From the NCBI GenBank assembly GCA_964036045.1, contig OZ038384.1, positions 40,340,844-40,404,843 of the forward strand: a DNA stretch of 64,000 nucleotides, written 5' to 3'. Each line of letters starts with the position of its first letter. Positions within the stretch are counted from its first letter, which is position 1. Source of the DNA: Eutreptiella sp. 'Long Island Sound 2002' (taxonomy: Eukaryota > Euglenozoa > Euglenophyceae > Eutreptiales > Eutreptiaceae). The translations under genes and the position numbers were made by a program. Shown here in pieces: positions 1 to 64,000 of the stretch. The notes beneath the pieces are model-generated. The model did not search any database. It was not told the origin of the DNA and saw nothing but the letters and a program-made list of their open reading frames with translations.

Positions 1-2962
1 CTTGCTCGAGGACTGCCGCCACGGCATAGTCCGAAGCGTCTGTTCGTAGCACGAATCCCTTGTCCGGGTCCACGAGGAACAGCCCGGACTGCCCCAGGAG
101 TCGCTCCTTCAGGCAGTTGAACGCATCCTCAGCCTCAGGGGTCCAGGCAAGCTTCTTCTTGCTCCCCTTCCGGCCATCGAGCTTGCCCACCTGCAGCATC
201 TTGTGCAGCGGCCCCGATAGTTCTGCATACATCCGGACATAGCCCGAATAGTAATTGCAGAACCCCATGAAGGACCGGAGTTCGCTGATGGTCTGGGGCT
301 TCTCCCAGTGGTGCAGGGACGCCAGCTTCCCAGGCATGGGACGGCGTTGCCCATGACCAACCACGTGCACCGCGAACTCCACTTCCTTCACGAAGAGTGA
401 GGCTTTGGTGGGCTTGCACACCATGTTGTGCTTGTCCAACTCGCTGAGCACTCGGCGCAGATCCTTCTCATGCGCGTCGATGAGCTCGTCCTCAGTCATG
501 TTCTCCGTGCCGGACCCGATGATGATGTCATCCACGAAGGGATCAGCACAGTCTCGGACAGGACCGAGTAGGTCCTCCATCATGCGCTGGAAAGCGACGT
601 TGCCATTCTTGGCGCCCATAGGCACCACTTTCCACTTCATGGGCCCCAGCGGCGTCAACATCGCTGTGCAGGGCCTGGAGTCCGGGTGTAGCGGCATCTG
701 GTGATAACCGTGTTTCAAGTCCAACACCGTGAAGATCAGCTTTTTCTGTTGCTTTTGGAGGATGGAGTCGATCAGGGGAAGCGAGTACGAGTCGTGCTCG
801 GTCTGCTCGTTCAAACCTCTGTAATCCACCACCAACCTCCACTCGCCCTTCTCCTTCTTGGCCACGATGAAGGCTGGGCTGGCCCATTCACTGTCGGAGG
901 GTTCGATCCATCCCCGCTCAATGAACTCGGCCAACAGCTTCTTCATGGCCTCGGCCCGATCGCCCTGAAGTTGGTACTCCCGATGACGATAGATCTTCGG
1001 GTTCGGCTTCAGCTTGATCTTCGCTGTAGCAAACCTCCCACGATCTGGAGGGTTCTCGTTGGCGACGCCACTGAATAGCCGCGGATAGTCCTTGATCAGC
1101 CTCTCCTTCAGCTCGGCGACCTTCGGGTTCTCCTGGGCCTCTTCAGCCGCTTGCTTCGGTATAGATACAACCGACCGCACTGCGGTATATGCCTCTTCTG
1201 GGTCCGATTCCGACTTCTCCTTGTCCGATATGCCGTCTTCATCGTCGTGGGGAGCTCTTCCCACCGATAATCTTCGGAAATTTGCGGCCTCGGGCTGGTG
1301 ACTGTCGCTATCGGCACCCATTCTTGGAAAATCCCATGTCGGTGGGTCCGACCCAACCGGACCATCGTATTGGTCCGCGATGTGATCCATGACCCTCGCC
1401 ACGAACTCGTCCTTCTCGTACTTGCGGGTAACCAACATCTTGTCATCCCACCAATGCGGAGATGTGACCATGGCCCGCCTCTTCTTGGCTGCCACACGGT
1501 CGTGCATCCCCATTTGCATGTAGTTGACGACGTCGTCTATCTCGGCGTGGGACAGGACGTCAATGCCATCAATAGGCTGATCCGTCCCCTCCTTGGGCTC
1601 AAACATGACCTTCATGGGCACCGCCTCCACCCTACGGATGAATGCCTCATCACCCGTGGGCTGGGCTTGCGCCCCATCCACCAGGAAAGCCTTGGTACCC
1701 CACGCTTGACCCGGGGAGGGCATTGATGCACCCTTGGCGTCGATGAACAACTCCTCCTCTGGCCCGAATGACATCTCGTTCAGGGTGATGGAGTCCAGCG
1801 TCGACTTGAGACCCTCCAGCGGACATGGGGTGGATCCTATGCCGGTTATGACCAGGATCCCCTTCGCCCTATCGGCGACGATCTTCTCCACCGTACGTCT
1901 GGTGTTATCCAGGGAGCCATGCCAATACATGGGCCCCCACTCCTTCAAACCCCAATGCCTATGCCAGGCTGAGTCTCCTCGATGCCAATGCCTCCTACAC
2001 TTCCGCAAAGGTGGGGCATCCCGGGAAGCGAAGACGTCCGTCTCGGGCGCTTTGGCTCCCAGCGTCTGGATCATCCTGTCATACACCTGTGGCGCCATTC
2101 CATACTCCGTGAGCTGAACTCCGCGGTCTCCTCTGGACTTGGCACCCACAGCTTGCACCGCTCGGACGATCCGATCCTCTTCCCCAGCATTCCATTGGGA
2201 TGATCCGCATGCATAGTCCGTGGACAGCCATGTGAGGCATTCATCATCCTCCCGGACCAGTGTGGCGCGATGGGGAAGGGCTCGAATGGCATTTGCCACC
2301 ATGAAGTCATACCCCATGATCATATCCCAATCTGTAATGTCGGCCACATAGAAGTTCCTGGATAGAGTGCTTCTCTTCGCCAAATCAGGGCGGTTCAAGC
2401 GCTCATGTTCCCAGAATTCCATACTGATAGTGGCCTCATGGGTGCCACCACCCATAATCTCTCCATTGGCCACCTTCAGGCGCACCGGTCTACGGCTGGG
2501 CTGCAGGGTTTCCTCCTTGAACAACCCTCTCCGGACCAGGCTCACCTGGGCACCCGTATCCACCAGAGCATCCACCACCAACTCCTCTTGTCCGCACTGT
2601 ACACGCACCTTCAAGTGCAACTGCCGCTCGTCACCATGCGGTGTATGGACGACTCTCACAACATGCAACTCTAGCACGTCCGGGTGCATCAGCACTTCGA
2701 GGGTATGATCACGGATGGTGTAGATCTTGGGTTGGTCCTGCCCGTCCACGGGGCTCTCCGTGGTCGCTCCTTCCGTCTTACCACGTCCCTTGCCCACATA
2801 AACTTGCCTTGGCAGGGCGCTCCAGGGGTTGGGAGTGGCGAAACTCAGTGGTTTTGGCTCTTCTGGAGCCTTCTTTGGCACCCGATGTGCCTTCTCTTTC
2901 TCTGGGATTCCACTGATTTTCGGAGGAGACACCTCCGAGGTCCCACTCCCGTGGGGGCTCCT
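1..2962 (-). CDS. pol: E1 pol: protease, RT, RNase H start (partial)
   Basis: This reading frame stays open from just after the TAG at 2963-2965 to the left edge. It is in the gag frame and has no ATG at its start, so it is probably made as a gag-pol product. Domains in order: linker, retropepsin-like protease with the LVDTGAQVSL motif near 2540-2570, a spacer, then a Ty3-type RT with VVDYRGLN, a FTVLDLKHGYHQMPL motif A near 720-740, and FVDD in motif C near 525-535. The GFCNYYSGYVRMYAE segment follows, and then the beginning of RNase H (TDASDYAV) near 20-60. Catalytic Asp residues of the RT are present. The enzymes copy the element RNA into DNA inside particles. Nothing visible suggests decay. 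Confidence 0.88.
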
Positions 2963-2965
2963 CTA
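2963..2965 (-). promoter_or_regulatory. In-frame TAG between gag and pol of E1
   Basis: The frame is identical on both sides and pol has no initiation codon near its start. The context is UAG AGG. The other three Ty3 copies also carry one in-frame stop at this junction (37124 minus, 45091 plus, 55031 plus). A conserved stop at the gag-pol border is the arrangement of gammaretroviruses, where a few percent of ribosomes read through. Readthrough here is inferred, not shown. Confidence 0.55.
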
Positions 2966-3328
2966 GACTTGACTTCCCGCAGCCCCTTCCAGCTGCGATC
3001 CGCCAGGACTTTGTCCACCACGTTGCTGGGCTTTGAGTTCCTCCAACGTCCTCAACATGTCCTCAGCAACCTCCTCGATCGACCTCACTCGTCGGTCTTG
3101 GCCAGGTCCACCATGATAGCCTCTTCCTCCGCCTTTTCCTTCGCCTTTGCCTTGGCCTTTTGCCCCGTCTCCGCCCTTCGCCTTCCAATCAGAAATCCGC
3201 TGCTCCTTGGGCTTCTTCTCGGGGTGGGCGGCGAAGTAGGCCTTCTTGTCCGCCTCATACACCTTGCACTGACGGTGGTCGTGTGCATGGTTGTTTCCCT
3301 TGCCATAACAGACCAAGCACCCGTCGTG
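2966..3328 (-). CDS. gag: E1 nucleocapsid segment with zinc knuckle
   Basis: This is the C-terminal part of gag, in the same frame as the 810-codon ORF upstream but separated from it by the TAG at 3329-3331. It begins HDGCLVCYG and holds an atypical knuckle of the form C-x2-C-x8-H-x4-C, the same spacing as in E2 (CFVCYG to HRTC). A Lys/Gly-rich tract and the ending EGAAGSQV follow, then the TAG at 2963. The E2 equivalent has no stop before the knuckle, so the TAG at 3329 is most easily read as a nonsense mutation. A second readthrough site cannot be excluded. Confidence 0.75.
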
Positions 3329-5761
3329 CTAAGACCTGTACTCTCGGAACGAAAGCGGCGGGTTCCCGATCCTCCTTGGCTCTTTGCCCTTCTTGGGTCC
3401 CATCCGGTTCCATCTGGACCGATCCTGCCCATGGTCCTTCACGTTGTGCGCCACAAACGCGAAGAAATGGGCCTCCTCGTGATCCTCCGGGGACCAGTGG
3501 TCTTGGCCACTTCCACTACCATCCTCTGCGGAGTTGGCCGTGTCCTCCTGGATCTCCCGATGATGGCGGTCTTCTCGGTGGCCTCGTTGTCCATGACCAT
3601 GTCGATCCTGCACGTGGGCCTCGTTCTTCGCATTGAGCTTCAACTCCACCGTGATGTACTTCACGATCTCGTCCAGGCTCATGCGGGCGAAGATGACCTG
3701 CATCCTCAGCGGCTCCCCGCGCCTCCACTCCACGTTGTTGAGGCGCAGGAACCTTTGCCCCATGGAGTCTCCAAATACCTCCACGTACACGGCGTTCTTC
3801 AGTCCCAACATCCGGTTGGGCTCGCCCAGCTTCCTCCTGAAGAACTCCATGATACCTGCATGGGTATCCCCCGCCGCCATAATCCTCACCGCCACCCGCT
3901 TCTTGGCTCGCTTCTTCTCCTCGTCCTCCACTCTCCTCTTCCAGTTGCCGGCGAGGACGTCCTTCAGCAGGTGGCGGATCTCGCTGGCCTCGTTCCAGTC
4001 CTCCACCAGCTTGAGGCATCTGCGGTACTTCCGCAGATACCGGTTCCACTCCCGGACCCGCAACTCACCGCGGTCCAGCGGCAGCAGGATGGACCACAAG
4101 TCCTCCAGCTTCTGGTTCGGAGCGTCCACCCGCTCCTCATCCTCCAACCACCGGAGGCAGGCCTGCTCTGTACGGATCAGTCCTTCCCGGATCTGATCCC
4201 GCAGCTCCTCCTTCAGGTCCTGCGCCAGCCGGTGTGGGAATGTCCGGCATACCCACCTGTCCCGCGGCGCTCCCCGCATCTCGCCGACGACCTCCTCGGC
4301 GAAGTCCTCCCAATCCAGGATGAAGTCGTCCAGGTTGGACGGGTTGCCATCATAGTAGGGGATTTTGATTCCCCTGAGGTCGTCAATCCTGATGGCGTCT
4401 CCGACGTCCCCAGCCACCACTCCAAGGAGACGGATACCACCTGTGGCCGTGGGGTGTGAGTACACTCCCCGTACATCCCTCTCCTCCATGGAGTGCGGTC
4501 CAGTTGGGCCTGAACCCATGGGGTTTGGAATGCGGGAAGGACTTGCTCCATCGGCCGTCCATATCCCCGTATTGGGGTCCTTCGCCCACAGATTTCCGCC
4601 TGGGTGGCCTCGACCATGTCCGTCGGCGCTTCCCATGCTTCGCCCCTGCATGGTCTGGCTTTGGATCTCCTCTTCCGCATATACTGCATGGGTAGTCGTA
4701 GTTGGCGGTAGATCCTGGGCGGCGTGGGACATCTGTACCGTCAGGCTCCTCGGGTCCGTGGTTACGTGCCCTTCCTGCATGGACCCAGCCGGTGCCGTGT
4801 GTTCCCTGAGCATTGTGGATTCGCTGAACATGGGAACAAACGGCAGCGCACCCGGGTCAACACGCGGAGGCGCGTAGGGTGCCTCTGCAGGGCCACCCAT
4901 GGGTTTATCCATGGCGCTCCTGAGGGTCTTAACCCGCTCCACCAGCTCTGCCGCGGCCGGCTTTGCCGGGAGCTCCGGACCCGAGGCCTGGGGCTGTAGC
5001 TCCTCTAGCCTTTTCAGGCGTCCCGACATGTCCTCCACCAGGTGGAGGAGGCTGTCCACCACTCGCTGCTGCTTCTCCAGGGCCAGCTCCAGATTATCCC
5101 GGTACCGGTCCCGTTCCGCTCGCAGCTCCTCCATGTCTTTCTCCGCGGCCGACTGGTCATCCAGGATCCCGGCGACGTCCTCCTCTAGGCCGTCCTTCGC
5201 GTTGTCCAGGCTGTTGAGGCGGTGCACGATGGCGTCCATCCCCATTTTTGGGTACTTGCCCATGAGAAAGGACACGTGCTCGCAGTGGCACTCAGCGTGC
5301 CTTCCGCCTGATCCAGCGCATCCCGCGGTTCCCGGCGCCTCAGACTCATCGCCCATGGGCGTATCGCCTATGGCGTCCGTCTCTGGTCCCGTGTGCCGGG
5401 GCACAGGTGCCGTCCGGGCCCTGGCTGGCCTCTCCAAGCCCTCGGCGTCGTGCTTCAGGGCAGGCTCGGGGGCCGTATGCGCCCTGGCGATCGGCGCGGG
5501 CGTCTCCTCCGCCTCCGAGGGGAAGCAAGTCCGATATCCATCGGAGTGCCCCTCGGATTCCCACAGCCTGACCGGGCTGGGGTCCGTATCCATAGCCCCG
5601 GCGTCCCCTGCCGCGGGCTTGGGTGACCCGCGCTTCCGGTAGCGCCGGGCCCGTCCTCCACTGCTGCCTGAACGGCAGGCCTCCTCAGAGTCCTCCGCGG
5701 CGGAGCGGAGGTTGCATGCCTTGCGGCAGCGACGCTCGCACATGGAGACCAGGTCCTCCAT
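3329..5761 (-). CDS. gag: E1 gag (capsid-like polyprotein)
   Basis: An 810-residue ORF. The N-terminus has a Cys-rich patch (CERRCRKAC, residues 8-16), followed by an acidic Pro-rich stretch. A predicted coiled coil rich in Glu, Arg and Leu lies at about residues 190-260. A capsid-like region around residues 470-760 begins YYDGNPSNLDDF and contains several Trp/Arg-rich helices. E2 has the matching MYDGNPLNLDRF, which supports homology. The ORF ends GNPPLSFREYRS at a TAG, just short of the zinc knuckle. Gag would form the particle in which reverse transcription happens. The start at 5761 is the first ATG of the frame; similar coiled-coil text continues upstream in another frame, so the true start is uncertain. 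Confidence 0.82.
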   Translation of the reverse strand: MEDLVSMCERRCRKACNLRSAAEDSEEACRSGSSGGRARRYRKRGSPKPAAGDAGAMDTDPSPVRLWESEGHSDGYRTCFPSEAEETPAPIARAHTAPEPALKHDAEGLERPARARTAPVPRHTGPETDAIGDTPMGDESEAPGTAGCAGSGGRHAECHCEHVSFLMGKYPKMGMDAIVHRLNSLDNAKDGLEEDVAGILDDQSAAEKDMEELRAERDRYRDNLELALEKQQRVVDSLLHLVEDMSGRLKRLEELQPQASGPELPAKPAAAELVERVKTLRSAMDKPMGGPAEAPYAPPRVDPGALPFVPMFSESTMLREHTAPAGSMQEGHVTTDPRSLTVQMSHAAQDLPPTTTTHAVYAEEEIQSQTMQGRSMGSADGHGRGHPGGNLWAKDPNTGIWTADGASPSRIPNPMGSGPTGPHSMEERDVRGVYSHPTATGGIRLLGVVAGDVGDAIRIDDLRGIKIPYYDGNPSNLDDFILDWEDFAEEVVGEMRGAPRDRWVCRTFPHRLAQDLKEELRDQIREGLIRTEQACLRWLEDEERVDAPNQKLEDLWSILLPLDRGELRVREWNRYLRKYRRCLKLVEDWNEASEIRHLLKDVLAGNWKRRVEDEEKKRAKKRVAVRIMAAGDTHAGIMEFFRRKLGEPNRMLGLKNAVYVEVFGDSMGQRFLRLNNVEWRRGEPLRMQVIFARMSLDEIVKYITVELKLNAKNEAHVQDRHGHGQRGHREDRHHREIQEDTANSAEDGSGSGQDHWSPEDHEEAHFFAFVAHNVKDHGQDRSRWNRMGPKKGKEPRRIGNPPLSFREYRS

Positions 5762-7053
5762 GTCAAGTCCTCCTCTTCCCGAATGTCGTACTTCTCTTCG
5801 GGCTTCAACTTCCGGAGTTCGCCATGCTCTTGAACGTCTCGGCTCTTCTATGGCTCAAATCTCCGGCGTGGTCTCCACCGAGTCCACAATATGCACCCGG
5901 GGCGTACTTGGGCAGGGCTCATAGGGGCCCAAGTCCCCGGGTCGGCGGTAGGTAGGGGCAGCAGGTAAGCATCTGCTACCATAAAGAAGGTCCCTACCAG
6001 GACCGGCCCCTGCTGTGCCCCTTCCGCCTGTCACCCCTGCTGACTTGCTCCGGATCAACGATTGCATTTCTCAAAATCCTCAAAATCCAGGGTCCAAATC
6101 CAAAAATATAGAAAGTGTAATCCTCCTTCAACCCTGAATAGCAACCAGATCCCACAAATACAGCAATAACCCAATCCACAATCCAATCCACACAGCGGGC
6201 TTCCGTTCAGCACACCGGTCGTCCCACGGTGGCGGGCATGTACAAGAATTGCACCAAAGAGGAAAGCCCTGAAATCGGCATATAAACACAAATAAAGCAA
6301 AGTTGGGGAAAGAGGTAAACATACACATTCACAGCCATAAACCCCTCATTCCCTGGACTCAAGACCTTCCCTTGACTCACCAACATATTACCTTGAACCA
6401 GGTCAAATGAGATGGCTAAGTACCATGTGTCAAAGGTCACTACATAAACCCCAAAAATGTGTTCACCCCCAAGCCTCTAAATCCTAGCCCAATGGGGGAG
6501 GTGGCGTGTCATGGCCTAGAGTGGCACTCAGGACCATGCCCTACCCTGACATATACTTGGTTGGACTTGGAGTCGAATGGGCTTAGAGATATGCCCCATG
6601 AGTTTGAACTCATAACACACCAAAAAACTGCCCATTCACACCATATTGGCCATATATCAAATATATGCTCAAAATTGAAGTTACCACTTATCCGAAGGCT
6701 CATAGCATGCATGGAATCGAAGTCCAGTATTCATGGAGGATAGAGACCAAAGGTCAATGCCCATGTACATCCCCACTTTACCCTCGAAACCCCTTCGGAT
6801 ATGGGCGCCACGCACTGCCCAAGTCAGCCTATGATCTTGAGACCAATTCTTGTACTCCTTCGTGCGCCAAGCCAAATGGAGTACGCGATCAGGCATGTGG
6901 TGGTGTTCGACTCCAAAGCATATGCCAACATATGAACAACATACCATGGTTCGACTCTCCATAGGCTTCTTGCTGTTTGCCGACCAGGTAAGTACACAAA
7001 ACGCAAAAATGAGCAAAAATTGAGGTCAAAAACATGAAAATATGCCCAAATAC
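5762..7053. other. Non-coding interval upstream of E1 gag
   Basis: About 1.3 kb with a mixed, AT-richer composition than its surroundings. No ORF has a recognisable product. It lies between the start of E1 gag and the left part of repeat R1, where a 5' UTR or LTR of E1 would be expected. I found no second copy of it in the window and no primer-binding site I could defend. Confidence 0.4.
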
Positions 7054-7290
7054 AAAGTTGTCATGATAGTATATCTCTATGCTCACCCATGATATCCGCT
7101 CATGGTTCAATACACAAATGATTGGAACCATTTGCGAACAATTCCCCCACTTGGATCCCCAATCAGGTGCATGAAGATACCTTCGCCACTCATATCTACA
7201 TGCCCCATGAAAATGGGAGTGCACTCATGGATCTCTTTGCCAAACATACCATGAGCAATACATACGCGGTAGACTTAGTCTAGCGCTTTG
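7054..7290 (-). repeat. Dispersed repeat R1, copy A, distal part
   Basis: The reverse complement matches 51410-51640 closely: the stretches around AGACTAAGTCTACCGCG, GATCCATGAGTGCACTCCC and ATATACTATCA are shared with scattered substitutions. The match stops abruptly at about 7054. The rest of this copy is at 32259-33338. The two pieces are contiguous in copy B, so they were separated by the 25-kb insertion between them. Confidence 0.88.
7274..7290 (+). repeat. Left target-site duplication of the giant LINE
   Basis: The 17-base sequence CTTAGTCTAGCGCTTTG occurs here and again, perfectly, at 32259-32275. In the uninterrupted R1 copy it is present once, as the reverse complement at 51410-51426. 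This is the expected signature of target-primed insertion. Confidence 0.93.
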
Positions 7291-7314
7291 TGCCAGGCAG
7301 GCAGGCAGGCAGTC
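7291..7314 (+). repeat. 5' terminus of GL with (AGGC)n
   Basis: The first bases after the left TSD are TGCCAGGCAGGCAGGCAGGC, a four-unit AGGC microsatellite, followed by AGTC. It has no counterpart at the 3' end, so these are not terminal inverted or direct repeats. Confidence 0.7.
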
Positions 7315-8880
7315 GCGCGATCGCAGCAGACAAATAATACAAAACTAAGAAAACGACGCACCGCCAGCAAAAATAAAGCGCAAAATCGTTTTTTCCGACC
7401 TCAGAAACCCCCCAAAAAATTTTACGCCGCTGTTTGGCGAGGTCGCAAAATTTAGGACACTCACAAAACAAAGACGAACAATAGAGTCGCGACGGCGAAG
7501 AACCTGAGCGTTGCATGCTCCAAAACACCTAGCAAAGTGCGTGTCCTAGACGCTAGGGACTTGTGCACGCTCCACAAACAAAGAAGAAGAAAAGAGGCGA
7601 ACACCAAAAACCAGCAAGCCACGACGACGAAGACAAGAACAAAGCGACCGCCGAGCCACCTAGCAAAGTGCGTGCCATAGGAGCTAGGCGGCATGTGCGC
7701 GTCAAAAAAAAAAAAAAAAAAAGAGAGAAGGAGACGCAACAAAAAGAGAAACACCAAACCACAAACAAAAAAGACGCGACCACGGACCACGGGAAAGCGA
7801 GGTATGGCAACCAAGTATGTTACGGCCCCATGCGTCATACATATCGTATCCACCGCTACATATACGTGGATGAGAAAACCAAGTATGTTGCAAAGGAGGG
7901 CGCCCAAGGGACAACACCGCACGCAAAAAAAAAAAAAAAGAACGACGAACCGCCACGCACGTCAAAAGGCACGCCCGCAAACACAAACCACAACCATATA
8001 TCCCCCATATTTCTTCCTCCATAGGCCCCGACCGCCGCGAGAAAAAAAAAAAAAAATTCCACAAAAGCGCAAAAGGTATGGGGCGGCCACGGACAAAGGG
8101 GAAACAATGAAAAGGCGAACAAGCGAACGTTCACCAACCACGAGGAAACAACGGTACGGCGAGCAAGTATGTTAACGATACGAGGGAGGGCGCCAAAGGG
8201 ACGGACCACGCACACACGCACACACATAAACAAGACCGCAAGGAGCGAGAAGACGGAGACAAGAGCAAGGAAAAACAAGGTATGAACCCCACACCGCCCC
8301 GCCCGCAAACACACACACGCTCTCGCTATAGGGAATGACCACGTACCACGGGGAAACAATGGTATGGAGGTATGACGAACAAGTATGTTAAAAATGCGAG
8401 GGAAGGCGCCAAGGGGACGAAAACACAAACGCACACAAAGCCGCAAGATGCACGAAGACGGAGACGAGACAAAAGAAAGTCATGGTATGCAACCCCATCC
8501 CCGCCCCACCCACAAACAAACACACGCTTTCTCTATAGGGGACGGCAACAAGAAGCGGCACAAGGTACAACAAGTATGTTGAGAAAAAAAAAAAAAAACA
8601 CGAAACCGCCATCCACGCCCTCTCTATAGGGGAAACGAAATGCGGAGAGGTATGTTATCGAAGACGCAGCGAGAAAAAAAAAAAAACACGAGGGAGAAGA
8701 CACAAACCACAACACGCAAAAAAAAAAAAAAAAAAAAAAACAAAAAGGACCTGCGCACGCTCTTTCTCAACAGGGGAAGAAAACATGATGGGACGAAAGG
8801 ACAGGTACGTACCACGCATCACACATGCCACGCATCTCTGCTACGCATCTACAGGACCTCTTCTTCTGCCTTTTGAAACA
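7315..8880 (+). repeat. GL 5' region: degenerate monomers and poly-A runs
   Basis: No protein is recognisable. Short phrases recur: AAGTATGTT at about 7816, 7884, 8167, 8380 and 8573; an upstream GGAAACAA(C/T)GGTA; a downstream GAGGG(A)GGCGCCAA(A/G)GGGAC; and CTCTATAGGGGA-like boxes at about 8321, 8528, 8621 and (weaker) 8760. Six plus-strand A runs of 12-24 bases punctuate it (near 7706, 7925, 8042, 8584, 8673, 8718), with no T runs. The layout resembles the tandem promoter monomers in the 5' UTR of some mammalian L1 elements, but this is an analogy only. Confidence 0.6.
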
Positions 8881-8989
8881 TGCCGACGACCGACGACGAG
8901 AACCAGCCAAGGTATGACACACCACACCCCACCAACCACACACCGCGAGCACACGCACGCGCACGCACGACAGCCACACCGAGCGCGAC

Positions 8990-9004
8990 CCCCCCCCCCC
9001 CCCC
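8990..9004 (+). repeat. Poly-C tract
   Basis: A run of about 15 C follows GAGCGA just ahead of the tandem array. Further C runs occur near 11502 and 16262. They could be assembly- or polymerase-error hotspots. Confidence 0.8.
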
Positions 9005-9115
9005 AGGCCACCCACACCAACACGAAGGGCCACACAGCGCACACACACACACCAGGGCCAAGGGGAAGGGCACCCGGAAGACACACCCACCGCAACACCA
9101 CACCACACCACCACC

Positions 9116-11360
9116 GGCAGCGAAACCCAGCCAGGAGTGGCGGGGAGTAGCACACAGGAACCTCCGCCAGGAGAGGCGAGGGACCAACCACACCAGCCAC
9201 AAACCCACCACACACGCCACCGCCGCACGCCGCACGCCGCACACCACACACCGCACACCACGCACCACCGCCGACAGCGAAACCCAGCCAGGAGTGGCGA
9301 GGGACCAACAACCAACACACCACCGCCACACACCACACACCACCGCCGCCAGCGGACCCCAGCCAGGAGTGGCGGGGACCGCCCACCACCACCGGCAGCG
9401 AAACCCAGCCAGGAGTGGCGGGGAGTAGCACACAGGAACCTCCGCCAGGAGTGGCGAGGGACCAACCACACCAGCCACAAACCCACCACACACGCCACCG
9501 CCGCACACCACACGCCGCACACCACACACCGCACACCACGCACCACCGCCGGCAGCGAAACCCAGCCAGGAGTGGCGGGGAGTAGCACACAGGAACCTCC
9601 GCCAGGAGTGGCGAGGGACCAACAACCAACACACCACCGCCACACACCACACACCACCGCCGCCAGCGGACCCCAGCCAGGAGTGGCGGGGACCGCCCAC
9701 CACCACCGGCAGCGAAACCCAGCCAGGAGTGGCGGGGAGTAGCACACAGGAACCTCCGCCAGGAGTGACGAGGAAACAACAACCAACACACCACCGCCAC
9801 ACACCACACACCACCGCCGCCAGCGGACCCCAGCCAGGAGTGGCGGGGACCGCCCACCACCACCGGCAGCGAAACCCAGCCAGGAGTGGCGGGGAGTAGC
9901 ACACAGGAACCTCCGCCAGGAGTGGCGAGGGACCAACCACACCAGCCACAAACCCACCACACACGCCACCGCCGCACGCCGCACGCCACACGCCGCACAC
10001 CACACACCGCACACCACGCACCACCGCCGGCAGCGAAACCCAGCCAGGAGTGGCGGGGAGTAGCACACAGGAACCTCCGCCAGGAGTGGCGAGGGACCAA
10101 CAACCAACACACCACCGCCACACACCACACACCACCGCCGCCAGCGGACCCCAGCCAGGAGTGGCGGGGACCGCCCACCACCACCGGCAGCGAAACCCAG
10201 CCAGGAGTGGCGGGGAGTAGCAAACAGGAACCTCCGCCAGGAGTGGCGAGGGACCAACAACCAACACACCACCGCCACACGCCACACACCACCGCCGCCA
10301 GCGGACCCCAGCCAGGAGTGGCGGGGACCGCCCACCACCACCGGCAGCGAAACCCAGCCAGGAGTGGCGGGGAGTAGCACACAGGAACCTCCGCCAGGAG
10401 TGGCGAGGGACCAACCACACCAGCCACAAACCCACCACACACGCCACCGCCGCACGCCACACGCCGCACACCACACACCGCACACCACGCACCACCGCCG
10501 GCAGCGAAACCCAGCCAGGAGTGGCGGGGAGTAGCACACAGGAACCTCCGCCAGGAGTGGCGAGGGACCAACAACCAACACACCACCGCCACACACCACA
10601 CACCACCGCCGCCAGCGGACCCCAGCCAGGAGTGGCGGGGACCGCCCACCACCACCGGCAGCGAAACCCAGCCAGGAGTGGCGGGGAGTAGCACACAGGA
10701 ACCTCCGCCAGGAGTGGCGAGGGACCAACAACCAACACACCACCGCCACACACCACACACCACCGCCGCCAGCGGACCCCAGCCAGGAGTGGCGGGGACC
10801 GCCCACCACCACCGGCAGCGAAACCCAGCCAGGAGTGGCGGGGAGTAGCACACAGGAACCTCCGCCAGGAGTGGCGAGGGACCAACCACACCAGCCACAA
10901 ACCCACCACACACGCCACCGCCGCACGCCACACGCCGCACACCACACACCGCACACCACGCACCACCGCCGGCAGCGAAACCCAGCCAGGAGTGGCGGGG
11001 AGTAGCACACAGGAACCTCCGCCAGGAGTGGCGAGGGACCAACAACCAACACACCACCGCCACACGCCACACACCACCGCCGCCAGCGGACCCCAGCCAG
11101 GAGTGGCGGGGACCGCCCACCACCACCGGCAGCGAAACCCAGCCAGGAGTGGCGGGGAGTAGCACACAGGAACCTCCGCCAGGAGTGGCGAGGGACCAAC
11201 AACCAACACACCACCGCCACACACCACACACCACCGCCGCCAGCGGACCCCAGCCAGGAGTGGCGGGGACCGCCCACCACCACCGGCAGCGAAACCCAGC
11301 CAGGAGTGGCGGGGAGTAGCACACGGGAACCTCCGCCAGGAGTGGCGAGGGACCAACCAC
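9116..11360 (+). repeat. 157-bp tandem array with B-A-A higher-order structure
   Basis: The landmark GGCAGCGAAACCCAGCCAGG starts at about 9116, 9394, 9551, 9708, 9865, 10029, 10186, 10343, 10500, 10657, 10814, 10971, 11128 and 11285 (a GACAGCG variant at 9272). Nearly all spacings are 157 bp. The exceptions are 122 (9272-9394) and 164 (9865-10029). Units are of two kinds. Type A contains CAACCAACACACCACCGCC and GCCAGCGGACCCCAGCC. Type B contains AACCACACCAGCCACAAACC and a CGCACACCA-rich tail. From 9394 the order is B-A-A four times, giving a 471-bp higher-order period. The array has plus-strand TAGs, and its long open minus-strand frames are compositional. Confidence 0.92.
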
Positions 11361-11640
11361 ACCACACACCACCCACAACCCCGCCAACACACCACCACCG
11401 CACACCACACACCCACACACCACACACCACGCACCACCACCGCAGGACCAGAGGAGGGGGCGACACGCCCGCAAGCAACACAGCCAGGAACAGCGAACAC
11501 CCCCCCCCCCCACCACCACCACCCCACCCCGGAGAGACGGGACACCAGCCACCGCAAACCGCACAGCGAAAAGGGGGGCGGGACGAAAAGGGCCCACGGG
11601 GGGCGCCGGCGAGGGACCCAACCTCAGGGGTTTGGGGGCC
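11361..11640 (+). other. CA-rich spacer after the tandem array
   Basis: Low-complexity ACC/CAC sequence with a C13 run near 11502-11515. It is probably a decayed extension of the array. No ORF here has recognisable content. Confidence 0.5.
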
Positions 11641-12060
11641 CCCCCGGTGACCGTATCGGCCCCACCTGAGCACACGCAATAAGGTGGGATACGCCCGGGA
11701 CCGTTGGTCAGCGGCCCGCGGTGGCACCGGCCTGGGGGGGTGACCAATGGGCCTGACCAAGAGCACTCCCCACGGCACGTACTGCGGTACGGGCCCAGCG
11801 AGGGGCTGCGGGTAGGGCACACCGTCCATCGGGGCAGGCAAGAGACGCGCCTGTCCCGCGAGGACTCCCCAGCGACCCACAGTGTACCCGACCCCGGTGT
11901 GGGGAATGGCTGGAGTACCTGGCTACGGAACAGGTCCATGGACGGCATCCGTACAACAGAGTTACACCCTGACGGGGAGTGCAAGCACCGGCTCCCCCAC
12001 GGGGAAACACCAGGGGAAGGGACCCGAGCCGGCGACAAGGACCCCCCCCACACACCACAG
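11641..12060 (+). other. Unique-sequence island with a possible hairpin in GL
   Basis: This stretch is less repetitive than its neighbours. CCCACCT at 11661-11667 pairs with AGGTGGG at 11682-11688, leaving a 14-base loop, and a smaller inverted pair (GTAC...GTAC) lies near 11780-11795. An ORF beginning at 11704 runs through it into CA-rich DNA but looks non-biological (Pro, Thr, His). A structured RNA element is possible; this is weak. Confidence 0.3.
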
Positions 12061-15000
12061 CCGGGAAGGCCCGGGCACGACACCGCCCCAAGCGACACGG
12101 AAAAGAGACAGAAGGAGGAGGGCACACGCAAAGGGGACAGCAAGGGGACGCACCACCAACAGACCCCAGCCAAGGGGGGCGGGGAACCACACAGCCGAGA
12201 CAGGGGGGGGGGGGCACGACACACAGCCCCCACACCAAACAGGGCCGCCAAGCCACGCCCGCAAAGGCGAGGGCAGGCGCCCCAACGCACCACCAACACA
12301 CCGCACACACGCCCGAGCGTGCACACAACACACACCCCCACAACCGCCACCGACACGAGCCCCACAAGCGCACACCACACACCAAAGCACAGGCGCCGCC
12401 CGCACCACACACGCAACACACACAAACCCAAACAACAGGAACCCAGCAACCCGCCGGGGGGACTGCAGGGCCGCCAGAAGCCGCTAGGACGCAAAGGAGG
12501 ACCCACCAAGCCCGCAGCCAGGAGGGGCGAACGGCCACACCCAGTAACACCCGAACGGCCACGCCCAACACCAGGACCGGGCACTACGACACCCACACCA
12601 GCACCGCCACCAACGCCCAAACCGGACGCCACGACACCCTCACCAGCGGACACACCCGAAACCAGCGGAAGCACCATCGGCAACACCAGCGACCCCAGCA
12701 CCCACCAACAACAAACCAACACGAAAAGCCACCCAACACTGCCCAACGACCGCACCCAACCGATCCGGTCCCCCACCGGCTCGCACCCAGAACCACCGCC
12801 ACCGACATCCACGCCATCGGAAACACCAACACCGCCAAAAATCAAGCCAGCACAACACCCTCACCAACACCGTCACCACCGGCACCAACGCCTACGACAC
12901 CTACGCATGCCACCGCCGGTTCCAGCACCTACATCACCCAAGCCAACGGCATCAAGCACACCATCGCCGGCAACACCCCACCATCAGCGTCGCCACCAGC
13001 AACCTCTGCCACCGGAGGACACCGAAACCGCCACAGCCACCGCCACCGCCACAGGTGAGCCAACAAACCACCAAGCCCCGGCCAGGGGAAGCGAGGGCAC
13101 GCGCCCGGAACCACCATGCAATCCCCGGCGACACCCACACCACCGGCGCCGCCAACACCACCCTCACCCACGACACCACCCGGAGCAACACCTACGCCAC
13201 CTACACCAACAGCAGCACCAGCAGACCACACCACCTACTGCACACCCCCCCAGACAGAGCCACAGAAACCGACCACCGCCCTGAACGCAAGCCGCGGACC
13301 ACCCACACACAGACCCACGCCAACCACCACCAGCATCGGCAGCGTCCGAGACGCCGAGAACCATAGCGACACCCACAACGACCTCACCACCGGCATCACC
13401 GACACCGACACCGGCAATACGGCCTCAGCACCGACAAACCAGAGCGTCAACGGCAATCGCCACGGCAACACCGCTCGGTACGACACCATCGGCATCAACA
13501 ACACCAAGGGAGCCAACACACAGGCCAGCGACACCCATGGGTACCTCCACCAGGAGTGGCGAGGTCCCACCCCCGCCGTCAGAACACCACCATCCACCAG
13601 GGCAACACCTGCAGCGCCCACATCGGCCGCAGCTCCACCGGCGGCGCCCTCGCCAACACCGTCACCAACACCGCGACGGCCAGCCACGAGTGGCACGCCC
13701 GGAACCGCCGACCACCCAAACACAGGCCGCGCCCAGCACCAACACCAACAACGCCCACGCCAACAGACCACCACAACACACGCCAACCACCAAGTAACAC
13801 ATAAGGCACCCTCGCCTTCGGCAACACCAACGCCACCAACACCCACGGCACTATCCACACCACCACCAACCCCACCAACGGCGGGCCGAGGTGCCGTCAC
13901 CTACAACGCCCACAACACCACCACCACGGCCCCGCCACCTAGGGCAACCCCACCAACGGCGTCACCAAGGACGCCAGCACGGCTAGCGAACGAACGCCAC
14001 CGAGCCCTCAGCCAGGAGAGGCGAACGCCCGCACCCAGCAACACCCGAACGGCCACGCCCAGACCCAGGGCCAGGAACTGCGACACCCGCACCGCCGCCA
14101 GCACCTAAACCGAACACCACAGCACCCTCACCAACGGGGACGCCCGGAACCAACAACGGACCAACAGCGGCCAAGTTACACCCAAGGCGTTCCAACCGCG
14201 CCACCCACCGGCCCGCACCCAGAACCACCACCACCACCAGCAACAGCCACTGACAACCCACACACAGACCCACACCAACCACCAGCAGCATCAACAACAT
14301 CAGCGACACCGTGAACCATAGCAGCGCCCGCAACGACCTCACCACCGGCACCACCGACGGCGCCACCGGCAGTGCGACCTCACCGACAGCAACCCGGAGC
14401 ATCCCCCATCCCGCGTCCCGGTGAGACACCATCGGCAGCAAGGACACCGAGGGGGCCAAGGCCAACCCACCAGCCAACGACGCACGTGGGAACCTCCGCC
14501 AGGAATGGCGAGGTCCCCCCTCCGCCGTCAGAACACCGCCAGGGCAGCACTTACAACACCCTACAACGCCAACACACACAGCTCCCCCGGCAGCACCCCC
14601 ACCAACGCCAACACCGGCACCACCGACAGCGGCAACACGGCGACACCACCACCCAACCGCAGCAAGGTCACCCTAAACCGCAACCGCAGCAACACCTGTT
14701 ACTACGGACCCACGGACAGCCGACACCACCAGGACCACAGACGGGCCAAACACCAGCCACGAATGGCACGCCCGGAACCACCGAACACCAGCACACAGGC
14801 CACCGGACCACCGCGAGACACACCACCGCCCCTAACACCCCTAACACCACCACCACGACCCCGGCACAGAGTAACACCTAGGGCGCCCCCATCGACGACA
14901 CCACCCAGGACACCACCACGGCTGGCGAACAAACGCCACCAGCGCAGCCCACCAGGCCCCCAACCAAGGGTAGAAACAACAACGCCACACGCCATCGCAC

Positions 15001-16290
15001 CCACCGCATCGAAATCACCCGGAGCAACGTCAACATCAACCAGGGGTCCCGACCACCCACCCAAGCAGCACAAAACACCACAGCAACACCACCACACCCT
15101 CACCACCAGCGACACCACCGCCAGCACCCTCCGCCAGGAATGGCGAGGAGCAGGCCCAACAGCGCGGACCCACCCAACGTCCCCGGCACCCTCACCATCG
15201 GACCGTCACCACCGGCGCCGACCCCCAACACACCACCGTCACCAACGCCACCGACCCCGGACGCAAAAATCACACAGCCCGCACACACGGCACCAGCCAG
15301 AGCAACGCCGACACCACTCCCGGCCAACTCACACGAACACCACCGGAAGCACCACCGTCGACCGAACACCACGGCGACCCCAGGGTACGAGTCCCCCCCA
15401 CCATCTGCACGGCCAGCGACGCCGTCACCGGCACCAACCGGAACACCGACAACGACAGCCTCACCAACAACCGACACCCCCCTACCGCTGCCACCCACCA
15501 GTCACGCCACCCGCCGTCAAAGCCACCCACCAATGCCGCACCCCGAACCACACTTACACCCGAAACCGGCACCAGCACGCCCGGCCGAACCGTCAATGGC
15601 ACCACCGCCATGGCACCGTCTACGCTCACCACCGCCACCACCACCCCACGCGAGACCAGGAACCCCCGCCGTCGCCAACGGCCTCAACGAGCACCGACAC
15701 CACCAACACCACCACCGCCGGACAGGGACTACCCACAAACCAGGAACATCTCCACCACCAACAACCAATACACCACCCGCGGCACCCCACCATCGCCGAC
15801 ACCACCACGGCACCCATCACACCTCCACCACCGGAGGCGACGTGGGCCACACCACCCGTCAACTACAGCACCCTCGCCACCACCGCCACATCCGGCCCAC
15901 GAACGTTACCGCCGACAACACCACATACGCCCATACGTCACCCACGCCATGCTCACCGACCATCACCTCGTCATCAGAGACACCAACACCACCGGCGACG
16001 ACGACAGCGACAACAGCTGACCCACCAGCTAACCACCATCAATCATAGCCCAGCACCAGCTTCATCTACTCTAACGCCCATACCACCCTCGCCAACAGCG
16101 CCGCCACCGACACAATCATCCACTCCGGCGCCCACACCACCCTCACCACCAACATCACCAACACCACCACCCCCAGGGTCAGGGCCCGCGGGAAAAAGAA
16201 CGGCAGAGCGAGCACGCCACCACCCGCACGCGTCGCCCACCCTATCGTACACCGCTCCGCAACACGCCCCCCCCCGCTTCCCCTGACAGG
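12061..16290 (+). repeat. CA-rich degenerate repeat region of GL
   Basis: About 4.2 kb of C/A-rich DNA with diverged duplications. 12527-12650 resembles 14010-14140 (AACACCCGAACGGCCACGCCC). 13310-13440 and 13531-13620 resemble 14269-14400 and 14484-14560, about 955 bp apart. Copies of the GCCAGGAGTGGC hairpin recur at about 13549, 14498 and 15136. Plus-strand ORFs (11704-13284, 13116-14108, 14421-16286, 15140-16048) encode Pro/Thr/His/Arg-rich text in all frames. Some Gly-Asn-Thr-rich runs recur in shifting frames, so a decayed repetitive protein is possible. I do not support any of these ORFs as a functional gene. Confidence 0.5.
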
Positions 16291-16299
16291 GCGTGCGCT

Positions 16300-18890
16300 C
16301 CAGCCCACTGCTGGGAAGACGACTTCGACATCCTCCCGGCCATCCGACACCTACTGGCAGCCACGGCCCCGCGCCCACAAGCCCACCAGCAACCCACGGA
16401 ACCGCAAGAGCCCGACCACCCCATGCCACCACGCTCCATATCCCCCGCGTCCACCGCAGACCGGAACGCGGAACACCAGCGAGAGGAGCCCGACCCCGGC
16501 CGCGCCGCCACGCCCCCACCGCCCCCCCCCCCAAAGGACATCTACGCCACGCTGGCCAGCACCCTAGCCCCCATGGACGCCGAGCAGTACTACCAGTCCG
16601 TCCAACGAGACCTCCCTGAGGACCACGCGACCCTCCAGGGGTGGAAGCAGGAGAAAAGGTACGACAACGAGTGGGACACAGAGGAAGACCTTCTCTGGGA
16701 CGACACCTGGAAAGGCACCGCGGACACCTTCCTGGAGGCAGCAGCCGAAACCTACCCCCGCCCGCCCGGGGACACCAGACACGGCCTCCACGCCCTCCTA
16801 GCGTTCCACAGCTGGAAACACCGCCACACCGTCACCCTCCACCCCCTCGACCACAATCCGCACCGATGGACACCTGAAGACGACGCCACAGCCACCATCA
16901 CCGTACAGCAAAGCCCCGAGAACCCGGAGGAATACCACATCACCTGGGACGATCCGGCACCCCACCCCCCCACCTCCCCCACCCTCCCAGATGTCTTCGC
17001 CGCCATCAGTGCAGAGCTCCAGGAGGCCAAAGCCCCCCACCAACTGGACGAAGACATGCCCCAGGCACCATCACCATCAACCACACAAGACCAACCCCGC
17101 ACAGAGCCCCTCACCCACCCCATCACCACAATGGAGCTCCCCCCACAACACCGCACCACCCCAGACCGAAACGGGTTTCGAGACCTGCCGCGGGAATGGG
17201 CGGTCCACAACGGCACACTCCGATGGGACGAAATCACACCGGGCCTCCAGGCCATCCGCCTCCACTCAATCGCAGAGCCCACCACCACCTGGGCACTACC
17301 GACGGACCGCCACCACCTCCTCCTCACCGTCCAAGGCGATGCCACGATCACACCCACGGAAGGAGACCCCGTAACAGCAGCCGCCGCCCACGCCGTCCAC
17401 ATACCCCCGCAAGCATCGTCGGCACCTATGACGGTGCATCCAGGCCCCACCCCTTGGCAGGCCATCGTCGTCACCTACCCCGCCCCCAATGACCACACAC
17501 ATACCTGGCAGCAACGATGGGAGGACATCCGAGGGGACCTCCTCCAAGAACACCTAGGGCTCACACGCACCCACCACACCCTACAACCGATACGAGGAGT
17601 AGGCCAAGCATCACACGGCATACACGCCCCGGGAGTATGGGCCTACGCCACACCCATAAACCCACACGCAGCGGAGGACATCAAGACCGCCCTATCCATC
17701 CAGCAAGCCCAGACCCAAACCCCGCACCGCAACACCCAACGAGGCTACACAATTTGGTGGGCGTACCAAGACCATGACACCCTCACCCCCCAACCGGGGG
17801 CCCCCCCTCTAGACACCAACACCACCGCCCTCCTCCAAGCCGCAACAGCGGCAGCCACACAGGTAGGGGCCCCGGAAACCTGGGGCCCACAATACCTGGT
17901 CGAAACCAAAGTGGCGCCCCACGCGAAGGGCCAAGACAAGCCCCCAACACCGAAGCCGCTCCACCCCCCGCTCAAGCTAGACCCGACGGAGCACACCCCC
18001 CAGGATGAATGGGCGACCCACTACATCATCCCCCACACCACCACCCGCAAGAACGACGCCGCCAAGATCACCGTCACCCGCCACCTCCCCCACACCACAC
18101 AGGTGTATGAGCTGACGGCCCCCAACGTCCTCGTCACCCGTCGCCGACACGACGAGCGATACACCATACAGGCGGAAGGGGCCGCCGCGACCACCCTGTA
18201 CACATGGGCAACACGGGGGGACCTCCCACACCCCACCCTCCACCACGCCCCCTCCTGGCCCACCCCCTTCCACGCAGCGGACCGCCCCAACAAGAAGCCC
18301 AAACACACGGGTGTGCACACCCACGCCCAGGAGGCCCAGCACCGACACGAAGCGAGGCGCAAGGCCCGCACCCTCCACGACGACCACACCATCCCCCGCA
18401 TCGGCGCCCCCCCCGCCAGGGTATCAGATACCACCCACAACCGCACGATCACAGGCATCACCACGGACTGCCTGAACCCAGCGGCGTCGCGGGCAGACGC
18501 CGTATGGATCAGCGAAGGGCACTCCCACACACGGGCGGTGGCGCGCCTCCACAACATCCAACCCCACAAACTCCAGCGCGCCGTCGGACCCTTCGCCGTA
18601 CACGTCACCCCGTACGGCATCGACCACCCCCGGTGTGAGCACCATGACCCGCCCTGCTCCACCCCATGCACCTCGCCCCTCCGCCAACCGCTGCCGGCCC
18701 CCACCATCACGGGCAACATGTACCTGGGCACCGTACCGGGAGACCCGGGCATATACATCCTGCCCAACAGGTCCAGGGAACACGCCATCCCCCTCCACTG
18801 TGTGGAGTCCCTCGCCCTGGGACCACCCCCACCAAAACACCAACACCAACACATTCCGGGGGGACAAACGGACACAGGCCCCAGACGGGG
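16300..18890 (+). CDS. GL ORF1, first segment (function unknown)
   Basis: The frame of the ATG at 16423 is already open upstream (…CWEDDFDILPAIRHLL from about 16308), so the true start may be earlier. After a Pro-rich linker (residues 20-40 from 16423) the protein is of ordinary composition. Around residues 275-365 (about 17245-17520) is a stretch with alternating hydrophobic strands, HHLLLTVQGDATITP then AVHIPP, reminiscent of a cupin-type barrel; this is a weak impression. The segment near 18430-18800 has several Cys and His (HPRCEHHDPPCSTPC). The frame turns Pro/His-rich nonsense after about 18830. The sensible text continues one base further on in the +1 frame, so a frameshift lies around 18820-18900, perhaps in the G5A6 run at 18887-18897. 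Confidence 0.6.
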
Positions 18891-20311
18891 GAAAAAAGGC
18901 CCACCAACGCGCCCTGGCCCACATCACCCTCCACCCCGCAGCCCACCTACCAAAGGACTTCGGCACGGAGCGCCACATCGTCCTGGAGGGCCAAGCCCAC
19001 CACATCATCACCGCCGCCCTGTACACCCTCGCCGCCCACGAACGCCACTGGGACCCCACAACCATCCCAGCAATGCCCCCACCGCCCCAAGGCCCCAACG
19101 ATCCCGTCACCCCCTTCCACATCGATCAACTCCTAAGCCGCAAGGCCCCCCCACACCTCCACCCCTCCAGGATACCACTAGCCATTGCATCGTGGGACAC
19201 CCTGGACACCCCCCCCCAACAACCCGCCATCCACATCCTCAAAGCGGACACCCAATGGTGGGTCCTCCACTGGGCACACGGAGTCCTCATGGCGGCCCAG
19301 GCCTATACCCCGGAAATGGACCCGGAAGACCCCCCACGGGGCCAGCAGCGACTCCTCCAAGCCACCACCCTCACAGGCCGCGAAGGCGCCCCCTGGGAAG
19401 CCCTCCACACAGCACTCTACTGGGCTCAAGGCTCCCCCAACGGCCCGGACACACCGGAACCTACAGAGGCCTGGGTCAGGCAGGCCAAGGCCATGAGGAA
19501 CTACCACCTACACCACCCCTTCGACGACAGCCCCGCCGCACTGCCATGGCCAACAGATCCCCCGGAGACCGTACGCAAGCTCGCCGACATCGTACGCAGC
19601 CACGCGAAAGCGAAAATGCAAACACCGGCAGAACCCCCACTGAGGGATCCAGACCAGCAAGCAACGCACCCCTTCTTCCAACCCCATGCCCCCCCAGCCC
19701 CGCCACCTCCAGTCCCACCCAAGCGAACGAGACGACAAAAGGGCGCACCCGCCCCCAGCCAAGCCGGAAAAGCAGCAACCTCCCGACCCCCCGCATCCCA
19801 CCCGACCCACCCGACGAACCCAGACCAAGCATCCTCGTCATCCTCCCTCCCACCACTACCACCGCCCCACCCGGACCAGGCATCCTCATCATCCTCCCTC
19901 CCGCCACCAGCACAGGCCCCGCCCAAAGCGTACCCAGGGTTCGAAAAAGGTGCGAAGGTCCAACAGCCCTTCCGCAACGACCACACAGGCGACTGGATCT
20001 GGTGTGAGGGCACGATCCAGTACCGCCTCAAGGGACAAGGGGACAACGGGGGGCCACAGATCCGGGTAATCTGGCACCGCCAAAAGGAGCTAGACCAGGG
20101 CAACAGCGCCCCGGACAAACCACTCGGCGACACCCTGGAACTCACCAGCGCCCACCCCATCCGGCTCCGCACCGAAGAGAACAAGGCCCACACAGGCACC
20201 AAATACACTGGGGAGCTCCCCCCGGAGTGGAGCCAAGGCCTCCCCCCGCCGCGCCTACCCAAACGCCCACAAACCGGCAAAAAGTCCCCAACCCCCAGTC
20301 CCCCTCCCTGA
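18891..20311 (+). CDS. GL ORF1, second segment with Tudor/Agenet-like end
   Basis: This continues ORF1 in the +1 frame (GGKKAHQRALAHITLHP onward) to a TGA at 20309-20311. It contains a helical, Trp-rich middle (about 19240-19560) and a Pro/Ser linker with a duplicated DQASSSSSLPP phrase (about 19830-19910). A C-terminal module near 19930-20200 (FEKGAKVQQPF, DWIWCEGTI, IRVIWHR, HPIRLR) has the spacing of a small beta-barrel of Tudor/Agenet type. LINE ORF1 proteins bind element RNA, and such a module would fit that role, but the assignment is by pattern only. The stop context is UGA CGG, and the APE endonuclease follows in the same frame. Confidence 0.6.
20309..20311 (+). promoter_or_regulatory. 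In-frame UGA CGG between ORF1 and APE
   Basis: The codon is followed by CGG and the same frame continues at once into the endonuclease, whose early residues (INLLDLNHP at about 20380) lie before any ATG. UGA followed by CGG or CUA is the known type II readthrough motif of several plant RNA viruses (for example tobraviruses). The E4 gag-pol stop has the same UGA CGG GG context. Function here is inferred. Confidence 0.45.
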
Positions 20312-21187
20312 CGGGGCAAGGGCCGAGGGCACAAGCCTCCACAGCCCCGGCCCGCCCCCACCGAGGCCACCATCAACCTCCTCGACCTCAACCACCCGGC
20401 CGTCACATACTCCAAGGACGCCACAACCGCCCTCCAAGAGCTCCCGATGGCACAGGGGCCGGGGTGGGTCCCCCACCTCCTCACCTTCCAGGAACAAGGC
20501 CTACAGCGCGACGACCCCCCGGAAACCACCCCCATATATACCCCGGACCAGAAAGCGTACAAATGCTACTGGCACAAGGGGACCCCCCTATACGCCCAAA
20601 CCGGCATCCACGTCCACCTCGTCCACCACCTCAGCGTCCCAGGGAGGCTAGGTGTCTATGAGGTCGTCGGGGACGGATGGCAACTCAACGTCATCAACAC
20701 CCACGTCCCCTTCGGCGAAGCCACGGAACCCTTCCTCCAGGCCCTGGCCGAGGCGTACCGCCAAATGGCCATGCTCGCCCCCACAGTCATCATCGGCGAC
20801 ATGAACGCCGCCCCCACCCCAGCGGACCGAGGAGGACAGGCCACGGCCCAGGACCAAGCAGTCCGCGACACCATCGAAATGCTGGGGCTCGTGGACCTAA
20901 CAGCCAGCCTCGAAGGCCAACCATCCCACTTCCCCCACCAAACGGATGCCGCCCCATCCCGCATCGACGTATGCTATGGCGACCCCACCACCATCATCCG
21001 AGCGGAGGCCCGATATGGACCCCTCCCGCTGGGACCCACAGGCCATAGCCCCCTGCACATCCGCCTCACCATCCCCAACCTTCCCCCCAGCCCCCCAGAA
21101 GATGCGGACCAAGGCCTACCACCCCCCCTGAAGATATGCCCCCGCTGCATGACAAGCATGCCTGGTCCCAATATCACAGGGCCATAG
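20312..21187 (+). CDS. GL APE-type endonuclease
   Basis: AP-endonuclease-like domain that would nick the target DNA to prime reverse transcription. Motifs in order: LLTFQEQ near 20470-20490 (catalytic Glu of the QE motif), VINTHVPFG near 20691, IIGDMNAAP near 20790-20815 (the GDxN motif), SRIDVCYGD near 20957-20980, and GHSPLHIRL near 21040-21065 in place of the usual SDH. The first ATG is at 20447, but conserved text begins by about 20370, so the protein is either translated by readthrough from ORF1 or starts at a non-ATG codon. It ends 52 bases inside the RT ORF. RT is in the -1 frame, and a C7 run at 21122-21128 lies in the overlap zone. Confidence 0.85.
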   Translation, partial: RGKGRGHKPPQPRPAPTEATINLLDLNHPAVTYSKDATTALQELPMAQGPGWVPHLLTFQEQGLQRDDPPETTPIYTPDQKAYKCYWHKGTPLYAQTGIHVHLVHHLSVPGRLGVYEVVGDGWQLNVINTHVPFGEATEPFLQALAEAYRQMAMLAPTVIIGDMNAAPTPADRGGQATAQDQAVRDTIEMLGLVDLTASLEGQPSHFPHQTDAAPSRIDVCYGDPTTIIRAEARYGPLPLGPTGHSPLHIRLTIPNLPPSPPEDADQGLPPPLKICPRCMTSMPGPNITGP

Positions 21188-24100
21188 ACCGCGCCCGGCG
21201 CATCCAACCAGACCCCACCGACCTACTCACAGCCATGCGCACGGCCGCCGTCGCCTGCGGCTTCCAGCAACACCCCCACACAGACGACGACCAACCACCC
21301 ACGGCCCTGGGGAACATGCTCCATGACCTCTGGCATGCGAAACAACAACTGGCGACCCTCCTCCACACCGACACCCCCCAAACCCGCCGCCAGATACACC
21401 ACTGCAGGACACACATAGCCCAAATCAGGGCGGACCTGCAGCGGTGGCACATCCACAGGCAACAGCGCATCGCCCAGGAACACGAACGGTATGCGCAACA
21501 CGAACTCCCCTACAAGGCCATCCGCCACCTCAACGACGCCATGACCGATACCGGCCACCGCACCATCACCACGGTCCGGCAGGAGGGCGGCTCCCTCACC
21601 AACGACCCAGCCACAGTGCTCCAAGCCACCCAAGACAGCTTCCTCCGGCAACACACCCCCACCCAAGACACACTGGACCCGGACACCCAGGCCAAAATCG
21701 ACCGCCTCCCTCGGGTCTTCAACCACGCCCAGAGGAGGCACCTGGAAAAACGCCCCTTCACCATCCACGAAGTCCGGAAGGCCATCCACAGTCTCCGGCA
21801 ACACAAAACCCCAGGCTACGACGGCCTCCCTGCAGAGGCATACTACCACCTCCCCGCCCACCTCCTCCGCGTCCTCGCCCACCGCCTCTGGGACATCGTC
21901 ACGGGGCGGACCCCCCTGCCACCAGACTGGGCAAACGTTGTCCGCCCCCTCTACAAAAAAGGGGACTGGGCGAACCCGGACAACTGGCGCCCCATAGTCT
22001 GTGCGGTCACGGAGGTCAAAATCGTCTGGACCATCCTCCTGCGCCGCATCCGCCCCCACCTGGACCCCCACATACCAGCGAGCCTCTTGGGGGCCATCCC
22101 AGGCCGCTCCCCACACGAGGCCATCCTCCTCCAGGACACCATCGCGGACATGGACCCGGTGGACCTCATCATCGCCTCCCTCGACGTCAAGGGAGCCTTC
22201 CCGAACACCCCCTGGCTCCTTCTAGAAGCGGTGTGGAAACGCCTAGGCCTCCCCTTCTACAACTTCACCTCCGACTACATCCGCACCCGCAAATACACGG
22301 TCCGCACAGGAGCAGGCCTCACCCCCTTCCTGGAGCCAGGCAGCGGGGTCCCCCAAGGGGGAGCAGAGGGCCCCTTCCTGTACCTTCTAGTGACGCTCCC
22401 CCTGGCCCTCGCAATCGAGCAGGATTACCCGGCCTACGCACCCTACTGCCTCCTCTCCCCCCTGGTCGGCTTCGCGGACGACACCAACCTCACCGTCGCG
22501 CACACCCCACACGACCCCCATGCCCCGGACCCCGGACCAACGGTCACCCAACAGGCCAACGACTTACTGGACGTGACCGTCTCCTACCTCTCCCACAACA
22601 ACCTCATCGTCCACCCCACAAAGTCAGTGGCCATGATCAAGGGGTCTGCCACACCTCCCACCCTGGGGCCACAAGGGCCCCCCATGCAAGTCGTGACGAC
22701 CACCACCCACCTGGGGGTAGTCCAGGCCGCCAACCCTGAGGACGCCACCCTCCCTCCCAAGTTGCAGTCACACCTCACCCATCTCCCCAGATATGCGTCC
22801 CCGACCACCAAGGCCCTCTCCCTGTCCCACCAGAGCCTGGCGTACTACCTCACCGGGGTCTTGAACGCCTCCATAGGCTTCCAAGCACTCCACCTAACAC
22901 ACCCCACCACCGCCCTCCAGCCGGCCACACGCGCCGTGACCAAGGCATGGGCAGCACACGGGGGCTGGCCCACCTCCATACCCACCCGCGCCATCCGAGC
23001 GGCATGGCCCCACTATGGAGACGCCATAGGGGACGAGGTGAAAGCGGCCTATACCAGACACACCGCCCTCCTCCTTCACCGCATGACCCACAACCACTCA
23101 CCGGAGGTCCGCGAGGTCACCGCCATCCGCCTCCAAGCCGCACAACGGGCCCGCAACACATGCCCGCGCTGGGTACTCCACCAGACGGGCATGCCCACCA
23201 ACATGAACACCCGCCTGTGGAACCACCTGCAGCTTCTGCTCCCATCCCCAAACCACGCCATACTCACCAACCACACGTGCCCAGAGAAAGGGCCACTGGC
23301 GGTCCTCTGCGGAGACCTCCACCACCACCCCAAGGGCACCATCCACACCATAGACCTTGTCGGGGCCTCCATCACCGTAGTATACGTCACCCTCGCCCAA
23401 ATGCGGGTCCTGCACCACAGCGGGGCACACCACACCCCCTTTCTACAGCTACCCGAATGGCCACAATACCGCCTCTTCCACCACTACCTCACACAGACGG
23501 CACGAACAGCGGGACACACTCTACCGGGCAGCAAAGACATGCGCAAAGCCTACCGAGAATTCACAAGACAACACCCGCGACCCATCCCAGAGACACCGCC
23601 CTACGCACCCACCGGATCGAAACACGAACCCGTCCCCCCAGTAACGGGCCCAGTCCCACCACTAACCCTACTACTGGCCCCGAATGAAGCCAAACCCACG
23701 CAGACCACCGTCATCCACCACGGGGCAAAATGGCGCATACCGAAACACCACATGACCGCCCGAGACCTACCAAAGGTCCCCCAAGATTCCCAGAGCATGC
23801 CACGCACATGTTGGGCCTGTGACCCCGAGGCACCAACCGCACCATGGCCCGTGCTACACCTCATAGCACGCCACCACACCCACCCCACGACCCACCTACC
23901 ACCACAGGCCTACGCATGGATAGCCCCATGGTTCCACCGCACCGACACTAACCCCACGGTAGCATGGAACCCCGACCACGCGCCCAAATGGCTCTTCACC
24001 ACTACACCCACATGGCCCCGCCCCGACCCGGCAGGGGTCGCCATCCGTTACAGCATGTACGAACCAGGCAGAACGGGCAAACACGAACACCCCTACTATC

Positions 24101-25662
24101 CACTCCACCACTCCTGCCACACACCGGAGCACCGAACACAAACCCTCACATGCCACGACCTAAACCCCGACACAGCCTACATCCTCCACTACATCTACTC
24201 CTACCTCACACAAGGACAGCCGGAGCAGGGACTCATAGCCCTGTCCCCCCAAGCAAAGCACATCATCTCCAAAGGAATAGGGGTGTACGCCACCCCCATC
24301 CTACAGCCCACAACCCCAGTAGCCCACCTCGCCACGGGCCTTACCATATACGCCTACCTGCCCATGAACCCATGCCGCCTCCCACAACCATCACCGGCGG
24401 ACCGGCTCTTCTTCACCGACGCCTCAGGCGAATCCGCCCTCACGCCCATCACCGGGGGGGCCACCCTGCAACTAACCCACACCGGGGAACACTACCACAT
24501 GGACCACCACACGGGCCACACCACCTATGGGGCCTCTTCCCACGGGGAGCTAGGGGCCATGGCCGACGCCATCACCGAGGTCGCGGCCCACCTACCCGCC
24601 CACTCCCCGCACATCGTCCGGGTCTGGTTCGTGGTAGACGCCACTGTCGACACGCACCTGCTCCTCCGCATAGCAAGGCAACCACTTCACAAAGCAACCG
24701 CGACGAGCCTCGGCACCCAGGCACTGCTACTCTGGAAAGCCCTACGCAGCCTTCCCCCCTACGTCCAACTCCACATCGTGAAACAAGAGTCCCACAGGCA
24801 CCAATACGGAAATGGTAAGGTCGACAACCAGGCAGTACACCAGCGCACAACACACCTACCAGCCCTCCAGATCCCTGACCTCGGCCGCAACCACACACAC
24901 CTCCAACACGTGCCCCCTGTACCCGAGCCCCATCAGACCCCGGACTGGGTACCAGAGGACGCCCCCTATTCCTCCCACGACAGAGCGTACCACTACCCCA
25001 ACCCCGTCCAACATCTAGCCCGCGTCCTCGGCGACGCAGACAGCCGGGCGCACATCCAGGAGCTCCAGGACAGACTGCAAGTCCCCCTCTACCACTCAGC
25101 GCTCCGCCCAGCAAACGTCCCAGCCCACCTCCAGAAACGACGCATCCAGCTCCTCAGGGAGCAACTGCCTTTCCTCACCAGGGTCGCCAGATGGCTCGCC
25201 CGCAAGCACATCCACGTCCCCGACGAACACACCCGTTGCCCATGCGACCACACCACCCCGGAGGACTGGGAACACTTCAAGAAATGCCCCCTCCATACGG
25301 ACAGGGACACCCTAGTGGGCTGGTCCCCGGCGGAAACCCTGCGGCAACACGAAGGATGGCCAGCCCACAGCCACGCACACCAGGCCACCGAACACCTCTT
25401 CCGGGACCCCCTGATCAAAGAAGCCACCATGAGAGGGGCAGTGACACAGGCCCTGCACCGACACCTCACCAAACACACGGAAAGCCCCATGGAAGCAGCA
25501 GCACACCTCCAGCTAGAAGCGGTCCGCAGAGCAGCAGCCCAAATGGTACACCGCAAGCACCTCCTGCTAACACACGCGGAACAACTCACCGACCCCACCG
25601 CCAGGGAACACATGCAGCGTCTCATCCATTACCATGCCGTGCATGACCCAGACGTCCACTAA
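21136..25662 (+). CDS. GL reverse transcriptase, RNase H and zinc finger
   Basis: A 1508-residue ORF. The RT spans about residues 200-500. It has the KTPGYDGLPAE segment, YKKGDWANPDNWRPI, IIASLDVKGAF (motif A Asp near residue 350), VPQGGAEGP, and GFADDTN (motif C, residues 445-449). RNase H follows at about residues 1090-1235: FFTDASG, SSHGELGAMADA, FVVDATVD and NGKVDNQ give the Asp/Glu/Asp/Asp set. A C-terminal zinc finger, CPCDHTTPEDWEHFKKC (residues 1368-1384), is the form usual at the end of LINE ORF2 proteins. The RT-to-RNase H distance (about 590 residues) is long. The ATG at 21136 overlaps the APE ORF, and the stop overlaps the next ORF by 29 bases. All catalytic residues are intact. 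Confidence 0.93.
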   Translation: MPPLHDKHAWSQYHRAIDRARRIQPDPTDLLTAMRTAAVACGFQQHPHTDDDQPPTALGNMLHDLWHAKQQLATLLHTDTPQTRRQIHHCRTHIAQIRADLQRWHIHRQQRIAQEHERYAQHELPYKAIRHLNDAMTDTGHRTITTVRQEGGSLTNDPATVLQATQDSFLRQHTPTQDTLDPDTQAKIDRLPRVFNHAQRRHLEKRPFTIHEVRKAIHSLRQHKTPGYDGLPAEAYYHLPAHLLRVLAHRLWDIVTGRTPLPPDWANVVRPLYKKGDWANPDNWRPIVCAVTEVKIVWTILLRRIRPHLDPHIPASLLGAIPGRSPHEAILLQDTIADMDPVDLIIASLDVKGAFPNTPWLLLEAVWKRLGLPFYNFTSDYIRTRKYTVRTGAGLTPFLEPGSGVPQGGAEGPFLYLLVTLPLALAIEQDYPAYAPYCLLSPLVGFADDTNLTVAHTPHDPHAPDPGPTVTQQANDLLDVTVSYLSHNNLIVHPTKSVAMIKGSATPPTLGPQGPPMQVVTTTTHLGVVQAANPEDATLPPKLQSHLTHLPRYASPTTKALSLSHQSLAYYLTGVLNASIGFQALHLTHPTTALQPATRAVTKAWAAHGGWPTSIPTRAIRAAWPHYGDAIGDEVKAAYTRHTALLLHRMTHNHSPEVREVTAIRLQAAQRARNTCPRWVLHQTGMPTNMNTRLWNHLQLLLPSPNHAILTNHTCPEKGPLAVLCGDLHHHPKGTIHTIDLVGASITVVYVTLAQMRVLHHSGAHHTPFLQLPEWPQYRLFHHYLTQTARTAGHTLPGSKDMRKAYREFTRQHPRPIPETPPYAPTGSKHEPVPPVTGPVPPLTLLLAPNEAKPTQTTVIHHGAKWRIPKHHMTARDLPKVPQDSQSMPRTCWACDPEAPTAPWPVLHLIARHHTHPTTHLPPQAYAWIAPWFHRTDTNPTVAWNPDHAPKWLFTTTPTWPRPDPAGVAIRYSMYEPGRTGKHEHPYYPLHHSCHTPEHRTQTLTCHDLNPDTAYILHYIYSYLTQGQPEQGLIALSPQAKHIISKGIGVYATPILQPTTPVAHLATGLTIYAYLPMNPCRLPQPSPADRLFFTDASGESALTPITGGATLQLTHTGEHYHMDHHTGHTTYGASSHGELGAMADAITEVAAHLPAHSPHIVRVWFVVDATVDTHLLLRIARQPLHKATATSLGTQALLLWKALRSLPPYVQLHIVKQESHRHQYGNGKVDNQAVHQRTTHLPALQIPDLGRNHTHLQHVPPVPEPHQTPDWVPEDAPYSSHDRAYHYPNPVQHLARVLGDADSRAHIQELQDRLQVPLYHSALRPANVPAHLQKRRIQLLREQLPFLTRVARWLARKHIHVPDEHTRCPCDHTTPEDWEHFKKCPLHTDRDTLVGWSPAETLRQHEGWPAHSHAHQATEHLFRDPLIKEATMRGAVTQALHRHLTKHTESPMEAAAHLQLEAVRRAAAQMVHRKHLLLTHAEQLTDPTAREHMQRLIHYHAVHDPDVH

Positions 25663-26980
25663 CCCGCTCCGCGCCCCGCACGCGCCCCCCGTCTCCATCC
25701 ACAGGTCTCCAAGGCACCACCACAGCGCCCCGAGACCCGTCTCGCACCCAAGAAGCCACCCGGCACCGCCCAGTCCGGCCGAACCCAGCCAGGGCCAACC
25801 ATCCATCGACGTAGACGCGCAAGACCCCGGCAGCCCATCCAGCCCACCCCCCCCGGACCCGGGACACCCTCCCCTCACACCGGCCACCATCCGCGACCCC
25901 GACCTCCTCCGAGCGACCCTCCAAGACAGGGCCCCGACCACCCCCCTGGGCTGGTACCGCCTACAAGAGGACTGGACCAAGCTCACCGTCAAAGCCCTCC
26001 GGGACCTGACCACCCCAGGCAGCGGCCTCCACGAGACCATAGTAGACCTCGTGCTCTGGCGAGCCCGCAAACACACCCAGGGCCAGCCCATCTGGATCCC
26101 CCCCATCGAGTGGGGCCAGGCCCTGACGCACGACACCGGCAGCAACGTCACGCGTCGAGGGACCGTACGCCTACGGCGGGCCCAAGCGGAGACGGACCAC
26201 CCAGCGGACCCGAACCACCCGGAGCAGTGGGAACAGGCCACCGCGCCCAACCGCGACACCGCCCTCCGCGCCGCCGGCCTCCGCACCCCGGACGACGACC
26301 TCCCCCCCCCACCTACAGACAGTGACCACCCCCCGCCGGAGGTCTGGGTTACAGTCCTCGAGCGCGGCCACTACTACGTGATAGCCGCTATGGCTACGTC
26401 CCACGGCCCGCAATGGATCATCCAGGGGACAGACACCATGTTCGCCCCGGAGACCGCCCCACCAGGGGCAGTGGGGGACCCCACCACCCAGCACAGGATC
26501 CTCAGGGGTCTCCTCCAGCCAGGGGACACGCCCCCAGCCCGCGCCCTGGCCCAAATCACCTCAGGGAAGGCGGGCTACCACCTGGGATTGTCCATGCTCT
26601 GCCTAACCCACTGGATCCAGCGCCACTGGCCACCCACGGGGACCGTGCCCTGGGTTTGGGCCATCCCCACCGCCCACACACAAGTCGAAGCAGGCCCGGA
26701 CACACGACCAAACCCCCCCCCCAGGCCGCAGCAGTCCCTCACCTGCGGGTACCACGCCATCCACAGGGTCCTCAACCGCGCGGGTCTTAGCCCAAAGCTA
26801 GCATGCCCCCTTCCCACCACTGACCAAGAGGTCCACCAGATACGAACGCTCGTCTGCGAAATCCTTGCCGCGGCAGCAGAAGACGGCAAGCTTCTCCTCC
26901 AAACCGCCCGGCCTACAACTGCCCACGCAAGCGCGCAGCAAGCGGACACATACACCGGCGCAGCACAACCCCCCACATAA
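25634..26980 (+). CDS. GL Ulp1/C48-like cysteine protease (putative)
   Basis: A 448-residue ORF whose ATG lies 29 bases before the RT stop, an arrangement suited to termination-reinitiation. The N-terminal third is Pro-rich. The C-terminal half has, in order, GHYYVIAAM (His 246), IIQGTDTMF (Asp 267), PQQS (Gln 366-367) and LTCGYHAIHRVL (Cys 371). This is the His-Asp-Gln-Cys order of Ulp1/SENP (family C48) proteases, with Gln about five residues before Cys. That family cleaves ubiquitin-like modifiers or polyproteins. Cysteine proteases are known in a few LINE groups such as Dualen/RandI of green algae. The call rests on motif order alone; an unrelated fold is possible. It ends at a TAA, and the next ORF follows in the same frame after three codons. 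Confidence 0.6.
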   Translation: MPCMTQTSTNPLRAPHAPPVSIHRSPRHHHSAPRPVSHPRSHPAPPSPAEPSQGQPSIDVDAQDPGSPSSPPPPDPGHPPLTPATIRDPDLLRATLQDRAPTTPLGWYRLQEDWTKLTVKALRDLTTPGSGLHETIVDLVLWRARKHTQGQPIWIPPIEWGQALTHDTGSNVTRRGTVRLRRAQAETDHPADPNHPEQWEQATAPNRDTALRAAGLRTPDDDLPPPPTDSDHPPPEVWVTVLERGHYYVIAAMATSHGPQWIIQGTDTMFAPETAPPGAVGDPTTQHRILRGLLQPGDTPPARALAQITSGKAGYHLGLSMLCLTHWIQRHWPPTGTVPWVWAIPTAHTQVEAGPDTRPNPPPRPQQSLTCGYHAIHRVLNRAGLSPKLACPLPTTDQEVHQIRTLVCEILAAAAEDGKLLLQTARPTTAHASAQQADTYTGAAQPPT

Positions 26981-26989
26981 TCCCCGCCC

Positions 26990-29737
26990 ATGCCCCCCCC
27001 CTCTCGCTGCTCAACCGGAGACCCACACACGCCCACTATCGCGCGCACCCCCGGGCCCCGCGACACGGGCCTCCCCCACCCGCCCGAACACCAGCACACG
27101 CCCGCCACACACCCACCCACCGGCCACCCTTCACCGCCCCCCACACTCGACAACCCACACACACCCGCCAAGGGGAGCCCCACGCCCCGCGGCACGCCCA
27201 CCCCACCCAGTGGCCCGCCCACGCCCCCCACACACACCCCAGAGGACCCAGGCCCACCCCCCCCGGCCCCTGAATGCAGCCCACGCGAACTGTTCCCCCC
27301 CGCTGACACAAACCCACACGACCTCGCACATTGCAGGACCCGGGCCCAGCCGAGCCCAGAAAGAGAAGGCCGCAGCCCCGCGCCTCCCTCCCCCGCCGCA
27401 GCCGACCAGATCGGCCCGCCGGGCCGCCAGGTCACGACCGGGCCCCCCCAGCCGCCCGCCCCCAACCTACAACCCGGGGACATGCCCTCCATCCTCCCCG
27501 CCGTGGCCGCGGCAGAAGCCGCCGCCCGCAAGCCCGCCCGCATCACAGCCCAACCCGCGTCCACCACCTCCTCCTCGTCCTCAGCCTCGTCCACCTCCTC
27601 CACCTCATCCTCCGACCCCCCCCTCCCCGCCAAACTCATCCTCAAGGCCACGGCGAAAGCCAAAGCCGCGGCCGCACGCACCAACCCCCCAACCCCCACA
27701 CAGGCGACTCAGGCACCCCGGCAACCCACCGGGACGACCCCCGACCCGGCATCGACGCCCTCACACCTCCGGACAGAGGTACTCCTCAACCTGGAACCGG
27801 ACCCCAACCCCAAACCCGACCCCAAACCCAAACCGGACCCCAACCCCAAACCCAACCCCAAACCCAAGCCGGCGCCCACGCGACCACACACAACACCGCA
27901 TACGCAACGACACAAAACCACCCGATACCACCCCCGCCCAGACCCTCGCCCAAGCCAGGACCCCCCACCCACCACGACCCGCGCCCCCCTCCCGCCGGCA
28001 CCCACCACCACCGCGGAGACGGCCACCCAGCACGACCCCCTCCAAACCCTCGTCAAAATCCCCGTCATCAAACGCCCCGTCATCCATCCCCCACAAACCA
28101 CCACCACCGCCGGCCAAACCGACCCAGGGACGTGGGACCCCTCAACCATCGTCACCGTCAAGCCCGCCCCCCAACCCTTCCTCCATGCCCACCACATAGT
28201 GCAGCCCCGAGGACTGCCCACGATGCCCAACCCCCCACCCCCACAAGGGGGACCGGAAAACCCACAAGGACTCCATGGGCCATACCCGCAACACCAACCC
28301 CACCACTACACACACCACCACCACCAGCGGCCCCACCACCACCACTACCAACACCACCCCCACCACTACCACTGCCCACCGCCCTACCCCACCGGGCCGC
28401 AACCCCCCGTACACCAACAGCACCAGCGGACGGGATGGCAGCCGCCGAACGCCCCGCTCGCATACCCACCCCCCCCGTACCAGCCACCACCCCCGTACCA
28501 GCCGTACCCCCGAGGCCACCATTCGATGGCCGAGGGGGCCCCATGGACGACGGGGGATCTCCCCCCCCAACCAGCACCGCGTGACGCCCCGTACCCCCCC
28601 GGCCACCACCCGATGGCCGAAGGGGCCCCAAGGACGACGGGGGACCTCCCCCCCCAAGCGGCGCCGCGCGAGCCCCCCCAGAGGCCGCCGACGCTTCCGG
28701 ACTGGCCCGACTCGAGCGACGAGGGCCGGTCCCGCAAGCGACGGCGCTCCCGCTCCCCCCCCGCACGGCACACTCGCCCACGGCGCCCACACTCCCACCG
28801 CGCCTCAACCACCCACTCGCGCCGCTCCCGCTCCCCCAGGTACCACCACGACCCCCAGGGACCCCGCTCCCGTCGCTCCCGCTCCCCCGGGCTCCACCAC
28901 GAGCGCCACCGCCGCCCCATGTCCCCCTCCCCCTCCCCCCACCGGCCACCCAGCCCCCGCCACCACCACTCCCGCTCCCCCCGACGCAGCCAGGCACGCC
29001 GCCACCGCCCCACGTCCACCTCCCCCTCCCCCCACACGCCCCGCCGGGCTCCCCGTTCCCCCCGCCACCCGTACCCATCCACCACCCCCAGCCCCCGCCA
29101 CCACCACTCCCGCTCCCCCGGACGCCACCGAGCGCGCCACCGCCGCCCCATGTCCACCTCCCCCTCCCGCTCCCCCCTCCGCCCGTACCCGTCCTCCACC
29201 CCCAGCCCCCGCCGCCGCCGCTCCCGCTCCCCCGGGCACCGCCACCCCCGCCACCACCGCAGGTCCACATCTTCCCCCCGCCGCTCCAGGACCCCAGGCA
29301 CGGACCCCTCCCCCCCCCGGGCCCCCGCCTACCTCGCCTGGTGGTCTCCCTCCGCTCTGCAGGAGCTCCGCCGCTGGGTGAAATGGGCCGGGGGAGCGGG
29401 AAGACACAGAGGGGTACACACGGTGCATACCTTCGAGGAGGTGCGCACCCGCACCCCCGCAGACCCCAATGAGGCCGCCCCGGAGGCCATCATGCCGCAA
29501 GCGGCATGGGAGGCCCTCCTCCGCGATGCGGTCCAGGGCCTCCGCCCCCCCTACACCCCCCAAGCCCTCCGCCGGTGGCTCCAGGCCACCCACCCCCAAG
29601 CCTGGGCCACCGGCGCCCCCTCCCCACCCCGCCCCTCCCACCACCACCACACCAGGAAGGGGCAGGACAAGGGCAAGGGAAGGGCAAGGGACACCAAGGA
29701 CCACACAGGCAAGAGGGCACGGAAGGACCCCAAGTGA
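26990..29737 (+). CDS. GL Pro- and Arg/Ser-rich (SR-like) protein
   Basis: A 915-residue ORF in the same frame as the protease ORF, 9 bases past its TAA. Sections in order: Pro/Thr/His linker (1-190); a Ser run and Ala/Lys patch near 195-235; an alternating (D/N)PKP(D/N)PKPK repeat near 265-295; His-rich tract near 435-470; a 2-copy repeat of about 27 residues with (S/P)MAEGAP near 505-565; an extended Arg/Ser-dipeptide domain near 580-775 (RSRSP, SRRSRSP, HSRSP repeats); a compact, Trp-containing C-terminal domain near 780-890; and a Lys-rich tail. RS domains are hallmarks of splicing factors and bind RNA or nuclear speckle proteins. A retroelement-borne SR-like protein could aid nuclear RNA handling; this is inference. 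Confidence 0.65.
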   Translation: MPPPSRCSTGDPHTPTIARTPGPRDTGLPHPPEHQHTPATHPPTGHPSPPPTLDNPHTPAKGSPTPRGTPTPPSGPPTPPTHTPEDPGPPPPAPECSPRELFPPADTNPHDLAHCRTRAQPSPEREGRSPAPPSPAAADQIGPPGRQVTTGPPQPPAPNLQPGDMPSILPAVAAAEAAARKPARITAQPASTTSSSSSASSTSSTSSSDPPLPAKLILKATAKAKAAAARTNPPTPTQATQAPRQPTGTTPDPASTPSHLRTEVLLNLEPDPNPKPDPKPKPDPNPKPNPKPKPAPTRPHTTPHTQRHKTTRYHPRPDPRPSQDPPPTTTRAPLPPAPTTTAETATQHDPLQTLVKIPVIKRPVIHPPQTTTTAGQTDPGTWDPSTIVTVKPAPQPFLHAHHIVQPRGLPTMPNPPPPQGGPENPQGLHGPYPQHQPHHYTHHHHQRPHHHHYQHHPHHYHCPPPYPTGPQPPVHQQHQRTGWQPPNAPLAYPPPPYQPPPPYQPYPRGHHSMAEGAPWTTGDLPPQPAPRDAPYPPGHHPMAEGAPRTTGDLPPQAAPREPPQRPPTLPDWPDSSDEGRSRKRRRSRSPPARHTRPRRPHSHRASTTHSRRSRSPRYHHDPQGPRSRRSRSPGLHHERHRRPMSPSPSPHRPPSPRHHHSRSPRRSQARRHRPTSTSPSPHTPRRAPRSPRHPYPSTTPSPRHHHSRSPGRHRARHRRPMSTSPSRSPLRPYPSSTPSPRRRRSRSPGHRHPRHHRRSTSSPRRSRTPGTDPSPPRAPAYLAWWSPSALQELRRWVKWAGGAGRHRGVHTVHTFEEVRTRTPADPNEAAPEAIMPQAAWEALLRDAVQGLRPPYTPQALRRWLQATHPQAWATGAPSPPRPSHHHHTRKGQDKGKGRARDTKDHTGKRARKDPK

Positions 29738-29931
29738 GGGCAGGCACACGCAGGGACAGGGCGCCGGAAGCGGCACCACATGGGGTCAGGACACCACCCA
29801 AGAACCAGGAAGGAACGGGAACGGGGACCAAGACACGGAGGAAAAGGGCACCACGACAGCCCCAGAGGACACGAGACCAAGGCACAGGCCCCCAGGGAGG
29901 GCAACCCCACGGACCGTCACGCGACCACACC
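29738..29931 (+). other. Spacer between SR-like ORF and small ORF
   Basis: Purine-rich (GGAACGGG, GGACCAAGACACGG) sequence with no recognisable motif. A plus-strand frame runs through it into the small ORF but gives a low-complexity Arg/Gly/Thr reading. Confidence 0.35.
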
Positions 29932-30347
29932 ATGGGCTATAAGGGCCGGGCTGCGCTACCGTCGCGGTTTGACGCAGAGTATTGCTACGGGGGCTTGATC
30001 TCGGCTGGTCTCACGTCCGTGAGGGCGTCCGTCACCAACCTGTTGCGTCCAGTGGAGGAATGGCACTGCGGCGGCGCACCGATCCCGTCCATGATGAATA
30101 TCGAGCATCGCAAGGGGAAGCGAAACGCTGTGATCGATCGCGAAGGCTTTGGGGCTGCTGGACGGTGCCCCCCTTCAACGCCATCTCCGAGCGCCGTGAA
30201 GACTGGAAGTACCAAGGATACTACCGATGCCCCGGACCCCAGCAGTCCAGCACCGGAGATATGGACATCCCCCTGACCCTACAGTGTGAGCTCATCCCTA
30301 CCGGCGGCACCGACCCGGACCCTGCCAGCGCAGCCGAGCTACAGTGA
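29932..30347 (+). pseudogene. Small frameshifted ORF in GL 3' region, unknown
   Basis: From the ATG at 29932 one frame gives sensible text (GYKGRAALPSRFDAEYCYGG, then LLRPVEEWHCGGAPIPSMMN) until about 30165. The sensible reading then moves to the neighbouring frame (PFNAISERREDWKYQGYY, CELIPTGGTDPDP) and ends at TGA 30345-30347. The switch falls on a C6 run near 30168-30174. Codon use is less C-biased than in the other GL ORFs and T is more frequent, so this may be a captured host exon or a separate gene. I recognise no family. A structured RNA is the main alternative. Confidence 0.45.
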
Positions 30348-32258
30348 AAGCCATTCGCCACTCAAACAGCGTTCGGAAGCCACCTCGACCGTCCGACTCC
30401 TGATGTCTGTTTGTCTGCCTTGGAGAAGGAACGCTTTTCCTACACCCCGAGTACACCTGCCTGTCTGCGAGGCCCGGTGAAGATTGAGTCCATGGGTGAG
30501 AGTCAGTGTGCACGCCCCAAGGACACCGTGATCATTCAGCAGAATTTCCCGAAGACCTAACCGACCCACACAGGCCAGGCTGACCTCCACTGACCCACCG
30601 CGGCACCACGCGAGACCACGGCACACCACACCACAGCGCGCCACAGAGCAACGCACCACAGCACGACGCGACGCGACGCGGCACAGAGCGGCACAACACG
30701 ACACAACTGACCCTAACCTGAGGGACTAACCGAAGCCAGCCACCGCACACCCAGGAAGGCGCCGCGCCACCACGCCACACACCGGCACCACAGGCCACAC
30801 ACGGGACCACAGAGCGCCAGGCGACAACGGTGACGGACCACCCAGAAGATTACAGCCGGCACCGCGGAGGGGTAAGGACACGAGCAACCCCAGCCCCCTA
30901 ACCCAAAACCACAAGCAGCCGCCTGGCGCAGCCGCCCAGCCGGCAGAGCCAGGACCTAACCCAGCAAGAAGGGGCGCCGAGCCCACAGTGTACAGAGCCC
31001 ACCCGACCCATGGGGCCGGAACATGGCCACACAGAACGCAACTGAAAACACCAGCCCGGAAGACAACACTGAATACAGGCCAGTGCGTGCGCCAGCCCAG
31101 GGAAGGCAGAGGGAGGAACAGGCAAGCCCCCCCCCCCAAAAAAAAAAAAAAGGAGGGGGGAAGGGGAAAAGGCACGAAAACAGCCCACAGCCGCCCAACC
31201 ACCCGCCAACACCACCACAGGCGGCCAGGCCCCCCCCCCAGAAAAAAAAAAAAAAAAGGGGGGGACCCCCGCAGAGGCACAGGCGAACCACCCACCCAAA
31301 ACCGGCAACACCAAGCCAGTAACAGCGGACCACGGGGAAAAGGAAAAAAAAAAAAAAGAGAGCCACCAGCCCAGCCCGAAAGAAAGGGGATGGAGGGACA
31401 GCGACCACAAAGCCCAAAAAAAAAAAAAAAGAAAAGAACAAACCAAAGCAAAAAAAAAAAAAAAAACACACCCCGACAACCCAGCCAAAACGGACTGGGC
31501 ACAGGCGAGACCCGGGCCCGGCACACAGGCCCACACCGCGCGCCGGAACCGGAAACGGCGGGGGGCAAGCGGGGCGCCCACGAAACCACACACGTCCCAA
31601 AAGCCGACCGAAACCGAAGCCAAACCACGAACACCACAAATAGCCGACACTAGGGGGACAACACCACAAATCGAGCCCAAAAACACCCACCCTAAACCCC
31701 AGCCAGGACAGACGGGGTTAACAAAACCCGCACCCAACCGCCAACCGGACCCAAACACAAACACCACACAACAGTAGGAAACCCAGTGCCCACAGCCCGG
31801 GCACTGAGGCAGCCCGTGCCATGCAGGTGACCCGGCCAAACGAGATCCGGAGCCCGGGGGTAAGGCTGCATCCTAAGGCCTGCGCTGCTTTGGGACTCGA
31901 GGCGGAGCGTGCGACACCCAAGCGCCTCGGAACCCTAGTACCAGGAACGTGCATGCACGCCTTGGGAACGGGATACGCCAGGAAGTCCGGTGAACCCCTA
32001 GGGTTCCGCCCAAAGGAGGGGACGTGCGCAAGCACGGGGGCACACCCTCCCGGCGAGACAAGTATGTCACGCTGGCGGCGATCAGCCCTCCCGGCGTAGC
32101 CCGGGGCCGCTTTGTTGGGGGCCAACAGTCAGGTCTAGCGGGAAGTAAGCCGCCTCCCCTCTTCACGCGCGAAGCCTCTTCCTGTTCGTCACAGGGGCGA
32201 CGCCAGGGGGAACCATGGGGCGCCTTCTCCACGACCGAGTGCACCTACCCTACCCTAC
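30348..32258 (+). other. GL 3' untranslated region
   Basis: About 1.9 kb with no supportable gene. 30560-31700 is CA-rich with at least five plus-strand A runs (near 31138, 31241, 31344, 31417, 31449). 31800-32240 is a more balanced, GC-rich stretch that may fold. It includes a GACAAGTATGTCAC phrase near 32058 that echoes the AAGTATGTT motif of the 5' monomers. The element ends CCTACCCTACCCTAC (32244-32258), with no poly-A tail. Confidence 0.55.
32244..32258 (+). repeat. (CCTAC)3 3' tail of GL
   Basis: Three perfect CCTAC units directly abut the right target-site duplication. Short tandem 3' tails in place of poly-A are known in several LINE clades and arise during target-primed reverse transcription. 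Confidence 0.75.
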
Positions 32259-32275
32259 CTTAGTCTAGCGCTTTG
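32259..32275 (+). repeat. Right target-site duplication of GL
   Basis: CTTAGTCTAGCGCTTTG, identical over 17 bases to 7274-7290. Beyond it R1 resumes with AATTCCACAATTGGG, exactly as in copy B read on the minus strand. Confidence 0.93.
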
Positions 32276-33338
32276 AATTCCACAATTGGGACATGGGCAA
32301 AGCCCTTGTCACGTGTGGCTCCCTATCTCTTCGGCCACACGAAGATATATAACATGGGCGTTAGCATATCGAAGCACATACCATGCATATAACACATACC
32401 CTCAAAAAGTGGCTCCCACCATGGTATGCCATGCCCCTCCATGGACATAACTTCAGGTTAAAAATACGTGGGAACCCAAGGAAAGTATCTATGCAACCCC
32501 AACACTCATGCGGTACACTCGAAAGTCGCATTAAAATATTCGGTTGCACGGTCCAAGAGTTATATATCACTTTCTACCCTCTTGACCATTATCCTGTGCT
32601 ATACCGGGCATGTGTACATACCAAAGGCGTTTGATGCTTCCCAAATTAAGTTGAGACCAATGCGGTTCCAACCCAATTCTCAAAATTGGGACTACTCGCG
32701 GTGAGCCGGAGATATGACCTTTCAAAGTGGCCTCACGAATCAACTTTGTTTCGCCTATATCTCTAAGCAAAACGAAGGGCATAACAAAAGGAAGGTTGAT
32801 TCGTGATCGGGAAAAAATTTCGGACAACTTGAGATTCGTCATATCGAGTGCGGCAATGTCGAAGTCGAAAATCCGATTCTGAAAGTCTGAAAAAATCCGA
32901 TTAATTTTGCGAGTGTATGACATGAGAATTGCGGAAGCAACGAACTCTTTACTGATGAAATCTGACCCTTCATCGGGGTTTCCGCCAAAATAACTGTAAA
33001 TGACAGTTAACCATTCGGTTACCGCAAAATCGCGAGCCAACTGACAGTCGCCGATACATTGACAATCAGAACGAAAGGCGGAAAAATTACGGAAACATTA
33101 TGATAAAAAAACCCTGTTGAATCCTGATGTTCTGATATATAAATCTCAGCTGGCGGCGCCTCGGTACTGAATATGGCCGCTCATAGCCGGAATGACCAAA
33201 CCTATCACACTATCACTTCGGGTTAGGTCAGGTGGATGGGAGAGTATGATATCAGCCAATGGCGGCTTGCCGGCACATAGATACACACCCCAAGTGACCC
33301 AAAGATGGCCACGGGGGTCCGAACCGGCTTCAGGCCTG
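32259..33338 (-). repeat. Dispersed repeat R1, copy A, proximal part
   Basis: The reverse complement aligns with 50353-51426 over its length, with substitutions and small indels. It begins TGAAGCCGGTTCGGACCCC (33338 leftward) and includes TTTATATATC-type AT-rich boxes near 33130. Read with its distal part (7054-7290), R1 is about 1.3 kb, starts TG and ends CA, so it could be an LTR, although no flanking duplication is visible. A 157-codon minus-strand ORF inside it (32567-33040) is broken by stops in copy B, so I do not treat it as a gene. Confidence 0.85.
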
Positions 33339-36056
33339 ACAGACCGAGCAACCCTTCCTGACCTTCTTGATGGCGGTGTAGAGACCGACCTGGTCGATCT
33401 CAAAACGGCACTGCATGTCCAGGGCTTGCTTCTTGACCCCTTGGTGCATCATGTGGTGGTGCCAAGCCTCACATAGCTCGAGCACTTGGGACTCTGGGAC
33501 CAGCAGCTTACCATTCTGGTAGAGCCTGCCATCTTCCTCAGTCAGCCCCTTTGGCCACTTCTGCCCGTCATCAGGGTCGGTCACAGCCCTATATTCCGCC
33601 TGAAAGGCCTCGGACTTAGCGTAGTCGTCGGTCCATTCGTCCTGGAGGCAAGATTCAGGGAAGAGGTGCTTGTCCGACTCAGCTCCATCAGGGGCGAGTA
33701 CTCTGACCGCTCTGCCCATCCTCGTTCCGAGGGGGGCATCCGCAGCCATGACGACCAAGCATTTAACACCCTCCTCCTCCATCAGGCGCTCCATTTCAAT
33801 GATCCTCTTGGCCTCAGCGGTCTCAGCCTCATCGCCATGGGCAGACACGTCTGTCATGCCCTTGCTGGCGGGATAGGCCCACCTACTGAGACAGTCCGCC
33901 ACGGTGTTGTCCTTGCCAGGAACATACACAACCGTGAGGTCGAAAATGGCCAAGGTCTCATGCCATCTTGCCCGTCGGGAGGCGGGACCTGAGGGGGTGT
34001 CCACGTGCTCCTTGTGCCACGACTGCAGACTCTGATGGTCGGTGCAGACGGTGACGGGATGGAGGGCTATGTACTCAGCCCATTTCCTGAGAGCCATGAC
34101 GATGGCATACGCCTCCTTTTCTCGGGGCGTCCACGTCCGTCTCTGGCCTTCCGCCAGGACTCGGCTCCAGAAGGCCACCGGCACGTGCCTCCCATCGTCA
34201 AGCACTTGCTCCAACACAGCGCCAACGGCGTAGTCGGAAGCGTCCGTGAGCAGGACAAACCCTCGGTCAGGATCCACGAGGTGCAGACCCACTGCGGATA
34301 GCAGCGCCTGCTTCATCCCCTCAAAGGCACGGTCGAACTCATCATTCGAGACCAGAGCCTTCTTGGACCCCTTCTTGGTCTCCTCTCGGTTGCCCTCGAG
34401 CATGGTCGTCATGGGGGCTGCATACTCGGCATACATCTTGATATACCCCGAGTAGTAATTGCAGAACCCCAAGTACGCCCGTAGCTCAGAGAATGTTTTG
34501 GGCTTTTCCCAGTGCTCAATCGCAGCCACCTTGCCAGGTATGGGCTTCCGCTGCCCGTTCCCAACTACGTGGCCAGCGAAGACCACCTCGCTTACCGCAA
34601 TGGTGGCCTTGTCACTGCTGCCCGTGAGTTTGTGCCGAACCAGAAGGTCCAGCACTCGGGTGACGTCCTTCTCATGTGCCTCCAGGAGCTCCTCATAGCT
34701 CATACTGGGGTCCCCGGACGCGATGATCACGTTGTCCACGAAGGGGTCCGCACAGTCACGCACCGGCTCAAGCAGGTTGTCCAGCATCCGCTGAAAGGCC
34801 GCATTGCCGTTGGTAACGCCAATGGGCATCACCTTCCACTGGAGAGGTCCAAGTGGGGTGCTCATGGCTGTGCAGGCACGGGACTCCTCGGCGAGAGGCA
34901 TCTGATGATAACCATGTTTCCGGTCTATCACCGTGAAGATCCTCCGCCATTGTTGTTTTTGCAGCATGTCCTCAATGAGGGGCAGCGTATAGCTGTCATG
35001 CTGCGTTTGGGCGTTTAGGCCGCGGTAGTCGACCACGAGCCGCCACTCACCGGCCACCTTGGGGACGACGAAGCACGGAGAGGCCCACTCGGAGTGGCAC
35101 GGCTCAAGCCAGCCTCTCTCGATGAAGTGACGGAGGATCTTCTCCATGGCCTCCTTCCTCTCGCCCCTCAGGGCAAACTCCCGGTGTCGATACACACGGG
35201 GGTCCTGCTTCAGTCGTATCTTGGCCTCGCCATACGGTCCACGCACCGGTGGGGGAAACACAGGTTTTCCGCTGAAGAAGGTGTCCCCATACTTCTGCTT
35301 CAGCCTGGCTCTCAATGCCTGGATCTTGGGGCAATCATCAGACTTCGCCTTGGCTTTTCCGGGCACCTGGACCACTGAGCTTACTTGAGGGGTAGCGACC
35401 CCACTCTGTTTCGGCTCAGGTGGTCTTCCCAGGTGGCCCAAAGGGCCATCTCTGGTCTTGCCTCGGAACAAGTCACCGTAGGTGGGTGGGTTTCCGCCAA
35501 TTGGCTCGTCCTGGCTGGACATGTGGTCCAGCACCCTCCTTACGAAGGTATCCCCATCATAGGAACCAGAGCCAATCGAGTCCACTTCCCACCAGGCTTT
35601 GTCCTGGCCCTTGCCCTCACGCTGGCTTCCCAAGTCGTGAAAGGGCTGATCCCTATACCCCTGAACCAGATCCAACTCCTCTTCCGTGAGGGGGTCCTCC
35701 GATCCTCCGATGTCAACAGGGGAAACCGCAAAGCATTGCCTCCATGGCTCCGCTATGATGCGGTTGACACACACGAAGTCCGTGGTGTCGGCCTGTTCAA
35801 GGCCCCCGTCCACATAGTGGAATTCCGTCGGCCATCTCTGGGGTGGCATGGGCTGTCCCTTAGCGTCCTGATAGACACTCTCTCGAGCTGGTAGGACGAC
35901 CTTGTTTAAGGTCATGTTGGTCAATGAGACCACCCAATGTTGGGTGCTTTCCTCCTCGGTGCATCCGATAGGAACAACCAGCACAGCCTTGGAGCGGTCC
36001 TTGCGAATCTTCGCTACCGCCCTTGGAATGTCCCATCGGGGGCAATGGATCCACAT
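33330..36056 (-). pseudogene. pol: E2 pol: RT, RNase H, integrase H2C2
   Basis: A 908-residue open frame. RT motifs: PCFVVPKVAGEWRLVVDYRGLN, FTVIDRKHGYHQMPL (about residue 375), and DPFVDNVIIAS (about residue 440), where the second catalytic Asp is Asn, as against FVDD in E1. RNase H begins VLLTDASDYAVGAVLEQ (about residue 605) and has EKEAYAIVMALRKW and VCTDHQSL. The chromatin-side end carries the integrase H2C2 finger (HHHMMHQG then CSVC, residues 868-905). The frame stops at TGA 33330-33332, whose bases belong to repeat R1, so integrase is cut off by R1. The start is artificial: E1 homology continues upstream in this frame past a TAG (TGG in E1) near 36080. Confidence 0.85.
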
Positions 36057-37123
36057 CCAACCCTGATGCGGACCCTAGTGCTTCTTCCACGCAGAGTCCT
36101 GGGCGCTCCAGTACTTTCATAAACCCGAAGATGGGCGGAGGTTCCTGAAGAGAACGCATCCAGGGCCAGATCCGAAGCTCCCAGGTCCGCAACCACTCGG
36201 CTCGCCACTTCCGGCATTACGCCGTACTCCTTGTTTGCTGGCCCAGTTGGCTCAGTGCCCAGCGTGGCCACTTCAAGCTGATTGCGTTCCGGGTGGATCC
36301 ATTGGCATTCCACATGGTGCTCAGGTGACGAAGGCCACGAGAGCTGGTCGTCCTGGTACAGGGTCATGGATGCCTGGGCCGGGAGAACGCCGGAGTCCGT
36401 CTCCATCATGAAGTCGTACCCAACGATCATGTCCCAGTCCATCTCGGCCTCGTAGAAGCGACCTTGCAGGAGGATTTCCTTGCCGAGGTCTGGGCGGCTC
36501 AGCTCACGGTGGTTCACGAACTGCAGCTCAATGGCCGCTTCCTTCGTGCCTCCCACCATGTACTGGCCGTTCGCCACCTTCAGCCTGACAGGTTTCCGAC
36601 TGTCGGTCAAACACTCTGGCGGAAGTAGGCCAGCTTTGACCAAGCTGACGTGAGCTCCCGTGTCGACCAACACGTCGAAGACCTTCTCCACTTCCCCGCA
36701 TAAGTCACGGACCTTAAGGTGCAACTGCCGCTCACGCCCCACTCGGCGCACGGCGTGCAAGCTCAGGATCTCTGGCCGTTCCAGAAGCTCAACAAGCGAC
36801 TGGTGCAGGTCGTGGACAATGGGCTCAGGCTGCCCATCTGCAGCATCCAGCTGCGGTCCGGGTGATCCTCTGATACTCTCGGATAGATCTTGAAGCACAT
36901 CAAATACATTTTTGGTCGCGAAGGATGGACGGGTGCAAGGGTTCGTGCCTTCACTTGCCCTCGGCCCGCCACCGCGGCTGTCTTTCGCTTTGGGTGCCGG
37001 ACCGGGCCTTCCGCCCGCGGCAGTCCCTTTGTGCTTATCGTTTCCCGACTGGGATAGTGTGGCGCTTCCCACGAGACCATCCTGCGACCGCCCTAGCTGG
37101 GGCCCTTGGCTGCAGGGGCTCTG
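36014..37123 (-). pseudogene. pol: E2 protease region
   Basis: Opens directly after the TAG at 37124-37126 in the gag frame. It carries the retropepsin-like motif VLVDTGAHVSLVKAG near 36640-36670 and a downstream ILLQGRFYEAEMDWDMIVGYDF that matches the E1 text. The frame drifts into non-homologous residues after FSSGTSAHL (about 36120). The E1-like reading (KYWSAQDSAWKKH, then stop, GPHQGW) resumes in another frame, so a small indel plus a TGG-to-TAG change broke this copy. Confidence 0.78.
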
Positions 37124-37126
37124 CTA
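37124..37126 (-). promoter_or_regulatory. In-frame TAG between gag and pol of E2
   Basis: The frame is the same before (ending TTTDAP) and after (QSPCSQGPQLGRS). The context is UAG CAG. It is positionally equivalent to the E1 TAG at 2963. UAG CA is part of the tobamovirus-type readthrough context, although the later bases differ from its consensus. Confidence 0.5.
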
Positions 37127-38300
37127 AGGGGCGTCGGTTGTGGTGGTAGTAGGGGTACTCTCCTCTGCATCAACCTCGTTGACACCCTTCTTCTTTCCCC
37201 CTTTCTTATCCTTCTTGTCCTTGTCCTTGTTCTTGTCGTTCTCTTTGTTCTCCTTGTTCTTGTTGTCCGACCTGGGGACCCAGTTCCTCTTGATCTCCTG
37301 GATCTCCTTGGCCAACTCGGTCCCCACCGACATAAGCTTAGAGAGCTTGTCCTTGTCCACCTCCACTTTGGCCTCCCGGATACCCGCGGGTGCACGCTTC
37401 TTTGACCCGTGCGCCTTCTTGTAGGCCTCTGTGTCGGCCTGGTGGTTGGGGCATGTCCGGTGGTCATGGTTGAAGCCTTGCTTCCTCCCATAACACACAA
37501 AACAGCCCTGAGGGTGAGCTCGTATGAACTCCCCAAAGGACAGCGGAGGGTTGCCAATGGGGCGGGGGTCCTTCTTCTCCTTCTTCTTCCAACCCTGCTG
37601 CAGGGGCTTCCAGCTTTCCCGGTTGCTCCCCGCATTCAAGTTGTTTGCCACGAAGGCACAAACGGCCATCTCGGCGGGCTCATCTTGGTCGTCATCGTCG
37701 ACGAGAGCTTCATCGCCATCGGCTCCCGCTGGGTCCATGGCAGCTTCCCCGCCAGGCCCCTCGCCAACGTAGTTGACGTCGCGGTCGCCGGGCCTCAACC
37801 CGCGGGTGTGGTGGAGGTTCCGGTACTCCTTGAGTACCTCCTCTCCAACCCACTCCAGAATCTCGTCGCAACTCATCCGCGCTGGGATGGCCTGCAGACG
37901 GATGGTCTGGCCGCTCAACTCACACTCATCAAGGCGCCACATCGCGGTCTTCTCGCGATCGCCCGTGACGGTGATGAGGAGGGCGTTCCGCAGGGAGTGC
38001 CGTTTGACATCCCGGGCCACGTTCTTCCTTGTCCAAGCCACCATGTTCGTAGGATACTCCTTGGAGAGCATCATCTTGACCGTGTGGTTGGACTTGGCCC
38101 TCTTGGCCTCCTCCTTGGTGACTCTCTTGATCCATGCTTCCGGCAGCATGGAGAGCAGGCGAGCCTGCTCGTCACCCTCATTCCAGTCCTCCACGTTGCG
38201 GCGGAAGAGGGTGTATTGCCCCCGGAGGTCCCGCCAATCACGTAGGCGGATCTCCCGACCATCAGGCTGAGGCTTGATGGACTTCACGTTTGGCAGCCAC
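37127..38300 (-). pseudogene. gag: E2 gag C-terminal part with zinc knuckle
   Basis: The homologous text runs from PNVKSIKPQPDGREIRLRDW to the TAG at 37124. It includes a capsid-like end (FRRNVEDWNEGDEQARLL matching E1 VEDWNEASEIRHLL), the GNPPLSFGEF phrase, a knuckle CFVCYG…HDHRTC (C-x2-C-x8-H-x4-C), and a Lys/Asn/Glu-rich tail. It is offset by one base from the upstream gag frame, the break lying at about 38290-38300 inside ERVDAPQ. Confidence 0.8.
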
Positions 38301-40118
38301 CTGCGGAGCGTCCACCCGCTCCTGCTCGTTGAGCCACTTCTTGGCTTCCTTGAGGGTCTTGATTTTCCCCTCCTTGATCCCCACGCAGTATAGCTCTTGG
38401 AGCACTTCCGGCAGGCGGTACCTGAACCGTTTGAAGACATATCTCTCCGCATCTGCGGGATCCATGTCTTCAGTGACGGTCACCCCCCAATCGTCCAGCT
38501 TCTCCAAGAAGCGGTCGAGGTTGAGGGGGTTGCCATCGTACATGGGGGGCTTGGTGTCCTTCAGGTCTTCCCACACGGCGGCATCCGCAGCCTTAGAGAC
38601 CATGAACGCCGGCCGCGAGGTCGACCGAGGTTCCCATCGGCGTCCTCCACGGACTCCCACGGCCGCCACTTCCATCTCCTCCACAGTACCCGTGTGGCTA
38701 CGCCGTGGTTCTTCCATGTACGCTGAACCTAGATGTTCACGCCGTACCCCTTCCATGTATGCCTCCTCATCACGGCGCCGGCGGCCGCGTTCAGCGGCCT
38801 CCCGTCGTACACCACGCGGCGGGGTAATGCCGAACTCCTCCAGGTCCAGGTCCAAGTCCTCACCTCCGCTGACATCCCACTCCACGTCTCCTCCGGGGAC
38901 CTCATCCCTGAGTCCACCATAACTCCCGCCAGCCATTGGGATCGGCTCTGGAGCTGGTGCGGGGCGTCGGGGGCGTACCGGTGTTCGCGGTGGAGCACGA
39001 CGGTTGTGGTACTCCGCCCTGAGCCACTCATCACGCCACTCCTCACTGCCACTGCCGGGCGGCACGCGCTCGTTGCGGCGGCCCGCGCTGTGGTGAGAGG
39101 GGGCGCTGAGAGGGGGGGCGCTGGGGCGACTCCTGGGGGCTCCGCCGGGGGCGCGGGGTCTGCCTGGACCTGGTCCAGGTCCCCAGCCGTCGTCCGACGA
39201 GCCAGACTCCAGGGGTGGGAGGTCGCTGCCGACGCTCCCACGGCCTTCCAACGCGTCCAGCCTCTGCTGCAGGCCGTTGATGACCTTGTCCAGCAGCCTG
39301 GTCTTGCCCCTGGCGATGTCCAGCTCCCTCTGGGCGGCAGTGGCGACCTTGGCGATCTTGGCCATCTGCGTCTTGGCGATGTCCGGCTCCTTCCGCGCGC
39401 CCGCGGCGAACCTGGCGATGCGGATCATCTCGCCCTTGCCCGTGTCTACCTCGCGCTCGGGGGACTGGACCCTCCTGCGGAGGTGGACATTCCACCGCCA
39501 GGTGGCATCCGGTTCACCGTTCCCTGGTGGGTCGTCGGGGTCCCCAGGGGGTCCTCCAGGAGGGCCTCCGCCGGGTCCGGGGGGTCCTCCCCCGCCCAGA
39601 GGTCCGCCTCCCGGGGGTCCACTTGGTGGGCGTCCTCCAGGGGGTCCTGATGGGCCTCCGCCAGGGGGTCCCGGTGGGTCTCCGCCGGGTCGCCTCGGTG
39701 GGTCCGAGGATGGGGGCTTCCTCGTGTAGTCGAAGTCCATGTCATCATCCTCGTCCATGTCGCCCCACCTGGGCGTCTCGGTCCCGCACGCGGAAGACTC
39801 CGAGCTCCGGTAGGGAGGAGGGAGATCCTCATCCTCACCTTCCGGGTCCATGGGGACATCTCCGCCTCCTCCGCCAGCCTCTCCTCGGCGATGTCGGCGG
39901 CCTCGTCCATCCCCGTCGCTGGCGGTGAAGAAGGGATCGGAGTCGTGGGGGTGTCCGCCCGCTGGCCTCCGTGACCTCTTGGGGGTCTTCCCCTTACGCT
40001 TCCTCCGTCGGTAGGCGGCGGGGCCACTGCTCCCACTGCTGCCCGTGTCGACCTCCTCCGGATCCAGCGCCATCTTGGAGGAGGCGTCCCCTTCGAAGAG
40101 CCTTCGAAGGGTCTCCAC
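38262..40118 (-). pseudogene. gag: E2 gag N-terminal and capsid part
   Basis: A 618-codon frame that reads GSSGSSG…YRRRKRKGK (like E1 GSSGGRARRYRKRG), a Pro/Gly-rich low-complexity linker of GGPPG and PPGG repeats (about residues 140-205), a coiled-coil stretch, and the capsid-like MYDGNPLNLDRFLEKL (about residue 520). It then meets the frameshift near 38290. The frame is also open upstream of its start, separated by one TGA at 40119-40121 from the coiled-coil segment, so this may not be the true N-terminus. Confidence 0.8.
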
Positions 40119-41493
40119 TCAGGATACTCCCCGGGGAGTCTCGCGGCGGAGCTTGGCCTCCGCCTCCTCCATCGCGGCGGCCGTGGCTGCAGCAGCTCGC
40201 CCTTCGGCTTCCTCCCGGGCACGAGCCGCCTCGGCTTCCCGGGCCTGCTGCAGCCGAGCCTTCTCCGCTTCCAATGCCGCCAGCTCCGCCTGCGTCTTGG
40301 CCCTCTCCTCAGCGACCTTCCGTCGCGCGGCCTCGATGGCGTTCCTTCCTGGCGGCGTCCGCCTGGGCCTTGGCCGTTGCTTCGGCATGGGCCCTTTCCT
40401 CCGCCTCCTTCTTTGCCCTCTCTTGGGCAAGCGCCTCTTCCAGCACCTTCACCTCGGCCTCCTTGCAGGCAATGGCCTCCTGCGTCAGGCGGGCTTCCTC
40501 GGCGGCTGGCGCCACCTCACCCTTGACCTGGGCAGTTGCTGCCTCATGGGCGGCTGCAGCCGTGAGACCGGCCGCGATGGCCGCGACGGTCGAGGCGTGG
40601 AAGGCCATGCCTCTGCCCCAATCGGTGGCCTCCTCATGGGCGATGCCGACGGCGCCCTCCAGGGCAGCGTTCTGCTGCGTGGCCCGTTGCCAGGCAACCC
40701 GAAGGTTGCAGGGCACTCCACAGGTGCGCTCGCAAGCGCGCGCCACGTCCCTTTGGCCGGGAGCGACGCTGCTGCTGGAGCTGGCCTGGTCGGCCGGCAT
40801 TCTCCTGCGGTGGGCCGACTCCACGTCGCTGCTGGGGCCTGACTTCCTCAGGTGCAGCTGACGGGGCTTGGCCCTGGCCTGCTTGGCGACTTCGAGGAAG
40901 TCACCAAGGGTGGTGTGGCCGGGGTGGTGACCGCCACTGGCCCGTTGGGGGCTGGGGGCTGGGGCGCGGCCCTTGGCGGCTTGGGCGGCTTCGGCGGCCA
41001 GGGACTCCTGGTACTCCCGCCACTTCCTGTCCCGCCTCCTGTCCCCGGCGGACCGCTTCTCCTTACCAGGAGACGCGCTGCTGCTGCTGCTGCCCTGCAG
41101 CGTGCGCTCAGTCCCCGGCTCCGGGAACTTCCTTTCGATCATGTCCCACATGGAGACATTGATCGTGGCGCCCGACGGGTACTCGTTGGGCTTCTCGTCC
41201 TCCTCAATCCCGTCGGGGCGCAGCCCCTCGCCGGGCCTGTCTGGGCGGGTCCAGACCCTCCAGCGCTTCTGGCGGAAGCGGAAGGCAAACCCTTCCACCC
41301 GCAGCCAGTCTTCGACTGCCTGCAGGCGGTCGGGGCCCGTGTCCTTGCGGAGCTCGAAGCTCCCGGGCATGCCGCCTTCGCACTGGGGATGGCTGTGGCA
41401 ATAGTGCTGGTCCCGCACCAACCCACGCAGTAGGCGCACCGCATGGGGGTGGGGCCGCGGCCACGTCTTGCCCGCTTCTTGCCTGTTTACCAT
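40119..41493 (-). pseudogene. Coiled-coil extension upstream of E2 gag
   Basis: From the ATG at 41493 (MVNRQEAGKTWPRPH) the frame has a His/Cys patch (QHYCHSHPQCEGG), a compact Trp-rich segment (LRVEGFAFRFRQKRWRVW), a Ser-rich linker, and ACERTCGVPCNLRVAWQ, which echoes the E1 gag start CERRCRKACNLR. A long Ala/Glu/Lys coiled coil follows. The reading moves to a second frame near 40330-40430 and ends at TGA 40119-40121, after which gag continues in that frame. It is either the true E2 gag N-terminus or a fused host coiled-coil gene. The E1-like motif favours the first. Confidence 0.6.
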
Positions 41494-44400
41494 GGCAGCG
41501 GGGGGCGTACTTGGTCTTGAGGTCCTTGGTGGTGGTTGTTGAAGCGGTTGCTCCGGTGTGGTTGTGGAGGTGGGTGACGCGGCTGGGAGTGCGGCCGGTG
41601 CTGGTCGGCCGATGGAACTCGATGATGAGGGAGTCCTGGTCTGTCCACCTCCTTCACGGTCGCGGCGCTTCCGTGGTCGCTCAGGGCGATGCCCTGGGCG
41701 GCGCTGCGGGCTCCGTGATGATCTTGGAGTCCTCAGGGTTGGGGTGCTGCTCGTACCCCTCGAAGGCCCCGAGTGGCACGCGGGGGCTGGGTAACCCCGC
41801 GGCGGTGAAACGCTTTTGACGCGTTCCCGTGGGGGGCCTGGCCACGGGACGCTGCGATGGACACGCGCAAGCAAGCAGGCAGGCAAAGCACTGCGCTCAC
41901 AGGGGCATCATTACGCTCGTCTCATGTGACAAAGCGTTTCAGGATCCTTGCCACTCTGAAACAAGGGAACAGAAGTATGTACAGCAACACATCAGGATAT
42001 GTACACATGGGGTTAAGACTGGACTGGGGTAAGGGCATCACAGGACAATAGACACTTAGTCCCAACTCATATCCCGATCCCAGGTCCGACCCTCTCAGTG
42101 GCTGGCAGGGGCGGGGGCTCAAACACAACCCATGCCCTACTCAGTCCGGACCCTGAAACCCTGCCAATAGGGGAGGGTGTCCCGTGCAGCCACAGGCGAG
42201 TTCCTGGGAACCAAGGAACTCCAAGGCTAACCGACAGTGGCTCCCCTTGCTCCCTTAACAGCAGGTCCCAACTCCCCTCTGGGTCGGAGATAAGGCCCCG
42301 CCATTATCCCCTAGGAGTTGGTAGCTGAAAACGGGCTGTTTCAGCCCAAACTGATATTAGCTCCGAAGACTCCAAAATATATCTCCACGCCGGCTTGGAG
42401 ATCGGATCCGCCATTCCATGTGCCATCGACTGGGAGTCGAGCAGAGACCCTCATGTCCTTGGCTCTCAAAGATCTTCATGCCACTCGGCGTGGTGACAAT
42501 GCAAATTTGGTCCACAACTTCCAAAATGGCAAAATCGGTCGTCTCGGTCGACCGTCCAGGGTAGGAAAGCTTGGCGATATTGACGCGCCAAGCCTTGATT
42601 CACAACCCTTGATATCCCCTATGGTCCCATGCCCTGGGTTATGGCTTGCTGTCACACTGGCTGCTTGCTGTTCATCGAGGGGATGAACACGCGGATGGGG
42701 CAGAAAGCAGCATGCGGTGCAAAGGGGGAGATCATGGATCGCACCAAAAGTTGAATAACTCCGGATGAGCCAGAGGAGCAAATACAAAACTCAATGGCAT
42801 TCAACCCTTGGTCATATGCTACAATATTCGCACTTCCTTCCTGGCTAGATCCCGTGCCCCATGGAGATATGGAAATTCCAATATGGCATACAATGGCAAA
42901 AACAGTGAAATTTGGCCAAAATGGCCCGCACCCATGATTCCATATCTCCATGGCCACGGCGAGGATCCTTTCAACCAAAGATGCTATAGACATATGGGAC
43001 TTAGGTCCCAATATATGTCGCTTGCCAACCTTCATGGTCGCCTCTAGCTGTTTTCCCCGTTGGAGAGAAAGTGACACACAAATGGGGGAGAATGGCAACA
43101 TACCCCAAATTGGGTGACTCAGAACTCTCCCTTCAAGAGGAGAGGCCACATGGGGAAACACCAAATTCGATGCGGGTTTATGTGCCCTCTCCGAATTGCC
43201 TTTACCCTTGGTCAAGTGGCGCACGCAACCTCGGGGGCGAAATCAGGGGGAGAAGGGGTTTGTGGCCATTCTGGGCAAAACGGCCAAAATTCACCCAAAG
43301 GTGGTCCCTCCAAAAATCGTATCTCCGTATCACAAGAGAAAGGAGCCTTGAGCTTTTGCATGGATGTAAACCGAAGCTTTACTTCCCTTTTGCAACAAGG
43401 GTTGAGGTTCAAAGCATAATGGAAGCATTTTTAACACCTCAATCCTTGAAGCACACTTTTTATAGGAAAAAGTGCATATATCGGCGATATTGGCATGAAC
43501 GTATCTTTGAAACCTTGAAGAGCAAAAATATGAGTAAACATTCTTGGAGTAGGCCCATAGTAGGTGCCTTCAAATATGCCCACTATGGTTAGATTGTCTC
43601 CGCCCACTCGTGTCATTAGTGCTTGGATATGAGCGCGTGTGCAAAGAGGCAGTATGGCACGCGTGCTCACAAGGCGAAATTTTAAAAAATGGATGACAAG
43701 GTTGTAAAAATCAACCAAGCCATCCACGATGTTCTTCCTGGTCTCTACTTTACATATTGCCTTGGTTCGAGGCTCAAATCCCCATAGGCTTCGAGTACGA
43801 GCCTCGGGGGTTTGGCCATTTTGGCCTAATTTTCGACCAAAACTTGCCCTCTTTCGAAAATAGACTTTCGGTACGCATTGAATTGCGTGGAGCCATCGTT
43901 GAATTGGCTCGAAAAACGAAAATGGCCTAGGGCTTTTGGTCTTGTGAGCATTGTGTTCGGCTATTAACGTTCATGCTCACAAGGCCACAAAGTTAGCGTT
44001 TGCGCACGCAAACGACTTGGGTTTGCGAAACCCATAGGCTGCCTAAAACATCGCCATTGCCCGCTTCCCTATACAAAGTGATATGCCCACGTGAAAGGGG
44101 CATGGATGAAAGGCATAGGGGGGGAATGTAGGGTTCCGTCCGAACTCATGGTCCTTCAGAACCATGAGTTCGAGCGATCGACGGAAAAGCTTGCGCGCTG
44201 ATTTTCTCGAAGACGCAACGGCGAAAAATTCTGGTGAACACACCAGATGAAAGTACATTAAAAACCCTCTAGATTCAGCCCTTAAGTTCTCTTAGAACCT
44301 CAAAGGTACTCGAGAAAAATCCCTCACAAAACTCGCCACGAAGAAGCGACGAAAGCGCGCGAACAGGCGACATCAGGCGGCGATTTTACGACAATTAGTA

Positions 44401-44600
44401 ATCGCGGTAGAAATCGGGTATTTCACCGATTTCCGACTGAAAATCGCCTAAGACAATAAACTTATGGTAACTCTAAATCGATTTATTGGTTAGAAATCAG
44501 ATTCCAGATTTCGCGGCTTAGAGAACAGGGATATCCCGCTGACAGCCGGTGTCTACGGCTTCCGGGTGTGACGGCTCACAGGCCTCCGGGCCATGGGCCA
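41494..44600. other. Non-coding interval between E2 and E3
   Basis: About 3.1 kb of mixed composition with many short AT-rich phrases (CATATGGG, CCATATCTCC) and no ORF with recognisable content. It should contain the 5' ends or LTRs of E2 (minus) and E3 (plus), which diverge from here. I could not find direct terminal repeats by eye. A (CAAG/CAGG)n microsatellite lies near 41868-41890. Confidence 0.4.
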
Positions 44601-45093
44601 CAGGTTCTGGGTACCGCTTCACTGCGACCACCACAGTAGTTCTATGCTGCAGATGAAATAACAACAGCACTCCAAAGATGGGAAAACTGTGACCCATCAG
44701 GATCATTTCAGGTGTACCATCACCTGTGGCTATTGTGGCAAACGTCGTCACTACGAGGACGAATGTCACACAAAGAAACGCGAGAGTGATAAACTCAAGT
44801 GGCAGGAGGCTGAACGCCAGAAGAACCAAACACCCACCAGAACCCCCCAGAATGGAGATAAAGGTGGTAAAGGAGGTGGCAAGGGGGGCCGCAAAGGTGG
44901 ACCCCCTAACCTTCAGAGGCGCTCATCAGCGCCCGCTGCTACTCCCCCTCCTGCCGCAGGTGACCCCAAGAAGCGCCCACAGGCGGATAACGCCTCCCCT
45001 GAGGGGAGTAACTCCAAGAAGAGGCGACTGGCCTGGATGGCCAAGTCCCTCATGGCTGCAGGGGTGGATGTCAAATTCCCTGCCGAGGAGTAG
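44600..45093 (+). pseudogene. gag: E3 gag C-terminus with CCHC knuckle
   Basis: The text FRCTITCGYCGKRRHYEDEC is a classical C-x2-C-x4-H-x4-C knuckle and matches the E4 knuckle almost residue for residue. A Lys/Gly tract (GGKGGGKGGRKGG) and KKRRLAWMAKSL follow, parallel to KKRSRFMRMARKL in E4. An in-frame TAA near 44654 (QMK-stop-QQH, E4 GKQQEK) interrupts the upstream part. It ends PAEE at TAG 45091-45093, the same place where E4 ends PAEF at TGA. Confidence 0.82.
45091..45093 (+). promoter_or_regulatory. In-frame TAG between gag and pol of E3
   Basis: The frame continues straight into protease (GGGSEEEDLVFWILL). The context UAG GGG GGC is close to the UAG followed by G-rich codons at the gammaretroviral gag-pol stop. 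It is positionally conserved with the E4 TGA at 55031. Confidence 0.5.
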
Positions 45094-45592
45094 GGGGGCG
45101 GCTCCGAAGAGGAGGACTTGGTTTTCTGGATCCTCCTGAAAATCAGGGATCAAGTTTTTCAAGCGGTGCATGACAACGGTGAAACCTTTTCTATAGTGGC
45201 CCGGCACCTGCTAAAAACTTTCAAGAAACCTAAGACCATGGCCATAAGAGTAGGGGATGGGCGTACCATCCATTCCTTTGGGGGGGGTCGATGTGACAAT
45301 ATGCCTGGGCGACGAAACTGTGACCCAACACTGCAGAGTGTTGGATACCGACGCCTTTGAAATCGTCATTGGTACCGACTTCCTACGAAGAAACCCCCAG
45401 GTAAAAATGCTGTCTCTCCAGCGCCCCTATTCTCTACACTGCGACCTTGGCAGTGGGCTCTTCTCCGTACATTTGGAGCTGCCAGGACGAAAAGAGTCTG
45501 GGCTGCGCTCGCATCCAAGACTAACCATCGTACTGAAAACTACCAATTGGCCCGTCACGTACTTGAAAATGGACTGGCGGCCCTTCAGGTAA
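45094..45592 (+). pseudogene. pol: E3 protease (broken)
   Basis: Aligned with E4, the segment reads FWILLKIRDQVFQAVHDNGETFSIVARHLL. The active-site DTG is DNG, so the protease is probably dead. The frame shifts at the G8 run near 45280-45287. The reading continues in the next frame (VDVTICLGDETVTQHCRVLDTDAFEIVIGTDFL), parallel to E4 VEVPMGSRTIAHRFYVMDTEAFDFVLGTDFF. Confidence 0.78.
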
Positions 45593-46476
45593 ACCTGGAT
45601 GAGATCCAGTTCGAATTTTTTGCGAGCCGACAACAGCCCATCATGCAGTTGTACTGTTCGAAACATTTGAACGACGCTTTCCGTTTCTTCTGGAAAGCAA
45701 TGGGCCCAGCGTATGCTAACCCCCCCTTCTCCCTGCTCGCGAAGGTTCTAACCAAAATCGCTTATGAGGGAGGAAGGGTTGTCATGTGCACCCCTCACTG
45801 GGGCTGCTCTGGTGAACACGCTTACTGGCGCCGTATGCTAGATCAAATGACGGTGGGAAGAGTGCAACTCCCCGACGGTCCCATCTATGTACCTGAGGAC
45901 TCAGACACAGCTATGCAGGCCCCTGAGTGGGCCAGTTTCTTATCCATCGTCGACGGATCTCTCAATCCTGTACCCCTGTGTGACCTAGATCAGGTGCTAC
46001 TGAAAGAGGTCATGGCCGAAAATCGTGGCCTGACCCTTTCTGATCTGAAAAACCGATCTCCTGAGCACCTATCTGCCACACCTACAGGGTGTGAATCTCC
46101 CGATGGCTATCTGGAACCTGCAGCTGTTAAGGAGGATGCTGACGACCAACTGTCTGAGATCACCAGCACTATCCCTCCTGTTGATCCCAGCTGTGTTGAT
46201 CTAAAGCACAGTGCCTTCCCAGCCCAGCTGTTGCTGGAGGAGGTAGATCTAGAGTCAACCTCAGAACCCACTTCCCCTGTTGGGAAACCGGTGTTACACA
46301 TGCAGCCTATGCACACAGATGAACCCGTGGCCCGGAGTCCTGATGCTCTAGCGCGGCCTGCTTTTAAAAACATGCCACTGTCTGAGCATGACACTCAGGA
46401 ACTCCGACGGCTGTTGTACCTGAAGGCTGAAGGTATTGAGCGCCAAGAGCGGCTGCAATATCTCAGACAGACCTGA
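45547..46476 (+). pseudogene. pol: E3 Dam/DIRS-like domain and linker before RT
   Basis: Residues 20-105 read FEFFASRQQPIMQLYCS, DAFRFFWKAMGPAYANPPFSLLAKVLTKI, RVVMCTPHW and AYWRRML. This order (FAS-R, DAF-W, Y-NPPFSL, V-P-W, W) is that of the Dam-like methyltransferase domain known from DIRS-type retroelements, and NPPF fits the catalytic (D/N)PP(Y/F) motif of amino-methyltransferases. Here it sits between protease and RT. E4 has the same domain, but NPPF is changed. An acidic linker follows, and the frame meets a TGA at 46474-46476, with pol continuing in the same frame. Confidence 0.65.
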
Positions 46477-47730
46477 AAATCCTCAATCTGGTCTGAGGAG
46501 GACGATGATTCCTACACGCTGCCTGATCCTGAGATACCCCTAGTGTATTCTTTGCACTATGGGCAGCAATGTTCCCCTGAGAGGGACGATGGTTCTGTAC
46601 CTGCCAAAACTGCTGATTGGCAGAAAAAGAAAGAACATGGAAACAGCAACCTCCATGCTGAGGAGGACTTCCTGCAGAAATTCGAGAGTCTTAACCTTGA
46701 CCCCCGACTGAAGAAACTGCTGCTAACCCATGAGGAGGTGTTCGGCGCCTTGCCGCCCCCCCTCTCTTGTAAAAAACTGGTCCAAATGGACCTGAGATTG
46801 AGAGCTGAATTTGAAAAGACGCGAGTGAGGCGCCGTTCCTATGGCGCTCCACAGGAACAGGTTGAAGAAATCGAGCGCCAGATCCAGGAATGTATTGATG
46901 CTGGCCTCGTGGAGGAATATAAGAAGGGGGACTACCCCAATCACTGCAGTCCCTGCTTCCTGGTTGCTAAACCAGGGTCGACTGCTCTATGGCTGGTTGT
47001 TGACTATGGTGAGGTCAACAAGAAAACCCAGAACCACTCAGGGAGTATTCCTAACATGGAAAATACCCTGGAGCGTATTGCCAAATGCAGGTACAAGACC
47101 AAAATGGACAAACGCAGTGGTTTCTGGCAGGTAGACCTAACCGCCGCAGCTCAGGAGCTGCTGGCTTTTATCACCCCTAAGGGTCGTGTGTTTAAGTGGA
47201 AAGTCATGCCTTTCGGGGTTGCTAATGCCCCAGCGCTCTTCCAGGAGCCAATGAACAAAATTTTGTACATACTGAGGCGCAGACCTCTAGTACAGGAGTT
47301 GATTTCTCGGGGTGCAGAAATGGAGGCCCACATCGATGACGTGAGTTTGGGTACTAATACCCAAGAGGACCATGTCCTTCTGCTCCGTGAATTTTTCATA
47401 GTTTGTCAAGAAAACCATCTCCGAATCAAACTCCAAAAATGTGAGTTTATGAAAGAGGAGATGGAGTATCTGGGTTTCGACGTGGGGTATGGCTGGTGGA
47501 AACCAGCCGCGTCCAAGATGCAGCCCTCACAGGACATGCAGATTCGCGATGACCCTAAAAAGGGTCTACACGACGTATGGAGTTTTGTGGGCGCCTGTAA
47601 CTTCTATAGGCGTCACATCCACATTTTTACCTACTCCTCTGCCCCCCTCACTGACCTAATCAAGAAAACTACTCCAGGAGTTGAAGAAGAAAATTGCCTC
47701 CTCCAACTGCCTGGGAGTACCCCGCCCTAA
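46477..47730 (+). pseudogene. pol: E3 reverse transcriptase
   Basis: The Ty3-type RT motifs are clear: CSPCFLVAKPGS, LVVDYGEVNKKT, YKTKMDKRSGFWQVDLT (motif A), FGVANAPALFQE, and EAHIDDVSLGTN (motif C, with His-Ile-Asp-Asp in place of the usual Tyr/Phe-x-Asp-Asp). It matches E4 over about 300 residues. After LIKKTTPG the homology to E4 is lost: about 15 codons are missing and the frame changes, with RNase H resuming in the ORF from 47681. Confidence 0.87.
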
Positions 47731-48871
47731 GGGCGGAATAGTCCTGATCACTGATGCCAGTGATGTAGGGGGTGGTGGAACCATCTACCAATGGCAGAAG
47801 CTTAACCCAGCTGAACTAACCCACTGCCATTATCGTACTAGCGGACTGAACTGTGATGGCTCCTTGAAGCATGACCATCCTACCAGTGGGTGGCGATTTG
47901 TGCCACTGGGACACTGGAACTGGAAATGGAACCAAGCGCGTTCCAATTACAGCACCTACGACCAGGAACTCCTCGGGGGTATGTTTGTGCTCTCATCACA
48001 GTCCTGACTATTGAGATCCAACCCTATTGTCTGGCTCTGTGACCAGGAACCTGTGAAGTCTTTTCAGAAGGGTCCACCACCAGAGAAAGCAAAACGAAAG
48101 CGGTGGTGGACTTACCTGAGCCAGTTCAGGCTGACAGTTCATCATATCCCCGGCATAAAAAATGAACTGTCTCACTATATATCGCGCAATAACCTCGATG
48201 CGCTTATAGGTGAGAGCTCTGAGGCGCTCGCCAAAGAGGTTTTCCAGCGTATGGAGGTCCAGCTTGACCTGTCCGTGTGCACTGCCGGAATCCTGGAGGG
48301 TTGGAGCCTAGCCGACTATCAGTCAGAGTATAAAGAAAGTCTCCAGACCCTCGGCACTGGTGTCGAACCCCGTATCATTGACGGGCACCAGTGGTATAAA
48401 AACAACCAGTACCTCTTCTACGAGGACGGTATTGTTGTACCTGAGGCCCGACTTGATGGGTGCCTACAGTGGTCCCATCTCAGCTCTGGTCACACTGGCG
48501 CTACTCGCTCAGTGGACTTCTTCCGCGAGTGTTTCTACTCTAGTCTAACCCTGACTGAACTGAGGTCCCGTATGCAGACCATTGTGGATGCTTGTGGCTG
48601 TCATGCCAGCAAGCAGAGCGACAGTAGGGATAGGGGACTGATTTTCAGCTTACCCATACCCTATTGTGCTAACTCTCTTCTATATGTGGATTTCATCCAG
48701 GGTCTATCCCGCTTCGGCGGCTATGATAGTTGCCTAGTGGTCACCTGTGTCCTATCCTGCTCCACCCGTGTGTTCCCTTGCAAAAAGAAAATCACAGGTG
48801 AGCAGACTGTGAAAATGTTGGTCGAACAATGGTTGCAACCCTGTGGGGCACCTGAGAAGAGGGCACTCTGA
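47681..48871 (+). pseudogene. pol: E3 RNase H and integrase N-terminal half
   Basis: RNase H: VLITDASDVGGGG, YDQELLGG and LCDQEPV supply the acidic residues. A TGA at 48005-48007 (SQS-stop-LLRSN; E4 has Arg there) interrupts it, and the same frame continues. The integrase zinc finger (HLSSGHTG…CGCHASKQ) and the first catalytic Asp (LLYVDFIQGL) follow, then VTCVLSCSTRVFPC. The frame changes at about 48865. Confidence 0.83.
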
Positions 48872-49522
48872 TGAAGATGCACGCATCCGCAGTGACACTG
48901 GATGGTACAAACGAGTGCTAAATGCCCGCAACGTGGAGGTAACCACAGGTGTGCCCTATACCCACACGTCTAACCCTCATTGTGAGAGACAGAAGCGTGC
49001 GGTGAAGCAAAACCTGAGAGTCCTGATGAAACAGGAGCGTACCAAAGACTGGGTACGCCTAGTGCCCTGGGCAGTGCTGACCATGAACTCACAGCGGAGC
49101 TCTTCTACGGGTTTCACCCCCCATGAACTGTTTCATGGAGGACGACCTATTGGTTCTACAAAACCCCCTTTCCTGAGGACTTCAAGAGCCCTGTTGGGGA
49201 TTGGCTGGAACACAAGCAGTCCATGGCTAACAAGGCGGGTACTAACCTGAGACACATTCGTGACCGAGAACTGAGCCGGCGGAACCGCCTACGGCGACCT
49301 GCCAGCTTAAAGGTTGGTGACCTTATTTTGATTTACCATTCATGCCTACCCTCCTGGCCACGTAACTGCCTACAGGACCCTTATTTTGGACCCTATTGTA
49401 TCATCAGGATAGATGGATCCAGGATCCATGTCAGGTGCAGTCCACGTCTAGGTGGTGAACTGCTGTATGCACCTAAACAGTTGAGGCACTATCATTCCTG
49501 TGACGATTTTCTCCTGGGATGA
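48843..49522 (+). pseudogene. pol: E3 integrase C-terminal half with GPY/F module
   Basis: In a new frame the text reads EDARIRSDTGWYKRVL (second catalytic Asp), TSNPHCERQKRAVKQNLR (catalytic Glu) and STGFTPHELFHGGRP. It changes frame again near 49200-49230 and continues FKVGD-like LKVGDLILIYH, DPYFGPYCIIRIDG (GPY/F motif) and RLGGELLYAPKQLRHY. Integrase inserts the cDNA. All three catalytic residues are present, but the frame is broken at least twice. Confidence 0.83.
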
Positions 49523-49841
49523 GTGGCGCCTCAGCAACAGTGAGGCCGAGCGTATTGACCTAGAGAACGCTGCCAGCCCAGAGGAGGCAGACGAACTCGA
49601 AGAGATGACTGCCGATGAGATGGCAGTCGATGGTTACTACGTGGTTGCAGGTATTGCTCGCCACGAGTATAAACAGGGCTGGAAATTCCTAACCCTGTGG
49701 GACGGCTATGGGTTGTCTGAGGCGACCTGGGAACCTACGTCAGCCTTCATTCAACCAGAATGGAGTATCAATCCCATCTTCCGTTCCCACCTCGTTGAGA
49801 ACAACGAGGGGCAGCTACTAACCGGTGCTGAGAGTCTGTGA
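49500..49841 (+). CDS. E3 chromodomain
   Basis: The text YYVVAGIARHEYKQGWKFLTLWDGYGLSEATWEPTSAFI (shown here by its key residues: VVAGI, LTLWDGYG, EATWEP) is a canonical chromodomain, preceded by an acidic linker (EEADELEEM). In chromoviruses it is the C-terminal end of integrase and directs insertion to modified histones. Aromatic cage positions (Tyr, Trp, Trp) appear present. It ends at TGA 49839-49841. Confidence 0.88.
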   Translation: MTIFSWDEWRLSNSEAERIDLENAASPEEADELEEMTADEMAVDGYYVVAGIARHEYKQGWKFLTLWDGYGLSEATWEPTSAFIQPEWSINPIFRSHLVENNEGQLLTGAESL

Positions 49842-50352
49842 CAGCGTAAAAAGAAAAACTAATTTCCCTGTGCCAGTCTACTGACTGTGTTCTAACCTTA
49901 CAAGTGCAGTGAGCACTCTTGTGCAGATGTGCCGGTATATGTGTGTAAGAGCAGTTGTCACAGTTGCCCCGCATTGCATCGCGAGACAGGACCGTAAGCC
50001 CCCCGTGACAACCACTCCCTGGTCGAAGGCCATTGGTTTTTCACAGACCACTGTTTACGGAGCACTGCACTGACCCTGTCTGTGTCCTGCAGTCCCATGC
50101 CTATGGTTTCCAGCGGGGACCAGGTGGCCGCGTATCAGGTTTGCAGCCACCCAGCGGGAGTATGCCTTGTTGACCATGTGTTGCATGGGGACTGCCCTGA
50201 TGCAATGACCTTGGGGAGCCAACAAAGAACGGTGGCTTACTACACCAGGGGGGAATGACAAGCAAGGTGTTATGAGGCAAGGTGTGTGTTCCCTCCTTGG
50301 GGACAAGCGAGCCCACAGTTAGGACCCCTGACTGGTCCAGATCCGTGGGGTT
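49842..50352 (+). other. E3 3' untranslated region
   Basis: No gene. A purine run AGGGGGGAA at 50247-50255 immediately followed by TG has the look of a polypurine tract next to an LTR start, but no matching LTR copy was found in the window. Repeat R1 copy B begins about 100 bases later. Confidence 0.4.
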
Positions 50353-51640
50353 CTGAAGCCGGTTCGGACCCCCGTGGCCATCTTGGGGTCACTTGGGGTG
50401 TGTATCTATGTGCCGGCAAGCCGCCATTGGCTGATATCATACTCTCTCATCCACCTGACCTAACCCGATGTGATAGTGTGATTGGTTTGGCCATTCCGGC
50501 TATGAGCGGTCATATTCAGTACCGAGGCGCCGCCAGCGGAGATTTATATATCGGAATATCAGGAATCAACAAGGTTTTTTTATCATAATGTTTCCGTGAT
50601 TTTTCAGCCTTCCGTTCTGATGGTCACTGTATAGGCGACTGTCAGTTGGCTCGCGATTTTGCGGTAACCGATTGGTTAACTGTTATTTCCAGATATTTTG
50701 GCGGAAACTCCGATGAGGGGGCATATTTCATCTGTAAAGGGTTCGTTGCTTCCGCAATTTTCTAAATAAGCACTCGAAATTTTAATCTGAATTTTTCGCG
50801 ATGTCGAAATCGGATTTTCGACTTCGACATCGCCGCACTTGATTTGGTCTTCTTCCAGTGGTCATACTCCTTTCCCTATGCCCAAATCAGGTTTCCCTTA
50901 TACTTGCCACCCATTTGACTTGGAGATATAAGGGAAATAAAAGTGAATCGTGGGACCACTTTGAAGGGCCATTTCTACGCGCGAGTGTGAGGAAAGAGAA
51001 CAAGGAAGGTTGCGATGCAAGCGCCTTGGTCCCAACTTAATTTAGGAAGCATCAAACGCCTTTGGTGTGCACGCATGCCGGGTGGAGCAAGGGATAATGG
51101 TCAAGAGGGTAGAAAGTGATACATAACTCTTGGACCGTGCAACCGAATATTTTAATGCGACTTTCGAGTGTGCCGCATGAGTGTTGGTGTTGCATAGAAA
51201 CTTTCCTTGGGTTCCTACGTATTTTTAACGTGAAGTTATGACCATGGAGGGGCATGGCATACCATGGTGGGAGCCACTTTTGAGGGTATGTGTTATATGC
51301 ATGGTATATGTCTTGATATGCTCACGCCCATGTTATATATCTTCGTGTGGCCGAAGAGATGGGGAGCCACACGTGACAAGGGCTTTGCCCATGTCCCAAT
51401 TGTGGAATTCAAAGCGCTAGACTAAGTCTACCGCGTATGTATTACTCATGGTATGTTGCGCAAAGAGATCCATGAGTGCACTCCCATTTTCATGGGGCAT
51501 GTAGATATCAGTGGCGAAGATATCTCCATGCGCCCGATGGGGGATCCAAGTGGCGGAATTGTTGGCAAATGGTTCCAATAATTGGTGTATTGAACCACGA
51601 GCGGATATCATGGGTGAGCATAGAGATATACTATCATAGT
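50353..51640 (+). repeat. Dispersed repeat R1, copy B (uninterrupted)
   Basis: It starts TGAAGCCGGTTCGGACCCC and ends around ATATACTATCA. It is the inverted counterpart of 33338-32259 joined to 7290-7054, and it shows the pre-insertion site of the giant LINE at 51410-51426. TG and CA termini and an internal TTTATATATC box are compatible with an LTR, but no target-site duplication is visible. It sits between chromovirus E3 and E4 just as copy A sits between E2 and E1. Confidence 0.85.
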
Positions 51641-52534
51641 AAGAAAAAGTGCTTTTCCAATGCTTGGAGGCATACTCTAGTTGTATTAGAGATGCACTGA
51701 GCATCCATGCATTTTAATCTTAGTATTGATCCCACCAAAACTGGTGATAACACATTTTGACCTATGGAACCAAACACCCAATCAGGATATGGAGTGGACC
51801 CCTTAATCCCCTTTCAATGTGAAGTAAAACATCTTTTCCTGAGCCGAATGAGCACTGACATATCCAAGGCAGAGCCTATGAATTTATCTATGTTTTTCCA
51901 TGAATACTTATCTGCCCTAGTGGTATGCACCCTAGGGGGCTAGGCACCTCTTTTTGAGAGGTCCTGGGTTCAATTCCTGGTCAGCCTAGCTAAGTAGGAA
52001 GATCCCATGTGACATGGCAGTGACCTCATCGCCACATACCATGCCACCTCAGCACATATGGGACCCAAAACAAAGAGTACACATCTCCTAAGATGGCACT
52101 ATGGAGAGAGAGTGATCCTGAGGCAGTCTTCTAACTCTTTTCCTAAAACATTTCAGCTATCTTTGTGAATATGCATTCATTTGTAACCTGAGTTGCAGTT
52201 TCTGTGAATACCCAATCATCTTTCACTGTTTACACTGCAGCCCTTCATGCTTTGATCCTGAATTCTCTTCTCCTTGCATACTTCTGGCTTGGGTTATCCT
52301 GGATTGACTCTATTGACTCTATTTCTGCAAACAAAAGGTTTTCATCATCCAAAACAAGCAGCAGGAAACCCTACAGCAACAGCAAGCAGCAGGAGAAGCA
52401 AAAACACAGTGCTGAAACCACTATAAACTTTTCTGGTAGCAAGAGGCAGCCTGTCTCTGCGCACCGGCAGCAACCCCGTGCCGTACATCCAGTGCGCCGA
52501 GTACGGGCAAATATAAGCAGAAGGGTGAAAGAAG
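51641..52534 (+). other. Non-coding interval upstream of E4 gag
   Basis: AT-richer DNA without ORFs of interest, probably E4 5' UTR or LTR. It contains the tRNA-like Pol III promoter pair annotated separately. Confidence 0.4.
51905..51995 (+). ncRNA. tRNA-like SINE head (Pol III A and B boxes)
   Basis: TGCCCTAGTGG (51913-51923) resembles an A box and GGTTCAATTCC (51967-51977) fits the B box consensus, 43 bases apart. Between them ACCTC and GAGGT form a 5-bp stem around a 7-base TTTTTGA loop, like an anticodon arm with UUU. An acceptor stem does not form well, so this is a tRNA-derived SINE or relic and not a working tRNA. The 3' part and tail could not be delimited. Confidence 0.5.
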
Positions 52535-55033
52535 ATGGATCCAGGAAAGGAGGACGCCGACATGAAGACAGCGCCAGCGCCTGAGGCACCGGCAAGGCCA
52601 GCGCCTGACGCTGTACCTTCGGCGGAGCCCTTACATGGGCCAGTGGATGCGGCTGAGGACTCCCTGGATGGGCTTCAGAGGGCCTTCGGGGCCCTGTCTG
52701 TCGAAGAAGTGGTCTCTCAGCCTCAGCCTGTGAAGAGGAAGAGAGAGAACGAGAGCGAGAAGGATGCTGGAGACGAAGCAGACGAAGGAGAGGAGCAAGG
52801 GCAAGACCGGACGCATGACCCTACCTTCGAAGGCGCAGCAAGCGCTTCTGGCCTCCACGCATCACCCTCTCCCTTAACCACCACACTCCCAGCCGCTGCA
52901 ACATCCACTTCCTCAACCAACCCGCCTATTAAAGAGGGCAGAGGCTTTACTGGCATGCCTCCCTACCCTGCCTATGGTATGGGCCCACCCACCACTGCGC
53001 TCCATGAGGCAACTACTGCCAGTGAGCCTGTGGCTTCCAGCGCTGCGCCGCGATGGTATGCAGCTGATTATCCCCATCCACTACACGCCACTGGAACCTA
53101 TGTGGATGTTCCTGGGTATGCTCCTGGGTATGCACCTGGGTATGCACCCTTGAGTGGGTTGACGAGAGGACCAGAGTCTCTTGAAGGCAGGAGTAGAGGA
53201 TCGGGGAGATCCTCCAACAGGTCCCTGACGCGGTCGGAGATCCACGAGGTGCTCCGAGGAGCCACTTCAAAAATCGTGGGCTACCTCACACAAGAGATCC
53301 GTGAGAAGCTGGAGCCCCTGATGATCCCGCCCCAACCGTCACCTATCTCGGTGGGAATATCACCCCACCAAGTACAGGCTAACCACTTGACGGCAGGGTT
53401 GACAAATACCCTGGGGAGCCTGAGGAGCAGACCGATGCCGACGCCTGCAGCTATTCCGAGAAGTCCCTTCGTGCCGAGAACCGCCCAGCCGCCCTACAGC
53501 CACGTGACGAACTCGACGAGGGCCGAGCTGGACCGGCTGGGGCTGACAGCCTTAAGGGCTATGGTGGACGTGGAGCCTTATGGCTCCAGTGATCTAGGCG
53601 GAGACCCCTCCGATGACGAGCCGCCGTCGATGGATTCTTCTTCGCCCTCAGATGACGATGACCCTGAGGTCCCCGAGGACCCCAAGGGTAAGAAGAAGAA
53701 GAAGAAGAAGAAGAAGACCCGACGCCCTGAAGGACGCAGGACTCAGGAGGCGAAGGCTATCGCCACCTCCAAGATAGTGGTGAACCTGCCTGAGTTCACA
53801 GGCAAGGACCTCAGCGAGTTCGCTGAGAATTTTGGCCGGTTCCTACGACTGACCGGCCAAACCCACGCCAGTGGGCGAGTGAAGTGCGATCTGCTCCTGC
53901 AGTGCTGCAAGACCAAGTACCTGGAGAAGCAGGTCAGGCAGATCGTGACTAACTCCGCCACCTTTGCCGATGTGTTGGTTGCCCTGGAGAGGCAGTACCC
54001 GACCTACGAGACCGACCTCTCCATCAGGGTCGAGATCCAGAACCTACCCGTGCTGCCCAACAACCCCAAGCCTGGCAGGGTATCTGAGCTGTTGGCTGAT
54101 CTGGATCACTGGGCTGGACGACTGACGCCCGGCTCCTACAGCAGCGACGACCTGCTATTCTGGTTGGTGGCCAAGCTCCCCCGAGAGCTATGGGACGAGT
54201 GCCGTTTGACGGCTGAGCGCAAGGCTAGATCCCTCCACTACGAGGATCTATGCGTGCTGCTCCTGGAGATGGCGCTGGAGAAGGAGAGCGACCATCACTT
54301 GAACAACTACCGTCCTGGTGGTGGAGGTTCTGGAGGCAAAGGGTACCAAGGGTCCCGACCTGGGCAGGGGACTACCCCCAAACACGCCCACGCCCGTACC
54401 ATGGAGAACGTGAAGGAGCTATTCTGGTGTGATGCCAGAGACGAGCAGGGCCGACTGCAGCATGCCCCTGACTGCGAGCAGCGAGACTGCTTCGTAGTTC
54501 AGGGGAAGCAGCAGGAAAAGAACACCGGCGCCAAAGCGAAGCTGCCGGATCATTACCGCTGCACCATCACGTGTGCATTCTGCGGTAAGCGGAAGCACTA
54601 CGAGGATGAGTGCTACCATAAGCAACGCCTATCGGCGAAGCTTAAGGGGGAAGATCCTGGCAAAGGCTCAGGCAAAGGTGGAGGCAAGAGCAAAGGCAAC
54701 GACTCCGGCAAGGGCAAGTCGAAAGGACGTGGTCAAGGGCAAGACAAGGGTCAAGGTGGACGAGGAGGAGGCGCTAACCGCCAGCCCGACAACAAGAACA
54801 AGGACAAGAACGGAGACAACCCCAACCCTAATCCAGGGGGGAACTCCGAGCCCTCTGGAGGGCAGTCTGGTCCGACCACACGCTCACAAACGCAGGCCCA
54901 GCAAGAACAAGGAGCCAAGCGTGAGCATGAAGGTGGTGATGACGGCAACGCTAAGAAGAGGAGCCGTTTCATGAGGATGGCCCGCAAATTGCGGAACAAG
55001 GGGTTCGAGGTGACCTGTCCCGCGGAGTTCTGA
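52535..55033 (+). CDS. gag: E4 gag with CCHC knuckle
   Basis: An 832-residue gag, apparently intact. An acidic, Pro/Ala-rich N-terminus leads to a short GYAP tandem repeat (about residues 195-205), an RS-rich patch, and a basic run of nine or ten Lys near residue 390. The capsid-like core spans about residues 405-600 (VNLPEFTGKDLSEFAENFGRF and on). The knuckle CAFCGKRKHYEDEC lies at about residues 683-696, followed by a Gly/Lys-rich RNA-binding tail. It ends PAEF at a TGA with the context UGA CGG GGA; pol follows in frame. It would form the particle and package element RNA. Confidence 0.87.
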   Translation: MDPGKEDADMKTAPAPEAPARPAPDAVPSAEPLHGPVDAAEDSLDGLQRAFGALSVEEVVSQPQPVKRKRENESEKDAGDEADEGEEQGQDRTHDPTFEGAASASGLHASPSPLTTTLPAAATSTSSTNPPIKEGRGFTGMPPYPAYGMGPPTTALHEATTASEPVASSAAPRWYAADYPHPLHATGTYVDVPGYAPGYAPGYAPLSGLTRGPESLEGRSRGSGRSSNRSLTRSEIHEVLRGATSKIVGYLTQEIREKLEPLMIPPQPSPISVGISPHQVQANHLTAGLTNTLGSLRSRPMPTPAAIPRSPFVPRTAQPPYSHVTNSTRAELDRLGLTALRAMVDVEPYGSSDLGGDPSDDEPPSMDSSSPSDDDDPEVPEDPKGKKKKKKKKKTRRPEGRRTQEAKAIATSKIVVNLPEFTGKDLSEFAENFGRFLRLTGQTHASGRVKCDLLLQCCKTKYLEKQVRQIVTNSATFADVLVALERQYPTYETDLSIRVEIQNLPVLPNNPKPGRVSELLADLDHWAGRLTPGSYSSDDLLFWLVAKLPRELWDECRLTAERKARSLHYEDLCVLLLEMALEKESDHHLNNYRPGGGGSGGKGYQGSRPGQGTTPKHAHARTMENVKELFWCDARDEQGRLQHAPDCEQRDCFVVQGKQQEKNTGAKAKLPDHYRCTITCAFCGKRKHYEDECYHKQRLSAKLKGEDPGKGSGKGGGKSKGNDSGKGKSKGRGQGQDKGQGGRGGGANRQPDNKNKDKNGDNPNPNPGGNSEPSGGQSGPTTRSQTQAQQEQGAKREHEGGDDGNAKKRSRFMRMARKLRNKGFEVTCPAEF
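55031..55033 (+). promoter_or_regulatory. In-frame UGA CGG between gag and pol of E4
   Basis: Pol opens directly after this codon (RGRSGGTQDLVFW) in the gag frame. UGA CGG is the type II viral readthrough context, which usually needs a 3' stem-loop. The same UGA CGG GG string ends GL ORF1 at 20309. The equivalent E3 site is UAG GGG. Confidence 0.55.
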
Positions 55034-55774
55034 CGGGGACGCTCTGGTGGCACCCAAGACCTGGTGTTTTGGGTACGTATCCGACTAGGGGGACGTGAAT
55101 ACCTGGGGGTACTGGATACTGGCGCCACAATATCTATAGTGGCCAAGAAAATTTTACCTTGTGGGAGCCTGAAGAACACCATGACCACCGCGGCTATACG
55201 CATGGGGGATGGACATGTGGTGCACAGCTGCGGGGACTGTGAAGTGGAGGTACCTATGGGCTCTCGAACTATCGCCCATCGGTTCTATGTGATGGACACT
55301 GAGGCCTTCGACTTTGTACTGGGTACTGACTTCTTCGTACAGCACTCCCAGATACAATCCCTGACGCTGCAAGCGCCCTACCTCCTCTACGTGGACCACG
55401 GCAGTGGCAGAGAGTCTGTGCCACTGGAGCAGTCGGAACATACCTCGAGTTACCTGAGACTATCGAAGGAGGAGCCCTCGAACATGATGGCGGCCTCCAA
55501 AACTGAGGACTATCAACTATTGGGGGGAGTCCTAGACCAAGGTCTGAAGGAGTTGGGTTACTCTCGAGAAGACCTAAGTGTGGAGCTGTTCGCCAGCGAC
55601 AAGCAGCATGTACTGGACCTATACTGCAGCAAGGGGAAGAACTGCAGCTACAAATTTTACTGGCCCTCTTTCGGGATGGCCTACGGGACCCCCAGATTCA
55701 GTGAACCGGGGAAGGTGCTGACCAAGGTGGCCTTGGAACGTTCCCGTATGGTCCTGTGTTCCCCCGATTGGTGA
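55034..55774 (+). CDS. pol: E4 protease and start of Dam-like domain
   Basis: Retropepsin-like protease with an intact GVLDTGATISIVAKK active site near 55105-55150 and a flap/core text VLGTDFFVQHS. A DIRS/Dam-like domain follows: VELFASDKQHVLDLYCS, then KFYWPSFGMAYGTPRFSEPGKVLTKVALE. The expected NPPF is GTPRF here (NPPF in E3), so a methyltransferase would be inactive. The frame meets TGA at 55772-55774 (SPDW-stop-AHGG; E3 has Gly there) and continues beyond it. Confidence 0.8.
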   Translation, partial: RGRSGGTQDLVFWVRIRLGGREYLGVLDTGATISIVAKKILPCGSLKNTMTTAAIRMGDGHVVHSCGDCEVEVPMGSRTIAHRFYVMDTEAFDFVLGTDFFVQHSQIQSLTLQAPYLLYVDHGSGRESVPLEQSEHTSSYLRLSKEEPSNMMAASKTEDYQLLGGVLDQGLKELGYSREDLSVELFASDKQHVLDLYCSKGKNCSYKFYWPSFGMAYGTPRFSEPGKVLTKVALERSRMVLCSPDW

Positions 55775-58138
55775 GCCCATGGGGGCAACGAGTACTGGCG
55801 AAACCTCCTGGACAGGCTGACTATCAGCTCTGTTCGTTTGCCTGATGAGGCCATCTACGTGCCTCTGGGACGCAAGACGCCTATTGGGAAGCCCGGATGG
55901 GGGAGTATGCTCAGCGTGGTGGACGGAGGTCTTACCACCATCCCCTGGGAGGACCTGGACCCGACTCTGGTCCAGACTATACAACGAGAAAGCGATGGAC
56001 TCGCCTTGGGTGACTTGAAGGATCGCCTACGACCTCAAGATGCTGTTGAGACTACACCCGGAGGAGATGAGTACGTCGTGACTGACACCAACGCCCCCAA
56101 CTCTCCCTGCCATGTACCTGTTCCTGATGGAGTCTCTGAGTGTGGACTATCTGAGCTACCTAGCTCTATCCACTCAGATGACGAGACTGAGCACGACGCC
56201 TTCTTCGTGCAGACCTGTGTGGAGGAAGTGGAGAACGCCGAGTACGTCGCCCCACTAAAACCCCTACTCTCCATGAGGGTGGAAGACCCCGTGGATGAAG
56301 AGCTGGACCCTCGATCCAGGCTCAGGGAGTATGTGGATTCCAAGAGGAAGTTGGTGGCGAAAAAGCTATGCTACGCGAAGCCTACCCGCAGCTCATGGCC
56401 ACTGAAGCAAGGACGTATGGGAGACCTATCCCAATTGGAGGAGGACCTCGAACAGAAGATCACCACCTGGCAAAGGGAGGTAGATCTGAAGCTCATGAAG
56501 AGCGTGTGGGGCGCCCATGGGAGGACCCCAGAGGAGGACGACCTTTCGGAGGAATGTGTATGTGAACCCCCTCGAGCGTGCGAATGTTGCCATCGTCCAC
56601 CGGAGATGGTTGAACAAGACCTTCTATATGCCTACCAAGGGCTGAAGGATACTACCACGGGCGAAGAGTCGGTGCAGGACCACCTCTCGACGTCTATTAC
56701 CCAGGGGGCAAGCAACTTACACTCTGACGAGGACATGGAGGACAAGATCAAGGTGTTGGACCCGCGGGTACAGAAGCTTATAAGGACCTATCTGGAGGTG
56801 TTCGGAGAACTACCCCCTCCAGCCTCATGTGATAAGCTGGTACAGATGGACCTCAAGCTGAAACCCGAGTTCGTGGGTCACAAGATCCGGACGAGACCCT
56901 CTCCAGCTCCTAAAGAGCAGGCCGACGAGATTGAACGACAGATACAAGAATGTATCGACGCTGGCCTAGTCCTGGAGTACAAGGACGGGGACTACCCCCT
57001 ACACTGCAGCCCCTGTTTACTGGTGGCTAAACCTGGGTCTACAGCCAAACGGCTGGTAGTGGACTATGGAGAGCTGAACAAGAAGACATTGAACCACTCA
57101 GGGTCCATTCCCAATATGGAGTCTACCCTGGAGAAGATAGCCTCCTGCCGCTACAAGACCAAGATGGACAAGCGAAGCGGATTCTGGCAAGTGGACCTGA
57201 CGCCCAACGCACAGGAACTACTGGCCTTCATCACCCCTCAGGGGAGGGTGTTCAAGTGGAAGGTCATGCCGTTTGGCGTGGCTAACGCACCCGCTCTATT
57301 CCAAGAGCTGATGAACAAGATCTTGTCCATCCTACGAAGGAGACCTAAGGTGCAGGAGCTCATATCCCGTGGTGCCCAGATGGAGGCTCATATCGACGAT
57401 GTATGCCTCGGTACCAATACCCAGGAGGATCACCTAATCCTCTTGGGTGAGTTCTTTGCGGTCTGCCAGGAGAACCACACTCGACTCAAGCTGGAGAAGT
57501 GTGAGTTCATGCAGGAGACCATGCAGTACTTGGGGTTTGACGTTGGCTATGGGTGGTGGACCCCAGCGGCCTCTAAGGCCAAACCCCTGATGGATGCCAA
57601 GGTACGACACGAAGACCCCAAGAAAGGACTTCATGATGTACGCAGTTTCATTGGGGCGTGCAACTTCTATCGCCGCCACATCAAGAACTTCACCTACACC
57701 AGCGCCTTTCTGACGGACTTGATCAAGAAGAGTACTACTTGGCGCTGGGGCCCACAAGAGCAACAAGCGTTTGACGAGCTCAAAGACAAGGTAGCCAACG
57801 CTAAGTGCTTGGGCGTGCCTAGGGCACAACGGGAGATTATCCTGGTGACCGACACCAGCAATGTGGGCGGTGGTGGAACTTTGTTCCAATGGCAAGCACT
57901 AGAGAAGGAGGAGTTCGACTCGGCCATTTCCCAATGGGGGACGGAAGGTCTCAACCGAGATGGAACCCTCAAGCACAGCTACCCTGACGACAAGTGGGTC
58001 CTAGTACCTCTGGGCCACTGGAACTGGAAGTGGAACCAGGCCAGGCAGAACTACTCCACCTATGAGCAGGAATTGCTCGCGGGCATGCTGGTGCTATCCT
58101 CACAAGCACGACTGTTGGGGAGTAACCCTGTGGTCTGA
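55775..58138 (+). CDS. pol: E4 RT and RNase H
   Basis: Continues in the same frame after the TGA at 55772 (first ATG 55838). An acidic linker of about 280 residues comes first, then RT: CSPCLLVAKPGSTAKRLVVDYGEL, YKTKMDKRSGFWQVDLT (about residue 440 from 55838), FGVANAPALFQE, and EAHIDDVCLGTN (about 517). RNase H follows: ILVTDTSNVGGGG (about 667) and STYEQELLAGM. The frame ends at TGA 58136-58138, where E3 has TGG (Trp), so the stop is probably a point mutation. Alternatively it is a UGA CUA readthrough site. Confidence 0.88.
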   Translation, partial: AHGGNEYWRNLLDRLTISSVRLPDEAIYVPLGRKTPIGKPGWGSMLSVVDGGLTTIPWEDLDPTLVQTIQRESDGLALGDLKDRLRPQDAVETTPGGDEYVVTDTNAPNSPCHVPVPDGVSECGLSELPSSIHSDDETEHDAFFVQTCVEEVENAEYVAPLKPLLSMRVEDPVDEELDPRSRLREYVDSKRKLVAKKLCYAKPTRSSWPLKQGRMGDLSQLEEDLEQKITTWQREVDLKLMKSVWGAHGRTPEEDDLSEECVCEPPRACECCHRPPEMVEQDLLYAYQGLKDTTTGEESVQDHLSTSITQGASNLHSDEDMEDKIKVLDPRVQKLIRTYLEVFGELPPPASCDKLVQMDLKLKPEFVGHKIRTRPSPAPKEQADEIERQIQECIDAGLVLEYKDGDYPLHCSPCLLVAKPGSTAKRLVVDYGELNKKTLNHSGSIPNMESTLEKIASCRYKTKMDKRSGFWQVDLTPNAQELLAFITPQGRVFKWKVMPFGVANAPALFQELMNKILSILRRRPKVQELISRGAQMEAHIDDVCLGTNTQEDHLILLGEFFAVCQENHTRLKLEKCEFMQETMQYLGFDVGYGWWTPAASKAKPLMDAKVRHEDPKKGLHDVRSFIGACNFYRRHIKNFTYTSAFLTDLIKKSTTWRWGPQEQQAFDELKDKVANAKCLGVPRAQREIILVTDTSNVGGGGTLFQWQALEKEEFDSAISQWGTEGLNRDGTLKHSYPDDKWVLVPLGHWNWKWNQARQNYSTYEQELLAGMLVLSSQARLLGSNPVV

Positions 58139-58762
58139 CTATGCGACCAAGAACCGGTACGCAGTTTCCAGAAGGGTCCCCCACCTGAGAAGGCCAAGCT
58201 ACGGCGCTGGCGGACCTACCTCAGTCAACTACGGCTGACGGTACACCATATCCAGGGAGTGAAGAACGAGTGTGCCGACTACATCAGCCGCAACAACTTC
58301 GACGCCCTGATTGGTGCCCGGTCTGAAGCGCTGGCTAAGGAGGCGTTCAGCCGTATGGACGTCCACTTGGACCTCAAAATGACTATGATACGCCCCCTGG
58401 ATGGACTCCAACAATCGGAGTACCTGAAGGAGTTCGGGGATATCTACAAGGGCCTGGAGAAACGGCTTGGACCCCTGCTGGTCAACCAAGACCAGTGGAA
58501 GAGGGACAAGAGCTACCTATGGCACGAGGACCGTATCGTGGTGCCTAGTGACCGAGTCCCAGCGCTGCTGAAGTGGACCCATGAGTCCAGTGGTCATGTG
58601 GGTGCTGACCGCACCCTGAGGCTGTTCAAGCAGTGGTTCCACACTACGTGGACTGACGACCAACTGCGGAAGACCCTCCAGCCTATCGTGGACAAGTGCC
58701 CGTGCAGGTCCTGCAAACCAGGGGATATCAGGGACAGAGGTCTCTACTCGACTCTGATCATA
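58139..58762 (+). pseudogene. pol: E4 end of RNase H and integrase zinc finger (truncated)
   Basis: Same frame as upstream: LCDQEPVRSFQKGPPPEKAK, VHHIQGVKNECADYISRNNFD, then the H2C2 finger (HESSGHVGADRTLR … CPCRSC). The homology to E3 stops after RDRGLYSTLII, before the first catalytic Asp of integrase. The reading frame happens to stay open into the adjacent LINE. Confidence 0.82.
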
Positions 58763-58795
58763 CGGGCTGGCATCAAGCTTGGGGCGGATGAGCAA

Positions 58796-59653
58796 ATGAA
58801 AAGTATCTTGCAAGGTCCCGCCCTTATCCCAAGGGAGCCAAAAGGAGAGAAGGGCCCTCCCGAAGAAAATGTGGATGACAAGGGCAGCCAAAGACAAGAA
58901 GACCAAACAGAACAAGAAGATGAAAAGCAAGAGGTATCATTACTGATTCGAGACCGAGGTGGCAAAGTGATCGGTGGCCTTCCAACGCACACTGACATGA
59001 CATGGATGTGGGGCATTGATGTAGAAGCTCAAGCAACCAAAAAAGCAAAAGGGCTCACGGCATTCATTCTATGGATCATCATTGAAGCAACCACGGTGCA
59101 AATAGAGGAAACAACGGTGAACCTTAAAGAAGTGATGGTCATCTTGAAATCACATGTCCCGCACGGTTCCTCTCTGCAAGATCCCAAACACCTGTCCCGA
59201 AGATCCGTCACCCATCGAGGATGGGGGTCCCTTGCGATTGATGACAGCGATCACGAGACAGCCCCATCCCTCATGACGATGACACTGAGTGACGACCCCT
59301 ACCCCTCTGCGTGGCAAAAGTTCAAAGTGAACGAGGAGTGCGTTTGGTTAAAGTCACTAGATGATGTTTTTAACATCATTCAAACGGACTTCACACAAAT
59401 CACTCAAGGCAAGCCCGATTTTTCGAGCAACACTAGGCAAATACACAACGCAGGTCTCGGCTATGATCCAAAATCCCCAAACAAGCCGAGTGGGCTATTT
59501 GCGAGGAAAGAATCAAATGAGGCTCACATGCAAGAATTGGGAACCCACCTCCCGTTCAAAGACATCGAGTGGACAAGCTCCATGTGGCAAAAGTTCATCA
59601 AAGCAAAACACCAAATGCCTCAATCTGCACCGACCCTGACGAGCGGGTCATAA
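58796..59653 (+). CDS. LT ORF1 (putative)
   Basis: The ATG at 58796 is the first one after the E4 junction in this frame. The protein has an acidic, Gln-rich stretch (KGSQRQEDQTEQEDEKQE) and no recognisable RNA-binding motif. Its C-terminal part (LKSLDDVFNIIQTDF, PFKDIEWTSSMWQKF) is of ordinary composition and may be a folded domain. It ends TLTSGS at TAA 59651-59653. The next frame (+1) is open across this point. Whether this is a real ORF1 or the 5' end of a longer fused ORF is unclear. Confidence 0.5.
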   Translation: MKSILQGPALIPREPKGEKGPPEENVDDKGSQRQEDQTEQEDEKQEVSLLIRDRGGKVIGGLPTHTDMTWMWGIDVEAQATKKAKGLTAFILWIIIEATTVQIEETTVNLKEVMVILKSHVPHGSSLQDPKHLSRRSVTHRGWGSLAIDDSDHETAPSLMTMTLSDDPYPSAWQKFKVNEECVWLKSLDDVFNIIQTDFTQITQGKPDFSSNTRQIHNAGLGYDPKSPNKPSGLFARKESNEAHMQELGTHLPFKDIEWTSSMWQKFIKAKHQMPQSAPTLTSGS

Positions 59654-62600
59654 CTTCCTCACCAAAGCCCTGAAAACCCATGAGCTCTATGCACCTTACA
59701 TACAGAGAACGAAACACGCCCGCCCCGCCCGCAAATACTCGGTCAAATTTTCAAGAGCAAACAATCCGAGCCCCCACTCCCTCGCCACCACGCACCCTCA
59801 ACCCCAAGTCACGAATCCACCACCCCCGCAACCGTCTCCCATCCAATCCCTGAGAACCGTATTGCCCGATTTCCTTCCTGTGCCTGCCATCTTTGCCAGT
59901 GCTGTTCAAACCACGCCTAGTCATAAACTTGGTGAAACCGTCCCGCCGCCACTCCTCCAATCTCTTCACTCTGAAACAAAGGATGCTTTGAACGAGTGGT
60001 TCGAGAATTCAACTCAAGCCTCCCAACCTCGTACAATCCCAGAAGGTCTTACGAGTACTTCGGCTAAAGGTGACGAAGTCAGTAACATCCGCTCACCCCC
60101 ACCTACCATCTTTCCCTTTCAACCACTCACCCCGTCCCCGCCAAAAACTACTTCCAAATTCATGCGCTTCCTTTCTCACAACACAAGGAAAACAAAGAAA
60201 CTGGAAGGCTTAATCATATCGTGGCCCCACAAAGGGTATGATGTCCTCTGCCTAAGCAAAACCATTCGAAAGCCGGACCTTCCCTTTGTATGGAACTCTA
60301 AGAATCAGGATATAAAAACCTTTTCTTCATTACATCCGGACAAAAAATGGGGAGCGACCATTGTACTTGGGTCCAAGGTGTCTCATTTCGCAGCTAAAGT
60401 CGAGGTTCATACGACTCCTGGGCTTATCTGTGCGGTTCCCTTACATCTACCAGGAATGCACCCTCTCTTGATTGCGTCGATATATGCTCCACCTGATGAC
60501 CCTTCTGCAAGGGAAGCCATAGCAAAGGAATTGGACAGGTTGCTGCTCATCTTTCCCAATTTTGTGTGGGCCGGCGATTTGAATTGTGCTGTTCAACAAA
60601 TCGACACCACGGCGGTCACTCCAAATTTTTGGCCGTGGCTTCGGGAACATGTGCTCATTGATGGCGACATAAAGGATAGCTTTCGCATGTTTCACCCAGA
60701 TAGCAAAAGCTACACACGATACCCCAACAACATACACAGCTCCCAAGTTCGCAATGACTACATTTTTTTCTCAGAAGACATTTTGGCCCACTTTGGAATC
60801 TCCCTCCATAGTGCATCCATCCTTCAAGACAAAACATCCGACCATTATCCTGTGGACGCTGTTGCGCAGCTACCCCTCACCCCTCTAGACGATGCTGATA
60901 TGCATAATCCCACCAGATTCCGTGGCCTCACTTCAAAAGAAACCCAAGCATTCCAAACATCCATCCAACCGCTGACCGAGTGGGTGGAAAACAATCCCCC
61001 GTCCCATTTCTCCCAGGAAGAATGGTCGTCACATGCCAATCATATTTTCCAACAAATTTCCCGGGAATACCACAGCATAACCGCCCCCCACCAAAAGCAC
61101 CGAGCTACACAAATCGAAAAGGAATTTGCCAAAGCTTGCTCATCCCTACCCTCGATAGGAAGCAACCGCTCAACAGCTCTGGATGCTCTGCAGCGACTCG
61201 CAGTAAAGTGGAGAAAGAAAATACAAGAAAAGCAGAAAAAGCGCTTACACTTCTCTCTGGTACGGCATAGGAGGATCAAAAAAACAGTTCAAGACACACT
61301 CAACCCCCCTACCAGGGACAGAGTAACATTATGGGAGACATCCGAACACGCATCGGTGGCCTCTGAACCAGCTCAAGTTGGAAAAGTTTTTGCCGAAGCA
61401 ATGGCCAACCTCGGAGGCGATCCCAATTTCCGCCCATGTCCTGACCTTGTGCGTAATCTAACCCGCCACCTCCCCAGCTGCCCCAAAGAAACCACGTCTC
61501 TCCCTCTTCCTGAAATCACCGACGAGTGGCTCCAGAAAAAACTGAACCGTGGCCCTTCCACAAAGGCCACAGGAGAAGATGGTTTGAACTACTATGTTCT
61601 GAAACTTGCCGGATCTTCCTACTTCTCCTGGTTGCGCTCATGCATGCATGCTGTCCTCAAGAACACCGCCCCCCCTGAATGGTCACACGCCCTTCTCGCA
61701 CTTTTATTCAAAAAAGGAGACCCCAGAGACCCCCAGAATTATCGCCCTATCTGCCTCATCCAAAGTCTCCAAAAGTTGACAGCTGCTTTTCTCAATGACC
61801 AGCTCGTACAATTTTCAGAGAAATTTTCTCTCATTCACAAAAGCCAACATGGGGGTCTCAAAAATCACAGATGTGGTGACCACATCCACGATGTAGTAGC
61901 CCGCAATATACAAATGGGAGGCCCGGCCTATCATCTGTACATTGATTTTAACAAAGCATTCAACAGTGTCCCGCATGAAACGCTTTGGTCGGTCCTAAGA
62001 GCCTACCAATTACCCGACTCCATGATCGAGGCTTTTAAAAATCTTTATTCCAATCCTGTTGATAAACCAGTCGTACACGGCACCCCTCATTCAAGCTACA
62101 AACTCCAACGTGGTGTCCGTCAAGGGTGCCCGGCAAGTCCAACCTTATTCATTTTATTCATCAATGTGTTACTTTTTAACATCGACCAGCTTTCACTTCA
62201 ATCCCCCCACTCCAGCTTGCATGCTTTTGTCGACGACATTCTTTTCCGAAGCAATTCAACAAAGGACATGGAAATGATTTTTAACTTCTTCGACACCACG
62301 GCTCGGGCCTTTGGTATAGACATGAATGTGTCCAAAACAAAACTTCATGCCCTCTACGGCGCTCCACAGACCACCATCGAATCTTCTGCGGGCTCGCAAT
62401 TGAGCACAATAGATCCTGATACGGGCCAACCCTACAAATTTTACAAATACCTTGGTGTCTATTTTTTCACTTCGGAAGACCCCAACGAGCTGTACAGCTT
62501 GCTTGCGAATAACGTCAGGTCCTTTTTCGACAGACTCTCCCCCCTCAATTTGACCATGACCGAACTCACCTCCCTTACAAATTGCCAGCTCATCCCCACA

Positions 62601-64000
62601 CTCCTTTTCCGACTACTGGCGAGCACCCTCCCCGAAGACAACATCGAATTGCTCCACAAACTCATATGGAAAAACTTGTCCAAGCACGGGAAAGTCCCAG
62701 CCAACACATCAGCAAAAGACATCTATCAGCCCAAACATAAGTCCGGTTACAATCTCACCCACTTTCGCCTCTCATACCATGCCCAAATTTTCAATTATGG
62801 CATGCGCTACTACATAGGAGATGCCCCCCCCCAAACACAAAAAGGCGTGGTTGAAGCCCTGATGTCGCCTGAACCAAATATCCTCCAAGAAAACTTCGGC
62901 GCTAGCGTCGATGCTCTAGGGTACAGGGTCCACGGCTTTGGACGACTCAACCCCTGCAAAATATCGGTGCTAAAGGAAGGAGAAACAGTGTACGTCCCCT
63001 TCGGAGAAGAATACCATACTGGCACTGTTCACCACCGCCCCAGGTCCACAATCGTAAGTTTCGAGGTCGACAAATCCGAGGAGGTGCTAACCGACCACGA
63101 CTACTTCACCCTCACCCCACCCCCCACTCTTCCGTCACCTCAGTACCCAGACCCAACACACCAATCTTTGTGTCCCCCCCTTGCCTTCCTACCTCCCATG
63201 CGCATCCCTCCTCCCATGGGTCTTACAGTAGAATCCACGGATGACCTGGGTGTCAGCTTGACGGTTGCCACCAAAGTAGTCCCAACAGACCCAGAAACAC
63301 TTCAGCAGTGGGGCTGCACTGCCCTGGCTGAAGCACGACGGCTACCAGTGCAACTGCACTCCGTGTGGGCTTACCTCGATGGTTCTGCTTTCTCCTCCAA
63401 CGGGGATAAAGTAGGCTCAGCGGCTGTAGTGGCCCACCAGGACACCACAAAAGCCTATGCATTTCCCTACCCCTACGATACACCCGAAGAGTCCGAATTC
63501 TGGGCATTAGTACAGTTCTTGCGGCACCTCATAAAAACCGGGTTCAGGGGAAGCATTGGCATATGTATTGATAATAGCCAGGTGGTCCGAATTGCAGACA
63601 AAGTGCTTGGGAAGTCTCTCCCCCCCCCTTCCACGTCCAACCACGGAACTTGGGCCTCCATCCTGGAGGACCTACAGCTGTACATACATTTCTCATGGAC
63701 CCCCTATTGGATTAAGGCACACGTCGGTTTTCATGGAAACGAGTTGGCCGACACGTTAGCCAAATGGTGTGCGCTCAGCTTCGTGGTGACCCCTCCCCAT
63801 TTGCACCCCCCCCCCGTAGTGGGTATTACATACAAAAACAAGCCTGTCGTCGGAAAGTGCGGCAATACGCACCGAAAGAACCTCCTGCCAAAGCACGACC
63901 ACCTCAACATTCACACTAAACTCTCTTTCGACTGGGTTGCACACCACTCTTGGTTCAGTTCGTTCGCCACTAAATGGGCTTTAGGTGTCCAAGGAGTCAA
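59640..64000 (+). CDS. LT ORF2: APE endonuclease, RT, RNase H (partial)
   Basis: The frame is open from after TGA 59637-59639 (context UGA CGA) to the edge; the first ATG is at 60162. APE motifs: YDVLCLSKT near 60240 (the usual Gln-Glu is Ser-Lys), IASIYAPPDD, WAGDLNCA near 60570, VRNDYIFFS and TSDHYPV near 60835. RT: ATGEDGLNYYVLK, LFKKGDPRDPQNYRPI, YLYIDFNKAFN-like YIDFNKAF near 61945, RGVRQGCPASPTLF, HAFVDDILF near 62225. Between RT and RNase H a Tudor/Agenet-like piece (GETVYVPFGEEYHTGTV) sits near 62980-63110. RNase H: YLDGSA, EESEFWAL, CIDNSQV, WIKAHVGFHGNELAD. Catalytic residues of RT and RNase H are present. Confidence 0.9.

Follow-up and report, generated by a model that had tools for sequence, protein, structure and literature searches.

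The window, a stretch of 64,000 nucleotides from the genome of Eutreptiella sp. 'Long Island Sound 2002', contains a block of 24,968 bp (7291-32258), and the question is whether LINE-type retrotransposition moved the whole of it together. The usual length of LINEs is 4-8 kb, and these elements are regarded as limited to a few kb, partly since their copying usually ends early. A sequence-only reading of the window had claimed such a move, together with a perfect 17-bp target-site duplication, an in-window empty site, and a full plus-strand set of APE, RT, and RNase H. Both claims on the insertion site were confirmed. The block is flanked by exact 17-bp direct repeats (CTTAGTCTAGCGCTTTG; 7274-7290 on the left and 32259-32275 on the right). 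When words repeated solely within the element are excluded, four groups of 17-mers recur exactly in direct orientation in the window, and this pair is one of them. The same 17-mer occurs a single time in reverse complement (51410-51426), within a second copy of the host repeat that lacks the element (50353-51637, minus strand). The flanks, joined with one copy of the repeat, aligned to the reverse complement of this second copy over 1,286 bp with 87.6% identity and with zero gaps up to 100 bp from the junction, indicating that the empty site is real. An assembly join as the source of the 25-kb block is ruled out by the duplication and the empty site, as a join is not expected to make a target duplication. 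Strand skew was unbroken across most of the block, the composition bias being interrupted at a captured gene piece and in the final ~450 nt.

The enzymatic functions were found in ORF2 (20312-25662; plus strand, as are all features of the element given below). An APE endonuclease is encoded at about 20312-21111 (Pfam PF03372, Exo_endo_phos; 3.3e-6), with a weak PDB match (chain LR1 of 2v0s; 0.06), followed by an RT with its FADD motif at 22471 (Pfam PF00078, RVT_1; 8.2e-16), of which the best PDB matches were 8c8j (RNA-directed DNA polymerase; 5.5e-13) and LINE-1 ORF2p (1.3e-12). A C-terminal Cys/His motif was seen by eye at 25234. A possible RNase H (24415-24834) was recognised by eye from its D-E-D-H/D order; no Pfam or PDB match naming RNase H was obtained for this whole stretch, and no supporting RNase H match for the whole P0012 piece against Pfam. 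Hence, profiles bear out the APE and the RT of the claimed set, the RNase H being a by-eye motif pattern. The word 'full' was also too strong for the window copy, as its ORF1, ORF2, and ORF3 are each interrupted, ORF2 by a frameshift near 21.1 kb. A 1782-amino acid ORF2 frame is open at 25 of the 31 matched places, and P0001 and P0012 contain APE and RT within a single protein. Judged from sequence comparison, ORF2 is under purifying selection among 29 close copies (N:S of 0.94 versus 2-3 expected). A second family, ~49% identical in ORF2, is represented by P0012.

Upstream of ORF2, ORF1 (16423-20311) comprises ~1,300 codons in other copies and is frameshifted near 18.87 kb in the window copy; P0027-P0030 align to it in two frames that switch near this position. 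ORF1 had no Pfam match at E ≤ 0.01 (best E 0.3), and its AlphaFold model was uninformative (pLDDT 29). Its stop (20309-20311), which lies in the ORF2 frame, is a TGA with CGG directly behind it and represents a candidate type II readthrough site; a stem comes next, of which the inner helix starts 8 nt downstream. This in-frame stop and the stem suggest that ORF2 is probably made by stop readthrough. Alternatively, translation may restart at the first ATG (20447), restart being a translation route in other LINEs. Indeed, no in-frame ATG occurs between the ORF1 stop and 20447, and neither readthrough signal is unique to this place, as CGG follows 5 of 100 TGAs of the element, while the downstream fold is as low in 9 of 100 TGAs (the ORF1 stop included in both counts) and in 20 of 359 coding-region tiles. 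However, this ATG lies downstream of NLLDLNH (20375), recognised by eye as the first APE motif, and the UGA-CGG context with its stem 8 nt further on is constant, CTGACG being found at the ORF1 stop in 25 out of 25 copies where the site was located (of 29). Restart is hence considered rather unlikely. TGACGG was seen at 11 of 30 loci. Of 21 ORF1 homologues, 8 have their stop in this position, and the others are fragments or frameshifted. P0024, from another copy, joins ORF1 to ORF2.

The start of ORF3 (25634-29737) overlaps the end of ORF2. In the window copy, a stop (26978-26980) splits it into two parts (25634-26980 and 26990-29737). The frames of P0048 and P0057 continue past this stop, the latter as far as 27742; ORF3 was not seen whole in any other copy. 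Proteins of other copies join ORF2 to ORF3. The order H..D..Q..C, seen by eye, resembles that of a Ulp1-like protease, a lead according to which ORF3 may encode such an enzyme; neither a PDB match, even by profile, nor a Pfam match was found, and the structure prediction of ORF3 had a pLDDT of 36. The sequence-only reading contained neither ORF3 nor the readthrough signal nor the captured gene piece.

The coding region is preceded by a ~9.1-kb 5' leader (7312-16422) lacking a consistent coding frame; as far as ~16.3 kb, each of the three forward frames scores negatively for codon usage. A decayed coding frame may be present at 12.69-14.79 kb, where the three-base periodicity is moderate. The leader harbours a tandem array of ~13 copies of a 157-bp unit (9104-11442). 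Parts of it were found collinear in two other full-length copies (10161-12169, 98.8%; 11338-16847, 99.4%). The 5' end of the element is slightly variable. Its first 21 nt, TGCC(AGGC)n (7291-7311), were fully matched, among the matches listed, in only two places besides the window (C7:24.39 Mb and C7:24.21 Mb). Of the 42 matches listed, only three, window included, begin at position 1 of the query, and 18 begin at its position 22, which corresponds to window 7312, indicating that these 21 nt lie outside most listed copies.

At the other side, a 2.5-kb 3' UTR (29738-32258) ends in (CCTAC)n / (CCTA)n. The 3' match reached query position 505-509 of 509 in all 40 scored places, with a tail of the 3' repeat that differs in length among copies. 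Captured within this 3' UTR, on the same strand, is the 3' piece of a gene for PPi-dependent phosphofructokinase (29902-30600), now frameshifted (NCBIfam TIGR02477, 8.5e-20; PDB 1kzh, 2.1e-12), for which no Pfam match was found at E ≤ 1. It probably carries its own 3' UTR. The piece was gap-free and 99.1-99.9% identical, and the 29.8-30.8 kb stretch collinear, in six out of six other copies tested; therefore, the piece belongs to the element family. A separate insertion into the window copy was rejected, as no direct repeats above 9 nt flank the piece there and all six copies have it.

Whether all these parts move together was addressed with other copies in the same 2.28-Gb genome. Ten were tried for both ends, and in eight of them both ends were located, spanning 24.94-25.36 kb from a common 5' region to a common 3' end. 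As for the remaining two, the copy at C17:20.3 Mb has the 5' end, with a 3' match that stops at 235 of 358, and the copy at C4:177.2 Mb has neither end at the spacing predicted from the window, the stretch 29833-30733 being present. On C24, one 5' end and one 3' end lie 33 kb apart, which, like these two copies, speaks against a single 25-kb unit. Overall, the 24,968-bp block is supported as a unit that moves as one piece, as the sequence-only reading had proposed. A composite might be envisaged instead, in which a normal-sized LINE (~13-15 kb or less, from ORF1 to the tail) is nested in or neighbours an unrelated leader, since the leader is repeat-rich and without a consistent coding frame, and the element family nests in itself in the C15 copy. 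However, the 5' 1.4 kb was matched at 38 other places among the matches listed, starting within the first 63 nt, with 96-100% identity, and 7 of 30 other RT places have a listed 5' end in the same orientation, 13.8-14.2 kb upstream of them. The full span in the eight measured copies refutes a composite or nested origin for those copies, and this alternative is very improbable. Movement of the APE-RT part without the 7.3-16 kb region, which would contradict the sequence-only reading, was seen solely as apparent ordinary 5' truncation, 2 of 29 other RT loci being cut within ORF2.

Direct repeats of 13-17 bp were found in five of ten insertions, namely 17 bp in the window, 16, 14, and 13 bp in three other full-length copies, and 13 bp in one 5'-truncated copy, which has the same 3' end. 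Mismatched flank pairs, a deliberate control, reached 13 in none of 90 cases. Four of the ten insertions shared words of 4-7 nt, which is chance level, and one shared a 9-nt word, a length that mismatched pairs reached once in 90. C17:20.3, C4:177.2, and L006 were left out of this test, as an end was not found. Full-length and truncated copies with the same 3' end and duplications of their own, as expected from the sequence-only reading, hence occur in the genome.

The block is thus, with high confidence, a single 25-kb APE-type non-LTR (LINE-type) retrotransposon. Like elements of the LINE-1 type, it combines a non-LTR RT with an APE N-terminal to it in one ORF (in the same frame in other copies, broken in the window), has ORF1 upstream, makes duplications of variable length, and shows 5' truncation with a common 3' end. 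It differs from the LINE-1 type in its length of 25 kb, its 9.1-kb leader with tandem array, its third ORF, its CCTA-repeat tail, its likely stop readthrough, and the host gene piece kept in its 3' UTR. Another giant class (a giant LTR element, a Penelope-like Terminon, or a Polinton) carrying a LINE-like RT can hardly be credited, as the size within the Terminon/Polinton range given in a review (PMC6431247) is set against the APE beside the RT, the variable-length duplications, the 5' truncation, the common simple-repeat 3' end, and the finding in the window copy of neither an LTR pair nor terminal inverted repeats, nor, within the window, of any Rfam match at gathering scores, such as a hammerhead. 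A search of viral contigs gave no match. The window lacks a dinoflagellate spliced-leader pattern, an absence of little weight as to the host.

Other known elements show partial likenesses. Terminons are giant Penelope-like elements of rotifers of up to 40 kb, which have no endonuclease, carry hammerhead motifs, and attach at telomeres (PMC6431247). The present element shares giant size, extra ORFs, and 5' truncation with Terminons, but differs by its APE, the lack of Rfam matches, and the duplications at its insertions. Similarly, Burro and Ogre are giant Gypsy LTR elements, the former drawn with tandem repeats (PMC6431247); giant size is common to both and tandem repeats to Burro, whereas the present element has an APE-type RT and no LTR pair. 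Some Utopia/NeSL non-LTR elements have a Ulp1-like protease, to which the by-eye motif order of ORF3 offers a candidate counterpart; however, they possess a restriction-like endonuclease, and many such elements are target-specific (PMC4640811).

As to the mechanism, we infer a single long RNA, from ~7312 to the (CCTA)n tail, whose transcription would be driven by the 5' leader or by sequence ahead of it. This RNA would yield ORF1 protein, and a minority of ribosomes would pass UGA-CGG, yielding an ORF1-ORF2 fusion with APE and RT; where ORF2 and ORF3 overlap, a restart or a frameshift may allow ORF3 to be expressed. After the APE has nicked the target, the RT would use target-primed reverse transcription to copy the RNA, starting at the CCTA repeats; this would result in duplications of ~13-17 bp and, in some cases, in additional bases at the 5' junction. 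Where copying stops early, 5'-truncated copies would arise. A further reading, which we favour by a narrow margin over doubt, is that of an unrecognised giant-LINE lineage with a 25-kb one-pass RT, a UGA-readthrough coupling of a gag-like ORF1 and pol, and ORF3 as an added module. Its RT would be processive enough for young full-length copies to be readily found, its ORF1-pol coupling would resemble that of some RNA viruses, ORF3 would perhaps be a protease with a basic tail, and the P0012 family would be a candidate sister giant.

In the literature searched on size or anatomy, no report recognisable as one of a LINE of such size appeared among the matches listed, and a gag-pol-like stop-codon expression plan for LINEs was not encountered in those parts of the literature that the listed matches covered. 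The presence of young 25-kb end-to-end copies, several with clear duplications, sets a higher mark for the load of an APE-type element and provides an RT of which the processivity deserves measurement. If it is functional, the stop-codon arrangement would represent a gag-pol-like expression plan. Lastly, the phosphofructokinase piece common to the copies represents cargo retained over many copying rounds.

The block at 7291-32258 (+ strand) is bordered on either side by an exact 17-bp repeat (7274-7290 and 32259-32275), in agreement with the perfect target-site duplication claimed for it. This repeat is present once, at 51410-51426, in a reverse-complement copy of the host repeat (50353-51637), to which the joined flanks with one repeat copy (1,286 bp) aligned at 87.6% identity and free of gaps within 100 bp of the junction, so that the claimed in-window empty site was recovered too. 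Neither terminal inverted repeats nor an LTR pair were found for the block. On its plus strand, A strongly exceeds T and C mostly exceeds G; the AT skew goes up at 7291, and the strand bias is absent from a gene piece near 30 kb and from the final ~450 nt. The A+C richness of the coding strand is extreme in coding and non-coding parts alike, with an AT skew of up to 0.95 (3' UTR). Gypsy-like LTR element genes or remnants surround the insertion (2-2932, 33330-36056, 46846-48270, and 55838-59653), and a separate LINE-like frame with RT (PF00078, 5.7e-30) and RNase H (PF00075, 4.3e-8) at 59862-63998 is cut by the window end.

The host genome was searched with the RT protein (best 31 of 37,646 first-look candidates scored), the 5' 1.4 kb (42 rows from the best 40 of 2,488 candidates), and the last 509 bp (best 40 of 1,625 candidates scored), yielding lists of best matches that are not copy counts and are biased to young intact copies. 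All 31 scored RT places displayed 99-100% identity over the whole query, and in 25 of them the frame is open for exactly 1782 aa. For at least seven of the 30 RT places besides that of the window copy, the matches listed include a 5' end on the same strand, situated 13.8-14.2 kb upstream. A check for both ends in ten other copies (named by chromosome and, where needed, Mb) found both in eight, with end-to-end distances of 24,964 bp (C7:24.39), 24,960 bp (C7:24.21), 25,088 bp (C15), 25,248 bp (C23), 25,077 bp (C20), 25,085 bp (C4:106), 25,355 bp (C5), and 24,941 bp (C1:122.9); the 3' match stopped short in the C17:20.3 copy, and both ends were absent from the predicted places in the C4:177.2 copy. 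The spans of 24,941-25,355 bp in eight of ten copies support the sequence-only reading that the whole 24,968 bp moved as one unit. The interior of other copies was compared in sampled stretches: 10161-12169 was matched in the C23 copy (98.8%), 11338-16847 in the C1 copy (99.4%), and 15790-19790 in the C7:24.39 copy (99.6%); ~19.6-27.2 kb, compared in 29 other RT loci, was present entirely or nearly so in 27. On chromosome C24 (G000:C24:35003482-35036529), a 5' end (35.003 Mb) and a 3' end (35.0365 Mb) lie on one strand, 33 kb apart, which may represent a copy with a nested insertion. Among the matches listed, the whole 21 nt of 7291-7311, TGCC(AGGC)n, were matched in only two other copies, C7:24.39 and C7:24.21, which share a chromosome and have different target duplications; these are perhaps a young sub-lineage with an inherited 5' addition, in which case the 5' end of its RNA would lie at this addition or further upstream.

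Target duplications were measured as the longest word common to both flanks in ten insertions (the window copy, eight full-length copies, and one truncated copy; three copies with a missing end were excluded), with 90 mismatched flank pairs as control. Five insertions had words of 17, 16, 14, 13, and 13 nt; that on C5 had 9 nt, plus 37 extra nt at the 5' junction, and those on C23, C4, C15, and C20 had 7, 7, 7, and 4 nt. As the mismatched pairs reached a maximum of 9 nt, once in 90, duplications are clear in five of the ten insertions, doubtful in one, and no better than chance in four. Extra bases separate duplication and 5' end in some clear cases (9 nt in C7:24.21, 21 nt in C1). Both flanks of the C15 copy are similar to the element family (77% and 88%), which places this insertion within an older family member, at the equivalent of ~28.76 kb. 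A 5' truncation inside ORF2 was seen in two of the 29 other RT loci, at window positions 20556 and 21015; the former lacked the 3' end in the stretch examined, and the latter has the common 3' end and a 13-bp duplication. The proposed check, other full-length or 5'-truncated copies sharing the 3' end with duplications of their own, returned eight full-span copies, three of them with clear duplications (16, 14, and 13 bp), and this truncated one with 13 bp.

With a segment of ORF1 and the RT region of ORF2 as training set, a codon-usage score became positive at ~16.3 kb and stayed mostly so until ~26.9 kb, always in a single forward frame, falling below zero near frame changes and at 19.4-20.1 kb; it was patchy in a low-complexity stretch up to 29.7 kb and negative in the leader and the 3' UTR (29738-32258). 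Three-base periodicity was broadly consistent with this score. It was moderate at 12.69-14.79 kb (4.8-7.2, the level of weaker coding windows), so this part of the leader may be a decayed frame. Frame changes by the score occurred at ~18.87, 21.1, and 25.6 kb, the last being the ORF2-ORF3 overlap; the homologous proteins P0027-P0030, P0001, and P0048 lack those at 18.87 and 21.1 kb as well as the stop at 26978. ORF2 and ORF3 occur in single proteins elsewhere (P0014, P0134, P0152, and P0160 among others), and several proteins, P0048 and P0057 included, continue ORF3 (25634-29737) across the window's stop, none beyond 27742. An H..D..Q..C order like that of Ulp1-type proteases was noticed by eye in 25634-26980, a resemblance that no search supported.

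ORF1 terminates at TGA CGG (TGA at 20309-20311), in frame with ORF2 (from 20312). CTGACG was found in all 25 copies in which this place was located (29 examined; two of the other four are truncated before it), and eight of 21 ORF1 homologues have exactly the same end, the others being fragments or frameshifted. In protein P0024 (in both searches), from another copy, Ser replaces the stop and ORF1 and ORF2 are joined. The 64 nt from 20317 have a predicted fold of -24.6 kcal/mol (z -3.48); in a longer stretch, the predicted inner helix starts 8 nt past the stop and the outer helix directly after it. Type II readthrough is defined by a UGA that has CGG or CUA directly after it, frequently accompanied by a stem-loop ~6-12 nt on (PMC11166343). 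Counting the ORF1 stop, CGG follows five of the 100 TGAs in the element and an equally low downstream fold nine of the 100, figures that caution against over-reading this candidate signal. A restart would use the first ATG after the stop, at 20447; since the first APE motif (by eye) precedes this ATG, the sequence favours readthrough.

A C-terminal (3') piece of a PPi-dependent phosphofructokinase gene, now frameshifted, lies in the 3' UTR (29902-30600, + strand; TIGR02477, 8.5e-20; PDB 1kzh, 2.1e-12); no Pfam match was found for it. Both the stretch around 29.8-30.8 kb and this piece were present in all six other copies tested; hence, the capture of the piece predates the spread of these copies. 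The RT part of 29 copies, a set biased toward best matches, differs from the window by a mean of 25.7 of 4,524 nt (0.57%) and is free of stop codons. Of its codon changes, 346 are nonsynonymous and 369 synonymous; their ratio, 0.94, lies below the 3.06 (or 2.01, for transitions) that would be expected in the absence of selection. Protein clusters P0001 and P0030 (the latter of ORF1) comprise 758 and 509 member sequences, respectively, as counts of sequences and not of genomic copies.

LINEs usually measure 4-8 kb. No LINE of ~25 kb was recognised in a literature survey at the level of titles that covered few subscription papers. The accessible text of a review devoted to giant transposons of eukaryotes treats giant elements of the Gypsy, Penelope-like, and Polinton kinds, with non-LTR elements figuring for transduction only (PMC6431247). 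The present element displays all testable defining features of an APE-type LINE and departs from such LINEs in its size and accessory parts. Homologues P0012 (49% identity across 99% of the query), P0015, and P0019 belong to a second family, ~49-51% identical in ORF2 and with one cluster of 469 member sequences, which is possibly a second giant LINE.
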